Positions 1 to 64,000 of a DNA stretch of 64,000 nucleotides are shown here, piece after piece. Source of the DNA: Dentipellis sp. KUC8613 (lineage: Eukaryota; Basidiomycota; Agaricomycetes; Russulales; Hericiaceae); the NCBI GenBank assembly GCA_002286715.1, contig NSJX01000023.1, positions 130,524 to 194,523 on the forward strand, written 5' to 3'. Positions within the stretch are counted from its first letter, which is position 1. The number at the start of each line of letters is the position of its first letter. The notes beneath the pieces are model-generated. The model did not search any database. It was not told the DNA's origin and worked only from the letters and a program-made list of their open reading frames with translations. The translations under genes and the position numbers were made by a program.

Positions 1-1
1 A

Positions 2-1074
2 GTGGAGGATCCTGGCACCGCGTCGACACAAGGACGCTTCAGCCTCGTCAAGCAGGAGGAACCAGAGGCTCATCTGTCCAACTCTCTTCCGCGGGTCACG
101 AAGCGTGCGCGCATCCCTGATGCGAAGCCCGACGTCCAGCCAGTGCTGAAGGAGGAGGAGAGTATGGACATCGACGCACCTGGCGCTGACGATGGCAGCG
201 AATTTGACGGCCGCAGTAACACGGACTCCGACGAATCAGACGAAGGGCAACAGCCTAGCCGTAAACGCCAGAAGGCCCTTGCGACGCAACCTCAGCCGAA
301 GAAGGTCGCTGTCTCGAAGAAGGGTAAGGAGCCTAAGAAACCCAAGCAGAAGAAGCTCAGTGCTGCAGAACGCACTGCTCAAGAGCTGGGTCTGCCGCCC
401 AAGCCTCCGGTCACAGACGAGAATTCCTGGCGCGCGAGTGAGGTGCCTCTGAACCATACGGTAAGTTTATTGTAAGATTCAACACGAGTCATCATGATCT
501 AATGCCTAGGTGCAGATTTGTGCTACCGACGCGAAGAAGCTATATCATGTATGTTGTCGTTCAGACGTCCTCACCCGTTGCTTGCTCATGCTTTTGGACG
601 TCAGGTGAACCCACAGAAGGAACTTGCGCACCTCAAATATGAGACCGAAGAAAGCCCCAACCGTCCTGCTAATTCTCTGTGGAAGCCAATGCACCTCTTT
701 TCGGAGCGTGAAGTCGAATGGGCTGCCTGGAAAAAGTTTGGTGGACCCGATGGATTCAAATGGCAGTACGTCTTCCGCTCATCTTAGTCTTGTTCTCTTC
801 CTCACGCCTCGTTTCTTTTGCCACAGCGTGGACCTTCTCCAGGCGAAGCACAAGAAGAAGTATCCTCATGGCGAGAAGCCTTTCGAACGCCGCAGATGGG
901 TCCCGAAGTTCAAGGCCACGAAGAGCTACGCGATGGACTGGAACGACATTTACGGTGTATACGATGATGAGGACGAAGCGTATGTCACTCATATTCTGCT
1001 GTCTTCTCTGAGAATGCTGACCGAACGCCAACTCTAGTGGACCTTCATACCGAGGCGATGACAACGATTATTGA
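2..1074 (+). CDS. Unknown Lys-rich protein, 5' end outside window
   Basis: I do not recognise this gene. The frame is already open at the left edge, so the start lies upstream. The spliced reading is 1-460, a short exon beginning with codons for VQICATDAKK after a cctag acceptor (about 511-549), then exons near 605-767 and 827-978 and a final exon from about 1036 to the TGA at 1072-1074. The N-terminal half is acidic and Ser-rich, followed by a Lys-rich tract (about residues 88-120 of the visible part) that looks like a nuclear localisation signal. The C-terminal half has a conserved-looking block containing WKPMHLFSEREVEW and WKKFGGPDGF and ends in an acidic tail. A nuclear or chromatin role is inference from composition only. 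Every intron used has GT-AG ends and keeps the frame. Confidence 0.6.
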
Positions 1075-1450
1075 AGGCTTCTTGGGTAATCCCTTCGTGG
1101 ATTCGACCACGACGCTCCTCCACCGCGATAAGGTCCCGAACAGCTGTACGATACATTAGTGACGGACGAAGAAGACAAGGTATACAGAGAAGAAGAGTAT
1201 TGAAACCCATGTATTTGGATCCTCGTTGACTGAGCGACCTATTCCAACGTATTCACCATCTCATGCCTACGCCGATATCCATTGAAATAAGTGTTAATAT
1301 CCTATCAGGTACGAAACATAAAGCAGTGATCGCAGTAGTATAGCAGGTAACAGATAGCGGGCGTTCGAATACAATAGTACCATTACAACAAACAACATAT
1401 GACCTTATCCAAGAACTCTCAGTCTCACTGTGGCCCCGCCCGTCGTTCAT
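1075..1450. other. Intergenic, nothing recognised
   Basis: Tail-to-tail interval between the unknown gene and the oxygenase gene. It should hold both 3' UTRs. I see no coding or repeat signal. Confidence 0.5.
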
Positions 1451-4400
1451 TTAGGCGGTAAACTGAAGTAAAATGTCAAGGTCAGCTAGTGGTGGGACGA
1501 AGAACGGCAGGGAATGCTTACCTGGACGACCAACGACGTCGGGAAAGGCGTGAGCTCGCCGTTAATGTTGATATACGTTTCCTGTGGAATACCATCCACG
1601 AGTTGAGTGAACCTGTTTTATGAAGGTGCATGAGCAACTTCAAGGTTCACGGACGACGAGAACTGGTGTTTACCTGTTCAGTTGGCCGGACTTCATGTTC
1701 GCCCTGCTCAAGTTCTTCAGGCTGAAGATCACGTGCAGCACGCGAGGTGCGACCTGGAGTACCCATCGAATCGTTAGAGATGTTTCATAGAGACTAAGTA
1801 ATAACCGCACCTGTTCAAACAGCTTCGTTGCAAGGAGACTACACATAACACCAATCGGCAAAGTCATTCCAATGCAGAAAAGTATCCACTCACCCCTTCT
1901 GGTCGAACCCAAACACGCCGACGGTCGATGCTGGGCGGGAGTAGTTCGCCGTTTTCGGGTTAGGGAAGACGGACGGCTGAGGGATAGGTTAGTCAGGTAT
2001 GAGCGGACACGATTTGGGTGGAAGACGCACGTCTTGGTTGGCATCGATGAGACTGGCAAGCACAACTTGGCCCTTTTGCACTTGTGACCCAGCAAGAGTC
2101 GTCGCTGAGATCGCCGTGCGGCGAACGCTGGAAATCTGTCCTGACGTCAGAACCGGTTGCTACAGCACAAAGGAATGAAGGGTATCATACAGGAGGATCG
2201 AGTCCTAAAAGTCTTCGAGTCAGATAAATCATCTCAACGAATTAGACAGGGGCAACGTACTCAGGGCCTCATAGACCATCGCCAAAACCTGTGCGTTCGA
2301 CCCCTCCGCAGTCAAGCGCTGGAGCTGCTCCTTCTCCGACTGCCTGCTGGGGTCCAAATAGTAGTTAACAACATGTACAAGCGCCTTCGAGAACAGCGCC
2401 GCAGTGGGGATGACCTCCGCGAAGAGGCTCGCAGCGAGGCTATCGAGCGCGCTGTCGCTGTTGCTGTCCCGAGTCGCATCGAGGGCGCTCAGGAAGGCGT
2501 CGCTGTTATCATTGACATCCCAGGCCATGTGGTGGAAATCGTCAGAAATCCGGCCTAGCAGCTGTGATGACGAATGTGAGCTGATGCGCGAGATCTCAAG
2601 GGTGCAGGACATACCGTGCGCCGCCCCGACATATGCGAGCGGACGCATTGTAAGATCTTGTCGGTGGCCTCGCGGCCGTGTGTGCGTAGAGACCAATCAT
2701 GGGCAGGCACCTGGTTGAAGTACACATAGCTTTGGACAGATCAGCATGTCATAATTATGTGATATGAGAAGTCATTTACTCGGAGATATCGTTGAACATG
2801 GATATCAGCTGGTATTCTCTAAATATACCACGGGGATTCTGTTCGCTCTTGATCGAAAGGCCAACCTACATGCAAGTCAGCTGATGCAAAAGACAACGCG
2901 TAAAACGATACTCACAATGTCATTCGAAAACCAGTGAACAGGAAGGAGATTCAAAACGTCCCTGACGATGTCGACGTATTTAGTGCCAGAGCCAATCGAC
3001 TGGATCGCCTTCGTTGAGATGAGCTTGCTCGTGATATCTGACATGGACTTGACAGCCCTATCAATCTGCGCCTCAGCGAACAGCAATCGCTCGACCTGCG
3101 GAGAAAGACACACGCATGAGCCTCCACCCTGCATTTCGCACGCGGATCAAGCAAGAATTCTCACCGGCGCAGTGTTGATTGTGATGCCCTTGGTCAACAC
3201 CGAGATCCTCGCATCTGCATTGTTCGTAAACACAGCCGCGTTGTCGACGACCTGCTTCACATCTGCGTACGTCTTCGCTACCACGAGAGGGCCAGGCGGC
3301 GGCAGCGGCTTCGTCCACGTATAAGAGCTGACAAGATCGTCCGGGAACTTGGCCGCATACTCCTTCATGGTCTTGGGAACGATGAACGGGAAGTGTGCGT
3401 AGGTCGACCTTGCGGGATAGTAGTCCGGCAGGTGGCGATACAACAGCTTCGTGAGCATGCCACCGAACGAGCCATCGCTGTCATCGAACTGGCAGTCCTG
3501 ATAGCCCCAGTTCGTCAGGTTGAAGGCTGCCAGGCAAATCAACAGGTTTCAGGTTATCAGAGCTACTGCGAGACACTGCGAGGGTTGGACGTACGTGTGA
3601 AATCGACCGTCAGGAACCGGTCCCCACGGGTCAGGCAGACCGCGTCAGCAAGAATAGCTCGTGAAATGGTGTACCCGGGGCAAAGACCGGCGCCAGGCAT
3701 GGGCACCTTTGCCTCCTCGGCTTGGAGGCCCACATGCAGTTCCAGGTTATCGATATCGTGGTATAATGCCTCCGCGGCGGTCTGGAAACGCCATATATCA
3801 GTACAAGTATACATCGTGGTAGCAATGGAGCTCCACTTACGTAGATCTCGGGATCTGGGTTCCACTCCTTGAAGCTGGCATATGCTGTGATCGAGTCTCA
3901 GCCTCAGGAAAAGTATCCACGCTGAGGGAACATGACATACGTTTCAAGGCCAAGAAGGACCTAAATTCGTTGAGCTGCAGGCGCAGAGGATGTTACCATT
4001 GGAGTAGCAAGTCATGTGTCAAAGCACGCACTGAACACGTTCCCCAAGTTCGCGCCTGCTCGATGCTCAGGAGCTCGATGACACGCAGGACTTCCGGCGT
4101 TCCACGGGCTTTGAATGCACTTGAAGACGATTCCGTGGCACTCTGCAGGATGCGTGCGATGTCCGCATCAGCGAAACGGCCGGTCTCGTCACGCTGAAGC
4201 CTGCATGAGAATTAGAATTAGAACAATACAATAATTATTCCCAAACGGCAGATGCGTACCCGTCGAAAGTCCACTGCTTGATGTCTGGGTTGGGCTTCAC
4301 CGCCTGCCGCACGGCTTGCGCGAATTGATCGACGGTGATCTGCAAGATGTTCAGCCTGCAGTATAGTCGGACGAATTACGAGACATACCGTTCGGTAATC

Positions 4401-5922
4401 TTTGCCCTGGAAGAGCTCCGTGAATATTTTCTCAGTCCACGCCGTGTCTTCTTGAGATACAGTCGCATGCCATCGATACAGGAGGTTGAATTCGATCGAC
4501 ACGACGTTGCCTTCGCCCCGAGGGGATACTTCATGGTCGGGATCGCGGGTGTTCTAGATGATTGTTAACGACACGCAGCTGCAGAGAAGCGAGACAGCAA
4601 CTGACCATCAGAGGGTTCAGCCTCCAGGAGAGTCCATCGCGCACAAGGCCGAGAATCGCGCCGACATAGTCGCTAAGAATAATCTGCATGAAATATCCGC
4701 TGTTGACCAGGCGCGCGCGCTGGAAGATCTCTTCATCCTGCGCGAGGCGCTTAGCCTCGTCTGCAGGTGGTGGAACGCTATACGTGCCGCGCTCGTTGAT
4801 GTTCAGAATCTTCTCGGCCACGTACTAAGCGACTTGGTCAGTGAACAGACAGCGCTCACGTGTGCGTGAACCGCTTACATTATGATTGCGGCTGAGAAGC
4901 ACCAGGAGCGCGCAAACTGAGGGCGGCATCAACAGAAGCCTGCTATCCGCAAAGACATCGTTCCAGAGCCTGCCGGTGCCGTCCTTCCGCCGGATTTTGT
5001 CGACCTCTTCCTTCGAGCTGCCGTAGAGTGGACTCAAGTCTAGATAGCTGCTCGCGTCATTCTGCCCCCAGTTTCGCGCGTTGGTGTTGAAGATGCTGTG
5101 GATGACGAGGTCGGCGAATGCGAAGAACAGGGACGAGATGCCTCCTGGGTGTTCGACGAATTTGTCGCGTTTGAGCAGCGTGTCGAAGACGAGTTCTGGG
5201 TCCGGAAGTCCCGCCGGAGATAGACACTTCTGCGATGGGACGGAACGCGCGTAAGGCGACTTCGCCTTTCCAAGATTAGGCAGGAGGGGGTTGTAATTAG
5301 ACCCATCGGCAGACCGAAAGGCGTAAGTGACCGGCTGCTGGGGCTGAGAAGAGCTCGCTTGAACTGCGGTCGGGGTGGTTTGTGTTGACTCGGGTAGAGA
5401 TAGGTATCCGCTCGGGGGATGTGGGAGATCCTTGTACACTGTCGCGTCTCGATGAGGAAGTACGGAGAAAGAGAGGGTCGGGTGACATACGCATCCCAAT
5501 CACGAACTGCTGAAGCTTCTGAGAGAAAGCGGAATCTTTGGGAAGCCTCGACATAATGGTCAAAAGCTTCTCAAGCTAACAATGGCTCGGATTAGACACG
5601 GAAAAGAGAGGTACGAAAGGATTGCGCACCAGGAATTTGCGGTCGTCGAGTCCAACGCCATTGAGATTCTTTGCAGCATCAATAAAGGCGGGCTGAATCG
5701 AGAAAAGTTCAATACGAGCATGAACCGCTGAAGAGGCCGCCTGGCACTCACGATGTCAGAAAGCGAGAATGGATCGCCATGTTCCGCGATGTATTGAAGA
5801 TCGTTTATGTCTTTCTCAAGGACGGAAGGTGTAGGATGTGCGCCGTTCGTGTCGACGGGGGCGGCCATATCGCTGAGGAACTTGGCTCCGTTCTGGATAG
5901 GCTTGGGGATCGACAGGGTCAT
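1451..5922 (-). CDS. Psi-producing / linoleate dioxygenase (heme peroxidase + P450-like)
   Basis: Multi-exon gene for a fatty-acid dioxygenase of the Ppo/linoleate diol synthase family. These add O2 to linoleate or oleate at C8 or C10 to make oxylipins that signal development. The start is the ATG at 5922 and the stop is TAA at 1451-1453. The animal-heme-peroxidase half shows the distal-His context DLVIHSIFNT (about 5080-5110) and the proximal motif LLYRWHATVS (about 4460-4490) with the family's catalytic Tyr and heme-ligand His. The C-terminal half is P450-like (SSYTWTKPLPPPGPL, KYVDIVRDVLNLLP, HVIFSLKNLSRANMKSGQLN). At the expected heme-thiolate loop the spliced protein reads GVFGFDQKGLLATKLFEQ, with no Cys. 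Loss of this Cys is known in some Ppo enzymes that keep dioxygenase activity but not isomerase activity. I therefore infer an 8- or 10-dioxygenase without hydroperoxide isomerase activity. Internal exon borders were not all fixed. Confidence 0.88.
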
Positions 5923-8368
5923 TAGGCTTGAAGTGAGATGGAATGATTACGATGGCAGGCATTGAGCAAGCGTTTATATAACAGAGCCGTGGAGATCAGC
6001 AGGCAATGAAAGGGCGAATATCAGCGCACGTCGAACATAAGCTGGATTTTGCCTGGAACATCGACATGCAGTCACCAGAATAGGGACGCCGGTCCTATCT
6101 TCGGTGCTTTGATCCTCCGTCTCTCACAGATCCCATCATGATCAATACAGCCTGTCCAATTAATATTTCCCGCCAAACACCGCCGTCGTGTTCTTTCGTG
6201 GCTCGCGTGGCAGTGTCATCATCTTTATGCACTTGCTACCAACATTCCTATTCTATTCATCTCTCGACGTACGACAGCCTCTCGCATGATGCTTTCCGGA
6301 GCAATTGCTATTTTAATTTCGGACAGAAGTCGAAGGATTGAGCTAGATTGGGCCACCGGAAGATACCCGCGTGGGCAAAGGAGCTGCTTCCCTTCAAAGC
6401 CACCATGTAGACGAGTGTAGTAGACGCCGGGAACAGCTTTGCGCATGACCGGAAGTGCCTGATGCCAACTTCCGGTCTGCTTGTCACCGCCATAGTAGCG
6501 ATAGGAACGGCCCCGAGTCCGGGACAGGCGCCAGCGCCAACGGAGGAGCCGCAAATCGAGCAGCTGTGTTGACCAGAGGTGCCGTGAAGACCTCTAGTGG
6601 AAGATAGAGATGCCTTGGTTGGTATGGTTCGAGTCAACGGCAGATGACTCTTTCTCGAAGACAGCGATATGCTGCAAGTCATCTGGTGTTACTCAAAAGC
6701 AATGGCGGAAGCAGTCGTCCGCCCTAGCGCCGGGACCAAGACCTCGCCCATGAGACCCGGGAGTAGAAGTTAGTACATATTCGGCCAGACTACCCATAGG
6801 AGAACAGAACCAAATGCAGATACGACTCACAATAGACCAGTCCTCTCCGACCGACAGCGTTCTGCGAAGTGACCCAAGTACTTAGCGTCAAATGATCCTC
6901 TTGTTGGTGATGCCACCACACCCCTCGTTCTGAAACAAACGAAGACGAAACTTGAACAAAACCCAAGGAGAACCCACCCGAAGGTCCATCCGAGAGTTTG
7001 TACGCCTGAGATCCGGGAAAGGTCTGCTGTCAGAGTCATTGAAACGTCTAGAAGGATAGCAAATGCGGAGACGGAGTTAGCGTACTAGGAAGAGAGCGCT
7101 TGGTGTAAGAGGCGCGCACAGCAATCACACAAGCGTCGGTGACCGGTGCCTCGCTATTATCCGATGGAAAGATTCAACAGATGAAACAGCTTGGAAGAGG
7201 CGCACTTGGGGTGCGTCGTCGTAAGTATGTAATAATGAAGCGAAGGCGAATGCTATACGTCCGAGCACCGTCGGGCACGGCGGTGCAGTTGAGAGGTCAC
7301 CAGCCAGGCAGGTGCGTTCGAAGCAGAGCTTAGCCCATGCCGTATCGCGAGGACGTCGGGAAAAAGATCTCAGGATGCAAGCAGAATCCTGTACTATCAG
7401 TTGCGTTGTGCCGCATAAGCTCTATGGAAGTGATGTACTAATGGCGTCAATGCTAATACTTACCATGTAAATTCCTATCACGACTAGTACCACCGTGGTG
7501 ATTAGCCCGCGATGTCACGAAGCTTGTGGGTGGGGTTTCGTACCATTCGACCTAGAAAAAGATCAGGCTTCGTCCTCGGGAGAAGGAAACATAGTGATAG
7601 ATCTAGAAGAGAGAGCCTCGCGGGCTCGGCGATGGCGGTGCAGAGTCATCCGAAATATCGATGTTATTCGAGCTGCCACTACCGTGGGAACCTCATAATA
7701 AGACCTTTCTGTGCTTAGTACAGACCCAAAGAAACGCACAGCCATTCGTGATTCAACTTGACTGATAGTCGGGGCATTCACAATACTTATCTCACAATCT
7801 TTGCGAGTATTGATGCTACTCAACTTCCGACTGTGGAGTCCTGCACTGAAACGAAGCTTACAACGAACCTGTCCACAGACACGCCAGCAGCATTGGCAGC
7901 TTCGCATCATCGTATCAAGGAGGTACTCAAGATGTCTCATAACACGCAGGAATTGGCAGCCCCACGCGTCGTTGCTGTGCCATTGACGTCGCGCGCTGTC
8001 GATCCATGTATAAGTAGGAAGGATTTCGCATCCATCTTTTCCTTGATATCAATGTTGTCAGCGCAGACCATGAACGATGTCGCAAGAAAGTTTAATGATC
8101 GAGAGCACTGGGAAACAAAGTGCTCAGTACATGGCCTCAGAACCGCACACAAGCTTCAATCATCAAGCTCAAAGGAAGAACAAAATCCACACCATACCGG
8201 TCCCACACAATCCTGACTGTCGGTGGGTATTTCACGCCTCGAAGCCGTGCAAGGCAAAGTCGTCCTCAATCAGAACACGTATCTGAATAGCAAGAAATGG
8301 CTATCATGATCGTTTCGTCAGCCATCTTCTCTACGAGTGTCTCGCCAATACCCGCGTGGCCGACTCAC
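5923..8368. other. Gene-poor interval with weak minus-strand exon signals
   Basis: No gene can be supported. On the minus strand at 6680-7040 there are tidy splice signals (a GTGAGTCG donor near 6832 and a perfect TACTAAC branch site near 6775), so a small unrecognised spliced gene or gene remnant is possible. Short frames at 7560-8216 on both strands resemble nothing I know. Confidence 0.35.
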
Positions 8369-8470
8369 GAGTGTCGCTTGTCCTTCGCGGGAACAACATG
8401 GACAACAGCGAGGATGAGAACAATCACCATCCACAGTGTTGCATAGGTGAGATGCTGTCCGAGCAGAAGC
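8369..8470 (-). pseudogene. Cytochrome P450 C-terminal relic
   Basis: The minus strand reads, just after a CSG-like heme motif, HLTYATLWMVIVLILAVV and then HVVPAKDK. This follows the I/VCSGxHLADSTxW...IVPAxDxxG block of the two P450 genes at 8745-10933 and 19292-21480. One base is missing inside the CSG codons, which breaks the frame, and no FGxGRR exon is visible upstream. It is best read as the decayed end of a third copy, left by tandem duplication directly downstream of the intact minus-strand gene. Confidence 0.55.
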
Positions 8471-8744
8471 TTGATGGAACTTGATGATCACGGTCATTAG
8501 CACACGTATTAACAAATCTCATGATCCAAGCATCAGACGTCAAGCATGCAAATACCAGAAGACAAGCTGCGGCACAAATCCGCATTTCTCCATCATCTCC
8601 GTTTTCGTGAAGCCGGCAGAGCAAGTGCTTTACTCTTTCTGTCATCACCAGGAAGCATAAGCAGAGGGAGGCCGTTGAACATACTGAATGTGAACATGGA
8701 TCCAATGCTTGCGGACAAGAAGCGGCAAGCTATCTACTTGTATG

Positions 8745-10933
8745 TTATATCTGTTTATTCAGTTGACGTCGACCAGCCTCATCAGCTTCTGTGCACTGCG
8801 AGAGGAGCACTTCCGCTTGAGTGTCTCTTGTTTCGAAAATACACTGAAAAGGAAGCAGATGGCTGCACAAATGAAGGTCATCAGCACCGAGGACCATGAG
8901 CGCCCAAGCACTTTCAGATCAACATGCACCACACACCTGACCAACCCATCCGTACAAGCAACCTCGGCACGAATCTCACTCCCATACTCGTCTCTCGCAG
9001 GAACGATGTTGAACGTGGCAAGAGTGGATACGAGCAGCAACCATATGGTGCTATCTGCAAGATGAATTCCCGAGCATATCCTGAAACAAGCTCCAGCAGC
9101 AAACGAAACCTGAATGCCCAGGGCAACGTACCTCCGGCCAGACCCAAAGACGATCTTCACGCTGTCATCCGTGAGCGTTCCGTCGGGCATTAAAAAGCGC
9201 TCTGGCTTGAACACCTCTGGTTCAGGGTACTCGTCGGGGTTGTGCAACATCGCCCTGTATGACTGTCTTAGGAAGTCTGTTCTGGAATAGACAATCCCAC
9301 GCTCACCACAAGTTGATAATCACTTGCACGCCTAACAACGTACGTATTCATTGACACGAGAGGTGGATAAGAGCGATTGGGGCTAACCTTTTGGTATGAA
9401 ATATCCTTCATAAACATCATCTTCGTATGCGGCGTGAGGTAGCGAGAGAGGCGCCACAATCATCCAGCGGAGGACTTCGCGATAGAGAGCTTCTGTATAT
9501 GGCAAGGAATTGCAGTCCTCGTATCCTGGCAAACGATCCCGTCCTACGACAGTGTCGATTTCCTTCTGCGCGCGCCTTTGTACCTGTGGGTGTAATAGAA
9601 GGGCCAGCACTCCGCTTGTCACTGCAGCAACAGTCTGCATAGCACTGCTTCAGACACTCCTGGCAATCTATCGGCCCTAGCTTACCGTATCAGCGCCAGC
9701 TATCGGTACAATATGTGAACATCAGCGTCAGTGCCCGTGCCTCGTAGTATTCAAAGTAAAAGTACGTGCCTACATATGTGATGACACATGCATCCTTTGC
9801 AGTGTTCTCCATATCCTCGCCGGTGGACGACTCTCGCATCTGGCTTATAAATGTTGACGCCATTGAAGGGCGAGCAGTACCATCAGCCTTCGTGAGCGTC
9901 AGTGACTCGGCTGAAAGAAGTCAGAAGTAATGTACCATCCCCTGTTTCACAAACTCCCAGGGAGCATTTATCATGTCAGACGTGATCTCCTTGCAACGAC
10001 GGGCATATGCTTGGAATCCCATCCCAGGCAGCCATTCCGGAAGATGTTGCACTATCCGAGCTTAGTGAGAAGAAACCATAGATGCCCGAGAGGTGCAGGC
10101 GTACGAAATGGGAAGACATTGACGATCATGGCTCCTGGAAATATGGCTCCGGAAAGCATGGCCATCGAGTCTTCTGCAGCGCGGACAAACCTGTCTTCGT
10201 CGGGATCACCAACCCCGTGTCCGTATGAAATGGACAACGATATGTCCGCTGCGGCGCTTATCAAATAGTGCGTCTCAATACACCATAAACCAGACACAAC
10301 ATATGAAAAGAGACTCACACTCTGAGATAGCGCTCGAAGCGCGAGTTGTCACCATGCACATTCCTCAGGAAGTTGCGCACTTTTACCTCCTGGAGTGGGC
10401 GATACGCCAGAGCTGCGTTGGAATGGAAATGCTTGTGCATCAAGCGGCGGCGCGTGCGCCACTTATCGCCATACGGCAGCATACCCGTGCCAAAATCCCA
10501 TCCCAACCTGGGTGGACTCAGCAGTGCACACTTCCTTGAAACCCGACGATCACTCACAGCTTGATCATGGGGGGAAATGGCCGATCAGAGTACTTGGCTG
10601 AGCGACGCTCGAGTAGCTCTTTTGCTACTTCCTTCGAATTGATGACGACTGTCAGTTGGCCGAAGGCCCACACTGAAATCAAGTCACCTGTCCAATGGTG
10701 CGCAGTTAGTGTCCACTATACGACAAGCAAAAAAGAGAGCGCGTACTGTGAAGGGTCTTCGACCAGTCTGCATATGTCTTCCAAGGAAGCTGCGACGGTA
10801 TTGAAAAGAAATTACCAAACAATGGCCAAGTAGGCAGCAAAGGGGGATACGGAAGGACTGGGTGTCTCCTCGATAAGGCAAGAGTGATAGCGATGACTGC
10901 GATAGAAATCAAAATAGCGGGTAAGATAGGCAT
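8745..10933 (-). CDS. Cytochrome P450 monooxygenase (copy 1)
   Basis: Microsomal P450 split by many short introns, similar to fungal O-methylsterigmatocystin oxidoreductase-like P450s. The chosen ATG at 10933 opens a hydrophobic anchor (PAILISIAVIAITLALS), then PLLPTWPLFGNFFSIPS, the typical proline-rich hinge. An in-frame ATG 51 bases upstream (10984) is possible but would precede the anchor by 17 residues. Further marks are the C-helix WRTRRRLMHKHF, the I-helix AGADT, K-helix EVLRW, KPERF, and FGSGRRICSG, the heme-Cys motif made by joining exons across the intron 9081-9131. The last exon reads SHLLPFQCIFETRD, matching copy 2, and ends at TAA 8745-8747. All exons I followed stay in frame. 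The substrate is unknown. It is in inverted orientation to its paralogue 8.4 kb away. Confidence 0.88.
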
Positions 10934-11663
10934 CTCAGGAGCCCCTGGAGACAAATGGAATGTGTGAAAGGGATCAACGCCCATGCCCTATACTTATGGG
11001 TGAAGCCCGGCTTCCGAGTACGGCACGCAAGAAGTCATGAGTCTGACCTCTTTCATTAGATAGGGTCAGATGCACTGATATTTTTTCGAGAATTCATGAT
11101 GTGCGCCCAGAGCTACAGACTTCATCAGAGAAGTGCTGCCTGCACATGCACTCGGATGCATTGGAACAGTTGATATTCCACCTGTGTGAGGCCGAGATGT
11201 TAGTCACTGCAGCACGAGACAGATACATGATACAATACTCACATTCTATTCTATGGTCCTCGTCAATCGTCTGCACTCTGTGGCCAGTCGACAATCGCAG
11301 GTGGTCGTTATGGATTCGAAAGAGAGGTAAACACAAAATACCTCTAGCTGGCCATGAGAATTGCCGTGGATTATGGTAACTCCTCCCGAGACGCCGGCTA
11401 AACTCATTGTTTCATTCTCTTGAAACGTCTCTCCATTCATTTGCTAGGCTTCTGCACGCTGGCTACTCTATCTCTAGCTAACCCTTCACAATGAAGCCAT
11501 TATCTTATCCAACACAAATCAGAATGAAGACATGCATGTCACATTGCCAAGCGAGATTCTGAGCGCCAAACCAACACGACAAGGTCCGCAGCAAGACCAT
11601 TGGGACATCAGCACCTCAAAGTCTTCCTCGATGCACATCTAGCTCTTGTTGTTCTGACTAGGG
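10934..11663. other. Divergent intergenic region
   Basis: Head-to-head space between the P450 gene and the broken hydrolase gene. No coding signal or recognisable element beyond possible promoters. Confidence 0.4.
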
Positions 11664-13480
11664 ATGGCCATGTCTCGCTACACCAGAGCTCTTCTTGCAG
11701 GTCTTGCTTTGCTTGGTGCATGGGTATTCCGCAATTACCAAACGTAACCTAGTCGCATGGGCGACTCGAGCGACCTTCAGCACAAGACGGCCATCACCCC
11801 CGCGTTGTCCAAGTACATCGAAGACCTCTTCTCAAAGAGTCCATTCCGGGCCTTGCATTAGGTGTCTTTCACGTGGGTGGAGAAACCGAGTTTGGGGCAT
11901 GGGGAAGGAGAACAGAGGATGGGGACGCGATGAGCACCGACGTACGTATTCTGCTCGAACTGCTTTTGGTATCCGAAAAGCTGACATGTTTCAGACTCCG
12001 TTCATCATAGCATCGTGGTCAAAGGCATTCGTATCTGCATCCCTCGGGATCTTGATAGACGACTACGCGCATGGGCAAAACCCAATGCCACTGCCCGAGT
12101 ACGTCGCAGTGTTCGACTGGGATACGAAAATCAAGGACCTGCTTCCAGAATAGTTCGAGTTGATGGATAAGTGGGCCGATGCGAGTGCGTCTTTGCGAGA
12201 TATCCTGTCGCACAGGACAGGACTGCCAAAGTCGGTGGGCACAGCTCGTACTGGTGCTTGAACTATATGCAAATGCTTGGTTTTAGACATGATTGGTCCT
12301 ATGGCCCCTATGACACTGCAGAGGATGTGGTCAAGAGAATGAAATATCTCCGACCTGCATTTGAATTCCGCGAGCAATTCTCATGTAACAACCTCGTAGG
12401 TAGTTTACTCTCTGCTCTACAAACCAATAGGACTGATGCTTTGAACGTTCTACATGCTAGGAGCGCACCTCGTCTCTAAATACACCGGCTCCTACACGCA
12501 ATTCGTGCAGGACCGCATAACCGACCCTCTAAATATGACATCCTCGACTTATTCTCCAGGCACGGCCATGAGATCTGGCAAGCTGACACGCTCTTGGACT
12601 AGTTTATCTCTAGTGTCGAAGATCTGGTGCACTACTTCATGTGCTTCACTCTGCAATTTATCTGTGCAGAGCTGATCTTTGTTCGCTGACAGGAAAAATG
12701 GGTGCACATGCTTATGAACGGCAGTATCGATCCCTGCACGAATACCACCATCATCTCTCGCTCGGCATTCGACACCATCACCAGTGCGCAGCCTGAGGTC
12801 GTCGCTGCTGGCCTCACATGGCCCGGCATCGACTCCATTGTATGCTATGGCCTCGGTTGGTCGTTATTCATATCTCGGATACAATGCATGTCTTTTCTTC
12901 ATTGTTCAATCTCAATGATGCTTATGCTCTGTGTCTAGATGATCTCGCACAGCGGCAATATTCCCGGCATCGCAACGAACATTGCATTCCTGCCCCCAGA
13001 GGCCTCAGCATCATCGTACTCACAAACGCAGACCTGGCGTCCTTCCTGACTATTGATCTCCTGCAATGCATAATCCGCGGCATATTCGGCCACACAATAT
13101 CCTCCGCAATTCCACACTCGCCAGATTCCTCCCCCACCACAAAAGACACATTCCCCCACCCCAGCACCACCCCCGACCCTCCACCCCTCCCACTCGACGC
13201 CTACGCCCACACCTACACCAACCCAGTCTACGGCATGCTCACGCTCTTCGCACCTTCCAACACTGCACACACGTGCTCTCCGCCTTCCGCAGCCCCCTCC
13301 GCCCCGCCGGCCGACCGCAGCTGTACACCGCACGGGCGCGCCTGTGGACGTCGGGCAACACGTTCATGGTGCATGCGACGAGCCTGTTTCCGGAGGGCTA
13401 TGGGCAGGACGTGATGCCGTTCGAGATGGGTGCATGTGGGGCATGCTGCCGACGCTCGAGTTCGTGCACGGGGCTGAGCG
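11664..13480 (+). pseudogene. Beta-lactamase-like serine hydrolase, broken
   Basis: Remnant of a class C beta-lactamase/LACTB-type serine hydrolase. It opens with an N-terminal hydrophobic segment (ALLAGLALLGAWVF, signal or anchor). The nucleophile motif SxxK is present as IASWSKAF (about 12007-12030), then DILSHRTGLP, LGAHLVSKYTGSY, and a late HSGNIPGIATN block equivalent to the third active-site motif (about 12948-12980). Lesions seen: a TAA shortly after the anchor, a frame change near 11845 (SIPGLALGVFHVGG is in another frame than the preceding codons), a TAG at 12151-12153 directly after IKDLLPE, and the YxN motif reading SCNN, so the general-base Tyr is lost. Several independent breaks argue for a real pseudogene rather than a base-call error. 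Confidence 0.75.
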
Positions 13481-14831
13481 GGTTGGTTCGTGGTAGGTCA
13501 CGCGCAGGGACGGGCGCACAGGCGGGAGGCGGCAGGGGTGTGGTTCGAGAGGGTGGAGCGGTGTTACCACCCTGAGTCGAATAACAGTTACACACGGCAG
13601 AGGGAGTGTGGTCCGAAATTGTGGAATGTAGGGTGGGAGCTGGAGGCGCAGCTGGCTATGGGACCAACGATTCAGATTCTTTGTCCCGTGGCCGCCGGGA
13701 CAGCCTGAGGAGGAAGGTGAGGACGATGAGAAATGCTGAAACGAGGGGGTCTGTTGGGAATGAGTACATGTCGGCTGCGAGATCTGCAAGGTCCAGCTAG
13801 TGCCTGGACAGTATGCTAAGAAAATGAAAGTGCCAGGTGTCAGTGTGCCGGTGCTGTCTCTCCGGTGCTTCATATAGGTCGAGAAGGGCATCTGAAGAAG
13901 CGCTAGGCTTCCTGGAATTGCTGGTGAGTATACAAATTCGAAGTCTAGGGGGCCGCTCAAGAAGCACTGGCATCACAGTGAATGGGATTACCCTCTTCAT
14001 ATGCACAGAGGTGAAGGTAAAGTTTAAAGGACAGGTTGCATGATGAGTTGACTTGGACAACTCTATGGAGGAAGAATGTCATATTTTGCCGAGATGATAA
14101 GGAAAGGGCAAAGACAGGATGTCAGAATACCATGAAGTCCTCCTAGAACATAGAAATCAATGTTATAGACCCATTCACTCTAATAACATGAGTGCAACAA
14201 GTAGAAAATACTAACCGGGAATAAACGACCGTGGGAACGCCCGGCTCCCCTCTTCCGAGTGATCGGAGAAGGAACCGAGGCTCTCTAATCTAATCTATGA
14301 CGTCAGACGCGCTGATCGACTTGGCAGCGCTTGGCGATTCCGTTCAACGTTCCGTGGCCGTTCTCCTTCCTTCCATCTCCAGCTGCGATCCCATGGCATC
14401 TCCGAGCCTCGACGCGCACTATTTCTCTGCTTTTCGGTGATTTTCTAGAAGTGATGTGCTTACGGTCGGATTGTGGATACTGTACCCGAGTGGGAGCACA
14501 TGCGGCCGAGTACGTTTTGGCTCTCCACGGACAATTTTCCAGCGCGCACGTCTGCCGACCCGCGCATACTCCAAATACTTACGGATCATGGAGCTAGATA
14601 CGAGCGTGCGAGGCATATTATGCATGCAACGTGGACTGTTCCGTGTATGACGCGAGCACTGTAGTTAGAAATGAAAGGGGTCTAGAGGACGGGGTAATCT
14701 AGGCAAGGCACAGGACGTCATGGGAGGGAGTTGCCAAAGCGGGCGCGATAATCAGCGATCAGGCGTGGACAAGCGCGTCGCCCATATCCTCTTCCGTGCG
14801 CTCTCCGTCCTCGACCTCTCCTCCGCCCGCC
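13481..14831. other. Intergenic, nothing recognised
   Basis: No homologous coding signal. A short (TCTAA)n-like run lies near 14284. Long minus-strand frames at 13364-13960 look like shadows in GC-rich sequence. Confidence 0.4.
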
Positions 14832-15613
14832 ATGCCGCCCCTGCCCTCCGCCCCGCTCCCCGCATCCCCCGCGCCCCCCGACGCCCCGTCCCCCGCCCCC
14901 GCACGCGCCTCCTCCTCCACCCCCGCCCCCCGCGCAAAATCAGAGGCGCCCCCGTCCCCTGCGCCCGCCCCCGCGTTCCCCCACGAGGCCAGCGTGCCCC
15001 CAGAAGAGCCGGCCCCGCCCGCCGCGCCTGCAGACGTACGCCCCCGCCGTCCCGCTCCTGCGCCGTCCTCACCGCTCTGCCCTGCAGTCACCCGATGCCG
15101 ATGCCGCCGTCGATGTCGCCGGCGCCATCGACATGGAGACGTTCACGCAGATCCTCGATCTAGACGAGGACGGCAACCACGAGTTCTCGGAGGGTATGGT
15201 CACCGCCTACTTTACGCAGGCGAGCGCCACGTTCGACGAGATGGACGCTGCATGGTGCGTCTCCCGTTCCGCTCCCGCGCGGGTGCGCGCGATCCTTTGT
15301 CTGTCGCCCCGCTGACCGACCCCGTGTGCCGTGCAGCGCGGGCAAGGACCTGCCGAAGCTGTCCTCGCTCGGCCACTTCCTCAAGGGCTCCTCCGCGGCG
15401 CTCGGCGTGGCCAAGGTGCAGGCGTCGTGCGAGCAGATCCAGCACTACGGGCAGAAGCGCGACGAGCAGGCCGGCGAGGACCTCTCCGCGGACGCGGCGT
15501 TGCTGAAGATCCAGAAGACGCTCGTGCGCGTCAAGAAGGAGTACGCCGTCGCCGAGACGTGGCTGAAGGACTGGTACCAGGAGCACGCCGGCGAGGGCGA
15601 GCCCGGCACATGA
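14832..15613 (+). CDS. YPD1: Histidine phosphotransfer protein (YPD1/HPt)
   Basis: HPt protein of the fungal multistep phosphorelay. It shuttles phosphate from hybrid sensor kinases to SSK1- and SKN7-type response regulators in osmotic and oxidative stress signalling. Three exons with GT-AG introns begin at the ATG at 14832 and end at TGA 15611-15613. The active-site helix reads LSSLGHFLKGSSAALG, with the phospho-accepting His followed by Lys-Gly-Ser-Ser as in YPD1. Upstream is the acidic helix DMETFTQILDLDEDGNHEFS, and downstream the helices VQASCEQIQHYG and ALLKIQKTLVRVKKEY complete the four-helix bundle. The first exon adds about 80 residues rich in Pro, Ala and Ser that are not part of the HPt fold. 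Coding GC is much higher than in nearby genes. Usually single copy in fungi. Confidence 0.93.
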
Positions 15614-15675
15614 GCCCGCTTGCCCGCAGAGTCGGTGTCGTGTGCGTCTCGCAGATGCAGGTCGGCCGCAGAGTC

Positions 15676-15728
15676 GGAGACAGAGACAGAGACGGAGACG
15701 GAGACGGAGACGGAGACAGACAGAGAAG
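15676..15728 (+). repeat. (GAGACN)n simple repeat in YPD1 3' region
   Basis: Tandem GAGACA/GAGACG hexamers about 65 bases after the YPD1 stop, so probably in its 3' UTR. Confidence 0.85.
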
Positions 15729-18062
15729 AGACGACCCGGCACACGACACGCGCACCCTGTCGACGCACGCCCCCCGCACCGTCTCGCAGTCACAGTCCAG
15801 TTTGTATGATTATGGATGCCTTTCAAAGATCCCCCCTTCCCGTGCTATACTACTAGTATAAACTATACCATAGCTCTCTCGCTCGCTCGCTCGCCCGCTG
15901 CCGCGTTTCGTCGCCATCACCAGACCCGGGCGCCCGCGCACGCCCTGCAATACTAAAAACGACACCGTGACCAGACGGCGCACGGTGCACGCTCTCCAGG
16001 CTCCCTTTCAGCTGGTCTCGCAGACAAATACTACGACACAGCACCAGCTGAGGCTCGGGCTCGGCACGGGATCGATAACCACGGCAGTGGCAGCCACATG
16101 GATTCCATTAACGTTTGGGTGGGCTGCCGAGCGGCCGAGATCAAGAGCCGCGGACGTACGACGACTCGGACGCCCGCATATGCATGGCCGCGCTCCGCGT
16201 TCGGAATGCCCCCTTCTGTGCGCGTGCAGGTGAGCTTGCATCGATGACGTCGACGTCGCAGCACATACATACACGCGCGCGCCGAGTGGCTTTGTTCCAT
16301 ATTTGATACTGCGAGCTGACGCATATGATCATCCCAGACTGGTACTCAGCTGCGGCTGCTAGTACTTCCTCCCTCTGGAGTCTGCAGCACCCCAGTCGAC
16401 CGGTCTAGATCCAGCCCTCCCGTTTTCCGACCCGTGAGCATCTGGCACCAGCTGCCGTCCGAGGCGCGTATACGTATGTACGTATGCACTGTGTCCTGCC
16501 GCCCACCGCGCGCCCACCCAGCCATTCCCGCGCTGTCACGAAACGCAGCGGCGGCACCGCGCGCGCACCCCGGCGCGCTGACTGCGCATGCTGGCATGCA
16601 CATTCCCGCCCAACTTCGACTGGTGGGCGTGGGTCTGGGTCGCGTGGGGTGCAGTGGGACTGGGGCTGGGACTGGAATGCACAGACCCATGCAATGGCCG
16701 CTCCACCGCAGGTCGGTCCGACCTGGCAGCGAGTACGCCGGGCAGCAGTCCTTGCCAGTGGGAGTCTGTGAGACTGTCCGTTCCACCAGACCCGAAGGCG
16801 CACATAAAAGGCATCCTGCCACCGTGCGCGAAACGCCGACACGCAGCATATGATTGCGTCAAGGTACACACTTATGTATGCACATGCACCGTGCCGCATA
16901 TATGCAAGGAATGCACCGCGCCATCGCACGCAAGCGTCTGGCCGGTGGCCAGTCTGGTCGCGGGGTATGGCAGCCTCGACGTCGACGTCCGAATCCGACG
17001 CGCGGAAACGCTTGTTCGCCTGCCTGTGTACCACTCGACCGGTTTGCTTCTTCTTCTTCCCCTATCCACAGCAAGACACGAGGAACAAGAGAACCAGGCG
17101 GCTGACAAGACGGACCAGAGGGACCTGGAGACCCGCATCCACGGGGTTCAGAGCGCAATATATGCGTATGCCCGTGCACGAGGGGGCAGCGAACTACAGA
17201 AATGCAAAAATACGTATGCAGCGACGATATATCATTATGTATTTGCGCAACGCCGTGCTGCCGGCACCCCCCGGTGCGTTCTGACTCCGTCTATCGTGTA
17301 TCACGTCTCGCCCCCCGCGAGCCTCCTCTCACGGTACTAGTCACGGCCAGGGCGTTTTGAGTTGGTGCGGTGATGGCAGTTTAGGTTTTGAACGTTATGC
17401 GTCATGAGGCGAGAGGCAGGCCTAGGCGTCCGAGTAATGAGCGCTGGGCTTCGGCCGCGGCTTTATTTTTGGTATGACTTTGCGTGAGCGAGTGCTGGAG
17501 GCTTGCATTGGGCTCGCTGTCGGACGTCGCGGTCGTGGTCGGTGGGTCGCTTGATTTGTGTATATCTGCCGTTTCGATTCATGGACGCCGGCAGCCTCCG
17601 AGTCTATATGCGTACTTGGAAATCAAGGCCGGGCATTCGATACTTATAAAGGATCCTCCGAGTCGAGTTAGACAGACAACTCCATGGACGGTTATTTCCG
17701 GCATACATGGTGTAGCGGCTCGGTTTTCGGACGGATCGTGAGGGATAGTGGCGGCCGCTGGAGGATTCCGTGGATCGTCATTTTAAAGGACCGGTGGCTT
17801 GCTCTCCCGCATAGTTTCTCCTTCGCCAGTGATTCTTGTAAGACGCATCAGCGGTCAGTGGTGCATATACTCAAGCACGTCGTCGTAATTTATCGAGATA
17901 TCGATGTTGGGGGCGGTCTGAGCAGTCTAAATATTGATGTAGCTATATTACACTATGTGTCGAAAAGATGGAATTCCTTCCACGTTGAAGAAATTCGACG
18001 CATCCTCGCTCGCCACGCGTTGGCTGTATGATTTGTATTCAAAATACCGCGAAAAGGAATGA

Positions 18063-18150
18063 CAGAACCCCACGTCCTCAGCACGGATCGAACCCACCAC
18101 CCTCCATTCGCCCGCGCGGCAAAACCACGCCAGCTGCCCCCACATGACAA
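18063..18150 (-). other. tRNA-like sequence (A- and B-box only)
   Basis: On the minus strand TGGCGTGGTT resembles a Pol III A box, and GGGTTCGATCC, about 35 bases later, is a good B box. I could not pair a full acceptor or T stem, so this is more likely a tRNA relic than a working tRNA. It sits about 100 bases from the tRNA-Lys gene. Confidence 0.3.
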
Positions 18151-18242
18151 CGACATCGAGCTCTCCCCCTTCCTAGCCCCATTCAACACCCATGCCCAAT
18201 TGCAAGATACCAACAAAAAAGACGTGGTTGCATTGCATACTA

Positions 18243-18344
18243 GCCCACCGCGAGGGTCGAACTCGCAGCCTTCAGATTCCAAGGCAAGGGGTGTTCGACC
18301 CGCCATTAAGAGTCTGACGCTCTATCCGATTGAGCTAGGCGGGC
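18243..18344 (-). tRNA. tRNA-Lys(CTT) with intron
   Basis: Full cloverleaf on the minus strand. The acceptor stem GCCCGCC pairs with GGTGGGC with one G-T pair, the A box is TAGCTCAATCGGA and the B box GTTCGACCC. The anticodon arm is CAGA-CTCTTA-[intron]-A-TCTG with anticodon CTT. The intron of about 28 nt lies one base 3' of the anticodon, the standard nuclear position. The discriminator base reads T. With CCA added, the last 18 nt of the mature tRNA match the primer-binding site of the retrotransposon at 60632-60649. Confidence 0.93.
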
Positions 18345-19291
18345 CGTGGAGGAACGGTGCCGAGGTGGGAACAGGAGCATGAGGTAGAGATGAAGAATTT
18401 GTTTTTTTGGGAAGACTCTTTGGATAAATTTACTTGCATTGTAGAGAGCAGGATGGATGGATGGATGGAGAGTCTGAAGGAAATTCTTGAGCAACGATGA
18501 GGCTGCGATGTTGTGCAACCAGGACGTGGTTGTGAGATTAGATTAGATTAGATCGGATTGCAGGCTCGGGCGCTAACTGAGTTTAATTTTGGCGCTGTTC
18601 CCCCGCGTTCTTGAATGAAGTCGCTATATGGTCCCTCCTCCTTCCCTTTCCGAAAAAAAAAAGACGTAGATCAACAGTTTATATCACTTATTCCTTATTC
18701 TATAATTGGATTCGATATCGATTCGCTTCTGCGAAGCCTCGCCTGATCAGCTGCTGTGGCTCTTGACCGAGGTACGCACCGTCGCTACTTCACTGGCTCC
18801 TTTAGACGTCTTTGGCGCGCACCCGGGGCCTGTAGACAGAAACAGGGGTTCGTCTTACACTTCAAGACTTTCATTTTGACTTGGATTTGGTGTGATACCC
18901 GATGGAAGGACACTGCGTGTGCGACGTGGTGAGTTTCGCTGCGTCCATTTGCACAACATTGAAGACTCACCAGAGCACCATAGTAGTAGGCTGTCGAACC
19001 GAATCAATAGATGCACGTTGAATACGACCGACAGAAAGATAACCCGAAGCGCAGCTGCAATCTCCAACGAAAATTTGGCTCCATGCGACATCCTAGATCA
19101 TGTACAATTATGAATCGCGTCTTCTGAATTGACCAGGTGCTGCCATACCCATGACACCCTACAATAAATAGGATCTCAGCGTGTGGGCGGGGAGAAATTG
19201 CCTTCAAGTACATCACTGTCAGGGTGTGCTAGCGCTATTGCCTACGACCAGCAGTCTTGCACTTCCATCGCACCGCTCAAGGCGCATTGAA
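18345..19291. other. Intergenic with short simple repeats
   Basis: Contains a (GGAT)n run near 18452-18470 and a (GATTA)n run near 18535-18553. The remainder should hold the promoter of the P450 gene that starts at 19292. No gene seen. Confidence 0.5.
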
Positions 19292-21480
19292 GATGTCTCT
19301 CTCGAGTCCTTTCCTGACTTCAATTGCAATCCTCATATTCACTTTGACAATATACGCCTTCAAGTCCCGGAACACCACCCGCTATCCCCCAGGACTGCCG
19401 ACTCTGCCTTTCGTCGGGAACCAGTTTTCGCTTCCCACACGTAAGCCTTGGGAAACATACCTCAGTCACTGTGGTCGAAGCAGTTGCAGAGTACGTTTAA
19501 GTTTTCGTCTTGCATACACTGGCACTGACGAACCTGAATCTCAGGCGACGTGATATCCGTATGGGCACTGGGCCAGCTCACGGTCGTGATCAACTCGAAG
19601 ACGGCCGCGAAAGAGCTCCTGGAGCGCCGCTCTGCGATATACTCGGATCGGCCCACCCCAATTATGATCAAACTGTATGTGAAGTTGACATCGAAGCAAA
19701 CTTATTGGGATAATTCTGAATATGGGGCCCTAGACTGGGCTGGGATTTCAACTTGGCCTGGATCCCTTATTCTGACAAATGGCGTGTGCGCCGCCGTATT
19801 TTGCATGAGAACTTCCATGCGCAGGCTGTACTTGCGTACCGGCCTCTTCAGAAGACCAAGATCCGAGGGTTTTTGAAGGGAGTGTGGAGAGATCCTGAGC
19901 AGTTCGGATGCTACATCCGAATGTGAGTCTTATATTTTAACCTGGCTGCTCCGAATACAGCTCTAACACCGTGTGTATGCATCAGTGCTGCTGGAGCTAT
20001 CGCCATGTTCATCGCGTATGGACAAGGCGGAGGAGATCCCGAGGACGACAAGTTTGTTCGCGCTGCCGAGGATGCGCTGTCGATGCTCTCGTACTCGGTC
20101 TTCCCCGGCGCGACTGCTGTGAACGTGTTTCCATTCTGTACGTTGTAGCCTCTTTCATTCTGTTCCTGAGCCTTGCACTGGACTTACCATTGTGCGATAT
20201 GGTGCAGTACGATACCTCCCTGGCTGGCTCCCTGGGATGGGGTTCAAACCTTTCGCGGCGCGCTGCACAGAACTAACGACAAACATGAAGAACGCCCCCT
20301 GGGACTTCGTCAAGCAGGGCATGGTAAGAGTCCATCTAGGCGAGTAAGCCGTCAACTCACGATCATTCCAGGCGGATGGCACTGCCGGTCCATCGATGGC
20401 TTCAACACTGATCAACAGGATGCAGGAGTCGCCTGTTGGGGAGGACGACGAGCAGGCCGCGAAAGATGCTTGTGCTATCACCTATGTCGGTGCGTACTAG
20501 TAACCCACTCGTTATCCATGTCACTCTGACGCTGATATACATCCTCGTCAAGCTGGTGCCGACACCGTAAGCGCACTTCGTAGCATGCTATATTCAAACC
20601 TGAATATCGACATTCCAGACCGTATCTGCCGTGTCGAGTGCTGTTCTCGCTCTCCTGCTGAACCCCAAAGTCCAACGATGTGCGCAAACCGAGATCGACA
20701 AAGTCGTTGGTCGCGATCGCCTGCCAGAGTTCGAGGACCGCCCCGCGATGCCGTATAGCGAAGCCGTCTATCGTGAGGTCTTGCGCTGGATTCTTGTCGC
20801 ACCGCTGTCGGTGCCCAGGGCAGCGTTCGACGATGATACCTATGAAGGGTATTTCATACCGAAAGGTCAGCGTGGGCTCTCTTTCAACTCGTGAATGAGA
20901 ACTTACAGGGACCAGGTACTCAAATTATCGCGAATACTTGGTAGGTTACAACCCAGCTTGCTCAAGCGAAATATCTAACCCAACGACTTGATGAACCAGG
21001 GCGATGATGCACAACCCGGAGGAGTACCCGGATCCCGAGGCGTTCAAACCCGAGCGCTACTTGACACCAGATGGCCGGCTGACCGACGACGACATGAAGT
21101 ATGCCTTCGGCTTCGGACGACGGCAAGTCCCACGAGCTCCATCCCAATCCATACATATGTGTCTAATTGTGTTATGCTATCCAGTGTCTGTTCCGGGCTC
21201 CACCTCGCTGACAGCACCGTGTGGATGATTATTGTCTCTTTCCTTTCCGTCTTCGACATCGTCCCTGCCAAGGACAAGGACGGACACGACATTCTTGCGG
21301 AGGTCGACTGCTCGGACGGCGTTGTTAGGTGCGTAGCCAAGCTCCCTGCGAGTACAAAGCATTCTCAACGTGCCGCTTGTGCATAGCCACCCGTTCCCGT
21401 TCCAGTGCGTCTTCAGGCCGAGAGACAAGGCGGCAGAAGCTCTTCTTACCAGGCTTCGAGACACGGACTCAGAAGATTGA
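19292..21480 (+). CDS. Cytochrome P450 (copy 2), exon-1 frameshift
   Basis: Paralogue of the gene at 8745-10933, with the same exon layout and closely similar blocks: anchor FLTSIAILIFTLTIYAF, hinge RYPPGLPTLPFVGNQFSLP, C-helix WRVRRRILHENFHAQ, I-helix AGADT, EVLRW, KPERY, and FGFGRRVCSG formed across a GC-AG intron (21123-21184). The last exon, HPFPFQCVFRPRDK, ends at TGA 21478-21480. Near 19464 the reading frame set by the ATG is broken. Copy 1 reads KTYADWSK, whereas here five extra bases (CACTG) lie between ETYLS and WSKQLQ, and normal splicing then runs into a stop. All later exons are open and conserved. Either the gene was inactivated recently or the assembly has a local error. Substrate unknown. 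Confidence 0.78.
21123..21184 (+). other. GC-AG intron inside P450 heme motif
   Basis: Only the split CGACG|GCAAGT...TATCCAG|TGTCTGT rebuilds FGFGRRVCSG in frame. The nearby GT at CAA|GTCC gives the wrong frame. The donor is therefore GCAAGT, the usual form of the minor GC-AG class. Confidence 0.8.
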
Positions 21481-22219
21481 TCCTCCACAACGTAGTTGCG
21501 TGCATATTCAAATGCCTTGTATGTTTTCATGTTCTTGTATGCTGATGTTGACTGGTTGTACCGGGTGACTCCGGATTCCATGACATGCTCCAAGCTCTTA
21601 TTGCCAGTGCACCTGCTTTGCTCACGTAGGTATATCAACTGCCCAATTTGCCCTGCCTTGTGGGGTTTTACTTGATCCGACGTCCTCGTGTCGCTGAAAG
21701 AACAGCCTTGTACGTGCGCACTGTGTGGCAGTCACGGTAGACCTGGCGTTTGATGACCGCCACAAGGATCGTGTCTTTGGCTTGCGCCAGCATCGCCATG
21801 CGAAACACGCCAGTGTGACGCTGTTCCCGTCCCTGTGGATCTAGGCGGCACTCCAAGTACCCATGTCGCCACATTTAGAGAAGATTGCTTGTGGGCGCTT
21901 AAGATATCGTTGTCGCTGAAAGCAGAATAATGTGAACGTCGGTACCTCCACTCCTGGCTGTTCTTTTATGCCAACGATATTCATGGTTTCCTGCAGTGTT
22001 CACGACTGGCATTCAGTTTTTGCAGATGGTGCAGGTCCGTGCGTAGCAATTACATCCTGAAAGCCGGCCTGTGTTGGCCCCCATACCAAAGAATGTTCTA
22101 GTCCTTGACGCTTTGCGCGTTGCCTCGCTTTGTCGTGCTGTCATTGTTCCTCGAAATGGGAAGGCGCACACGATATTTAAGCAGACAAACTCGTCACAAG
22201 GGGTCACAGTCGTCAACCA
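21481..22219. other. Intergenic, nothing recognised
   Basis: Space between the P450 gene and the bHLH-type gene. It should contain the P450 3' UTR and the bHLH promoter. No other signal seen. Confidence 0.45.
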
Positions 22220-23368
22220 TGGCTTCCCCCTTCTCACCCTCAAACACAGCTGCATCCAGTGAACTCGACCTGGCTAACAATTTCGTGCTGCAGGATCTCA
22301 CGCAGTTCCAGCCAACTGATGGTGGGTATTATTCTGCGCAGTTACAACACGGCGAGGACAACATGCAACATGTGGCGAGTGTGGATCAGCTGGGGTACGA
22401 CCTTTGTGCCATTTTGGATGGCTTGCTTGACTTTGCATATTCAGGTTCAGCGAAGAATCACTGGGAACCCCGAGCTTTATTTTGAGCAGCGGTCCTGGCA
22501 CTTCGGCGGGCACCAGCTTTTCCCAGTATGCCCATCCCAGGGGCGATATTCCAAGGGCGTTCGCAGGCTTTCCTTCCGATGGCCCAACTACACAAGCTAT
22601 GGTCAGGGTACCGGGTGTGCGCCGGCACATGTTCCAACACCAAGCAGGCGTGAAATTTTCAACCCGAACACTTCCAGAAGTGTCACCTCAGGCAGAGGCT
22701 TCAACAAGCCCCTGTCACCAGCTCATCCAGTGCGTCTTTCTGTAGCGTCGACGACAATTGCGCATTGACCTTTCTGTAGATCACCACATCATGGCGCCCC
22801 CCAGCCAGCTGGGCAACAGTTTGACACTGAACCGTCTTCTACCATGTCTGTTTTCAGAGCAGACATGACGCCACTTGCTATCGACAACCCCTCATATACC
22901 GTGTACCCAAAGCGGTCGCCGAGGAAGCGCAAAAGGGATTTTGACAGCCCCACTCTAGAAAATGACGCATGCGATGGACTCGTCAACACCGGTGCCGAGG
23001 TACACTGGCAAGATGGCGAAACGCCGAAGGCCAAGAAAAGGAAGTATGCCAAAGCACGGCGGGAAAGGGAGACGGATATGAGAGCACGACTCGGCTCTAA
23101 ACTTCCCGATAGATTGAAATCTGAAAGGAAAACGCTAGGAGCCGGGAATGTCGTCGAAGGTGGTGAGTGTTGACTGGTCTCGAGTCATTGCCTACATCCG
23201 AATTCGATTGCTACTTCACTGATTGCTATCTATACAGCACTGCAATACATCGAGGAATTGGAAGCCCGAGTGAGACATCTAGACGCGGAGCTTGAGCGTG
23301 AGAGGGCGCACAGGAGAATCCGTGAAAGCCGACTGTTGAGGACGGCATATGAAACTGTTCGTCACTGA
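22220..23368 (+). CDS. bHLH-type transcription factor
   Basis: Spliced gene from ATG 22220 to TGA 23366-23368. Exon joins that keep the frame are DGG|FSEE (donor GTATTA), LIQ|SPHHG and VVEG|ALQY. The N-terminal half is Ser/Pro/Gln-rich with no clear domain. Near the C-terminus a basic stretch (KKRKYAKARRERETDMRA) leads into helix 1 (RLGSKLPDRL), a loop, and helix 2 (NVVEGALQYIEELEARV). A heptad-like zipper with many Glu and Arg residues then runs to the end. This is the bHLH-zipper layout of sequence-specific DNA-binding dimers. The same order (basic, helix, LP, loop, helix with YI-E) recurs in the B genes at 33.8-64 kb, which could be divergent relatives. Target genes are unknown. Confidence 0.72.
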
Positions 23369-24705
23369 AGAAGTAAGTCAACAAATGCTCACCCAGTATC
23401 ACGACTCGTCGAGACGCAATTGTAACGCGATAACCATCGCTGCTTAATTCAATGCTTCAACTTCGCACTCAGTCTTGCGACCACTGTTCGGCATAGACTA
23501 GCGTAAAATCTAGAAAACAAAAACGGAGGTGTGTCTCTTCAGCTCTCAACTCCACAGCCGGTACGCGTACGTCATCTATCTACCACCGTACATTCGACTC
23601 TTTGTATCGTGTGGAACCCATAGACAAAACGGAAACGAAGGCTCGGGAATTTTGGCGACATTGAAGACCGACCTCCGTTCCGTCTTCACAGGCGGCGCAG
23701 TGAATCTTACCCAGAGCGGGCTTTTTCATGCGTATGATATGGCTCCATTGAGCGAGCTCTGCACAGCTGTTCTCGGGTCCTATGTGGGGATTCATCAGGA
23801 TGTTGAGCCTCCCGGGCTACCGGCCTGACTGTCGCGCTTAGACGATTTTATGGATCTCAACTGATCCCGCCTTGAATGCCTTTACCCTCACCCAGTTAGA
23901 CGTGGATAGTGGATGGATGGATACCCGTACCTTATTTTTCTGTCGACCATGCTATTCTCTATGCTTCTCCACTCACCGCGTCCTCCTATTTTCTTGCCTT
24001 GTTTTGTTTCTGCTTTCCTGCTCCTGGATACCTCGCATATATCCAATTATTCAGCACATATACTGTGCACAGTTTAAATCAGCTCATATCCATCCAATAC
24101 ACTCACCCTTGATCTATAATTGCAAGCCGCGCCGCGCATCGCAGTCCAATCGAAGCCCGAAGCCAAGCCAGCGAATCAGGGTGAACCTCAGCTCAGGCTC
24201 ATCGACATGGCACCGACCAATCGCAAGTCGACCTGACAACGGCCAATTGAATCCTCCCGTTGCTTGTTGCAATTGCTCGTTGCCCCGCATGCGCATCTGC
24301 AAAGAAGCATCAACGAAGCAACCATATAAACACGCACCTAAATAGCCCAAGCACAAGCCCAAGCACAAGCCAAGACTGCCGAGCATCACAACACCCGAGA
24401 GCATCACCACCATCGGTGCGGAACAGAGCCTGGGTACGCTCAACATATGCGCGATGCAGGTATACGTGTACAGTAACCGGTGACCGGTAACAAATGACAG
24501 ATGATAAATGACAAATGACAACAAATGGTAGCAGCAGCAGCGAACAACAGATGGGGCGACAGAGATCCGGACTCGGGAGGCAGCACTGGCGGCGAGTGTA
24601 CAATAGGCGATAAATCATAATCTATGTGTGCGTGCAGATCGTGTCAGCAGTCTTGCGTGTGGTCTTGGTATCCAGTCTCCAATCATGCTGGGGTGGAATC
24701 GGTTC
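23369..24705. other. Intergenic with low-complexity tracts
   Basis: No gene recognised. Short direct repeats occur: CAAGCCCAAGCA-type near 24347-24372 and AAATGACA-type near 24488-24520. The right end should hold the 3' UTR of the P450 gene. Confidence 0.45.
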
Positions 24706-27419
24706 CTAGTGGACCTCGAGTTCGGGCGCATCTTCGTCCTCGTCCGCGGGCACGACGCGTATGCGGAGCGGCATCTGGTTGCCCGAGCCCGGGGCCGATT
24801 TGACGAACGGGCGCGTCACGACACTGAATCGCAAGGTACAACCGCACGTCAGCCACAGTCTCCACCACGAAAAAAAGAGGAAGAGAAAACGAGACGCACT
24901 TGACGCGTTTCTCGATGACAACATCCTCATCGAGCGAAAACTCAATATCACGGAGCAAGACATATAAGAAGATCTTGATCCTGGAGTACACCCGAACCCA
25001 ACCCAACCCAATCGCAGTCAGCCTTGCTCAACCCAAATACTAAAGTGATGGAAAAGGGAAGGACGTACTCATAAAGCGCGAACTTGTATCCAATGCACCC
25101 GCGATGCCCATTTCCGCCTGTCGGCGCGCCGTTCAGGAACGTGAGCGTATTCGAGTATAGACCCTGGATAGCCTGCGCTGCTTCTGGCGGATTGAGCCAA
25201 CGGTCCGGCCTGGACAAGCATAAAAGCATGAGCACTAAAAGTCTTCACCAGCGAATGAAAAAGAAAACAATAAACCGCACCTAAACTCCTTCGCATCCTC
25301 CCCCCAAATCTCCTTACACCGATTAACCGCCTGTATCGGAATCGTAATAATATCGCCCCTCCGCAACCTAAACCCACGCTCAACCGTCCACTCGCCCACC
25401 TTATCACGCCCACCCGCCGACCCGCACACAGCCCCCCTCACCCACCTCCACACATCGCCCAACGTCCGCGAGCGGCGCACACGCACGCCCCTCAGCACCG
25501 GCACGACGACCTCCTCCTCCGCGCCCCGATACACGCGCATCGTGCTCCCCACGGGCGCATGCAGCCGCAGCGCCTCGCGCACGACGCGGTCCAGCAGCGC
25601 ACAGCGCTCGATCGCACCCAACAGCGCGGCATCGTCCCCTCCCGCTTCCGCCCCGATGCGCCGCAGCTCGGCCCGCAGGCGCGCCTGCACCGCGCGCCCG
25701 CTGTCCTCGCGCCGCGCGAGCGCGTAGAGCGTCCACGTGAGTGCGGACGCGGACGTCTCGTGCCCTGCGGCGATGAACGTCGCGATCTGCGAGAGCACTT
25801 CGGATTCGGAGAGCCCTTGTGCGGGCGAGGAGGCGAGGGAGGAGCGCACGAGCACGCTGAGGATGTCGCGCCCTGGGGCCGAGGCTGCTTTTTCACTGTC
25901 GGGAGTGTGCGAGGTTGAGGTGGTTGAAGTTGAGGTGGTGGTGGTATCGGCGAGTGCTTCCGCGCGGCGCTCGGCGATGAGCTGCAGGCCGATGCGGCGC
26001 ATTGTCGCGCGGGCCTCGGACATGGTCTTGTTGTTCGGGCGCTATCAAAGATAGGCGTTAGCCTCAGCAGCACACCGCCCGTCGGTAGAACCACGTCGGC
26101 AGAAGACATGGTATTCTCCACAACCGGAAAGGAAATGACAGAAAAAACACGCACGAATCTGCGCAAAACCGGAAACCAGACCTGGAAAATCGTGAACACG
26201 CGGAACTTGCGCGCGGTCGAAAAGATGACGCCGAACGCGGTCGCGAGCTCGTTTTCGTCCTCCTTCTCGGCGCCGCCGGCGCTGCTCTTTCCGAATGGGT
26301 CACCGTTGACAGTCGAGGATCGGTCCAAAGCGCGGCGCGCGGAGCGGAGCGAGTTGAAGTGGTACCCAAAACCTGTGGAATTCATGAGTTATAGGATATA
26401 TATGGGAATGGGTTTGCCGTTTGCAGACGGCGGGCGAAGACTTGCCTGCCTCGCCGATGACGTCGAGCGTCGCTCTGCCGAGCCAGGACAGTACATCTAC
26501 GGTTGGGTGGCCCTCGTGGTCTCTTTTGTCTCCTCCCACCTCGGTCTTGCCTCGTTCTTCGTCCGGATCTGTTCTAAGGAGCCGGCATCGTCGTCTCAAG
26601 TCATGAGCAGCAGGCACGTTCTCAGAAGCCGGTCGTGGAGGATCAAGCGAGCGCAGAAACGCGAATGAATCCTGCTGGGGTATCGGTCCGTGTGGTATAG
26701 ATGGAGATGAGGGCGCCGAGGCACTCGAGGCAATGTGCACAAATATATCGCGAAGCTAATGCAGAGGTCAGATGGCATCATCAGCCGCTGCGAAACGGCC
26801 CACCTGACAAGCCTTCTCAAGAAAGATGGGGAGGAGAGACTTGATGTGTGGGGTCGTAAATGCTTGGTTCTGCCACCCAACTTAGCACAAAACACACACG
26901 GCATACAAACGGTACGCACCATAATCTTCCTCTATCGTGCACATGTTCCCTGTCAAGATGGATTCGGTATGCATACACGCAGGCAGTACGCACCTGGCGC
27001 CTGTGTGTTTCACCCTCGACGACTACAAGCCCCTCGTGTCCCGCCGCCATCGAGGCGAGACTCTCCCTCACGAACTCCGGTTTCGGAAAGTCGTACGCGC
27101 GGCCGAGGATCCAGGATAGTGCCACTGGATCTGTGGTGAGCAGCCGGCGGCCGCCCACGAAGCCGCGGTATACGAGCGTGGTACCGTAGTTCGCGGTCCA
27201 CGTCGATATGATGTCGTTGTTTTCCTGATCCGCGACCTGGGCGAGGTTGCCTGTCACGAACGAGGTCGACGGAGGGCCCGGCAGGAGGCGGAGTGCGGAT
27301 TTGTGGTCATGGATGAGCAGCGCGAAGAGCGGGGAGAGCAGGTACACGAATAGAGCGGCGCAGATGATGAGGATGACGGTGGAGGGGCTGGGGAGGGCGG
27401 GGGCGATGAGAGTGGGCAT
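24706..27419 (-). CDS. Cytochrome P450 (unrelated third gene)
   Basis: P450 of a different family from the two above. The ATG at 27419 opens an anchor (STVILIICAALFVYLLSPLFALL). Exon 1 ends HRRQ at 26994, a 12-nt exon RKIM lies at 26920-26931, and exon 3 (26804-26869) reads NQAFTTPHIKSLLPIF; together they rebuild the C-helix. Later marks are SWLGRATLDVIGEAG|FGYHFNSL, I-helix FIAAGHETSASALTW, K-helix VVREALRLH, EFRPDRWL, and a heme loop TFLNGAPTGGNGHRGCIGYKFAL carrying the ligand Cys. The C-terminus is TRPFVKSAPGSGNQMPLRIRVV and the stop is at 24706. All joins I checked are GT-AG and in frame. The heme loop is several residues longer than FxxGxRxCxG. Substrate unknown. Confidence 0.87.
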
Positions 27420-29064
27420 TGCATGGGGTGCACTGACCGGCAGCGGGGGAGGGGGCGAAGGAAAGAAAGACGGGAGCCGGCCCCGCGTTGTGGTTTTGAT
27501 GAGTTGCGCAAGCTGGTCGGGAAAACAGAAAGCGAGGAGCAGAAAGCGTTGGCCTGCGTCCCCGCACAATGCGCCGCGCCCTCGGGCCCGACAACCCCGG
27601 CGTCCGACTCCGCGACAGGCGCCCACACTTCCAATTTACACCATTGCGACCCGCCATCCTCATCGCCCGAGCCCGTTGCCATGCTGATCTGCGCCCGCCC
27701 CCATCGCTGCATCCCCGACGTCGACGTATATCACGATGGCCTTGCGACTGTAACGCGCAAGGGCTTGGACGATGGAGCCTCCGGGGCGTGCGTGACATCG
27801 CAGACTGCTGTGCCGCTGTCATGGGCACGTTCTTCTCCCGGCCCAGCATCAGACCACTTTGTATCACTTTGCATGCAGCCCCTTTGTCCGCTGCCGCCCG
27901 TCCCACAACCTCCAAAGGCTATCGTGACAGCCTGGGGCCATGATCGCTGGCTGATCACCCTGGACGTACGCATGGCATTGCCCGCCGGGCTTCATTGACA
28001 ATGCCATCCTTTCAATTTTCGCCCGCTAACGCCACAAACACCAAACACCATTGCACACGTCCTCTTTCCGCTCAAACGCCCTTTGGATATCTACGCTACA
28101 CGTACGAGCGCAGCACGTCCCCATTCCCATTCTCTTTTCCCAAAGCCAGTCTTAGTTCTCCACCTCGGACTGGCTCCGGGTGCGTCACGGTTTGCTCCCG
28201 CTGCGCCGGTTGTGCGGGCGAGATGCCGATCTGCGGCACCGCGCTGGGGATCTCGGCCAGGAGGCGACGCTTCCCAGCTGCATCGACGTCTGAATCGTTC
28301 CTGCCGGCCCGCGTCGATGCGTTCAATTCACAATACAGAGCCGGATCCCATGCCCATCCTCGCGCGATGCATTCCGCTCGCCTCTCTCGGTGCGCCGTCT
28401 CTCACCGTGTGCATGTGCGCGTGCAGATCCGAGCTGATCGCCGTCGCATTTCAGCCCACCCTGATCCTGCTCGAGCACTGGCACTCACGAATTGCGATTT
28501 CGTCTATTCCCTACGCGATCGGAGAAGCAAGCGCCTCGGGAGTCAGTCCGGTGTCGTGGTGAACGGTCACACATTGAGAGACGACGGAGACTTCGACGGA
28601 GGTCGGGACGGGGGTGAGGGAGCTTAACGTTTCCTCGAGCGTGCGTACGCAACTGCATCCGGCGAGGCCAGAAGCAAGTTCAATATCGAGCAACGAGACG
28701 TACCTGCTGCAGTGAAGATTACTAATGAAGACGGTGGTGATGAGCCCGTCGTTGCCGTCCGGGGTGGTGTGAACAGGACCTGGGAGGTCCGAATCATGGA
28801 TGGTGGCCCAGGAATGGATTGCTGATATAGCGCTCGTCATTTCGCCCCCAGGGTGCCATGAAGACAGTCTGCCGACCGTTTATGCCGACTCTCGCGGACG
28901 AGATTTCTGTACGCCCCGGTGACGTCGTGTGCATCGTGCACGCGTACGAATCCTATAGCCGAAATTCCTCGAGTTCTATACTTCGCAAGCGATCGATAAA
29001 TTTTTGAGACCTAAGCACGAGGTCTCTAAGAATTACTTTGACGGGACAAACGGCAAACAGTTCC
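27420..29064. other. Intergenic, nothing firmly recognised
   Basis: Promoter of the P450 gene on the left and 3' UTR of the F-box gene on the right. Long frames on both strands between 27.4 and 28.6 kb lack domain-like patterns and probably reflect GC-rich sequence. Confidence 0.4.
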
Positions 29065-30568
29065 TCACCAGCGGCGCGCATCGTACTGCACCGTCAGCGA
29101 GTACGTCTCATCGTCCTTGACAGAGAACAATGTGTCCTCATATTCAGCCTCGAGGATAGGTACATCCTTTCTACGTTTGTCGTAGGGGACGACGATGCTA
29201 CGTGGATCTCTGCTGTGACCACTAGTGCCGGAGTCTGTGCACTTGCGCTTCCACCGCGTCTCGATGAAGTCAATTTCCACTCGCATGTAGGCGAGCGCCG
29301 GGAGGGAGCGAAACCACGCCTGGACGATCACGAGGAACAGGTCCGTGTTGACGTGGATCATGTGGATGGTTTGCCTGATGGACAGCGACAGGTAGGTAAG
29401 CTTAGATGTCTCAGGGGCTCGGAAGGTCGCGTGTGGGAGTACGAGTACCTGAAAATTCAATTGTCAGTCGCTGTTGCGGGAGGGACCAGAACGCCGGAAG
29501 ACAGACCGGATCGTAAGGAATGTTGAACTTGAATCCCATGTCCAGCCGGCGGAGGCTATATGCACTGGAGACAATATCGGAGAGAAGAGGGCATGCAGCA
29601 ATTCCGATATCAGAGGGGGGAGACCATTTTCGCGGCTTCCCTATCGACACGTGCGAGAGCGACAAATCGCGCAGGGAGGACTGGCGCAAAGAGGCCGTCA
29701 GGTCGTCGACGTGGAATGCAATATTGGTCGATTGGATGACGAGACTGCGAAGCGAAAGAAAGTCGTGGTACCATTGCACGGGGAGCATCAGTTCGCGTGC
29801 CAAGGGCGGCCCATGAGGACCCAGTCGCCCCTCTTCTTCCAGGGAATATATATTGGTTCTCCATAAGTGTTGCTGATGGATATTCGGAAACACCCGACCG
29901 ATTTCTTCGTAGAAAAAGGCCAGATTGTGGAGGGTGAGACGGGAGACGAGAAGACAGGGAGAAATATGGGCCTCGAGACGGAGCCACATTCTATGCGATG
30001 GGCCGTCTATTGATACGTCCTGCAGAGTTGCTGCGTTGCCAGAGACGATGGCAATGATGTGTTTGGCACACTCAATTTTGCAGTAATTATCTTGAACGCC
30101 AAAGGCAACGGAGCGAAGCCCGCGAATGTCCAGCAATGGCTCGAGACTCGTCCGCCGGAGGCCGTGGAGATGAAGATGCACAATTGTGAATATCCCGGAA
30201 GTGAGGATTTCGGCGATGCGTGGCTCCGCGTTGGCTAACTCTGCATATTTCTTTATGAGGACACGGGTAAGATTTCTGGTGGATGTGAGGATGTCGGTGA
30301 CGAAGGACGTGAACGATGAACTCCACTTTTCCTCTGGGATGTCGAGGACGATGGCGCGAACAGAGCACTCGAGAGAGTGGTTCTGGAGAAAGGTGAAGCC
30401 CGTGATCGCGGATTCGACGTCGGTGAAGTGGAGGCAGCGTGCGAGCTCCTTGCGGACGGGTACGACTGCGGCATGGGACGTGAGTGCGAAGGCAGAGAGA
30501 GCAGAATTATCCAGGTAACCGAGGATGATAGATGTGCAGTCTGCGTTGAGGGTAGGGATAAGGGACAT
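29065..30568 (-). CDS. F-box protein, basidiomycete type
   Basis: Two exons, complement(join(29065..29448, 29507..30568)). The 58-bp intron has donor GTCTGT, a CTGAC branch site and a TTTTCAG acceptor, and joins NIPYDP to VLVLPHATFRAP. The N-terminus (TLNADCTSIILGYLDNSALSA) follows the F-box pattern of helix, I-x-x-x-L and L-S-A, which in the family binds SKP1 in SCF ubiquitin ligases. The rest has irregular Leu-rich repeats (HLHLHGLRRTSLEPLLDIRGL, LSLRSLVIQSTNIAF) as expected for substrate recognition. About 480 residues, typical for the very large F-box families of mushrooms. The target is unknown. Confidence 0.75.
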
Positions 30569-30762
30569 AGTCCTCGTATTCGTGTCACTCGATTATCCAG
30601 TGGTGCTCCCACACGCAATCTCCCCCGCATCCGCACCCGTTCCCGCACGCGGCCTGCCTATCGGTTCCTGACGGATTGCCATAAACTGCGTGTCGCGTGC
30701 ATGCCCGATCTTGGCGCTGTCCCTGTCCGGCGATCTCGGTCGCGGATTCGATTCTGTTGATC

Positions 30763-30795
30763 AATCACGAATCACGAATCACGAATCACGAATCA
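30763..30795 (+). repeat. AATCACG tandem repeat
   Basis: Between four and five copies of the 7-bp unit AATCACG, about 190 bases upstream of the F-box start codon. Confidence 0.85.
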
Positions 30796-32623
30796 GGGAT
30801 CTTGATCACGGATGGAGTGCTTGCAAATGCTTCTACGAAGCAAAGCAAAGCAGGATTTTCGCACCACGCGTGCAGTGGGGAGTGTCGGTACGCGTGATTC
30901 ATCCGTGTGTCACCCTATTGCACACTGACGGATTCTTCGTGGATGCGGATGGTGATCAGGGGACGGCAGGGCATCGCATCTGGATCCGAACTGGGCTGGG
31001 TGATCACGACGTCCAGCTGCAGCTGTAGCTGTAAGCCAATTACTGTGGTTACCGGTCTGTGGGGCGGTTATTCGCAGGCATTTTTGTTCGGGCAATGGGG
31101 GCTCCAACAGCCAGCAATAGAGACTGACCGGCCACCAATCGGCATGCGGAGTCACTGAGTGGTCCATGTCTGTGCTCCCGGCCAGGCAAGCTTCGGAGGC
31201 TGGTTTATGGAAATAGGCTTTCCTGATCTGGTCGATTGTAGCTCGGCTGTCGATTAGCGAGACCTCGGGTCTCTCGGAGGAGTCGGGCTGCTTTCTGGTG
31301 AGTAGCGTACTTGCCGCATTGAGCAAATTTATTTCTCATAAAGTTTCGCAGGTATATCACGTACCCTTGAATTCATACCAGATCTGCCTTGCCCTGCCAT
31401 TTGTTTGATCACGACTTGCTCTTCGCTGTACCCATTGGGCGGACAGTAATTGGTTCACCACACACTGAGCCCTGTGCATGGGGACATCGGCGCGTCCTCG
31501 TGATCTTCACCCGTCACCGCGCACCGTCGTGGCCACTTCTCTGGCTCTTGTGTTCCGTCCCGATATTCCCACTTGGCGGTAAGGGTCGACCGTAGATACG
31601 TCGTCTCCGACATCACCAGCCTGTGCCGCTGATTCGTTTTCATTTGGAATCCGCCGGCAGTCGATGTTCTACTTATACTATGGTATGAATCATCATTAGT
31701 GGTCTGGGAGTGGTAAGCAGGGAGCGTCGCACTCACCTCAGTAATCGAGGTCGAAAGTACTTGGAGGCACGTTGGAAAAACATCGCTCAGCGTCGACTCG
31801 CTTGTCAAGACCTGACCTGGCTCATATCTCTCCCAGAGGCAGACGCTCTAGCTGCAGGCTAGATCGCCTGCCACCAACCTTGGGATCGATAAATTGGTGC
31901 AAGTGCTCGTGTAGCAGGTGGCCATGGTAGTATTGGGTGATCTCGTGGCGCACAAATGCGCTGGTAGGCTACTGCGTGCTCACGGAGGCCTTCGACGTCG
32001 AGTGCATCTCTCAGACGGAACATCAACGCGAGGGAAGCGACGTGCCATGGATCAAACACTGGATGCACTGGGTTGTCCAGCTGGAGCATGTGTCGCTAGT
32101 GAAGACCGCCATGCTTTTGATTCACCTTCGTCTGCAGAGCAGATGATAGTATGGTAAAACGATAGCCATGACTGACCGTTCAAAGTTCAGTTGTGATGCG
32201 ATACTTACTACTTACTGTAAAATCGATATTGAAATTTCTCTTCTGATCATAAAGGTTCTATAGAACCGATGTGTGTCAGTCAGACGTCAGTGTGAACGTC
32301 GCGAGATAGCAGAAGAAGTCAACAACTTGGACAAGGGTCAAATAACAAGTTCGCGACAATTACTCATCACGTGAGCGTTACACTCCCCGCGTCGGACCGC
32401 GCCGAGCCGAGCCGGGAAACCGGTCCCTGCCGACGTGTTCGCCTGCTCCTTGTCGACGTCCACCACCACGTACATCTTTGCTCCAATTCACTCTGGTTCC
32501 TTTCTCTCGACTTCAGAATCTTTTGAGGCCTGTGAAGCGTGTCAACGGTCCAGGTGCCGCTCATGCCGCTCTCGGTGTGACAAGCGCCTCTGTAGCGCCC
32601 TGGCCCCCTCATGCTGAAGCCTT

Positions 32624-32865
32624 ATTGTTTTCGACAGTTCTTTTCCAGACGGTGGCGACCGAACGACGGCTCAGCAACACATGTAGCGTGGCTGGGGTTT
32701 TACGCCGCACCAGATCCGGGATGTTCTATACAAAAGAGTCTTGACAACCGACTAGCGTGCCGCGCAGATTGGTTGGGAGGCACAAGATAACAATTGTACT
32801 AACACAATTGTGAGCCACATACGTAGTCATGCCTATGTGGCGAGAGTGTGGCCATGGCTATAAGG
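32624..32865 (+). promoter_or_regulatory. A1 promoter blocks
   Basis: ATTGTT at 32624-32629, ACAAAAGAG at 32730-32738, ATGTGGCGA just before a TATAAGG box at 32859-32865. A2, A3 and A6 promoters have the same order. A 5' UTR intron donor GTAAGT follows at 32914-32919. The perfect inverted repeat CAATTGT-6-ACAATTG lies near 32791-32810. Confidence 0.55.
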
Positions 32866-32991
32866 TGTCGCCAAGATTTGCACTTCCTGTACTTGACCGC
32901 CCGCTCGACGCCCGTAAGTCGATTTCTATCCATCGTGTCAGTGCCAGAGCTGATGAATCTTCTCTCAAGTTCCTATCCGTTTGAAGACAAG

Positions 32992-33695
32992 ATGAATGCA
33001 GAAGCTGCTAGTGCTGCAGTCGTGCCAGGAGCACCCTCTGCTACCGTGTCGGAGTCTTCTTCATCCAGTGAGTATCATGCTTCGTTCGTCATTTTGTCGT
33101 GTCCCTAAATTATGACTCTGCAGATAGTGACGCTTCCATCTCCGATTCAAGGGACCCCACGCGAGACGGATTCTTGGTATACAAGCGTATGCAGCGTGGA
33201 GAGATATCACCCGCAGAGGCTTCAGTGCTCATCAAGCAGCTGAGCGACGACCTGAAGGCCGAAAACGACCGACGATCCGCTCTAACTCAATACACGACGT
33301 CGTGGGAGGTTGACTGGATAGAGGAGCAGAGAAGACGCGGGTTCCGCGGGTTCAAGGTCATAACGACGCCTGAGCGGAAGAGCCCTTTAGCGATCGCGTC
33401 GCTGGCTTGCGAGCGCAGACAGCGGGGAGAGATCACGCAGGATGAATACATGGCGGTGCTCGAGCAGTGCAAACAGGAGATGAAGGCAAGGAGTGAACGG
33501 GAATTGTCGGTGCTTCGGCGCAGGCAAGCCGGCGAGGCTACTCGGAGGGATGTGGAGAAGGAGCTATACGGATATAGCGACGAGTACTTGGATGAGAAGG
33601 AACGAAGTGCTGAGACGGAAGCTTCCGCTCGCCGCGCAAATTTGGATCGCATGAGCGTTCGTGAGGTCAAATTTCGCAATCCCGGAGGCCACTGA
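32992..33695 (+). CDS. A1: small charged helical protein
   Basis: join(32992..33067, 33124..33695), 215 aa. First copy of a family I do not recognise. A short Ser/Ala-rich N-terminus is followed by repeated helical hairpins of the form R-G-E-I-(S/T)-x-x-E: MQRGEISPAEASVLIKQL and RQRGEITQDEYMAVLEQC. Between them lies SWEVDWIEEQRRRGFRGFKV, shared almost unchanged with A2. The C-terminus is charged and probably coiled. The RGEIT-E hairpin recalls SHOCT-like short helical domains, but I cannot show homology. The ATG at 32992 is chosen because the earlier in-frame ATG at 32953 lies inside a probable 5' UTR intron (GTAAGT at 32914). The stop is 101 bp from the stop of B1 on the other strand. Confidence 0.72.
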
Positions 33696-33796
33696 TCCAT
33701 GAAGTAGATCTATGCTACAATGTATGCTCCTTCTCCTTGAGTATGTGTAAAATACATGATGTGTGCAGTCGATACAAACAAGTCCGACCACGCGCG

Positions 33797-34661
33797 TCAC
33801 GTCTGCGAGGGTTCCGGATCCGTTTCGCCCTGCTGTTCGACTTTTTCCAAAAGTTCCTGGACAAGAGTCCTCAGCGCTTGCACTTCCTCTTCGCGTATGT
33901 TTTCCGCTTCTTCAGCCCACCGATTCAACAGAAGCAATGACACGTTGGCATTTTCTTTTACGTCTAGATCAGATTTCAGCTCGACGATATAGTCGTGCGC
34001 TGAACAAACATAAATATGAGATGAATGAAGATTACACATGCAGGGATCGTGCGCGCACCTTTCCTCATAGTTTCGACGAGGCCAGGAGGATCCAAAGTAG
34101 CACGCCTATCCTCTGGCAGGACATTGTTGAGCCTGATCCGATCGTCCACGTCTCTTCCCCGTTTCCTCTTTGCTTTCTCCGCCCTCTTCTTGCGTACCTC
34201 GTCTGTTATCTTGTGCTTCACCGTCGGCGCCGACGCGGCTCGAGCGGCTTTCTCCTGCGCCCGGGCGTGCGTTCTCGAAGCCGAGCCGCTAGCTACCTCA
34301 TTGTGAGACGAGCCTATCACGCCCTCGCTCAGTGTCTCTGGGGACGACACAGTGAATACTGGTTCTTCATAAGGGATGAACAAGGAAGGGCCTGGTTGGG
34401 ATGGAAAGAATGCTGCGTCTTGCGCGATATACAGTCCAGTCTGAGAGCTTGGCGCTACGGCTGAGGGCACTGTTTCTACATTTACTATGGGTGTCGGTGT
34501 CAGCTGCAATATTCTGAACACAATCTAGCAAACGTACCTAGAGGTTGCGAAGGCGCCGGCGGGCTTTGGATTGCGACATCTGTCTGCGAGCGCGAACGAG
34601 CAAGGTACCTATCCCGCAAGCTATCCCGGCTTCCCTTGCGCGCCTTCGACTTGCGAGACAT
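33797..34661 (-). CDS. B1: bHLH-zipper-like protein
   Basis: complement(join(33797..33999, 34059..34460, 34538..34661)), 242 aa. Exon 1 encodes a basic N-terminus (MSRKSKARKGSRDSLRDRYL, then ARSRSQ). Exon 2 is Ser/Pro-rich and ends with a basic stretch, KKRAEKAKRKRGRDVDDRIR, plus NNVLPEDR...PPGLVETMRK. Exon 3 continues the second helix (AHDYIVELKSDL) into a Leu-rich coiled coil. This is the order basic / helix 1 / loop / helix 2 / zipper, so DNA binding as a dimer is likely by analogy. The three-exon structure with phase-1 joins and a 402-nt middle exon is identical in B2 and B5. It is convergent with A1. Confidence 0.72.
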
Positions 34662-34704
34662 TGCGTGTTGGTATGCGTGTCCATACCATGAAGTCTCCTA
34701 CGAT

Positions 34705-34741
34705 CTTAAACCCTGCAGGTCCTTCCTTTTGCGAAACAAGA
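34705..34741 (-). promoter_or_regulatory. B1 promoter boxes
   Basis: Minus-strand TTTAAG (34705-34710) 44 bp before the ATG, and the plus-strand motif CGAAACAAGA at 34732-34741. Both are repeated at the same distances upstream of B2. Confidence 0.5.
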
Positions 34742-35247
34742 ACAGCGGGGAATGAGAGGATACAAGGCGGCTAACTGCTGTTGCATAGCGATCTTGAAGA
34801 GCATTGCAACCAAACATGCCCACTGTCAAGTCTCGAGGACTGTTACATAGAAATGCCGTCAGTCGGTGGACAAGGCTGCCCATTTGGGCACGGGCAACGT
34901 CGCTCGTTCGCGGGGAATTCCTGTTGCAGCGGTCTTCTAAATTGTCCAGGGTATCGGGAAAGCCTGATTGACATGAGGACAAAGTACAGAACGACATTTT
35001 CGGTTGGGTCGCCATGTCCGTCGCCCAAGTCGATATTTCAAGAACAAGGCCCGTACCTGCCCTTGTTCTGCAAATTGATTGACATTTCCTGCATGCAGGT
35101 TGTCGAGAGAAAGACAAGTTTTCAGTGGTAATAGATGGAAGATGTATAAGATGTCAAGGAGCTTGAAAGAGGGATGAGACTCGAGAGATGTTATGGAGAA
35201 GGTCGGACTCGAGCAAATCGTGGTCCTGGGGCAAGACTCGGAGAGGT

Positions 35248-35288
35248 CGCGCCACCGGGTCCCTGGACTGGACCCGTGGACCGGCGGC
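35248..35288. promoter_or_regulatory. Palindromic block, copy 1
   Basis: GCCACCGGGTCCCTGGACT followed by GTGGACCGGCGGC. The core GGTCCCTGGACT (35258-35269) is a near-palindrome, one base off the other copies. About 600 bp before the B1 ATG. Confidence 0.6.
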
Positions 35289-35815
35289 AATATTATGGCC
35301 GCGGCATTCCCGCTCCGCCACCGTCTCTTTCACCGTGACCAAGTCCCTCACCACACTTTCTCACTCCTGGGATGCAACCAGTAGCCTTCGACACATATAC
35401 ACTCTGGCATATCCGCTCTATGTATATCTGAGCCGAATGGAACTTCATTGGCGAAATTCGATCCGCGAAGCAATATCCTGATCGTCTCGGTTCTTTGTTA
35501 GGCATTGGCGGCGATGACATTATCATGCACCAGTTCTCAAACATGACATACCTGACGATATGGATGGCACTACTGACTACTTGGCTCTGTAACGACGCGG
35601 GATTGAATTAAGCATCTGGGGCCCAGTGAATGCCCATTCCGCGATTTTTCTGCTGCAATTCTTCCATGCCTCCGCTAATCTCGTACAGCCATCCTTCCGC
35701 AAGACGCTCTAAGAAGACACTGATGTATAGTGAGCATGCCAATTGTGTTAGCTCGCTCATAAACTCATGAACACAGCGCCGAGGCGCCCACGAAGCGCCC
35801 ACATCCCAAAGTCTT

Positions 35816-36049
35816 ATTGTTATCAAGACCGCTCTTGTCAAGTGGTGACGACGACGTAAGGCATTCTCCACAAGCATGAGATGCTTCGGACCAGTGGACC
35901 CGATATGTCCTACACAAAAGAGGCGTGCTGGTTCATCAATACGTAGAGCGGACCTGTACCACATCGCGTCGCGTAGGGCGCGAAACGATTATTGTGTGCC
36001 ACAACTATAGCGACGCCCATGTGGCGATATCAGGACTACGAATATAAGG
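35816..36049 (+). promoter_or_regulatory. A2 promoter blocks
   Basis: ATTGTT 35816-35821, ACAAAAGAG 35914-35922, CATGTGGCGA about 36018-36027 and TATAAGG 36043-36049. The gap between ACAAAAGAG and TATA is about 121 bp, the same as in A1. A 5' UTR intron donor GTAAGT lies at 36091. Confidence 0.55.
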
Positions 36050-36159
36050 AAGGATACAGCTTGCTACAGTTTGCCTTCCGTCCCACACTCGTAAGTGGAC
36101 ATTCGGGCACCGCGGCTTTCAGCTAATTGCTATGTATCTCAGATTATATCCTTGCTTCG

Positions 36160-36850
36160 ATGGACTCAGAAATCATCAACATGGAAGATACGCCTAGCAT
36201 GGCTTCTGCTGCACCGGTAGGATCCAGTGAGTCTTTCGCTATGGTGTGCTTTCGTCCACTAGTGTTCAGACTTATTCGCAGGTGATGACGCATCGGACCT
36301 CGATGCGGTTCCCGACTCGCGGACCCCGGTGAAAGACGGCATGCTGATTTATAGTCGCATGCAGCGAGGAGAACTGTCATACAGCGAAGGGATGGTCCTT
36401 ATTGCGAAGATAAAGAGTAGGCTCGAGCATGAAGCCGCCCTGAACCAGTACACGAGGTCTTGGGAGGTAGACTGGATAGAAGAGCAGAAGAGCCGAGGGC
36501 TCACCGGCGTCAAAGTTATCGAAGTGCCCAAGCCGAACACCCCTCTGAAAGATGCAATGGATGCCTACAGATGCATGAAGCGGGGGGAGATCACAGGTGA
36601 CGAATGGTTAGCAGTGGCACAGCAGTCCATGCAGGAGATGAAGTCGAATATGGAACGAACGGTTTCGCAACGCCAACGTGTGGCATCGGGCGAGTCCGAT
36701 TGGGAAGACATACAAAGGGAAGACGGTTTCGGCGAGGAGTACATCGCAGAGATGAGGCGACATGCTCTGCGGAAGGGTCGCATCGTGAATGCGAACTTGC
36801 AATGTTTGCGCGAGCGTGTTACAAAGTTCCGCAACGCCAGAGGGTACTGA
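36160..36850 (+). CDS. A2: small charged helical protein
   Basis: join(36160..36226, 36282..36850), 211 aa. Closest to A1: the same short acidic first exon, then MQRGELSYSEGMVLIAKI, the shared block SWEVDWIEEQKSRGLTGVKV, MKRGEITGDEWLAVAQQSM, and a charged C-terminus ending in KFRNARGY (A1 ends KFRNPGGH). The protein is almost entirely predicted helix by composition, with no signal peptide or membrane segment. Function unknown. Its stop is 96 bp from the stop of B2 on the opposite strand. Confidence 0.72.
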
Positions 36851-36946
36851 TGTAGGAGTCGTCTCAATATGACTGTATTCTTCTCGCCCGTCTTATGAAC
36901 GCCAGTACACTAGTCCATTCTTAGCCCGGATAAGCTACCTAGTGCA

Positions 36947-37762
36947 TCATGGAGGAGCATTGAGAGAATCCAATGTCTGCTGAAGTTCTGCCATTTTGGC
37001 ATCATGTTCTCGTTGGCGCGTTTCTTCCGCTTGCTGGGCTAGATCGGTCAAAGCTTGAAGCGTCGAGTTTCTCCTCCTTTCCTCATCTAGCTCAGACTTC
37101 AGCTCTAGGATGTAGTTGCGCGCTGTAACGACAGGACAGTCATCAGGACAATAACGCGCACAGAACATGGAACAAGTTTGACCCACACTCTCTTATGACC
37201 TCCACCAAGCCGGGTGGATTTGCAGCGGCTTGCCTATCTTCCGGAAGGACACTGTTCAGGTTAATTCTATCCTCGACGTCCCTGTCTCGCTTTCTCTTTG
37301 CCTTTTCGGCTCTCTTCTTCTTGCGTATCTCATCCGACAGCTGCCGCCTGAGCCTTGGCGCTGTCGCCGCGCGGGCAGCCTTCTCCTGCGCTCGAGTATG
37401 GGAAGTCGAGGAGGTACCACTAATCGTTCCGTCATATGATGAGGACGTCGCCGTTCTGCTGAGAGCGGTCGGCTGGGAGGCAGTCAACGCTGAATCTCCG
37501 TAGGGGACACAAGAGGAAGGGCCTGGCATAGCATGCATTTCAAGGGTCGAAAAGCTAGGTGCTGCACCTGTGAGCATCATTTCCGACCCTGTCGGAGAGT
37601 CAACATTAACGACACGCAGAAGGGTAGTAAAACGACACTACCTGGAGGCTGCGAAGGAGCCGCTTGCTGCGATTCGACATCGGGCTGCGAACGCGAACGA
37701 GCGAGATATCTATCCCGCAAGCTATCCCGACTATGTTTTCGTACCTTTGACTTGCGAGACAT
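36947..37762 (-). CDS. B2: bHLH-zipper-like protein
   Basis: complement(join(36947..37122, 37187..37588, 37642..37762)), 232 aa. Exon 1 has the same basic start as B1 (MSRKSKVRKHSRDSLRDRYL). The basic region reads KKKRAEKAKRKRDRDVEDRI, then NLNSVLPEDR, PPGLVEVI and NYILELKSELDEE with a coiled C-terminus. The middle exon is 402 nt. At the exon 2-3 join the sequence is REs|RNY, where the other copies have RKA|xxY; the donor there is GTGGGT. Probably a dimeric DNA-binding regulator by analogy. Convergent with A2. Confidence 0.72.
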
Positions 37763-37805
37763 TGCGTGCTGGTACGCGTGTCCATGCCATGCACCCTCCT
37801 ACGAT

Positions 37806-37842
37806 CTTAAACGTTGCAAGCCCTTCCTTTTTCGAAACAAGA
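37806..37842 (-). promoter_or_regulatory. B2 promoter boxes
   Basis: Minus-strand TTTAAG (37806-37811) 44 bp before the ATG and CGAAACAAGA at 37833-37842, as in B1. Confidence 0.5.
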
Positions 37843-38330
37843 GCAGCAAGAAATAAGAGGAGGTAAAGGGGCTGACCTCTGTTGCCTAGCGATCTTGAAG
37901 ATCATTGCGACCAACCATGCACACTCAGGAGTCTTCACACAAAGATGCCGTCAGTCAGTAAACAACGCTGCCCATCTGAGTACGAGCAACGTCGCTCGTT
38001 CGCGGGGAATTCCTATTGCAGCGGTCTTCTAAATTGTCCAGCGTGTCGGGAAAGCCTGGTGAACATGAGGATAAAGGACGGAACGGCAATTTCGGCTGGG
38101 TCGCCATGTCCGTCGCCCAAGTAGATATTTCGAGAACAAGGCCCGTACCTGTCCTTGTTCCGCACAATGAGACGGGTAACATTTCCTTCAACATGTCAAG
38201 AGCGATGATAGTAAGTGTTCTGTCATAAGAGAAGGAAGAAAGGTGGGATAGCAACGAGCTTGAAGGATGGATCGAAAATGTCGTGGAGGAGGTTGACGAG
38301 CTGCCAGATCGTAGTCCTAGTGGGCGAGGT

Positions 38331-38372
38331 CGCGCCACCGGGTCCCTGGACCGCTCCCATGGACCGGCGACG
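38331..38372. promoter_or_regulatory. Palindromic block, copy 2
   Basis: CGCGCCACCGGGTCCCTGGACC, then ATGGACCGGCGACG. The core GGTCCCTGGACC is at 38341-38352, 579 bp from the B2 ATG. Confidence 0.62.
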
Positions 38373-38766
38373 ATAGTTCCGCATCCGTCGTCTCAAAATA
38401 TCAATGTCTCTCTCCACCTCTACAGCCTTTAGTATCTACTATGCTTCGTCTCGCATGTCCTCAGCTCATTCAGTGTCGTCGCCATGAACCGGCATGCTCT
38501 TTCCTCTGGTACACGCGAAATTGACAACGGCATCCACCGGCGAGACCTGTCAATCGATGGATTCTTATTGTCTTGCTCCTCTGCCAGACAGTGGCCGCCG
38601 AAGAGGACGTGGTCAGATTCGCAGACGAATCTCCGAGGAATATTGCAGGCAATGTCGCTAAAGTCTCGAATCCTGGGCCTGATTCAGATAACGCATTATG
38701 AACGCTCGGACAAAAAGAGACCCAGACCGGTGAACGACGGCGAATACCCTCCCCGAGTTCGCCTTA

Positions 38767-38999
38767 TTGTTATTGCTTTTTCGCTACGGTATGGTGATGA
38801 TGCGACGGCCATGGCTTTGAAATTGCTGACTGTCTTAACCATCATTACACTGACGTAGAGACAAAAGAGGTTACTCGCAGTTTGACATTCGCCGCCACGC
38901 CACGCCTCCCACACAATTGCGTTGAATCAGTTCCAAGCGAAATTATTGTGAGATGTGTGTCAAATGGCCTCTGAGCGGCCTCCGTGGTAGCGTATAAAG
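38767..38999 (+). promoter_or_regulatory. A3 promoter blocks
   Basis: ATTGTTATTG from 38767, ACAAAAGAG 38871-38879 and TATAAAG 38993-38999, in the same order and similar spacing as A1 and A2. Confidence 0.55.
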
Positions 39000-39147
39000 A
39001 CCAACATCACAGAGGCGTTCTCATCATCATCGACTCACACCCACAACTCGGTCCTTGACGGACATCACTCTTCTATCTACGTTACCCGCATCTCCTCGGA
39101 CAGCATCACCCAATCCCAACCTAATTTCATCGCCTCTGCCTATACCA

Positions 39148-39529
39148 ATGGAGAACAGTAAGCCAGTATCTCACCTCTTGCCGAAGCTTATAACTCAATC
39201 CGGTTGCAGGTAATAAGTATCCCATCTCCAAGCACAACGCAGAAATCGACAAAATCGCACAAGAGTGCCTTGCAGCTCTGCGGCGCAGAGACAAGGGCGA
39301 GATTACCCAGGAAGAGTTCCTCCGCATAGCCTACGACTGTGACGCGCGGACGCGAGCACGCGAAGCATCTACGAGGCTCCTATGTCAGCGGATCGCCAGA
39401 GGCGATGTCGACCTGGAGGAATTCATGAAGGAGTATGGGTATAGCGACGAGGATTGGGAGAAAATGCGGCCTGGAATAGAGAAGCACGTCAATGCTCTCT
39501 TTGATAGTACGAGGCGTGGCCGGGCTTGA
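39148..39529 (+). CDS. A3: short helical protein
   Basis: join(39148..39157, 39210..39529), 109 aa. The first exon is only 10 nt (MEN plus one base). Short form of the family: IDKIAQECLAALRRRDKGEI, then TQEEFLRIAYDCDAR, RIARGDVDLEEFMKEYGYSD and EDWEKMRPGIEKH. The two R-G-(E/D)-(I/V)-x-x-x-E-(E)-F units are about 40 residues apart. It lacks the VDWIEEQ block of A1 and A2. The usual B partner is missing downstream; A4 follows in the same direction. Confidence 0.7.
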
Positions 39530-39895
39530 TGCATACGCAGCCTGTAATATCCCTACATTATAAACTAGATTAATCGGTTAGCTGATCGTTGGTTTCGAGA
39601 CAAAAACACTATAATCACGGCGAACGTCGTCTTACCGCTTTGATATGATCGCTGTTCCCCATAGCTGAAGGATGGTATAACGATCGACCAACACAAAAAC
39701 AAAAGATACAAGACCAACCGTCTCCGAAGGGCCTTCACATCAAAGACACGAAGCTACACAATTGCGGCTACCAGTATCACCGTGACCCAGGCGACAACTA
39801 TTGTGCTGCGCGTATCTAACGTCATGGGCAACCGTCTGTTCCAGCATATAAAGTACACAATATTGGAGCCAGAACTTGTTCACCTTTCCACTCCC
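39530..39895 (+). other. A3-A4 spacer
   Basis: No gene and no B remnant seen. It contains ACAAAAGAT near 39698 and TATAAAG at 39847-39853, 43 bp before the A4 start codon. Confidence 0.5.
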
Positions 39896-40394
39896 ATGAT
39901 ACCCATGTCTTCAGCCATGAACACCGGAGACGATCGTCACCTTCTCGATGGGGGCTCTCGGAGTCCATCTGCATCAGCGACTGTGTCCGCCGAGGTGCAA
40001 ACCGGTACGTATCGCAAAGCAGCTGCCAGTGTGATCGCATGCTGATCTTGTTCCAGACAACACTCTTCCGCTTTCCAAACATGACGCTGCAATAGCCAAA
40101 ATCAATCAAGACTGCGCTTCGGCGTTCTATCGCATGAACAGAGGAGAAATTACTCACAGCGAGTTCATGCGTATAGCCAACGATTGCCGTGAACGTGCAC
40201 AGGCTCAACGAGAGATGACCAGGCTATTGTGCGAGCGGGCGTGGAATGGTGAAGTGACTCGGGAAGAATTCGACAGAAAGGTCGGATACAGTGAAGAGGA
40301 CTGGAGGAAAGTAGAACCCGAGCTAGAGAAACGTTTGCAAGCACGGAGAGCGGAGTTCAATGCTGCTCACGCTGAAGCCCTACCGAAGCCATAG
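39896..40394 (+). CDS. A4: short helical protein
   Basis: join(39896..40004, 40057..40394), 148 aa. First exon Ser-rich. The second exon begins LPLSKHDAAIAKINQDCASA, then MNRGEITHSEFMRIANDCRE, ARERAWNGEV-type second unit (ERAWNGEVTREEFDRKVGYS) and EEDWRKVEPELEKR. The ATG was chosen for its position 43 bp after a TATAAAG box. Charged, soluble, helical; function unknown. Its stop is 80 bp from the B4 stop. Confidence 0.7.
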
Positions 40395-40474
40395 GGGATA
40401 TTAGTTTCCACATTGTAGCACATCGCGTGAGACAGTTCGCAGATAATTATTTTACGTCGTCGTGTGACAAACGA

Positions 40475-41456
40475 CTACTGATATCTCGTCACCCGAGTTC
40501 TCAGTCGTTCAATCTCGTCCTGCAAGCAAATCAACTTCTCCGCAATCGCAACACCTTCATAAGGCGATTCTTGGCTCCCCGTCTTCAAGATTGAGGCAAA
40601 CATGTTGTTAGTTTCCTCGAGTTCAGAAATTCGTTTCTGTGCCGCTTCAAGATCGCCTTGAACCTCGGGAATATACTCAGTAGCTGCATAAACCATTCAA
40701 CCACTCTGTCGAAGACGACGAACAAAGACGTACCTTTCCTCATGACCTCGACTAAGCCCGGCGGGTTCGAGATAGTTCGTCTACCTACCGGAAGCACATT
40801 GTTGAGCTGGACCCGGTCGTTCACGTCTCTGTCCCGCTTCCTCTGGGCCTTGTCCGCCTTGTTCTTTCTACGCACATCTTCTGACACTCTGTGTCTTCTT
40901 ACTCTTGGCGACAACGCAGCTCGGGCAGCCTTCTCATGCGCTCCCTTGAGGATCTTGGGCACAGGCGGAAGATTAGACGTAGACAGAGGACTAGGCGCTG
41001 ACGGAGGACTGGGTGCGGATGGAAGCCTTTGCGCAGGCGAAGAGCCGGGCGCGGGAAGAGGGCTGGAGACGGGTGGAGGACTAGGCGTGATCTCACTGAG
41101 TGCCGAGAGTGGCGAGGACCCCCCGAACAGTGCCGGGGACAGACGGGTGTGCACAGAACCTGCTTGGGGATTGAGCGAAGAGGAATCTGACGATTGCGAG
41201 TTATAGGCATCATCTTGCACGATGCGCGTCTCAGAGGCCGGCAAACTGGAGGGTTTGTTCGAGTGTGGCGCGGGGGACTCTGCTATATGTGTGATTGTCA
41301 GTCATAATAGCTGAAGCAGAGCGAAAGGACGATACCTGAACGCCTGAAAGATACCGCCACCTCTGCTAGAAGATCGAGGTCCGTCCGGACTCGCTTGGCG
41401 GAACAATTTCGCTCAGCGTCCCGAGCGCCCTTGGTTGACTGCGACAAGCGAGGCAT
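40475..41456 (-). CDS. B4: bHLH-zipper-like protein
   Basis: complement(join(40475..40683, 40734..41279, 41336..41456)), 291 aa, the longest B copy. Exon 2 carries an expanded Ser/Pro-rich tract with repeats of the type PSAPSPPSAPSP. The basic region is RRKNKADKAQRKRDRDVNDR, then VQLNNVLPVGRR, PPGLVEVMRK|ATEYIPEVQGDLE and a coiled coil. Exon phases are as in the other copies. Likely DNA-binding by analogy. Convergent with A4. Confidence 0.72.
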
Positions 41457-41493
41457 GGTATATTGATGACCATAGGATGTCGCTGACCGCGAA

Positions 41494-41499
41494 CTTATA
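41494..41499 (-). promoter_or_regulatory. B4 TATA box
   Basis: TATAAG on the minus strand, 38 bp before the B4 ATG. B5 and B6 have the same box at 38 and 39 bp. Confidence 0.55.
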
Positions 41500-41890
41500 C
41501 CAGCAAGCCCTTGCCATTCTTGACACAAGCAAAGCGAATATAGGGTACGAAACCCGGCGGATGACCATCGTTGCTTAGCGACCTTGCAGCCACACGACAA
41601 GCAAGCCCTGTGCTTTGTCCGGGAATGGAAAGGAGGCTCTCGAGTGAGCTGCTATGCATCAACAGACAGATAGACGTTTGGAGAACAATGGTAAGGGCGG
41701 CTCGTACCTCGATCTGCGCAGTATACCTTGACACTGCAGGCGAGAGTATGGGCTGAGAATATACACATTCCTTGAGAAGAGTATGGTGCGAGAGAAAGAC
41801 AGTTATCCGGCAGCAAGGTGCTTAGAGCACAAGAAATTGTTGTCTACGGTCAGGGAGGAGATGAATAGAAGATGATGCGGGCATCTTGAC

Positions 41891-41937
41891 CCGCGCTACC
41901 GGGTCCCTGGACCATCAAATGGACACGTGGACCGGCA
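41891..41937. promoter_or_regulatory. Palindromic block, copy 3
   Basis: CCGCGCTACCGGGTCCCTGG with core GGTCCCTGGACC at 41902-41913, then GGACACGTGGACCGGC, which includes the E-box CACGTG, a common bHLH site. 446 bp from the B4 ATG. Confidence 0.62.
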
Positions 41938-42598
41938 ATAGCCGCCGCTGCGTTTCTCCCAATGGCGCGCTCCTCAGGCTTCTATCTGTACCACGGATAC
42001 TTCGCTTATTGCACCAAACTCAAGGAAGGAAATAACACTGACTGCGGGTCGCAGAAATGACAAACTTTCACTTTTCATAGGTCTGCGGCCTTTGCAGGAA
42101 TCTATGCCGCTTCGTCTCGGTGACAAAGTGACGATTAGCCGCATGGGAGTGTCGTCAATTGAATCACCCATGAAAATAGGAGGATCCTAGTACCTGATGC
42201 ATCCTTCAATTAACTGTATATATGTCAGTGTCTCTGTATCTCTTGTCTCGAGAGATTAACCTGATGTCGGGACCTTTTCGAAGCGCCCACACTTATTGTC
42301 TTCCTACTGTCAAGTTTCTCCAGGTCACGACGCAAACACTTCCACACAGCCTCATGCAGCCCACCCTTTTGTGTGGCACAGGATAATTAAAACTAGCTCC
42401 TGTTGCATTTTGTGAGCAACGAGACCGATGAGTATATTTCCTCCCTCCGTAATCAGCAGCCCGGTCGCACGACGGAAACAATTGAAGCGTTCGCTGGAAA
42501 CCAGCGAACAAGCGCCGTTGCTACGTACTGACTTTAAAGGCGGCCATGGAGGTTTGCGGTGCGAAGGCAAGAAGTTGAGCACCACCATCACCTTACTG

Positions 42599-43078
42599 AT
42601 GTCTTCAAGTGAGCACGAACAAGAATCTTCCATCTTCGTGTTAGTGCCCGTCCCTGCGCAGAGCGGTAAGCGATCAACACCATTTTCAAACTATTCAAGA
42701 GACGGGGATGCTGATTGCATGGTAGGCGACAGGAGTCCGCAGTCAAAATTTGACACTGCGAGGCTCGCGATCAGAAAAGAATGCTCTGAGGCACTGGAAC
42801 GCAAGATCAGGAAAGAGATCACGCACGAAGATTTCATGCAGATAGCCAATGATTGCGTTGAACGGGATCGACTTCAGAGAGAAGCTGCCGACAAACTGGA
42901 CGAGCGAGCGAGAAGGGGCGAAATCAGTCGCGCAGAATTTAGGAAGGAGAGCGGAATCAGCGATGATGATTGGGAGAAGATCACGCCAGAAATTAGGAGG
43001 CATTTTGAAGTTATGGGGGCTTATCACAGGCGGAATCGTGCCCAAGGTCTTCGCAGCCAACGTTTGGGAGGGCGTTGA
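42599..43078 (+). CDS. A5: short helical protein
   Basis: join(42599..42665, 42726..43078), 139 aa. The 60-nt intron is a multiple of three without a stop, so retention would also give an open frame. Family blocks: SKFDTARLAIRKECSEALER, IRKEITHEDFMQIANDCVER, RARRGEISRAEFRKESGISD and DDWEKITPEIRRHFE. In the first unit the usual RGEI reads RKEI. The C-terminus is basic. Function unknown. Its stop is 81 bp from the B5 stop. Confidence 0.7.
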   Translation: MSSSEHEQESSIFVLVPVPAQSGKRSTPFSNYSRDGDADCMVGDRSPQSKFDTARLAIRKECSEALERKIRKEITHEDFMQIANDCVERDRLQREAADKLDERARRGEISRAEFRKESGISDDDWEKITPEIRRHFEVMGAYHRRNRAQGLRSQRLGGR

Positions 43079-43159
43079 TCTGTTACGCCTCGTAATTCAT
43101 GATACTGTATATTGATCAACTTGAACCTGCATGATAAATAATGCGCCCATTGTTTCAGA

Positions 43160-44009
43160 CTATGTGCTCTGCCCAGAAAGCCTGGCTCTTAGCGAACGGA
43201 TCTCTTCCTGCATCTCGAGGATACAGTCGCTCGCTCGAGAATTCACTTCCGTTTCTTGAGCACCTATGAGTATGCGAATGACTCGGTTCGTCTCTTGCTC
43301 CCTGTGTAGCTCCGCTCTCAGATCCACGCATTCGCTACGCAGTTCAATGATATATTCTATAGCTGTAGGAGATATTCGGTTAACTCGTCAGACTCAGGGA
43401 TTTTACACATAGACACACCGTTTCTCATGACCTCGACTGGACCTGGCCTGTCCAACACAGCTTGTCTATCCTCCGGCAGGACATTATTCAATCTAACTCT
43501 ATCCTCAACGTCCCTGTCCCGTTTCTTCTGCGCCTTATCGGCATTTCTTCTCTTGCGCTCTTCTTCCGTCATTTGGTGCTTAGCTTTCGGTGATGATATG
43601 GCCCAAGCGACCTTCTCATGCGCCCGAGCGCGTATGACCGGATCGGCACTCTCTCTCGTCTCACTTTCTGAAGACTTCACGTGAGATATTGCCCAAGATG
43701 CGGCTGCCAGGACCGGCTGTCCATGCTGGCGAAACGAGGATAGGCCTCCCATTGGGAAGTACGGAGCACCAAGTGTGGCCTGTGACCCAAGCTCTAGATA
43801 GTCGTGAGGTCCTCCCGAGCCTGCAACATGGTATGTTCAGCTGTCTGCGATTTAGTCGGTGAAATAGCGACCTGACCCGACGCATGCGAAGGCACGGCAT
43901 CGCATGATGCAACATTGAGCTGCGAGCGCGAGCGCGTGACGATGGGGTCTCGTATAATGCTCCGATTTCCCTTGCGCAGCTGTTTCTGTTGCTGTTGCTG
44001 GCGAGGCAT
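43160..44009 (-). CDS. B5: bHLH-zipper-like protein
   Basis: complement(join(43160..43362, 43419..43820, 43877..44009)), 245 aa. The N-terminus has a Gln run (MPRQQQQQKQLRKG), then IVTRSRSQLNVAS as in the other copies. The middle exon is again 402 nt. Basic region ERKRRNADKAQKKRDRDVED, RVRLNNVLPEDR, then RPGPVEVMRN|AIEYIIELRSE and a coiled coil. A Pro replaces the Leu of PPGLVEV at the start of helix 2, which could weaken that helix. Convergent with A5. Confidence 0.72.
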
Positions 44010-44046
44010 AGTACGGTGATGTCCATGCCGTGCATCGTGTTTCGGA

Positions 44047-44052
44047 CTTATA
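44047..44052 (-). promoter_or_regulatory. B5 TATA box
   Basis: TATAAG on the minus strand, 38 bp before the B5 ATG. Confidence 0.55.
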
Positions 44053-44578
44053 CAAGCCAGGCCTGCCACATTCGACGCAAGGACAAGACAATTCAGAAGC
44101 ACAACTCAAGAGAATGTATAGAAGCTTACCTCGCTTGCTTGTATATCTTCATGCTACGTTGCAATCAGCCTGCAGATTCTCTTGAGGGTGTTTATCTGGG
44201 AACGTCGACGGCGAGCGAGCAAGAACGTGGCTGCCCATCTCGGGGACTCCGACGGTCTGATTGCTGAAAAGTCAGCCGGTGCATCGGATGGACACTTGCA
44301 AATCGATATACAGCAGTCGGACGGGGTGACCGCAATATCAGGCATATGATTCAGGACGATAACCGTTCACGTCGGCATCCTTGTTCTACGTCTCGAGAAG
44401 GTAAGTCATCTCATCGGATGTAGACCCAGATAACACCCAGACGCGCATCGAAAGCGCCCCAGTTCTTGGTTTTAGAGATAATAGACGTGTATATTGAGCG
44501 GGAAGAGAAGACAAAGGTTGTAGAGGACAACAAGTGAAGGGCAGGGGGGACTGACTCACTGGCATGAGGGCAAGCAGG

Positions 44579-45409
44579 CACGGGGGGCACTGACGCGTTC
44601 TGTTTTGAGATTTCGGTAGTGAGTTCGGTAGTGAGTTCGGTAGTGAGTTCTGTAAGGACAATACAAAGGCCCTTTGGCTGCCGGCCATGTGGCAGTCGAG
44701 CCATGCGCGTTCCTGTCCGCGGTTTTCGGGGTCTTTGGGAACCTGAAGAGCTGCGCAGGACATAGCGGCAGGCAAGTAGTACTTGTGGAGAGTGTCAAGC
44801 TTGGCTGAATCTCTGGACAGAAAGAAATTGAGTGAAAGGAGGTGAAAAGTGCATTTGATATAATCAGGATAATATGCAGGGCAGATCTACAAGCTACAAG
44901 TCTTCAATGTGTGGGCAGCAAGCCGGGTGTATCATCAGATTGCAAGTAGCTATTACTATGCCAGTATGGTTGAGCGGTATTACGTGTACTACGGGTGTAT
45001 TCTCGCTCGTTATCCGGACTGCTTCTGTTCGAATCCTCCGCCGGCCAAATTTTACATTTGCCATTGACTTCCGACGAGGAAACCGACTCTGCAGCTCATA
45101 TATTTTCCCTTGTTTATCTAAATCACTTGGCTGTATTTGATACTTTTTACTCCCTTGATTTTTTTCTGTCCAAGGACTTAATCGAGTGTCTCGTTCTCCG
45201 TCTGCCTGCCCGCAGCTGTTTCTTGCACAGCTCTAGAGTCTTTAAGTTCCCCAAGACCCCGAAAACCGCGGACAGGAACGCGCATGGCTCGACTGCCACA
45301 TGGCCGGCAGCCAAAGGGCCTTTGTATTGTCCTTACAGAACTCACTACCGAACTCACTACCGAACTCACTACCGAAATCTCAAAACAGAACGCGGCAGTG
45401 CCCCCCGTG
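44579..45409. mobile_element. Foldback (long inverted-repeat) element
   Basis: Outer arms match closely as an inverted repeat. The left arm starts CACGGGGGGCACTG at 44579 and the right arm ends CAGTGCCCCCCGTG at 45409. Both contain three copies of the 12-mer AACTCACTACCG (or its complement) and the GGCCGGCAGCCAAAGGGCC-type block. Similarity weakens inward but can be followed to GGACAGAAA near 44815 and 45165, giving arms of about 250 bp and a loop of about 325 bp. The 3-bp AGG flanks both ends, a possible target duplication. No transposase; a non-autonomous insertion is inferred. Confidence 0.65.
44958..45048 (+). other. tRNA-like sequence in the foldback loop
   Basis: TGGTTGAGCGG resembles an A box and TGTTCGAATCC a B box, spaced as in a tRNA. 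No clean cloverleaf forms, so it is a relic or an internal Pol III-type promoter at most. Confidence 0.3.
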
Positions 45410-45426
45410 AGGAGTGTGGGCGTCTG

Positions 45427-45465
45427 CGCGCCACCGCCAGGTCCCTGGACCTGTGGACCGGCGAC
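45427..45465. promoter_or_regulatory. Palindromic block, copy 4
   Basis: GCGCGCCACCGCCAGGTCCC with core GGTCCCTGGACC at 45440-45451, then TGTGGACCGGCGACG and a GATTGGCC (CCAAT-type) sequence. Confidence 0.62.
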
Positions 45466-45836
45466 GATGTCGATGATTGGCCAGCCCTACACGACCACGT
45501 ATAGCACGACGTCTTCATCTTGCTCCGAGCGCACTGGCGCACAATCGCACAATCGCACCCTTCGCAACGCCTCTGTGCTCTCTGTTATTGTTTCCAACGT
45601 CACCCGACTTGCGACGAATATTTCTCCGCTGCCTGGCAATCTTGATCCTACCCACTCAGGACCCATACGACTTGATAGTAGTATCGCTATCGTCTTGATG
45701 CACTGCCGAGCCGCAGGCGGCACCAAGTATCTGTCGCCGCCTCAAGATGCAACTTGATGCGGCTTACTGGAGGTCCCATTGGTAGGAAACATACGGGAAA
45801 GATCATGAACGGGTAAGCACTGTCCGAAATCTCGTT

Positions 45837-46105
45837 ATTGTTATTGCGTTTCTCTACACTGCGGTGACTTCAGCGCGACGATAGTAATTGTCAGAATAAG
45901 CATTCGTAGATTCTCCGTAGACAAGACAAAAGAGCTTCTGCGCTGGCCCTACGCAGCACACTCTGTGCCGTCTAGAGCCAATGCGATCACGACCTACCTA
46001 GCAACGCTTCGGTTCGTATACAATTACGATAATACCTGCGAGAAAGGCTATTTTACAGTACTCGTCAACTGCCCGCTAGAACGCTACCTGTGGTGACTAT
46101 AAAAA
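45837..46105 (+). promoter_or_regulatory. A6 promoter blocks
   Basis: ATTGTTATTG from 45837, ACAAAAGAG at 45926-45934 and TATAAAAA at 46098-46105, 55 bp before the A6 ATG. Confidence 0.55.
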
Positions 46106-46159
46106 CAATTGCAGCAAAAAGCATTCCGCCCTTTCAACTCTCTTCATTCTCGTGCATTC

Positions 46160-46654
46160 ATGTCCTCTAGTCGTAGCCCAGAGGGGTCTTCGGACTCTGA
46201 TCTGCAAGGTCCGTCCTTTTTCAATGTCACGCCCATTTCAGTGCAGAGCAGTGAGTTGTCTGCTATCCGCACTCAGAGCACTCTATTGACGCGGAGCGTA
46301 GCTGGCGAAATGCCTCTTTCTAAACATGATGCTACAATTCACAAGATCAACCTCGACTGTCTGGAAGCCATGAAACGCAAGAACAGAGGAGAAATTTCGC
46401 ACCAGGAGTTCATGCGGATCGCCTATGACTGCATCGAACGCGTGAAGGCCCGAAACGCAGCGACCACCTTGATATGCGAGCGAGCGCGAAGAGGCGAAGT
46501 CAGCGTGGAGGAGTATGGGAGGGAGTGTGGATACAGCGAGGAGGAGTGGAAGCAGGTCGGACCAGGCATTGAGAAGGACGCAGGAGTTCTCGTGGCAAAT
46601 TTCAAGCGCAGTCAGGTGGGCGTTCTCCAGGGCCGAGGCTCGAGGCGCCATTGA
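46160..46654 (+). CDS. A6: short helical protein
   Basis: join(46160..46250, 46302..46654), 147 aa. The 51-nt intron is in frame and stop-free, so both spliced and unspliced forms could be read. Blocks: MPLSKHDATIHKINLDCLEA, KNRGEISHQEFMRIAYDCIE, RARRGEVSVEEYGRECGYSE and EEWKQVGPGIEKDAG. It is closest to A4. No targeting signal. Its stop is 100 bp from the B6 stop. Confidence 0.7.
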   Translation: MSSSRSPEGSSDSDLQGPSFFNVTPISVQSSELSAIRTQSTLLTRSVAGEMPLSKHDATIHKINLDCLEAMKRKNRGEISHQEFMRIAYDCIERVKARNAATTLICERARRGEVSVEEYGRECGYSEEEWKQVGPGIEKDAGVLVANFKRSQVGVLQGRGSRRH

Positions 46655-46754
46655 TTCCCCGTGCAACCGTACGTGTGCGCTATACGGTGCTAAAGATAAT
46701 ATTCATTTTGATGCAGATACTCGACAGGTTGCCATTTGGACAGGACCTCAACGA

Positions 46755-47304
46755 TCAACCTCCCCTGTGCTTTCTCAAACGACTGATTTCCTCTTGCAAG
46801 CGGACCAGAAGACCAACCGTCTGAACATTCTCACTTTGTCTTTGTCTTGCCTGAGTATTTAGAAGCAAGCTGACTACGTCATTGGTTTCGTACGCCAGGC
46901 TGAGGGCACCCTCGAGATCAGTGATACGTTGCCGTGCTCCGGGAATATATTCTATCGCTGCGAGAGACGTTCAGAATGCTTAAGCAAAATCTCAGAAACA
47001 GACGCACCTTTCCTCATGACTTCCACTAAACCTGGGGGATCCGACTGAGTGCGCCAGTCTTCTGGGAGAACATTATTCAACGCAACCCTGTCATTCATGT
47101 CCCGATCTCGCTTCCTCCGCGACTTATCCACCCCTTTCTTCCTGCGTTCCTCATCTGTCGGCGAGCGGTTCAATCTCGGCGATAACGCCGCCTGTGCAGC
47201 TTTCTGAGACCGAGCGTGCAGCACGGTGTATGTATCGCTGGTCACTTGAGCTTGTGCGGTTGTTGAAGGTCCTGCCGCCGAGGATGACGCAGCCTGGTGA
47301 TCGT
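46755..47304 (-). pseudogene. B6 3' part: bHLH-like gene split by retrotransposon
   Basis: Exon 3 (46755-46957) and the 3' part of exon 2 (47008-47304) of a B gene. It reads SDTYTVLHARSQKAAQAALS, the basic region ERRKKGVDKSRRKRDRDMND, RVALNNVLPEDW, PPGLVEVMRK|AIEYIPGARQR and a coiled coil, close to B7. At 47304/47308 the frame runs into the LTR of the retrotransposon. The 5' part lies at 61691-61953. Counting the 4-bp GCGG duplication once, exon 2 is 354 nt, a multiple of three, and the join SFLP|HDHQ is in frame and aligns with B7. Confidence 0.8.
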
Positions 47305-47308
47305 GCGG
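47305..47308. repeat. Target-site duplication, left copy
   Basis: GCGG directly before the LTR; the same four bases follow the right LTR at 61691-61694. Confidence 0.7.
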
Positions 47309-48382
47309 TGTCGGGTCGGCGGCGTGTACGAAACTTGTCAGTTAGGGATAAGCAACAAGCACGCGCCCTGAATAGAGTAGGTTTTCCACTTTCCCGGTCT
47401 ACTNNNNNNNNNNNNNNNNNNNNNNNNNNNNNNNNNNNNNNNNNNNNNNNNNNNNNNNNNNNNNNNNNNNNNNNNNNNNNNNNNNNNNNNNNNNNNNNNN
47501 NNNNNNNNNNNNNNNNNNNNNNNNNNNNNNNNNNNNNNNNNNNNNNNNNNNNNNNNNNNNNNNNNNNNNNNNNNNNNNNNNNNNNNNNNNNNNNNNNNNN
47601 NNNNNNNNNNNNNNNNNNNNNNNNNNNNNNNNNNNNNNNNNNNNNNNNNNNNNNNNNNNNNNNNNNNNNNNNNNNNNNNNNNNNNNNNNNNNNNNNNNNN
47701 NNNNNNNNNNNNNNNNNNNNNNNNNNNNNNNNNNNNNNNNNNNNNNNNNNNNNNNNNNNNNNNNNNNNNNNNNNNNNNNNNNNNNNNNNNNNNNNNNNNN
47801 NNNNNNNNNNNNNNNNNNNNNNNNNNNNNNNNNNNNNNNNNNNNNNNNNNNNNNNNNNNNNNNNNNNNNNNNNNNNNNNNNNNNNNNNNNNNNNNNNNNN
47901 NNNNNNNNNNNNNNNNNNNNNNNNNNNNNNNNNNNNNNNNNNNNNNNNNNNNNNNNNNNNNNNNNNNNNNNNNNNNNNNNNNNNNNNNNNNNNNNNNNNN
48001 NNNNNNNNNNNNNNNNNNNNNNNNNNNNNNNNNNNNNNNNNNNNNNNNNNNNNNNNNNNNNNNNNNNNNNNNNNNNNNNNNNNNNNNNNNNNNNNNNNNN
48101 NNNNNNNNNNNNNNNNNNNNNNNNNNNNNNNNNNNNNNNNNNNNNNNNNNNNNNNNNNNNNNNNNNNNNNNNNNNNNNNNNNNNNNNNNNNNNNNNNNNN
48201 NNNNNNNNNNNNNNNNNNNNNNNNNNNNNNNNNNNNNNNNNNNNNNNNNNNNNNNNNNNNNNNNNNNNNNNNNNNNNNNNNNNNNNNNNNNNNNNNNNNN
48301 NNNNNNNNNNNNNNNNNNNNNNNNNNNNNNNNNNNNNNNNNNNTGACCTGGTTTTTATCCCAACCAATTTTTGGTTGCGACA
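47309..48382 (-). repeat. LTR (3' LTR of the minus-strand element)
   Basis: Ends are TGTCG...CGACA. The first 95 bp and the last 39 bp are identical to the right LTR. The middle is an N gap. About 1.07 kb by assembly coordinates. Confidence 0.88.
47404..48343. other. Assembly gap (940 N)
   Basis: Run of N inside the left LTR, as expected when two near-identical LTRs collapse in short-read assembly. Confidence 0.99.
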
Positions 48383-48541
48383 TCCGCGGGGAACTTTTGA
48401 TCGCAATCGTCCTCGATTGCATTTTTCTTTGCTTGTCTGTTTCCCATCTATAATGTGTCCTTCCACGCGTGCATTAGAGTCATATTGCAGTGCATAATAG
48501 ACAAGAGAGATTTTTCAGGCCCATCCACGACTGTCGCCCTC

Positions 48542-49150
48542 CTACGCCTGCGAACTCTCCTCCTGCTCGTGCTGCGGGCCAAAGACACTGCTGGGCATCA
48601 TATCCAACCACATGGTACACAAACTATTTCCCAGCCATCCGACGTTTACGCGCAATGCTGCCACCACATCTCCATCTTGAACGAAAAGGACTGCATGGTT
48701 GTCGCGGATGCTGGCGATTTCGGTGATGGTGCCATGAAAGTAGAAGACTTCGTTTTCGTATCTCCCTATCAACTCGACAAATTGGCCTTCCTGAAATGCA
48801 CGGCTTGGGTGTGCGATCATGTTGTGAACACCGGAGATTACTGGGTCGGGTTCGGTTTCCAGGCGTTGGTCGAATACGCGAGCAATTTTGTTGCTTGTCA
48901 GTGGTATCTTCCTGCAACAATACGTCATGTGCAGTTCCTCCTCCAAGGTCAAGCGGTGTTGTAGAGTGGGGAAGCGTCGGCGTATAGGGGGATTAGTGGC
49001 TTGATCAACGTCGCGGGTCCATTGAGCGATGCGCGCAATATATTCTCCAAAGGAGATTCGAGGGAATGTGGGTGGGGTTTCGGCGGGAATGGAAGGCTGA
49101 TAGGCGGCGGGGTCTGAGGAGGTGTGCGAGGCGTTTGCTTCAGACGGCAT
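48542..49150 (-). CDS. Retrotransposon extra ORF (202 aa), nearest the 3' LTR
   Basis: Intact ORF between pol and the 3' LTR, where retroviruses carry env. I recognise no domain and see no signal peptide or membrane segment, so it is not an envelope protein by sequence. N-terminus Ser/Pro-rich. The core has alternating hydrophobic residues typical of beta strands (QFVELIGRYENEVFYFHGTI, NHAVLFVQDGDVVAALRVNV). The pattern (I/V)EL...G-(T/R)-(I/V)-x-E-(I/V), then a V/W-x-x-F/V strand, is faintly shared with the next ORF, so both could derive from a small barrel domain. Function unknown. Confidence 0.6.
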   Translation of the reverse strand: MPSEANASHTSSDPAAYQPSIPAETPPTFPRISFGEYIARIAQWTRDVDQATNPPIRRRFPTLQHRLTLEEELHMTYCCRKIPLTSNKIARVFDQRLETEPDPVISGVHNMIAHPSRAFQEGQFVELIGRYENEVFYFHGTITEIASIRDNHAVLFVQDGDVVAALRVNVGWLGNSLCTMWLDMMPSSVFGPQHEQEESSQA

Positions 49151-49716
49151 GGTGTAATGTGAGACGGTTATTAGGTCTCGCTGTAACGTTCTCCAGATTA
49201 TATATGTGTCCTGCTTCGCCTATCATTTGCTTCGCTCGCCACGGTTCGACCATTTTGCATACAATACATCAATTGTTCCTCTCATTAAAGGCTATTAGTG
49301 CAACTTCTTTTGTTCGCAGCGCTATGATCATTCTCCTATTGTTCGCAGCGCCACGATCATTCTTCTATTGTTCGAAACAAGATCACGTGTATTTGTCTTG
49401 TCTTTCGAAGGAACATTGTATGCATCACTACGCGACTGAGGGGGTAACGTCCAACTTGAAACATAAGAGGCGTGCAAGATGATGAATAGGGGAATGGGTA
49501 TGAGCGTAGGGACGAATGGGATGGCATATGTAAGGGCGTAACTGGGTGAATAAGGCAGAAAATGGATATTGCGATGGATGTGATGACGGTGCGATAGGAA
49601 TTAAAAAGGTGGATAAAATTGTGAATGGGAATAAAAGATGCGGCATGATAATCGTGGGGAAGGGACGGTGATATTTTCATAGCGTGTGATAGCAGTGTGC
49701 GAGGATTGTCAGGTTT
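49151..49716. other. Retrotransposon internal spacer
   Basis: AT-rich, no coding signal; separates the two extra ORFs. Confidence 0.5.
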
Positions 49717-50550
49717 TCAGAAAACGTACGTGCGCGTTCCCATCGACACCTCCCGCTCGCATCTGGACTGACGATACCTCTCCTGCTCCTCTTCCGACCT
49801 ATCCAGCAAGGCTTCGGGCAGAGGCTCATGACGTATCTTGTCCACTTGAACACGTTTCCTTGGATCGAATGGGGGGTAGATATCATGACGGGGAACGAGA
49901 CGTACGGCGGCTGCGATGCGATGACGGAAGGGGATGTGCGTCCACTGCGCAGGGACAACGAGTTCGATCTGACGTTCTTCACCCTCCTTCCAATCCTCGC
50001 GCTCCAGACGGAAGTGAATCCAGAAGGTACCTTTGCGCGCGACTTCAAGAACACGTCCGCGCATTGATGAAGGACGGCGGGAAGTAGCGTATGCCAGTTC
50101 AATGAGTGTATGAGGTCGGATAAAAGAGAGGGGTCGTCGCACAACCACGATGGATAAATGGGGTCCGCTGGGTATTACTTGAGCCCATATGGCACGATAC
50201 GTCGGAGGGAAGGGCACGTCTTCCGAGTCATTATCGTCTAGGATGGTGAGAGGAGATGGTGGGGGGGAATACGATGAGAGGCTCGTGAGCGCCGTGGATC
50301 CACTGCTTTCAGAACTCCGAAATCCAAAAACAGTCGTGGCAGAGTCGATAGAGTGACAGGCAGCGCTGGAACGTGTGGGGAAGCTGCACGCCGATACACT
50401 GGTCCTGTGCGTCTTGTGCCAAGTTTGGCAACTGCACGGCCCGTCATGATGAACATGGATCTGCAGAGAACAGTTGTCGAAGGTGAAGTCCAGGGCGTCA
50501 GATACCGGTGTATGGAGGATACGTTCGCGTTGTCGGCGAGGAGTGAACAT
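49717..50550 (-). CDS. Retrotransposon extra ORF (277 aa)
   Basis: Second intact ORF downstream of pol in element orientation. The N-terminal third is Cys/His- and Ser-rich (HVHHDGPCSCQTWHKTH), the middle is a Ser/Pro stretch with an acidic run (LDDNDSEDV), and the C-terminal half is basic with beta-like strands (PHTLIELAYATSRRP, GRVLEVARKGTFWIHFRLER). No known domain. It ends shortly before the other extra ORF begins across an AT-rich spacer. Its conservation as a long open frame in a young element suggests it is expressed, but that is inference. Confidence 0.6.
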   Translation of the reverse strand: MFTPRRQRERILHTPVSDALDFTFDNCSLQIHVHHDGPCSCQTWHKTHRTSVSACSFPTRSSAACHSIDSATTVFGFRSSESSGSTALTSLSSYSPPPSPLTILDDNDSEDVPFPPTYRAIWAQVIPSGPHLSIVVVRRPLSFIRPHTLIELAYATSRRPSSMRGRVLEVARKGTFWIHFRLEREDWKEGEERQIELVVPAQWTHIPFRHRIAAAVRLVPRHDIYPPFDPRKRVQVDKIRHEPLPEALLDRSEEEQERYRQSRCEREVSMGTRTYVF

Positions 50551-50737
50551 GGCGGTCGCACAGAAACTAAGCGCTCATGGTTACCTTCTTATGATTCGGC
50601 GAAAAGGTCTGCTAATTTATTACGCCTCACTTCGTGTGACAGTGTCATATTATGGCTCCATGCTCTGGATCTCGTCTTATTATTTGTTCCAGCAATCGAG
50701 TTTTCTATTGATACTCCTTTCAACGCTGATCATGGCT

Positions 50738-53700
50738 TTAGTCGGTATCTTCTCTGTCATCTGAACCACTTTCCTCGTCGGATGACTCTTCAAATACTTC
50801 TTCTGCCAGCCGCTTGAGCACTGCTTCATTCCGCGCAATGTAAGGAATGAGTCGAAACGCTGCTACTGCATCTCGCATAACGACTCCACTCAGTTCTTGT
50901 AGTATGTACGATCCGCCTTTGGTACGTCGCACTACTTCATATGGTCCTCGATACCTAGGCTTTGTTTTTCTGTTCAGACTCTTTTCGACCATCGAGTTAC
51001 GGACCAAAACTAGTTCCCCTGATTGAAATTCTTTTTGGGAAAGTCTAGATTTAAATTTTCTTTCAAATTCTTCCTTGGAATGTATTTGGTACTGGATCAA
51101 CTTATACGATGCATTTTCTAAGTCTTCTGCGCGTTTTTCTAGCTGACGGATCCGTAGTGCCAACAGTTCCGCATGTGACATTCCTGACTTAAATCCTTCA
51201 ACCAAGAATGTCGCTTCCGTCAGATCAAATGGAAGTACTGGATGAACTCCATGCAGTAGGTAGTATGGCGAGAAGCCGGTCACTTGACTCGTCGTCACTT
51301 TGTCCGCAAAGAACGCTTCTTGGACTTTGCCTGGCCATTTTTGCATTTGGTGCTCGCACGACTTTACGATTGCTTCGCGGATTATGAAATGTCCTCTTTC
51401 CACGACTCCATTCGCTTTTGAGTTGTATGGGGATATGGCGACCTGTGGGATGCCAAGACGGTCCATCAATTCAGAAAATGCCCCTTGGACTTCTGGCCCA
51501 TTGTCGGTAGTAACTTGACCGATGGCCCCATAGCGACAATAAAGTTGTTCCCAGAAGAAATTTGCCAAGGCTTTGGCTGTCACATGCTTAAGAGCTCTTC
51601 CTTCTGATGCTCTTGACAGATCATCCCTTGCAGCGACAATGTGAGTATATCCTGCGACTTTGGGCATATGCATGACATCTATATAAACTTTGGTGAAAAT
51701 TGTAGAGGGCGTCGAAACAATAAGGGGAATTTCCAACTTTTTTGTACTCCTAATTTGACATTGATGGCATGATGAGACATGGTGCCGAACATCGGTACGC
51801 ATATGTGGCCAGAAGAATCGGGTCCGGATCATTTCAAATACTGCCACTTCTCCGCGGTGTCCTAGGTCATCGTGTGCACTTGTTATAATGTCCTGTCTAT
51901 GGGACGGCTGGAGAATCACCTTCAAAGGTGGACGTCCTCCATTGCGACGAAATAATATTCCTGCTTTGACGAAGTGCTGCGATACCTTCTTCAAGAATCG
52001 CTTTTGCTGACGCTGGGTCATATCTGGAGATGGATAATCTAGGGTAGTGAGGAACTTATACACGTCCATCAGACCCTGATCGGCTTTTGACAGTGTAAGG
52101 GCCAGAACTACGGCGGAATGCTGCGGAAGGGGATTTGAGGGTTGCGCCGAACTGAGTCTTCTTTTTATAGGGGGAGGATAATAGCCTAAGTATAGCGCAA
52201 TGTTATCTAGCCAATCATCCTCATCGAAATTTTCTGCTTCTTCATCACTAGCTGGCTGTCGCCGTGACAATGCGTCTGGACCACGGAATCTTTCTGCCGG
52301 AACATGTACTAGCGTAAAGTCATACATCAAAATACCCTGGATCCATCGGTTCACCGCTGCATTTGGCTGGATATCCGGTGCATTCAACATTCCCTTGATA
52401 TACTTTGCATCAACTTCTACATAAAAATTTCTGACTCCTATAATATACAGGCTGAAGTGGCGCAATGCCCGAAATAGACCAAAGAGCTCTAATTTTGGCT
52501 GGGAATAGCGGGCTTCCACCGGCGACATGGGTAAAGAACCATAACGTGCAGGGCGTCGTCTTCCTAATTCATCCAGCTGTGCTAAGATAAAACCTACGGC
52601 GATATAACTTGAATCTACCGATAGAATTACCGGTTGATCGGATTTGTAGTCAATTGATCGTAAGGCGGGTGCCTTCGTTATAACTTCTTTCAGGGCTTGG
52701 AATGCCTGGCTACGCCGATCATCCCATACAAACTCAACATCTTGTCGGATCAACTCGGTCAAAGGTCTAGCCATCTTGGAGTAATTTGGGATCCAGATCC
52801 GCACTGTTCCGCACAGTCCCAGGAATCCACGTACTTCGGTTACATTGGTCAATGACGGCCATGCTAGAATCTTTTCTACCTTCTTGTCCTCCGGCACTCT
52901 TCCTTCTGGCGTACATTTCTGTCCTACAATAACAACATCAGGCTTTGCTATTTGTGCCTTATTAGGTGCAAACGTTCCACCACCGCATTTGACGCGATGC
53001 ATGATACGATGTACATCGAGCGCATGTTCCCATATGAACCTTCTGATGTTTTGGTTCTGTTCCAGAGTTTCTGGTTCGCCGTCTGCATTAGGATATGTTG
53101 TTACTGGGCCACGGATTCCTAAATCATCGATAAAAATGTTTGCCGGGTCAGGAATTTCTGGTTGTAGAATAAAGACCATACAGTTCTGGAATTCTGCGGG
53201 TGAGTTGGTGAAGCCCATGGGTAATGACGTTATCCTTAACATGCCTAGCGGAGTCCTGAATGCTGTTAAATCCCGGCTATCTGGGTGGACCTTGCGTGCA
53301 TCGAATCCCCAGAATAAGTCAAATACGGTGCTGCAAGCTCTGCCCGCGAAAGGTTCCACGAAGTCATCTACGATTGGCGGAAGTCCTGCATCGCGGATTG
53401 TGACTTTGTTTAGAGGCTGAAGATCATGTACAATACGTAGTTTTCCATTTTTCTTTCTTACGCAGAACCAACTCGAACAATATGCTGATTGACTCGGTTC
53501 ATATACGCCTGCCGCAATCTTTTCTTTGAGCAGTTCTATTACCTGTTCTTTGAGTCCTGGAGGAATAGGAATATTTTTACTGGTCCACGGAGCATGAGGA
53601 ACTGTGGGAATTATGTAGGGGGAAAAGTATGACTCTTTCAATGTGCCGCGTTCTGTCTCCGCAAATGCCAAGGCTTCTCGGTTTAAGTACATGATATGTT

Positions 53701-53944
53701 GAAATAGTTTTTCTTCCTCGGGCCATAGAAATTTTTCTGCATTTATTCCTAATTTATCCATTTGCTCCTGAGTCATTCGATCGTCGGGTATAAAAGGCGG
53801 CGGGTGAAAGGGAAGAGGTTCCAGTGACCTCAGCGGGTCCTCAGGAATTTTTCGCTGCACGCGCGCAGCTTCTGGGAAGGTTCCAGCAACGGGCCGGACC
53901 TTCTTATCGACGCGCTTGTATGCCGTGAAACAATAGTAAACCAT
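50738..53944 (-). CDS. Pol: reverse transcriptase, RNase H, integrase
   Basis: 1068 aa without stops. The RT palm starts about residue 150 (SSWFCVRKKNGKLRIVHDLQ) and has the active-site loop NIFIDDLG near residue 268 (F in place of the more usual Y of YxDD, also common). RNase H residues are seen in VILSVDSSYIAVGF, LELFGLF and YVEVDAKYI. The integrase has an HHCC zinc finger (HDDLGHRG...CHQC) and the catalytic triad VYIDVMH, TTDNGPE, GVVERGH, with 34 residues between the second Asp and Glu. A GPY/F module (RYRGPYEVV) follows. The tail is acidic, and I see no chromodomain. The ORF has its own ATG and is separated from Gag-protease by about 0.73 kb, so it is not a simple frameshift fusion. Confidence 0.95.
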   Translation of the reverse strand: MVYYCFTAYKRVDKKVRPVAGTFPEAARVQRKIPEDPLRSLEPLPFHPPPFIPDDRMTQEQMDKLGINAEKFLWPEEEKLFQHIMYLNREALAFAETERGTLKESYFSPYIIPTVPHAPWTSKNIPIPPGLKEQVIELLKEKIAAGVYEPSQSAYCSSWFCVRKKNGKLRIVHDLQPLNKVTIRDAGLPPIVDDFVEPFAGRACSTVFDLFWGFDARKVHPDSRDLTAFRTPLGMLRITSLPMGFTNSPAEFQNCMVFILQPEIPDPANIFIDDLGIRGPVTTYPNADGEPETLEQNQNIRRFIWEHALDVHRIMHRVKCGGGTFAPNKAQIAKPDVVIVGQKCTPEGRVPEDKKVEKILAWPSLTNVTEVRGFLGLCGTVRIWIPNYSKMARPLTELIRQDVEFVWDDRRSQAFQALKEVITKAPALRSIDYKSDQPVILSVDSSYIAVGFILAQLDELGRRRPARYGSLPMSPVEARYSQPKLELFGLFRALRHFSLYIIGVRNFYVEVDAKYIKGMLNAPDIQPNAAVNRWIQGILMYDFTLVHVPAERFRGPDALSRRQPASDEEAENFDEDDWLDNIALYLGYYPPPIKRRLSSAQPSNPLPQHSAVVLALTLSKADQGLMDVYKFLTTLDYPSPDMTQRQQKRFLKKVSQHFVKAGILFRRNGGRPPLKVILQPSHRQDIITSAHDDLGHRGEVAVFEMIRTRFFWPHMRTDVRHHVSSCHQCQIRSTKKLEIPLIVSTPSTIFTKVYIDVMHMPKVAGYTHIVAARDDLSRASEGRALKHVTAKALANFFWEQLYCRYGAIGQVTTDNGPEVQGAFSELMDRLGIPQVAISPYNSKANGVVERGHFIIREAIVKSCEHQMQKWPGKVQEAFFADKVTTSQVTGFSPYYLLHGVHPVLPFDLTEATFLVEGFKSGMSHAELLALRIRQLEKRAEDLENASYKLIQYQIHSKEEFERKFKSRLSQKEFQSGELVLVRNSMVEKSLNRKTKPRYRGPYEVVRRTKGGSYILQELSGVVMRDAVAAFRLIPYIARNEAVLKRLAEEVFEESSDEESGSDDREDTD

Positions 53945-54670
53945 AGTAACAAGTAAGTAACTAGTATTTGACTTCAGAATAATATTTTCGACTTATTCGC
54001 GATTTTATTCGATTTTAAACTCGATTTTTAGTTGTAAAAGCGCCAGAGGACTGCAGGAATACCTCAAGAATCAGCCGAGTCTGTCCTCGGCTCCCGCAGG
54101 AAAAATTTCGATGTAAATCCAGCATAATATTCAAGGTAAGTACTACCCTAAATACAAGAGACTATGCCAAAGAAATATCGAAATTTTTATGGCAGGGCAG
54201 CTGTCCAAGTGACTAGGAGGGAGAGGGGACGTCGCAGGGATCGTAAGGGCATCATATTCGAGTGGTACAACGTGTTTTTGCAAGGGGGGGGATGAGTATT
54301 GGAGAAAAAGGTGAAAATCACGATTTTAAATCGAATTTTGAAGCAATCTATGGTTAGGATAGATACTGGGAGTCATAGACGACGAAGCGCGAGTAGGATA
54401 CATGAAAGAAGAATGGAACATAGCTTGTTTTCGAAGATTCGAATATTTTTGCGATTTTTGAAGTGATTTTTGTCGAGTTTTGTGAGGAGAAAGTCGAGAG
54501 AGAAGGTTTGCATGGATAGGACATGGGTTCCGAGTCGTTGAAGCGAGAATTGGGGCGAGTTTAAGTCATTCAGAATGTAGAATATACTGCATGTGGGGTA
54601 GGATCAGTTCCGCGGGGAACTTTTCGAATGAAACTCGGGCATACCATGTGTGAGCGCGAGCGGAATCCGT
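53945..54670. other. Gag-Pol spacer of the retrotransposon
   Basis: AT-rich, with runs like GATTTTATTCGATTTTAAAC and no long ORF. How Pol is expressed across it is unclear: splicing, a separate promoter or reinitiation. Confidence 0.55.
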
Positions 54671-57600
54671 CTAAAACTGCGGGATAGGGTCGATCCGGAG
54701 GTACTCGCAGTCCGCGCGAAGACGTTCTTCGAGCCGGCGTGTGTCTTGGATGAAGTCGATGAGGCGTGAGGTGGTTTCGTCGGGGCGGTCGAAGATGCGG
54801 GAGGCGACGAGCTGGCGCAGGAGGTGGTCGTCGCCGAAGCGAATTTTGAGGAGGCCTTCGATTTCCCCAGCGAGCTCGTTCTCCTTCCAGAGGCGCAGGA
54901 GAAGGGAGAGGACATGGAGGAACCGGGCCTCGGACGGCCGGTACAGCGCGGGTGAGTAGACAGGACAGAACTTGGGGCATACCTCGTGCCGCCAGTCCTC
55001 CCGCTCCTGGTCGGTGAACACGTCGCTGTGCGTCTCGAGGGGCTCCGGGGCAAGCTTGAGGAACGAGTCAGTACTCTGCTGCATGTCGCGCGCGAAAACA
55101 TTCGAGCGGTTGATCCAAAAATAGCTGACAGTGAGGGTCGAAGAGAGGAGGCACGCGCGCGGAAGGAATAGCGGCAGGATGGGGCGATGCTTGCGGAATG
55201 GAAGGTGTTTGTAACGAGGAGGGGGTGCTTCAGAGGCTTGAATGGGAGGGGTAATCGGAAGTGAGACCATGCATTCGGAGAGCGGGGTAAAGGCGAACAT
55301 ACTTTCGAGTTGATCTATGGACTTGCTACGCTGCCAGTCCGTGAGGCTCGCGAGGTATGGGTGCAGCTCGAGCGCTGCCCCGGTCGGCTCGTCCTCCGCT
55401 ACTACCGCGCCGCTCGACTTGTCTTTGATCTGGCTGCCGTCGCGCTGGAACCGGCTCGTGATGAGCTCGTCGGCTTCGCATAGAGGGAGGAAAGGCGAGA
55501 CGGAAATCCCCTGCGCTGGCGTCGGCGGCGGTTTGTCGGAAGGCGGTAGCGCGAGCGGTGGGATATCAGCCGCAGGCGTGAATGTCCTCGTCGGCGTCGG
55601 TGAGTCGGGCGGCCAGTCGAGATCTGGCATGCTGGAGTCGGTGGACATGGACTTGACGTCGTCGTCCTCGTCCTCGTCCTCGATTTTGGCTGCTAAGGCA
55701 TCGGGGGATGTGGTGAGAAAGGATGGGGGTGCGCAGGTGACAGGTGGCTGGCGCGGGTCGCATGGATTCGGTGGTGCCGAGCCGGTGAGCTTGATGGTCG
55801 TGGTAGAGTCGCGCGGAGGAGCGGGGGTGTAGGCTTCGCGTGTGAGTGCTGAATAGAAGACGGCGGCGGTGGGTCGTGGAGTGTCTGCACGGAGCGGGGT
55901 CACGAGACAAGGGCCGCGCGCGCTGAGTTCGGGCATCGCGCTGATGAGCGGGCTGTCGACGTCCATCTGAGTGTCTATCCTCTTTTTCTTCGGCTTCCAG
56001 GCTTCTTTGTCATCGCTTGAACTGATCTCGTCTCTCTCCGAGTCCTCCTCCATCGGCGAGTCCGTATCCTCCTCCTCCTTCTTCGGCTTCTCGCGCTCCC
56101 GGTCCCCCAAGTCCGTTAGCGAGTCTTGTGCTTTACGTTTGAATATAATATGATTTTTTGTTGCTGTGACAGGCGGCTGAGTTAGCGGCGAGGGTATGTG
56201 CGTGAAGGCCTTGAGATTGCACATACCTGGTTTTCGTTTGAGCCTGCAAGCCGTAGCGTTCGTAAGATTGAGTGCTGGCGGCGCGAGCGTCAGAAGGTGG
56301 GACTGATCGGTGAGAGAGGGCGGTTTGTATGGGCGGCGCAGGCGTGGCGATTGCGGCGGCGAGCGGCGGAAAAGTGGCATGGACTCGGTGGCGGCGACAC
56401 GAGGGGTACGGTCGGCGAAGATGGGGAGGGAGTCGTTAGCTGCTGGCGGAATGTGACGCTCGTACTCGCGGATGATGGGCCCGTCTTCGGATTGTTCTTC
56501 GACAATTCGCGGTGCTTCGGTCGCATTTGCACCGAAAGGTCGAGGTCCGCCTGCGCAAAAGGGAGGTTCCGTGGAAACGGAGGCGAAATGCGTATTTGAA
56601 TCGAAGGTTCGTACGAGAGCTGGGCCGTGTCGGATGTCGCCTTCACGACCAGGTCGGATTGTAATGTGTGTTGCGTTGAGGAACAAACAGTCTCGGAACG
56701 GGATGCCGGAGGCGTCGTCGATGCCGGTGCCGAGCTCGAGGCCATCGCGCGTGCTGAGGAAGTGGTCGGCGAAGTAGCCCTGACGAGAGAGCGCAGAGCG
56801 CTCGCTCGTCGCGAACCGAAGACGCTCGGGAGTCGAAACGATGTGAGCAAGAAGAGGATGGGGGTCAGGAATGCGACGGCGTTCTTCAGCAAGTGGAAGA
56901 TAGTCGAATTCAATGGAGCTAATAGTACTTTGGGGTAGATATGGTGAGCTCATGCAAAGGGAAGAGAAGGTAAGGAACGTAGCGTCGTGTCCCTCGCCCT
57001 TATATACTAGCTTTTTCCTTCGAATTCTCCCTCTTCTTCGCGTCGATTCTTGAGCATTCGAACCTTCGAGGTTCTTCTTCTTCTTGAGATCGACCAATAA
57101 CGCGTTGAGGAAGGTGCTGCGAGCGTGCGGGAGGACTGAGGAAGGTGGAGGAACGGTCGTGTGTGGCTTGGGCGCAAAGGGATGACGCGGCGCCTCATTG
57201 AGTTGCGTGATCGAGATCCGATCACTGTCCCCGGTGCGGGGTGATCGATCTTCATTCTCGGATCTGCTTCCGCCGGTAAGATCTGCCTCCGGCGCTTCCT
57301 CGGGCGCTTCTTCATGACTCATGCCACTGACGTTGTTACGTCTTCGCTCAATTAGCAAGTTGACTTGCGCTCGCTGCAAGCCTTCGACGTAGTGGCATGC
57401 CGCCGTACTAGGTGCGTGATTGTGTACTACGAATTCAAACCTTGGCTTACTGACATCCCATGGGTCTTTTATTACTAGATATGTTCCATCGGGCCGTTCG
57501 TCAATCGAGACGAAGTTCTGCCGCTGCCATGGGCGCCCGAGAAGGAGATCAAAAGGTACGTCGTCGCCGACATAGACGTCTGCGCGCGTGTTGATGGTCC

Positions 57601-60583
57601 CCACCCCAAACTCCGCGTCTTGCACGAGGCCGGTGAGCACAGCGCTCTGCCCGTTTGCGTCGGTCATGTCGATGGAACGGGTCACATCTACTGGTACGCC
57701 TCCCATCTTCTCTCTCCATACCTTTCTTCTAACCACGTTCAACTGGGAGCCGGTGTCCATAATCGCCAGGATGTTATGGTCGCCGCTCCTAACATAGAAT
57801 TGTATAAGATCTCCTTTCGCGCGCTCCACGCCTCCCGCAGGTCCAATGACTCGCGTGACGTTCTGGAGCGCGCTCAAGTTCTTATCCTCGCGCGCCCGAG
57901 ATTCCGGGGCCAACGGTTTCAAGGGGGATGGAAATGCTGCATACCAGGGGCTCGTGCTAGGCTCGGATGCCGCTGAGGGTGCTGGGGATGGGCTCGATCG
58001 CGCCGGGGGTGCCGAGGTACGTACATTCTCTTTTTCGAATTCGAGGCGGGCTGGCGCGGACGCGATGCGAGCGGGCCTAGCTGCTGACTGAATTGGTTGC
58101 AGGTTTGCTGGCGTCGAGGCTGAACGAGCCGCCGTATGACCTACGAGGACCAGTGCAGCGGTTGCGCTAGCAGGTACGTTCTCTTTAGGCGATCTCAACT
58201 TCATGCTCTCACCTAATATGTTCGAGATCTCTTTCGACAGGCCCAAGACTTCGCCGACTTTCAACTGCACCGGCTCATCAAGAATCTTCGCTAGGATTCG
58301 CGTTGGTTCCACTATCGCAGACAAGGCCGATCGGCGCGGCGCTCTCTTGTTCTCTGCACTACCCGGTACGTTCTTGTTTGTTCGATCCTTCCGAGATGCT
58401 TCTGGGCTAACATCCTCCATTTCCACATCTTCTAGAAAATCTGCATCGTCTTCTGGATCGTATGCTCGCGGCTGCGGGTCAATCGGGTGAAACGGGGGGT
58501 CTTCGGCAGGTACGGCAGGTACGTCTGCTGTTTTCTTCTTTTCTTTTGCCTTCCCTGACGTTCTTTCTCTAGTTCTAGGGTGTCCTTTTATTTCGTTAGG
58601 GATACGCGCCGCCGTCGCGGGTCGCGTGCCCTGCTCGAACGGGTCCGCCGGCTCATTTTCGGGTTCCAGGCGAGTCGTCGCGCGGCTGCGCGGCGCTCTC
58701 TGAACCGTTACTTCTTTTCGAACGACGGGGCGCTTTGCACGAGGGACGTGCACGCCATCGAACACCTCCTTGTAGCCGGGCGTCGCCCTCTGCTTGGGCT
58801 TCTCGGTGCGTACTACATTTAATGCGTATGTTTCATCTTTTGAATTTGAATCCGAGTCGTCGCTAGGTACTGCAAAACGAACCACTCGCTCCCCCTCCTG
58901 CTCTTCCGAGCTGGAGGCTACCTCCCCCGGCACTGCGCGCACCATGAACAAATGCGACGCTGCCGTAGGTATCGGGGTCGAGGGACGTTCTCGGTTGACG
59001 GCGTCTACAAGGCTCTCATTGCCGAGGCGACGGATCCAGTACCCGTTCGTATATACGTACCTACCTCGCTCGTCTTGTTTTATCTCCCCTGCTGCTACTA
59101 ACTTCTGTAATTCTGGGCAGGTATTCATCGTATGCCCTTCTTTATTACAGCCATAGCACGTGAAAGACCTCGGCGGCGGACGATTTCCATCGGGTGATCT
59201 TGCCGTCACACCGGGCGATACTGATACGGTGTTAGTATTACCTGTAGGCCTTGCAGGTAACAGATGTGGGGGAGGATCTCTTGGCCTATTTACCATAGAA
59301 TTCCCAGATGCTACATAACTTCTAGATTGACTTTGTAATTCAGGTGCTCTGACTACTTTAGATACAAATTCATCTTTTTTGATTGCTCGATAATATACTA
59401 GCCCATATTGTGGGTCTCTTGGGTTCATAGAATTAAGCTGCTGAATCATTTCTTCCACTTCATGCTGTGTGCTTTTTATATTTGTCCCCTGGTGTCCAAG
59501 ACTGGGGTGAACTTTCACCATTTCAGGTTCCTCGTCTCTTGCGAAATGAACTTTTTGGCTCTGGCGCTGCTTGGCCAAGGCACTTTCTGTTAATTGTTTA
59601 CGCAGTTTTATTTGACGTAGCCTCTCATCTTCATCTGAGTCATTGGAATCATCATCAGAATCTTGCTTTCCTGGCCATTCCTTGTCATCCGAGTCCGATT
59701 CATCGAAATCGACATCAAATTTGTTTCGCTGTAGGATGCTCTCCGCTATTTCATTTACTTCTTCCATAGAGAAAGGGTGGGATCTGTTATAGGTGGGATG
59801 CAATGCATACAGCCTATTTTCAATTTTGTCCCTTAGTCGATAGCCAATACCGCCCCAAAAATATGAAGCTTCTTCCTCCTCGCTGATCTTATTAGTTGAC
59901 CGCAGCCATCCGGCGATGCTCAGGAAACCCCTTGCATACTTCCGCCAGGCTTGGAGGGTAGCCATCTTCTTTTCCCTAGTGGCTTTTATATATTTGGTCA
60001 AGTCGCGCTTCAAATACCGCTTGGTACATCTGTCGGCGTCAAAGTACTTTAGCAAATCCTTCTTCAGCTGGTCCCAATCAGGGTTCTGGTAGCTTTCCAG
60101 TGCCTGGATGAAGTCCGCTGTTTTACGTGAGCAATATTGAGTAATGGTTTTGCACTTCGACTCATCGTCAAGCACGTTGTGCTGCTGGCACAAGGCCTCA
60201 TACGTCAGAATGAATCTTTCAATCTGATCATACTCTCCCTTGAATTTTAATGGAGCATATTTTGAGTTGGGAAGAGGCATCATAAGAGCTGGGATAATAT
60301 TAGGAGGGGGTGCTGCGATGTTGACGACAGGAGGTGGTGGTGGCGGAGGACGTGAATACATCTGGTGAAGCGTCGATCTTTGTTTAACTGGTGCAGCCAC
60401 TGGCGCGGCAATATTCTGTGGCTGTGCGGTCCTAGGTGATGCTGACGATCGAGAAGGAAGAGGCGGCGTCGATGGGAAGAAGAATGGTGGGATGATCGGC
60501 GATGAACTAGTCGACATGGATGGAGGGGTTGTGGCAGGAGCTGGGATGGTCGACCAACTGTCGTCCAAGTCAAGGAGATCCAT
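54671..60583 (-). CDS. Gag-protease polyprotein (1970 aa)
   Basis: One intact ORF. The Pro/Ser-rich N-terminus is followed by a retrotransposon Gag capsid-like region (about residues 105-260, with FILTYEALCQQHNVLDD and WDQLKKDLLKYFDADRCTKR). A CCHC zinc knuckle CYGCNKEGHTMNTC lies near residue 473, and an aspartic protease with LAIMDTGSQLNVV near residue 936 and LLGRPWQRQN after it. Roughly 900 further residues have no known domain; they are Ser/Pro/acidic-rich with a few conserved-looking blocks (TFLNALLVDLKKKK, TIRPGREGDIRHGPALVRTF). The ATG lies 49 nt after the primer-binding site. The size is well above usual fungal Gag-PR proteins. Confidence 0.92.
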   Translation of the reverse strand: MDLLDLDDSWSTIPAPATTPPSMSTSSSPIIPPFFFPSTPPLPSRSSASPRTAQPQNIAAPVAAPVKQRSTLHQMYSRPPPPPPPVVNIAAPPPNIIPALMMPLPNSKYAPLKFKGEYDQIERFILTYEALCQQHNVLDDESKCKTITQYCSRKTADFIQALESYQNPDWDQLKKDLLKYFDADRCTKRYLKRDLTKYIKATREKKMATLQAWRKYARGFLSIAGWLRSTNKISEEEEASYFWGGIGYRLRDKIENRLYALHPTYNRSHPFSMEEVNEIAESILQRNKFDVDFDESDSDDKEWPGKQDSDDDSNDSDEDERLRQIKLRKQLTESALAKQRQSQKVHFARDEEPEMVKVHPSLGHQGTNIKSTQHEVEEMIQQLNSMNPRDPQYGLVYYRAIKKDEFVSKVVRAPELQSQSRSYVASGNSMVNRPRDPPPHLLPARPTGNTNTVSVSPGVTARSPDGNRPPPRSFTCYGCNKEGHTMNTCPELQKLVAAGEIKQDERGRYVYTNGYWIRRLGNESLVDAVNRERPSTPIPTAASHLFMVRAVPGEVASSSEEQEGERVVRFAVPSDDSDSNSKDETYALNVVRTEKPKQRATPGYKEVFDGVHVPRAKRPVVRKEVTVQRAPRSRATTRLEPENEPADPFEQGTRPATAARIPNEIKGHPRTRERTSGKAKEKKKTADVPAVPAEDPPFHPIDPQPRAYDPEDDADFLEDVEMEDVSPEASRKDRTNKNVPGSAENKRAPRRSALSAIVEPTRILAKILDEPVQLKVGEVLGLSKEISNILGESMKLRSPKENVPASATAALVLVGHTAARSASTPANLQPIQSAARPARIASAPARLEFEKENVRTSAPPARSSPSPAPSAASEPSTSPWYAAFPSPLKPLAPESRAREDKNLSALQNVTRVIGPAGGVERAKGDLIQFYVRSGDHNILAIMDTGSQLNVVRRKVWREKMGGVPVDVTRSIDMTDANGQSAVLTGLVQDAEFGVGTINTRADVYVGDDVPFDLLLGRPWQRQNFVSIDERPDGTYLVIKDPWDVSKPRFEFVVHNHAPSTAACHYVEGLQRAQVNLLIERRRNNVSGMSHEEAPEEAPEADLTGGSRSENEDRSPRTGDSDRISITQLNEAPRHPFAPKPHTTVPPPSSVLPHARSTFLNALLVDLKKKKNLEGSNAQESTRRRGRIRRKKLVYKGEGHDATFLTFSSLCMSSPYLPQSTISSIEFDYLPLAEERRRIPDPHPLLAHIVSTPERLRFATSERSALSRQGYFADHFLSTRDGLELGTGIDDASGIPFRDCLFLNATHITIRPGREGDIRHGPALVRTFDSNTHFASVSTEPPFCAGGPRPFGANATEAPRIVEEQSEDGPIIREYERHIPPAANDSLPIFADRTPRVAATESMPLFRRSPPQSPRLRRPYKPPSLTDQSHLLTLAPPALNLTNATACRLKRKPGMCNLKAFTHIPSPLTQPPVTATKNHIIFKRKAQDSLTDLGDREREKPKKEEEDTDSPMEEDSERDEISSSDDKEAWKPKKKRIDTQMDVDSPLISAMPELSARGPCLVTPLRADTPRPTAAVFYSALTREAYTPAPPRDSTTTIKLTGSAPPNPCDPRQPPVTCAPPSFLTTSPDALAAKIEDEDEDDDVKSMSTDSSMPDLDWPPDSPTPTRTFTPAADIPPLALPPSDKPPPTPAQGISVSPFLPLCEADELITSRFQRDGSQIKDKSSGAVVAEDEPTGAALELHPYLASLTDWQRSKSIDQLESMFAFTPLSECMVSLPITPPIQASEAPPPRYKHLPFRKHRPILPLFLPRACLLSSTLTVSYFWINRSNVFARDMQQSTDSFLKLAPEPLETHSDVFTDQEREDWRHEVCPKFCPVYSPALYRPSEARFLHVLSLLLRLWKENELAGEIEGLLKIRFGDDHLLRQLVASRIFDRPDETTSRLIDFIQDTRRLEERLRADCEYLRIDPIPQF

Positions 60584-60631
60584 GAGAGTGTACGCTTACC
60601 ACAGGTGAGGCTGTGCTGAACAGATTCTCCC

Positions 60632-60649
60632 CCTCGCGGTGGGCTCCAG
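60632..60649 (-). other. Primer-binding site, tRNA-Lys(CTT)
   Basis: Minus strand TGGAGCCCACCGCGAGGG, two bases from the 5' LTR. It is complementary to the last 18 nt (with CCA) of the tRNA-Lys encoded at 18243-18344, including its unusual T discriminator; position 19 no longer pairs. Confidence 0.9.
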
Positions 60650-60650
60650 A

Positions 60651-61690
60651 TGTCGGGTCGGCGGCGTGTACGAAACTTGTCAGTTAGGGATAAGCAACAA
60701 GCACGCGCCCTGAATAGAGTAGGTTTTCCACTTTCCCGGTCTACTNNNNNNNNNNNNNNNNNNNNNNNNNNNNNNNNNNNNNNNNNNNNNNNNNNNNNNN
60801 NNNNNNNNNNNNNNNNNNNNNNNNNNNNNNNNNNNNNNNNNNNNNNNNNNNNNNNNNNNNNNNNNNNNNNNNNNNNNNNNNNNNNNNNNNNNNNNNNNNN
60901 NNNNNNNNNNNNNNNNNNNNNNNNNNNNNNNNNNNNNNNNNNNNNNNNNNNNNNNNNNNNNNNNNNNNNNNNNNNNNNNNNNNNNNNNNNNNNNNNNNNN
61001 NNNNNNNNNNNNNNNNNNNNNNNNNNNNNNNNNNNNNNNNNNNNNNNNNNNNNNNNNNNNNNNNNNNNNNNNNNNNNNNNNNNNNNNNNNNNNNNNNNNN
61101 NNNNNNNNNNNNNNNNNNNNNNNNNNNNNNNNNNNNNNNNNNNNNNNNNNNNNNNNNNNNNNNNNNNNNNNNNNNNNNNNNNNNNNNNNNNNNNNNNNNN
61201 NNNNNNNNNNNNNNNNNNNNNNNNNNNNNNNNNNNNNNNNNNNNNNNNNNNNNNNNNNNNNNNNNNNNNNNNNNNNNNNNNNNNNNNNNNNNNNNNNNNN
61301 NNNNNNNNNNNNNNNNNNNNNNNNNNNNNNNNNNNNNNNNNNNNNNNNNNNNNNNNNNNNNNNNNNNNNNNNNNNNNNNNNNNNNNNNNNNNNNNNNNNN
61401 NNNNNNNNNNNNNNNNNNNNNNNNNNNNNNNNNNNNNNNNNNNNNNNNNNNNNNNNNNNNNNNNNNNNNNNNNNNNNNNNNNNNNNNNNNNNNNNNNNNN
61501 NNNNNNNNNNNNNNNNNNNNNNNNNNNNNNNNNNNNNNNNNNNNNNNNNNNNNNNNNNNNNNNNNNNNNNNNNNNNNNNNNNNNNNNNNNNNNNNTTAAC
61601 TTCTACTATTTAAGCATGCCCTCAATGCCATTATATGTAGAACATTGTACCTGACCTGGTTTTTATCCCAACCAATTTTTGGTTGCGACA
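60651..61690 (-). repeat. LTR (5' LTR of the minus-strand element)
   Basis: Starts TGTCGGGTCGG and ends TTGGTTGCGACA on the plus strand, identical to the left LTR where both are readable. Contains an N gap. Confidence 0.88.
60746..61595. other. Assembly gap (850 N)
   Basis: Run of N inside the right LTR. Confidence 0.99.
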
Positions 61691-61694
61691 GCGG
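61691..61694. repeat. Target-site duplication, right copy
   Basis: GCGG, matching 47305-47308. Confidence 0.7.
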
Positions 61695-61953
61695 AAGGAA
61701 CGAATTGCTATAGACGGGGTAAATAGCCGAGGGAGGAGCGCCCGATCCTACGGCGTAACAGATCTACACGTCAGTATGATAGTAAAGAATCAATTTCAAT
61801 GTCGGAACTCGTACCTCGGGCATGCGAAGGTCCAGCTGCAGCGGGGTGCGACACAGCACTTAGCTGCGCGCGCGAGAGCGAACGCGTGACGACGCAGTCT
61901 CGCACAATGCTCTGGCTCTTTTTGCGTACTATCTTCTGTGACTTCTTTTGCAT
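61691..61953 (-). pseudogene. B6 5' part: exon 1 and start of exon 2
   Basis: Exon 1 (61815-61953) encodes a basic start (MQKKSQKIVRKKSQSIVRDC, then VVTRSLSRAQLSAVS), matching B5 in position and phase. After the GTACGA...CCGTAG intron the exon 2 start (61691-61747) reads GSGAPPSAIYPVYSNSFLP and is then cut by the LTR. The remainder of the gene is at 46755-47304, 14.4 kb away. Unless the element is spliced out, the product would be truncated before the DNA-binding region. Confidence 0.8.
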
Positions 61954-61991
61954 GGTCCGTTGGCATCTATGTCGTGCCGTTCATTTGGGAC

Positions 61992-62027
61992 TTATACAGG
62001 CCAGCCCTTCCATAATCGAAACAAGAG
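61992..62027 (-). promoter_or_regulatory. B6 promoter boxes
   Basis: Minus-strand TATAAG at 61992-61997, 39 bp before the ATG, and CGAAACAAGA at 62018-62027, as upstream of B1 and B2. Confidence 0.55.
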
Positions 62028-62490
62028 CCAGACTGTTAGAAGAAGGGCCTAGTATAGAGGACCTGATTGCTCCTGTTGCTTAGCTACCTTCACGTTGCAT
62101 TCCGGTGATACACAGGTGTTCTCATATTATCATTTGCCTATAATTATCAGTGAAGAAACAAGGATGCCCATCTGGGCAACGTGGACGGCCCAACGAGTGG
62201 AGATGTCTGTAGGGTCAGCCAATACACCGGGGCATAGGTAACGAACGCATGAACGGCAATGAGACACAGTTCGGTGGATGTTTCGACTCTTTGAGAACAA
62301 GGGGGCGTTCATAACCTCGAATATCTTGTATGGAACAAGATGTTGGTCCAGGACAGTTCGGTATGCATCGGATAGAATTCAAACGTAACATGGCAAGTAG
62401 AATCAGGGTGCCATGTACACATGAACTTGGCTGAGGCGAGTGTGGTGAACGTATGAAAGCGAGTGACCTTCGTGACTGGCAGGCGTAGAA

Positions 62491-62530
62491 CCGCGCCACA
62501 GCCAGGTCCCTGGACCTATAGACCAGCTCC
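62491..62530. promoter_or_regulatory. Palindromic block, copy 5
   Basis: CCGCGCCACAGCCAGGTCCC with core GGTCCCTGGACC at 62505-62516, then a diverged second half and GATTGGCC. 552 bp from the B6 ATG. Confidence 0.6.
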
Positions 62531-63312
62531 GATTGGCCGGGCCTTCGCCGCGACCGACATGGCCAACTCTTTTCTTGCTCCAAGCGTGTACTCTGCAATT
62601 CCTCTGTCTCGATGAGGCCTTTGCTTTCGATACTATCTCTTCTGTCATCATACGAATTCTGCGCGATATTCACCCGCTGAATGGCAAGTTCAAGACGCAG
62701 TGCTCGGCTCTGGACCCACACACCCACCGTTGGATCGCCATTGTCCTCACACATCGCCCGACGGCGGGAAATTTGTCTGTTTTTCCGAGACGTAGTGGCT
62801 CGAAGGAGATCGAGGAGAATTAGACAGCTGAGCTGCCCGCTCAAGCATGGCTAATAGCTCATTGGTCGGAGATGAAGCAGGAAAGGTCGCTACCGGTGTA
62901 AGCACATTGTTCGCAATCTCGTCGATCTTATTTTGCTTCGTCGCCCTATGGCGACTACGCAGCCACACCAATAATTAGCCAGGACGAATGCTCGAAGGTT
63001 TACCACACGAAATCGAAGAGATCCTGCGCAACTGCGTAGCAAACAATGACGACTGCAAGCCACAATATGCATCGAACGTCAGATGGCGACCATGACCGCT
63101 GCTTCAGCAAAAGGTTCATCTGTTTCTTCTACTTACGCTATTCTCTGGCATCCATCCCATTCGTCAACAACACAAGATGATAGTAGCCCTCCAGGTCTGT
63201 CTGCTATACAGTGATTTCTTGGCCACCAGTGTATGTATTCGATTAGTAGCACAAGAAATACATCTTTATTCGTAATCGAAACCCGTAGGAATATCGCCCG
63301 TCGTACATAGCT

Positions 63313-64000
63313 CTAAGCTGCAGCTATTTGAGCCCTCAATTGCCGTATCTCCCCTTGCAAATGCGTGAATAGGTTGGCTGTTTGGAAGCCTTCGTCATGG
63401 ATCCGCTGCACGTCCTCGGCTCCCGTGCCGAGAATCATATTCAATACACCATTGGTCTCGTACGCCAATCCGAGGGCGTTCTGGAGGCTCACGGCATGCT
63501 GCCGTGCCCATTCTAGATCGCTTCGCACCTCAGGGATATATTCTATAGCTACAGGAAAGGTTCAGTCACATTATCGAAGGTGCTGAAGAAATTGTAACAC
63601 GCACCCTTCCTCATGACTTCAACCAGACCCGGTCGACTCGATTGCACGCGCCAGTCCTCCGGCAGGACGTTGTTCAGCGCGACCCGGTCGTCTACATCAC
63701 GGTCGCGCTTCCTTTGCGACTTCTCGACCCTCTTTCCCCGGCGTTCTTCATCTGTCAGCGAGCGTTTCAATCTCGGGTTTGACGCCGCCTGGGCAGCCTT
63801 CTGTTCCCGAGTGGGCGCCGCAGCGTAGGTATCACCAGCTTGCCCGCCGCGTGCGGATGTTGAGGGTGCTGGAGCCGAGGACGAGGCAATCGGCATCGGC
63901 GTCGGTTGTCCATACCGTAAAAACGAGGGAGGGACCGGCGGAGGAAATTGCGGATTGTTATGCACGGAGTGTAGCCCGGGGGTTGGATATCCAGGCGGCA
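63313..64000 (-). CDS. B7: bHLH-zipper-like protein, 5' end outside window
   Basis: complement(join(63313..63548, 63605..>64000)). The visible part of exon 2 is Pro-rich, then has the basic region ERRGKRVEKSQRKRDRDVDD, RVALNNVLPEDWR, RPGLVEVMRK|AIEYIPEVRSDLE and a long coiled coil. If exon 2 has the 402 nt of B1, B2 and B5 it ends about 6 nt beyond the window, so exon 1 is missing only because of the window edge. It aligns with B6 across the retrotransposon site (PPSFLRYGQ versus NSFLP|HDHQ), which supports the B6 reconstruction. No A gene lies beside it within the window. Confidence 0.7.

Follow-up and report, generated by a model that had tools for sequence, protein, structure and literature searches.

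The wood-rotting mushroom Dentipellis sp. KUC8613 (Russulales) carries a tandem array of tail-to-tail gene pairs, each composed of a gene A, whose product is by its sequence a SHOCT-like small helical protein, and a gene B, whose divergent product is bHLH-Zip-like and lacks the glutamate typical of E-box binders. We analyzed a window of 64,000 nucleotides (the whole stretch of DNA under study) and found that the array continues ~24 kb beyond it, spanning ~163.5-218.5 kb of contig C88. Altogether, the array holds 15 A loci and 15 B loci that form 13 tail-to-tail A/B pairs, and the genome contains at least 24 such tail-to-tail copies. We tentatively read the A/B unit as a two-gene regulatory module in which A would tune or restrain a dimerizing B regulator, a reading to which we give slightly less than an even chance.

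The A frames (A1-A6) and B genes (B1, B2, B4-B7) of the first-pass annotation, six of each, were all recovered where it had placed them, and the tandem array of convergent pairs that it described is real, and larger than it had appeared. The array is more than a chance arrangement, since the copies of A can be aligned with one another, as can those of B, and pN/pS is below 1 in both families. In the 11 pairs that were measured (ten with an unbroken B, plus B6), the stop codons of A and B are separated by 6-135 bp. The order of the copies, which had been called fixed, is refuted by pairs 8 and 11, which are inverted as whole units, and by the unpaired loci: A3 and A10 have no B, and B7 and B13 have no A. 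B9 and B13 appear degenerate. Searches for A remnants next to B7 and B13, and for B remnants next to A3 and A10, returned scattered matches alone; the best of these, beside B13 (28 residues, to A4; E = 0.010), was taken as chance.

The gene structures were borne out as two exons in A, with a single phase-1 intron near the 5′ end, and three exons in B. The B exon junctions were picked by likeness among copies, and automated ranking preferred others for B1, B2, and B5, so that the B junctions are uncertain by a few residues. A 402-nt middle exon, previously proposed for these three genes, is available with an in-frame acceptor in each, although B1 fits other acceptors too. The B7 model equals the database protein P0002, and B5 differs from P0004 by only two residues, at its first junction; larger disagreements concern P0009, which begins within exon 2 of B2, P0008 (the database protein of B8), which lacks exon 3, and P0017, a shortened A6. 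An LTR retrotransposon splits exon 2 of B6. Its visible LTR parts are identical (95 and 39 bases), with GCGG on both sides and a reverse-transcriptase-like frame on the minus strand (identified by eye), its inner stretches being given as N.

Table. Features of the A/B array within the window (positions in the window; gaps are stop to stop).
Feature	Position	Strand	Remark
A1 (215 aa, SHOCT-like repeats; intron 33068-33123)	32992..33695	+	gene model; SHOCT E 9.4e-5, below cut-off
B1 (bHLH-Zip-like, 3 exons)	33797..34661	-	tail-to-tail with A1, gap 101 bp
GGTCCCTGGAC	35258..35268	+	head-to-head gap B1/A2
A2	36160..36850	+	gene model
B2	36947..37762	-	tail-to-tail with A2, gap 96 bp; partly annotated as P0009
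GGTCCCTGGAC	38341..38351	+	gap B2/A3
A3	39148..39529	+	direct reading; B partner not found
A4	39905..40394	+	gene model
B4	40475..41456	-	tail-to-tail with A4, gap 80 bp
GGTCCCTGGAC	41902..41912	+	gap B4/A5
A5	42599..43078	+	gene model; annotated start 42428 (P0016)
B5 (P0004)	43160..44009	-	tail-to-tail with A5, gap 81 bp
GGTCCCTGGAC	45440..45450	+	gap B5/A6
A6	46160..46654	+	gene model
B6 3′ part (exon 3, part of exon 2)	46755..47308	-	tail-to-tail with A6, gap 100 bp
LTR retrotransposon in B6 exon 2	47309..61690	-	
B6 5′ part (exon 1, intron 1, start of exon 2)	61691..61954	-	direct reading
GGTCCCTGGAC	62505..62515	+	upstream of B6
B7 (P0002)	63313..64000	-	runs on to 64213 past the window; intact; A neighbor absent

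For the A protein, the Pfam SHOCT profile (PF09851) matched five of the six proteins of the window below E = 1 (best 7.2e-5), with A1 at 22.5 bits lying below the curated cut-off of 27. A glycine and a glutamate between two helices are nearly invariant in the A alignments, and the structure model of A consists of helical hairpins, two or more along the protein. The published SHOCT description (PMC3581485) likewise has a glycine and a glutamate between the helices, and gives the domain as mostly bacterial and mostly one C-terminal unit. Foldseek with the A model returned nothing at E = 0.001. The best match of A in a PDB search was a de novo TIM barrel at E = 8e-5, in which no single stretch passed by itself, the other rows being weaker. 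An NCBIfam search gave no match over a cut-off.

B does look bHLH-zipper-like, as suggested earlier, by its predicted helices, with PDB profile matches and the label of a divergent relative, each match being weak by itself, pointing the same way. The AlphaFold2 model of B7 (monomer only, built on 10 sequences) displays the basic-helix-loop-helix secondary structure with a long second helix: a helix at 136-163 (basic region plus helix 1), a loop, and a helix at 178-261. In a PDB profile search with B, 13 of 16 matches were bHLH chains (the best to USF, E = 0.021), although these chains represent six proteins and eight of them are Max. A divergent B of D. fragilis (P0024) is named a BHLH domain protein in UniRef, and one divergent B (L069), in our own model of it, matched Pfam HLH at E = 0.015, with 15.6 bits against a cut-off of 20.7; neither P0024 nor P0023, the annotated form of that L069 protein, gave an HLH match at E = 0.1. 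None of the array B proteins matched Pfam HLH (PF00010). The claim that the two proteins belong to no recognised family is partly wrong, given the sub-threshold SHOCT matches of A and the BHLH label of the divergent B relative. hhalign of array B against three bHLH sequences of the same genome gave 1%. Foldseek with the B model found no bHLH structure; its two matches had E = 8.6 and 9.2, and VIA-align covered those chains only. E-box binders carry a glutamate at a particular site in the basic region. This site is alanine or serine in all 14 aligned array B proteins (register taken from the USF alignment) and glutamine in P0024 (by alignment to MITF).

The pairing of A with B extends far beyond the array. 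More divergent homologues of both genes occur in two or more other regions of the same genome, and each family is homologous across the array and the divergent groups. All 12 divergent B matches above noise on other contigs have an A tail to tail with them (10 of 10 when the C100 and C110 contig ends, which overlap, are counted once, two C100 copies probably repeating the C110 end). Pairing is thus preserved between types that are ~20-30% identical. An A at C100:74252, whose partner is an exon-3-like B only, seen by eye, is left out of the 24 copies. The first-pass annotation had proposed checking whether A and B homologues co-occur as neighbors; in this genome they do, and the tail-to-tail pairs on other contigs rule out that A or B is unlinked elsewhere in it. 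Remote B-like matches were also seen on C139, C128, C114, C1, and C45 and at C110:143740 (E = 0.05-0.5), with further ones on C139 and C22 (E = 0.2-0.6). Part of the array is present in D. fragilis in the same gene order, where g6480 is 65% identical to B4 and g6475 is 75% identical to B7. Protein homologue searches with array A and two B queries found no relatives outside Dentipellis; the candidates scored were those sharing most words (7,994 and 7,990 in the two B searches, 3,621 for A), so that relatives in other genera may be missed.

Both families look constrained, with pN/pS < 1 in 105 of 105 A comparisons (median 0.49) and 91 of 91 B comparisons (median 0.50). The correlation between A and B distances is significant and weak (r = 0.26-0.48), and some B copies are far closer than their A partners, as for B8/B11 (dS = 0.19) versus A8/A11 (dS = 0.78). 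The two inverted pairs moved as units; strict inheritance as units, as proposed, is supported only in part. Such weak co-variation, together with the orphan loci, is also what one would expect from an ordinary tandem expansion, in which A and B would be neighbors by descent and act alone (B, for example, as a stress or developmental regulator), with co-duplication by itself holding them together. We consider this passive linkage unlikely, given that pairing and orientation outlast deep divergence and inversion and that nearly every B has an A.

In the regulatory module that we favor, B would be a nuclear, dimerizing bHLH-Zip-like protein that binds DNA through a basic region lacking the E-box-reading glutamate, while A, with its SHOCT-like hairpins, would bind its B partner or tune it in some other way, most probably by holding it back. 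This direction of control is suggested by the pattern of loss, as a working B is missing at 12 A loci against one intact B (B7) that lacks an A, where orphan A on other contigs are defined by the absence of a B match in the genome search. Yet, the same bias could arise if B is the larger target or if B remnants escape detection. The module is further weakened by bHLH matches that are each weak alone, by the weak agreement of A and B distances, and by B7 standing without an A. Tandem duplication would have multiplied the units, while some were inverted or lost and B copies exchanged sequence to some extent. The same excess of A without B would fit a selfish or conflict module, where an unpaired B is harmful (e.g., in spores or the heterokaryon), A is the antidote, and arrays grow by drive or defense; tight pairing, matches confined to Dentipellis, and the birth and death of copies point the same way. 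B, however, resembles a transcription factor and not a pore-former or an enzyme, and many copies are under constraint at once, which makes such a system quite improbable in our judgment.

Array genes share a near-palindromic upstream element, GGTCCCTGGAC, found at 15 places with at most one mismatch; 11 of the 20 exact copies in the genome lie within the array. The nearest start is 446-633 bp away at 14 sites and 720 bp away at one, the B6 and A16 starts used for element and gap distances having been read or estimated by hand. The array is likely co-regulated through this common element in the upstream gaps, and the B proteins may themselves read it, which would amount to autoregulation. Retention of GGTCCCTGGAC could instead reflect duplication and not function.

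The earlier remark that the pairs are neither homeodomain nor pheromone genes proved right. Matches to the one homeobox profile searched, PF05920, occur only at C95:562-571 kb and at C88:37.9 kb, the latter ~126 kb away from the array, and STE3 (PF02076) matches occur only at C1:2.33-2.35 Mb; judged by these two profiles, the content rules out a canonical mating-type locus. Homeodomain (HD) mating loci of mushrooms hold several adjacent pairs of dimerizing regulators in diverged copies, the genes of a pair being divergently oriented. A combinatorial self/non-self or mating-like recognition system, in which diverged and possibly dimerizing variants of B (and of A) would choose partners allele by allele, as HD pairs do, would be consistent with multi-copy diverged regulators with set partners in a layout recalling HD loci. 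The positions of the homeobox and STE3 matches argue against it, as do the gene order common to the array and D. fragilis and the one divergent pair carried by two contigs, which differs between them at 9 of 429 bases in B exon 2 and at none in A (perhaps a contig overlap), and we hold it to be very doubtful. That the tail-to-tail layout is itself a device, with overlapping 3′ ends giving antisense RNA through which the transcripts of A and B restrict one another, is the least credible reading, for although gaps of 6-135 bp in the 11 measured pairs are likely below the length of two 3′ UTRs, compact fungal genomes often have convergent genes at short distances and A has a conserved protein sequence of its own.

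Among the titles and abstract openings listed on Dentipellis, SHOCT, Hericium mating types, convergent gene pairs with helix-loop-helix proteins, lineage-specific mushroom bHLH, and somatic incompatibility, none concerned the array. It is conceivable, if somewhat unlikely, that the pairs represent an undescribed fungal two-component module, a bHLH-like regulator checked by a dedicated SHOCT-like partner, whose arrays would serve conflict (antidote and effector) or recognition (combinatorial choice of partners) and differ in kind from homeodomain, pheromone, and NLR-type loci. At least 24 pair copies kept through deep divergence, inversion, and loss amount to a natural experiment on gene linkage, and if A restrains B, mushrooms would have a paired regulator of a new kind, in which cognate and non-cognate combinations are at hand. 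SHOCT-like and bHLH-like proteins would then also reach into an expansion limited to one lineage.

Compared with known systems, A resembles SHOCT (PF09851) in its G-[DE]-[IV]-[STP]-x-x-[EQ] turn flanked by two helices and departs from it in matching under the Pfam cut-off and in a repeated hairpin that makes up most of the protein, in place of a single C-terminal unit. B shares with bHLH-leucine-zipper factors (USF, SREBP, Max/Myc, MITF) the predicted order of basic region and helix 1, loop, and helix 2 that continues as a long helix, and a motif LP...YI in the right order, and most of its PDB profile matches, weak each by itself, are of this class; unlike them, array B proteins have no Pfam HLH match and a loop with a conserved PG, and unlike E-box-binding bHLH proteins they carry alanine or serine in place of the glutamate. 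As in toxin-antitoxin and spore-killer pairs, A and B are linked and are lost in a pattern that would suit an active partner kept in check, whereas Pfam scans of A and B contain no toxin-like domain. Like HD1/HD2 pairs, the array consists of adjacent, multiple, diverged pairs of putative regulators; unlike them, it is free of homeodomains, and its A and B genes converge where HD genes diverge.

All six A genes (small SHOCT-like helical proteins) and six B genes (bHLH-Zip-like proteins) of the first-pass annotation were found in the window. Upon searching the 34.1-Mb, 171-contig genome of this wood-rotting fungus (Russulales, Hericiaceae) with single proteins, we observed that the array runs past the window end (the window covers 130524-194523 of its contig, C88), reaching about 218.5 kb on C88. 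Assembled from search-retrieved loci that overlapped without mismatch, plus one 10-kb stretch, and placed onto the window, the whole array comprises 15 A loci (A1-A6, A8-A12, A14-A17) and 15 B loci (B1, B2, B4-B9, B11-B17), which form 13 tail-to-tail pairs; numbers are skipped where a partner is missing. Contrary to the first-pass claim, the order is not fixed: pairs 8 and 11 are inverted, each as a unit. A3 and A10 lack a B partner and B7 and B13 an A partner, and a search beside these four genes for remnants of the missing partners gave none that were convincing. B9 is degenerate (exon 1 frame shifted, stops within exon 3), B13 is a partial remnant, and B6 is split in exon 2 by an LTR retrotransposon, whose insertion was probably recent because the visible LTR parts (95 and 39 bases) match perfectly between its two ends. 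Stop-to-stop gaps, measured in 12 of the 13 pairs, are 101, 96, 80, 81 and 48 bp for pairs 1, 2, 4, 5 and 8, and 63, 106, 56, 6 and 135 bp for pairs 11, 14, 15, 16 and 17 (these ten with unbroken B); they are 100 bp for A6 and the broken B6, and 246 bp with the degenerate B9.

The pairing recurs elsewhere in the genome, where weak A matches on contigs C100, C110 and C2 lie opposite bHLH-like frames. Searches with one divergent A and one divergent B returned, outside C88, 20 A matches with E of 2e-7 or lower and 12 B matches with E of 5e-7 or lower; each of the 12 B matches faces, tail-to-tail, an A that lies 3' of it on the opposite strand, so that within this genome the homologues did co-occur as neighbours, as the proposed pairing implied. 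Since the C110 end is repeated almost exactly at the C100 start, the B matches counted once number 10, two of them degenerate. The two contig ends probably are neighbours in the genome or represent two haplotypes, which would link two parts of a second A/B cluster. Together with a third-type pair (locus L069, B protein P0023), the total is 24 pairs: 13 on C88, 10 divergent (overlap counted once) and one third-type; a further candidate pair, its B known from an exon seen by eye, stands outside the 24. Profile comparison joins the B types (96.9% probability, E 1.5e-10) and the A types (97.5%, E 5.4e-12, 105 columns), and the second B type, with a less basic region, keeps the LNxxLP and the KYI or EYI motif.

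Coordinates of features in and around the array and of A/B loci elsewhere in the genome
Feature	Sequence	Position	Strand	Remark
Haem peroxidase and cytochrome P450 frames	window	4828-5499 and 8762-9319	minus	left of array; perhaps oxylipin-type enzymes
Inverted repeat between B5 and A6	window	44579-45409		arms of 171 nt with 98% complementarity, separated by 489 nt; resembles a small foldback or MITE-type element
LTR retrotransposon	window	47309-61690		in B6
Homeobox (KN type) match	C88	37948-38055		about 126 kb left of array; other three matches on C95
B8/B11 and A8/A11	C88	about 195.8-196.8 and 202.6-204.0 kb		beyond window
Near-same contig ends	C100; C110	0-12 kb; 225-236.8 kb		loci L057/L058 identical across last 2.4 kb; L059/L060 99.1%
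Candidate pair	C100	74.3 kb		
Third-type pair	C100	76.5 kb		
A with degenerate B	C110	214603, 233927		
A without B match	C110	213579, 234947		
A without B match	C100	10925, 12184, 68827		
A without B match	C2	805335		

Both families are constrained, as judged from exon-2 codons. The pN/pS ratio was below 1 throughout, for A (median 0.49, maximum 0.86), where constraint, on which the first-pass proposal depended, holds in 105 of 105 comparisons, and for B (median 0.50, maximum 0.67; 91 comparisons, with the broken B6 and B9 in and B13 out), although synonymous sites are near saturation in most pairs, and the ratios therefore show constraint, not exact rates. The array genes also share a near-palindromic upstream element, GGTCCCTGGAC, present in 5 copies in the window versus 0.9 expected with one mismatch allowed. 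Genome-wide, 11 of 20 exact copies lie in the array, where allowing one mismatch gives 15 sites; the next 40 bases hold a further GGACC in 12 of these 15 and ATTGG (CCAAT-type) in 9. Every such site has one or more array genes downstream of it, the nearest start being 446-633 bp away for 14 sites and 720 bp for one, and at one mismatch none was found in the array upstream of A1, upstream of the degenerate B9 or between A3 and A4.

A single 22,970-bp contig of D. fragilis carries B proteins g6474, g6475, g6476 and g6480 and A proteins g6469 and g6477. Best matches were B4 for g6480 (65%), B5 for g6476 (49%), B7 for g6475 (75%) and A16 for g6469 (77% over 82 residues); g6474 was paired with B9 (73% over 139 residues, although the longer alignment with B16 had a score one bit higher), and g6477 had no clear counterpart. 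Taken by gene number, the matched genes follow one order along both genomes, so the array seems to predate the split of the KUC8613 and D. fragilis lineages. Within reach of word-based search, no protein bearing a name from outside Dentipellis turned up at E 0.01 (A, B) or 0.1 (divergent B).

Inheritance of the pairs as units held in part: the units stay together, but their sequence history is not strictly shared. A and B distances correlate at r 0.29 (p 0.015) over the 13 pairs and at 0.46 (p 0.002) without two long A proteins; computed on the B core, r is 0.26-0.48 (p 0.001-0.014), and A and B agree on the nearest relative in 7 of 13. Certain B copies have diverged much less from each other than the A genes they face (dS 0.19 for B8/B11 versus 0.78 for A8/A11), which suggests exchange among B gene copies.

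An AlphaFold2 model of B, built from ten B proteins, has a basic helix at 136-163 joined by a loop to a long helix at 178-261, its N-terminal part being of low confidence (mean pLDDT 62; helices mostly 75-93 as ten-residue means, the long helix dipping to 68). The B core profile matched 16 PDB sequences (E no higher than 10), of which 13 are bHLH chains (best E 0.021) from six proteins, namely USF, USF2, SREBP-1A, MyoD, Myc and Max (eight Max entries); the three printed alignments are in register across the bHLH region, and most Max rows cover the second helix only. The divergent D. fragilis B g4437 (P0024) bears the UniRef name 'BHLH domain-containing protein', and its best PDB match is MITF (E 0.19). 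Against this, Pfam HLH had zero matches among the array B proteins, P0023 and P0024, hhalign of array B with three bHLH pieces from the same genome gave 1%, and Foldseek with the B model found no bHLH. E-box binders share a basic-region glutamate, and this position is alanine or serine in all 14 array B proteins aligned (register from the USF alignment). On balance, B is called bHLH-Zip-like, not a proven bHLH.

For A, five of the six window proteins match SHOCT (PF09851) at E <1 (best 7.2e-5), the single one with bits shown falling under the curated cut-off, and the structure model has helices at 38-58, 64-93, 99-106 and 110-140, the first hairpin being best. In its published description, SHOCT comprises two helices in roughly 30 residues, with a glycine and a glutamate conserved; the authors suggest that it binds nucleic acid or other proteins, and oligomerisation was unsupported by their own test (PMC3581485).

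Losses fall unequally on the two partners. Counting contig overlaps once, 12 A loci are without a working B (A3 and A10, with no B; A6, its B broken by the transposon; A9, its B degenerate; and those in the table), versus one intact B, B7, without A. Such a pattern is compatible with A being B's brake or antidote, and also with B offering mutation a larger target. From sequence and models, we tentatively favor a reading in which A would tune a dimerising B regulator. Passive linkage of A and B appears rather unlikely, a conflict module is improbable and a recognition system somewhat more doubtful again, while antisense control is very improbable. In the database and literature searches made, neither a family nor a paper describing the tail-to-tail A/B module and its arrays turned up. 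A and B each resemble known classes, and we rate the tail-to-tail module and its arrays as a variant among paired regulators.
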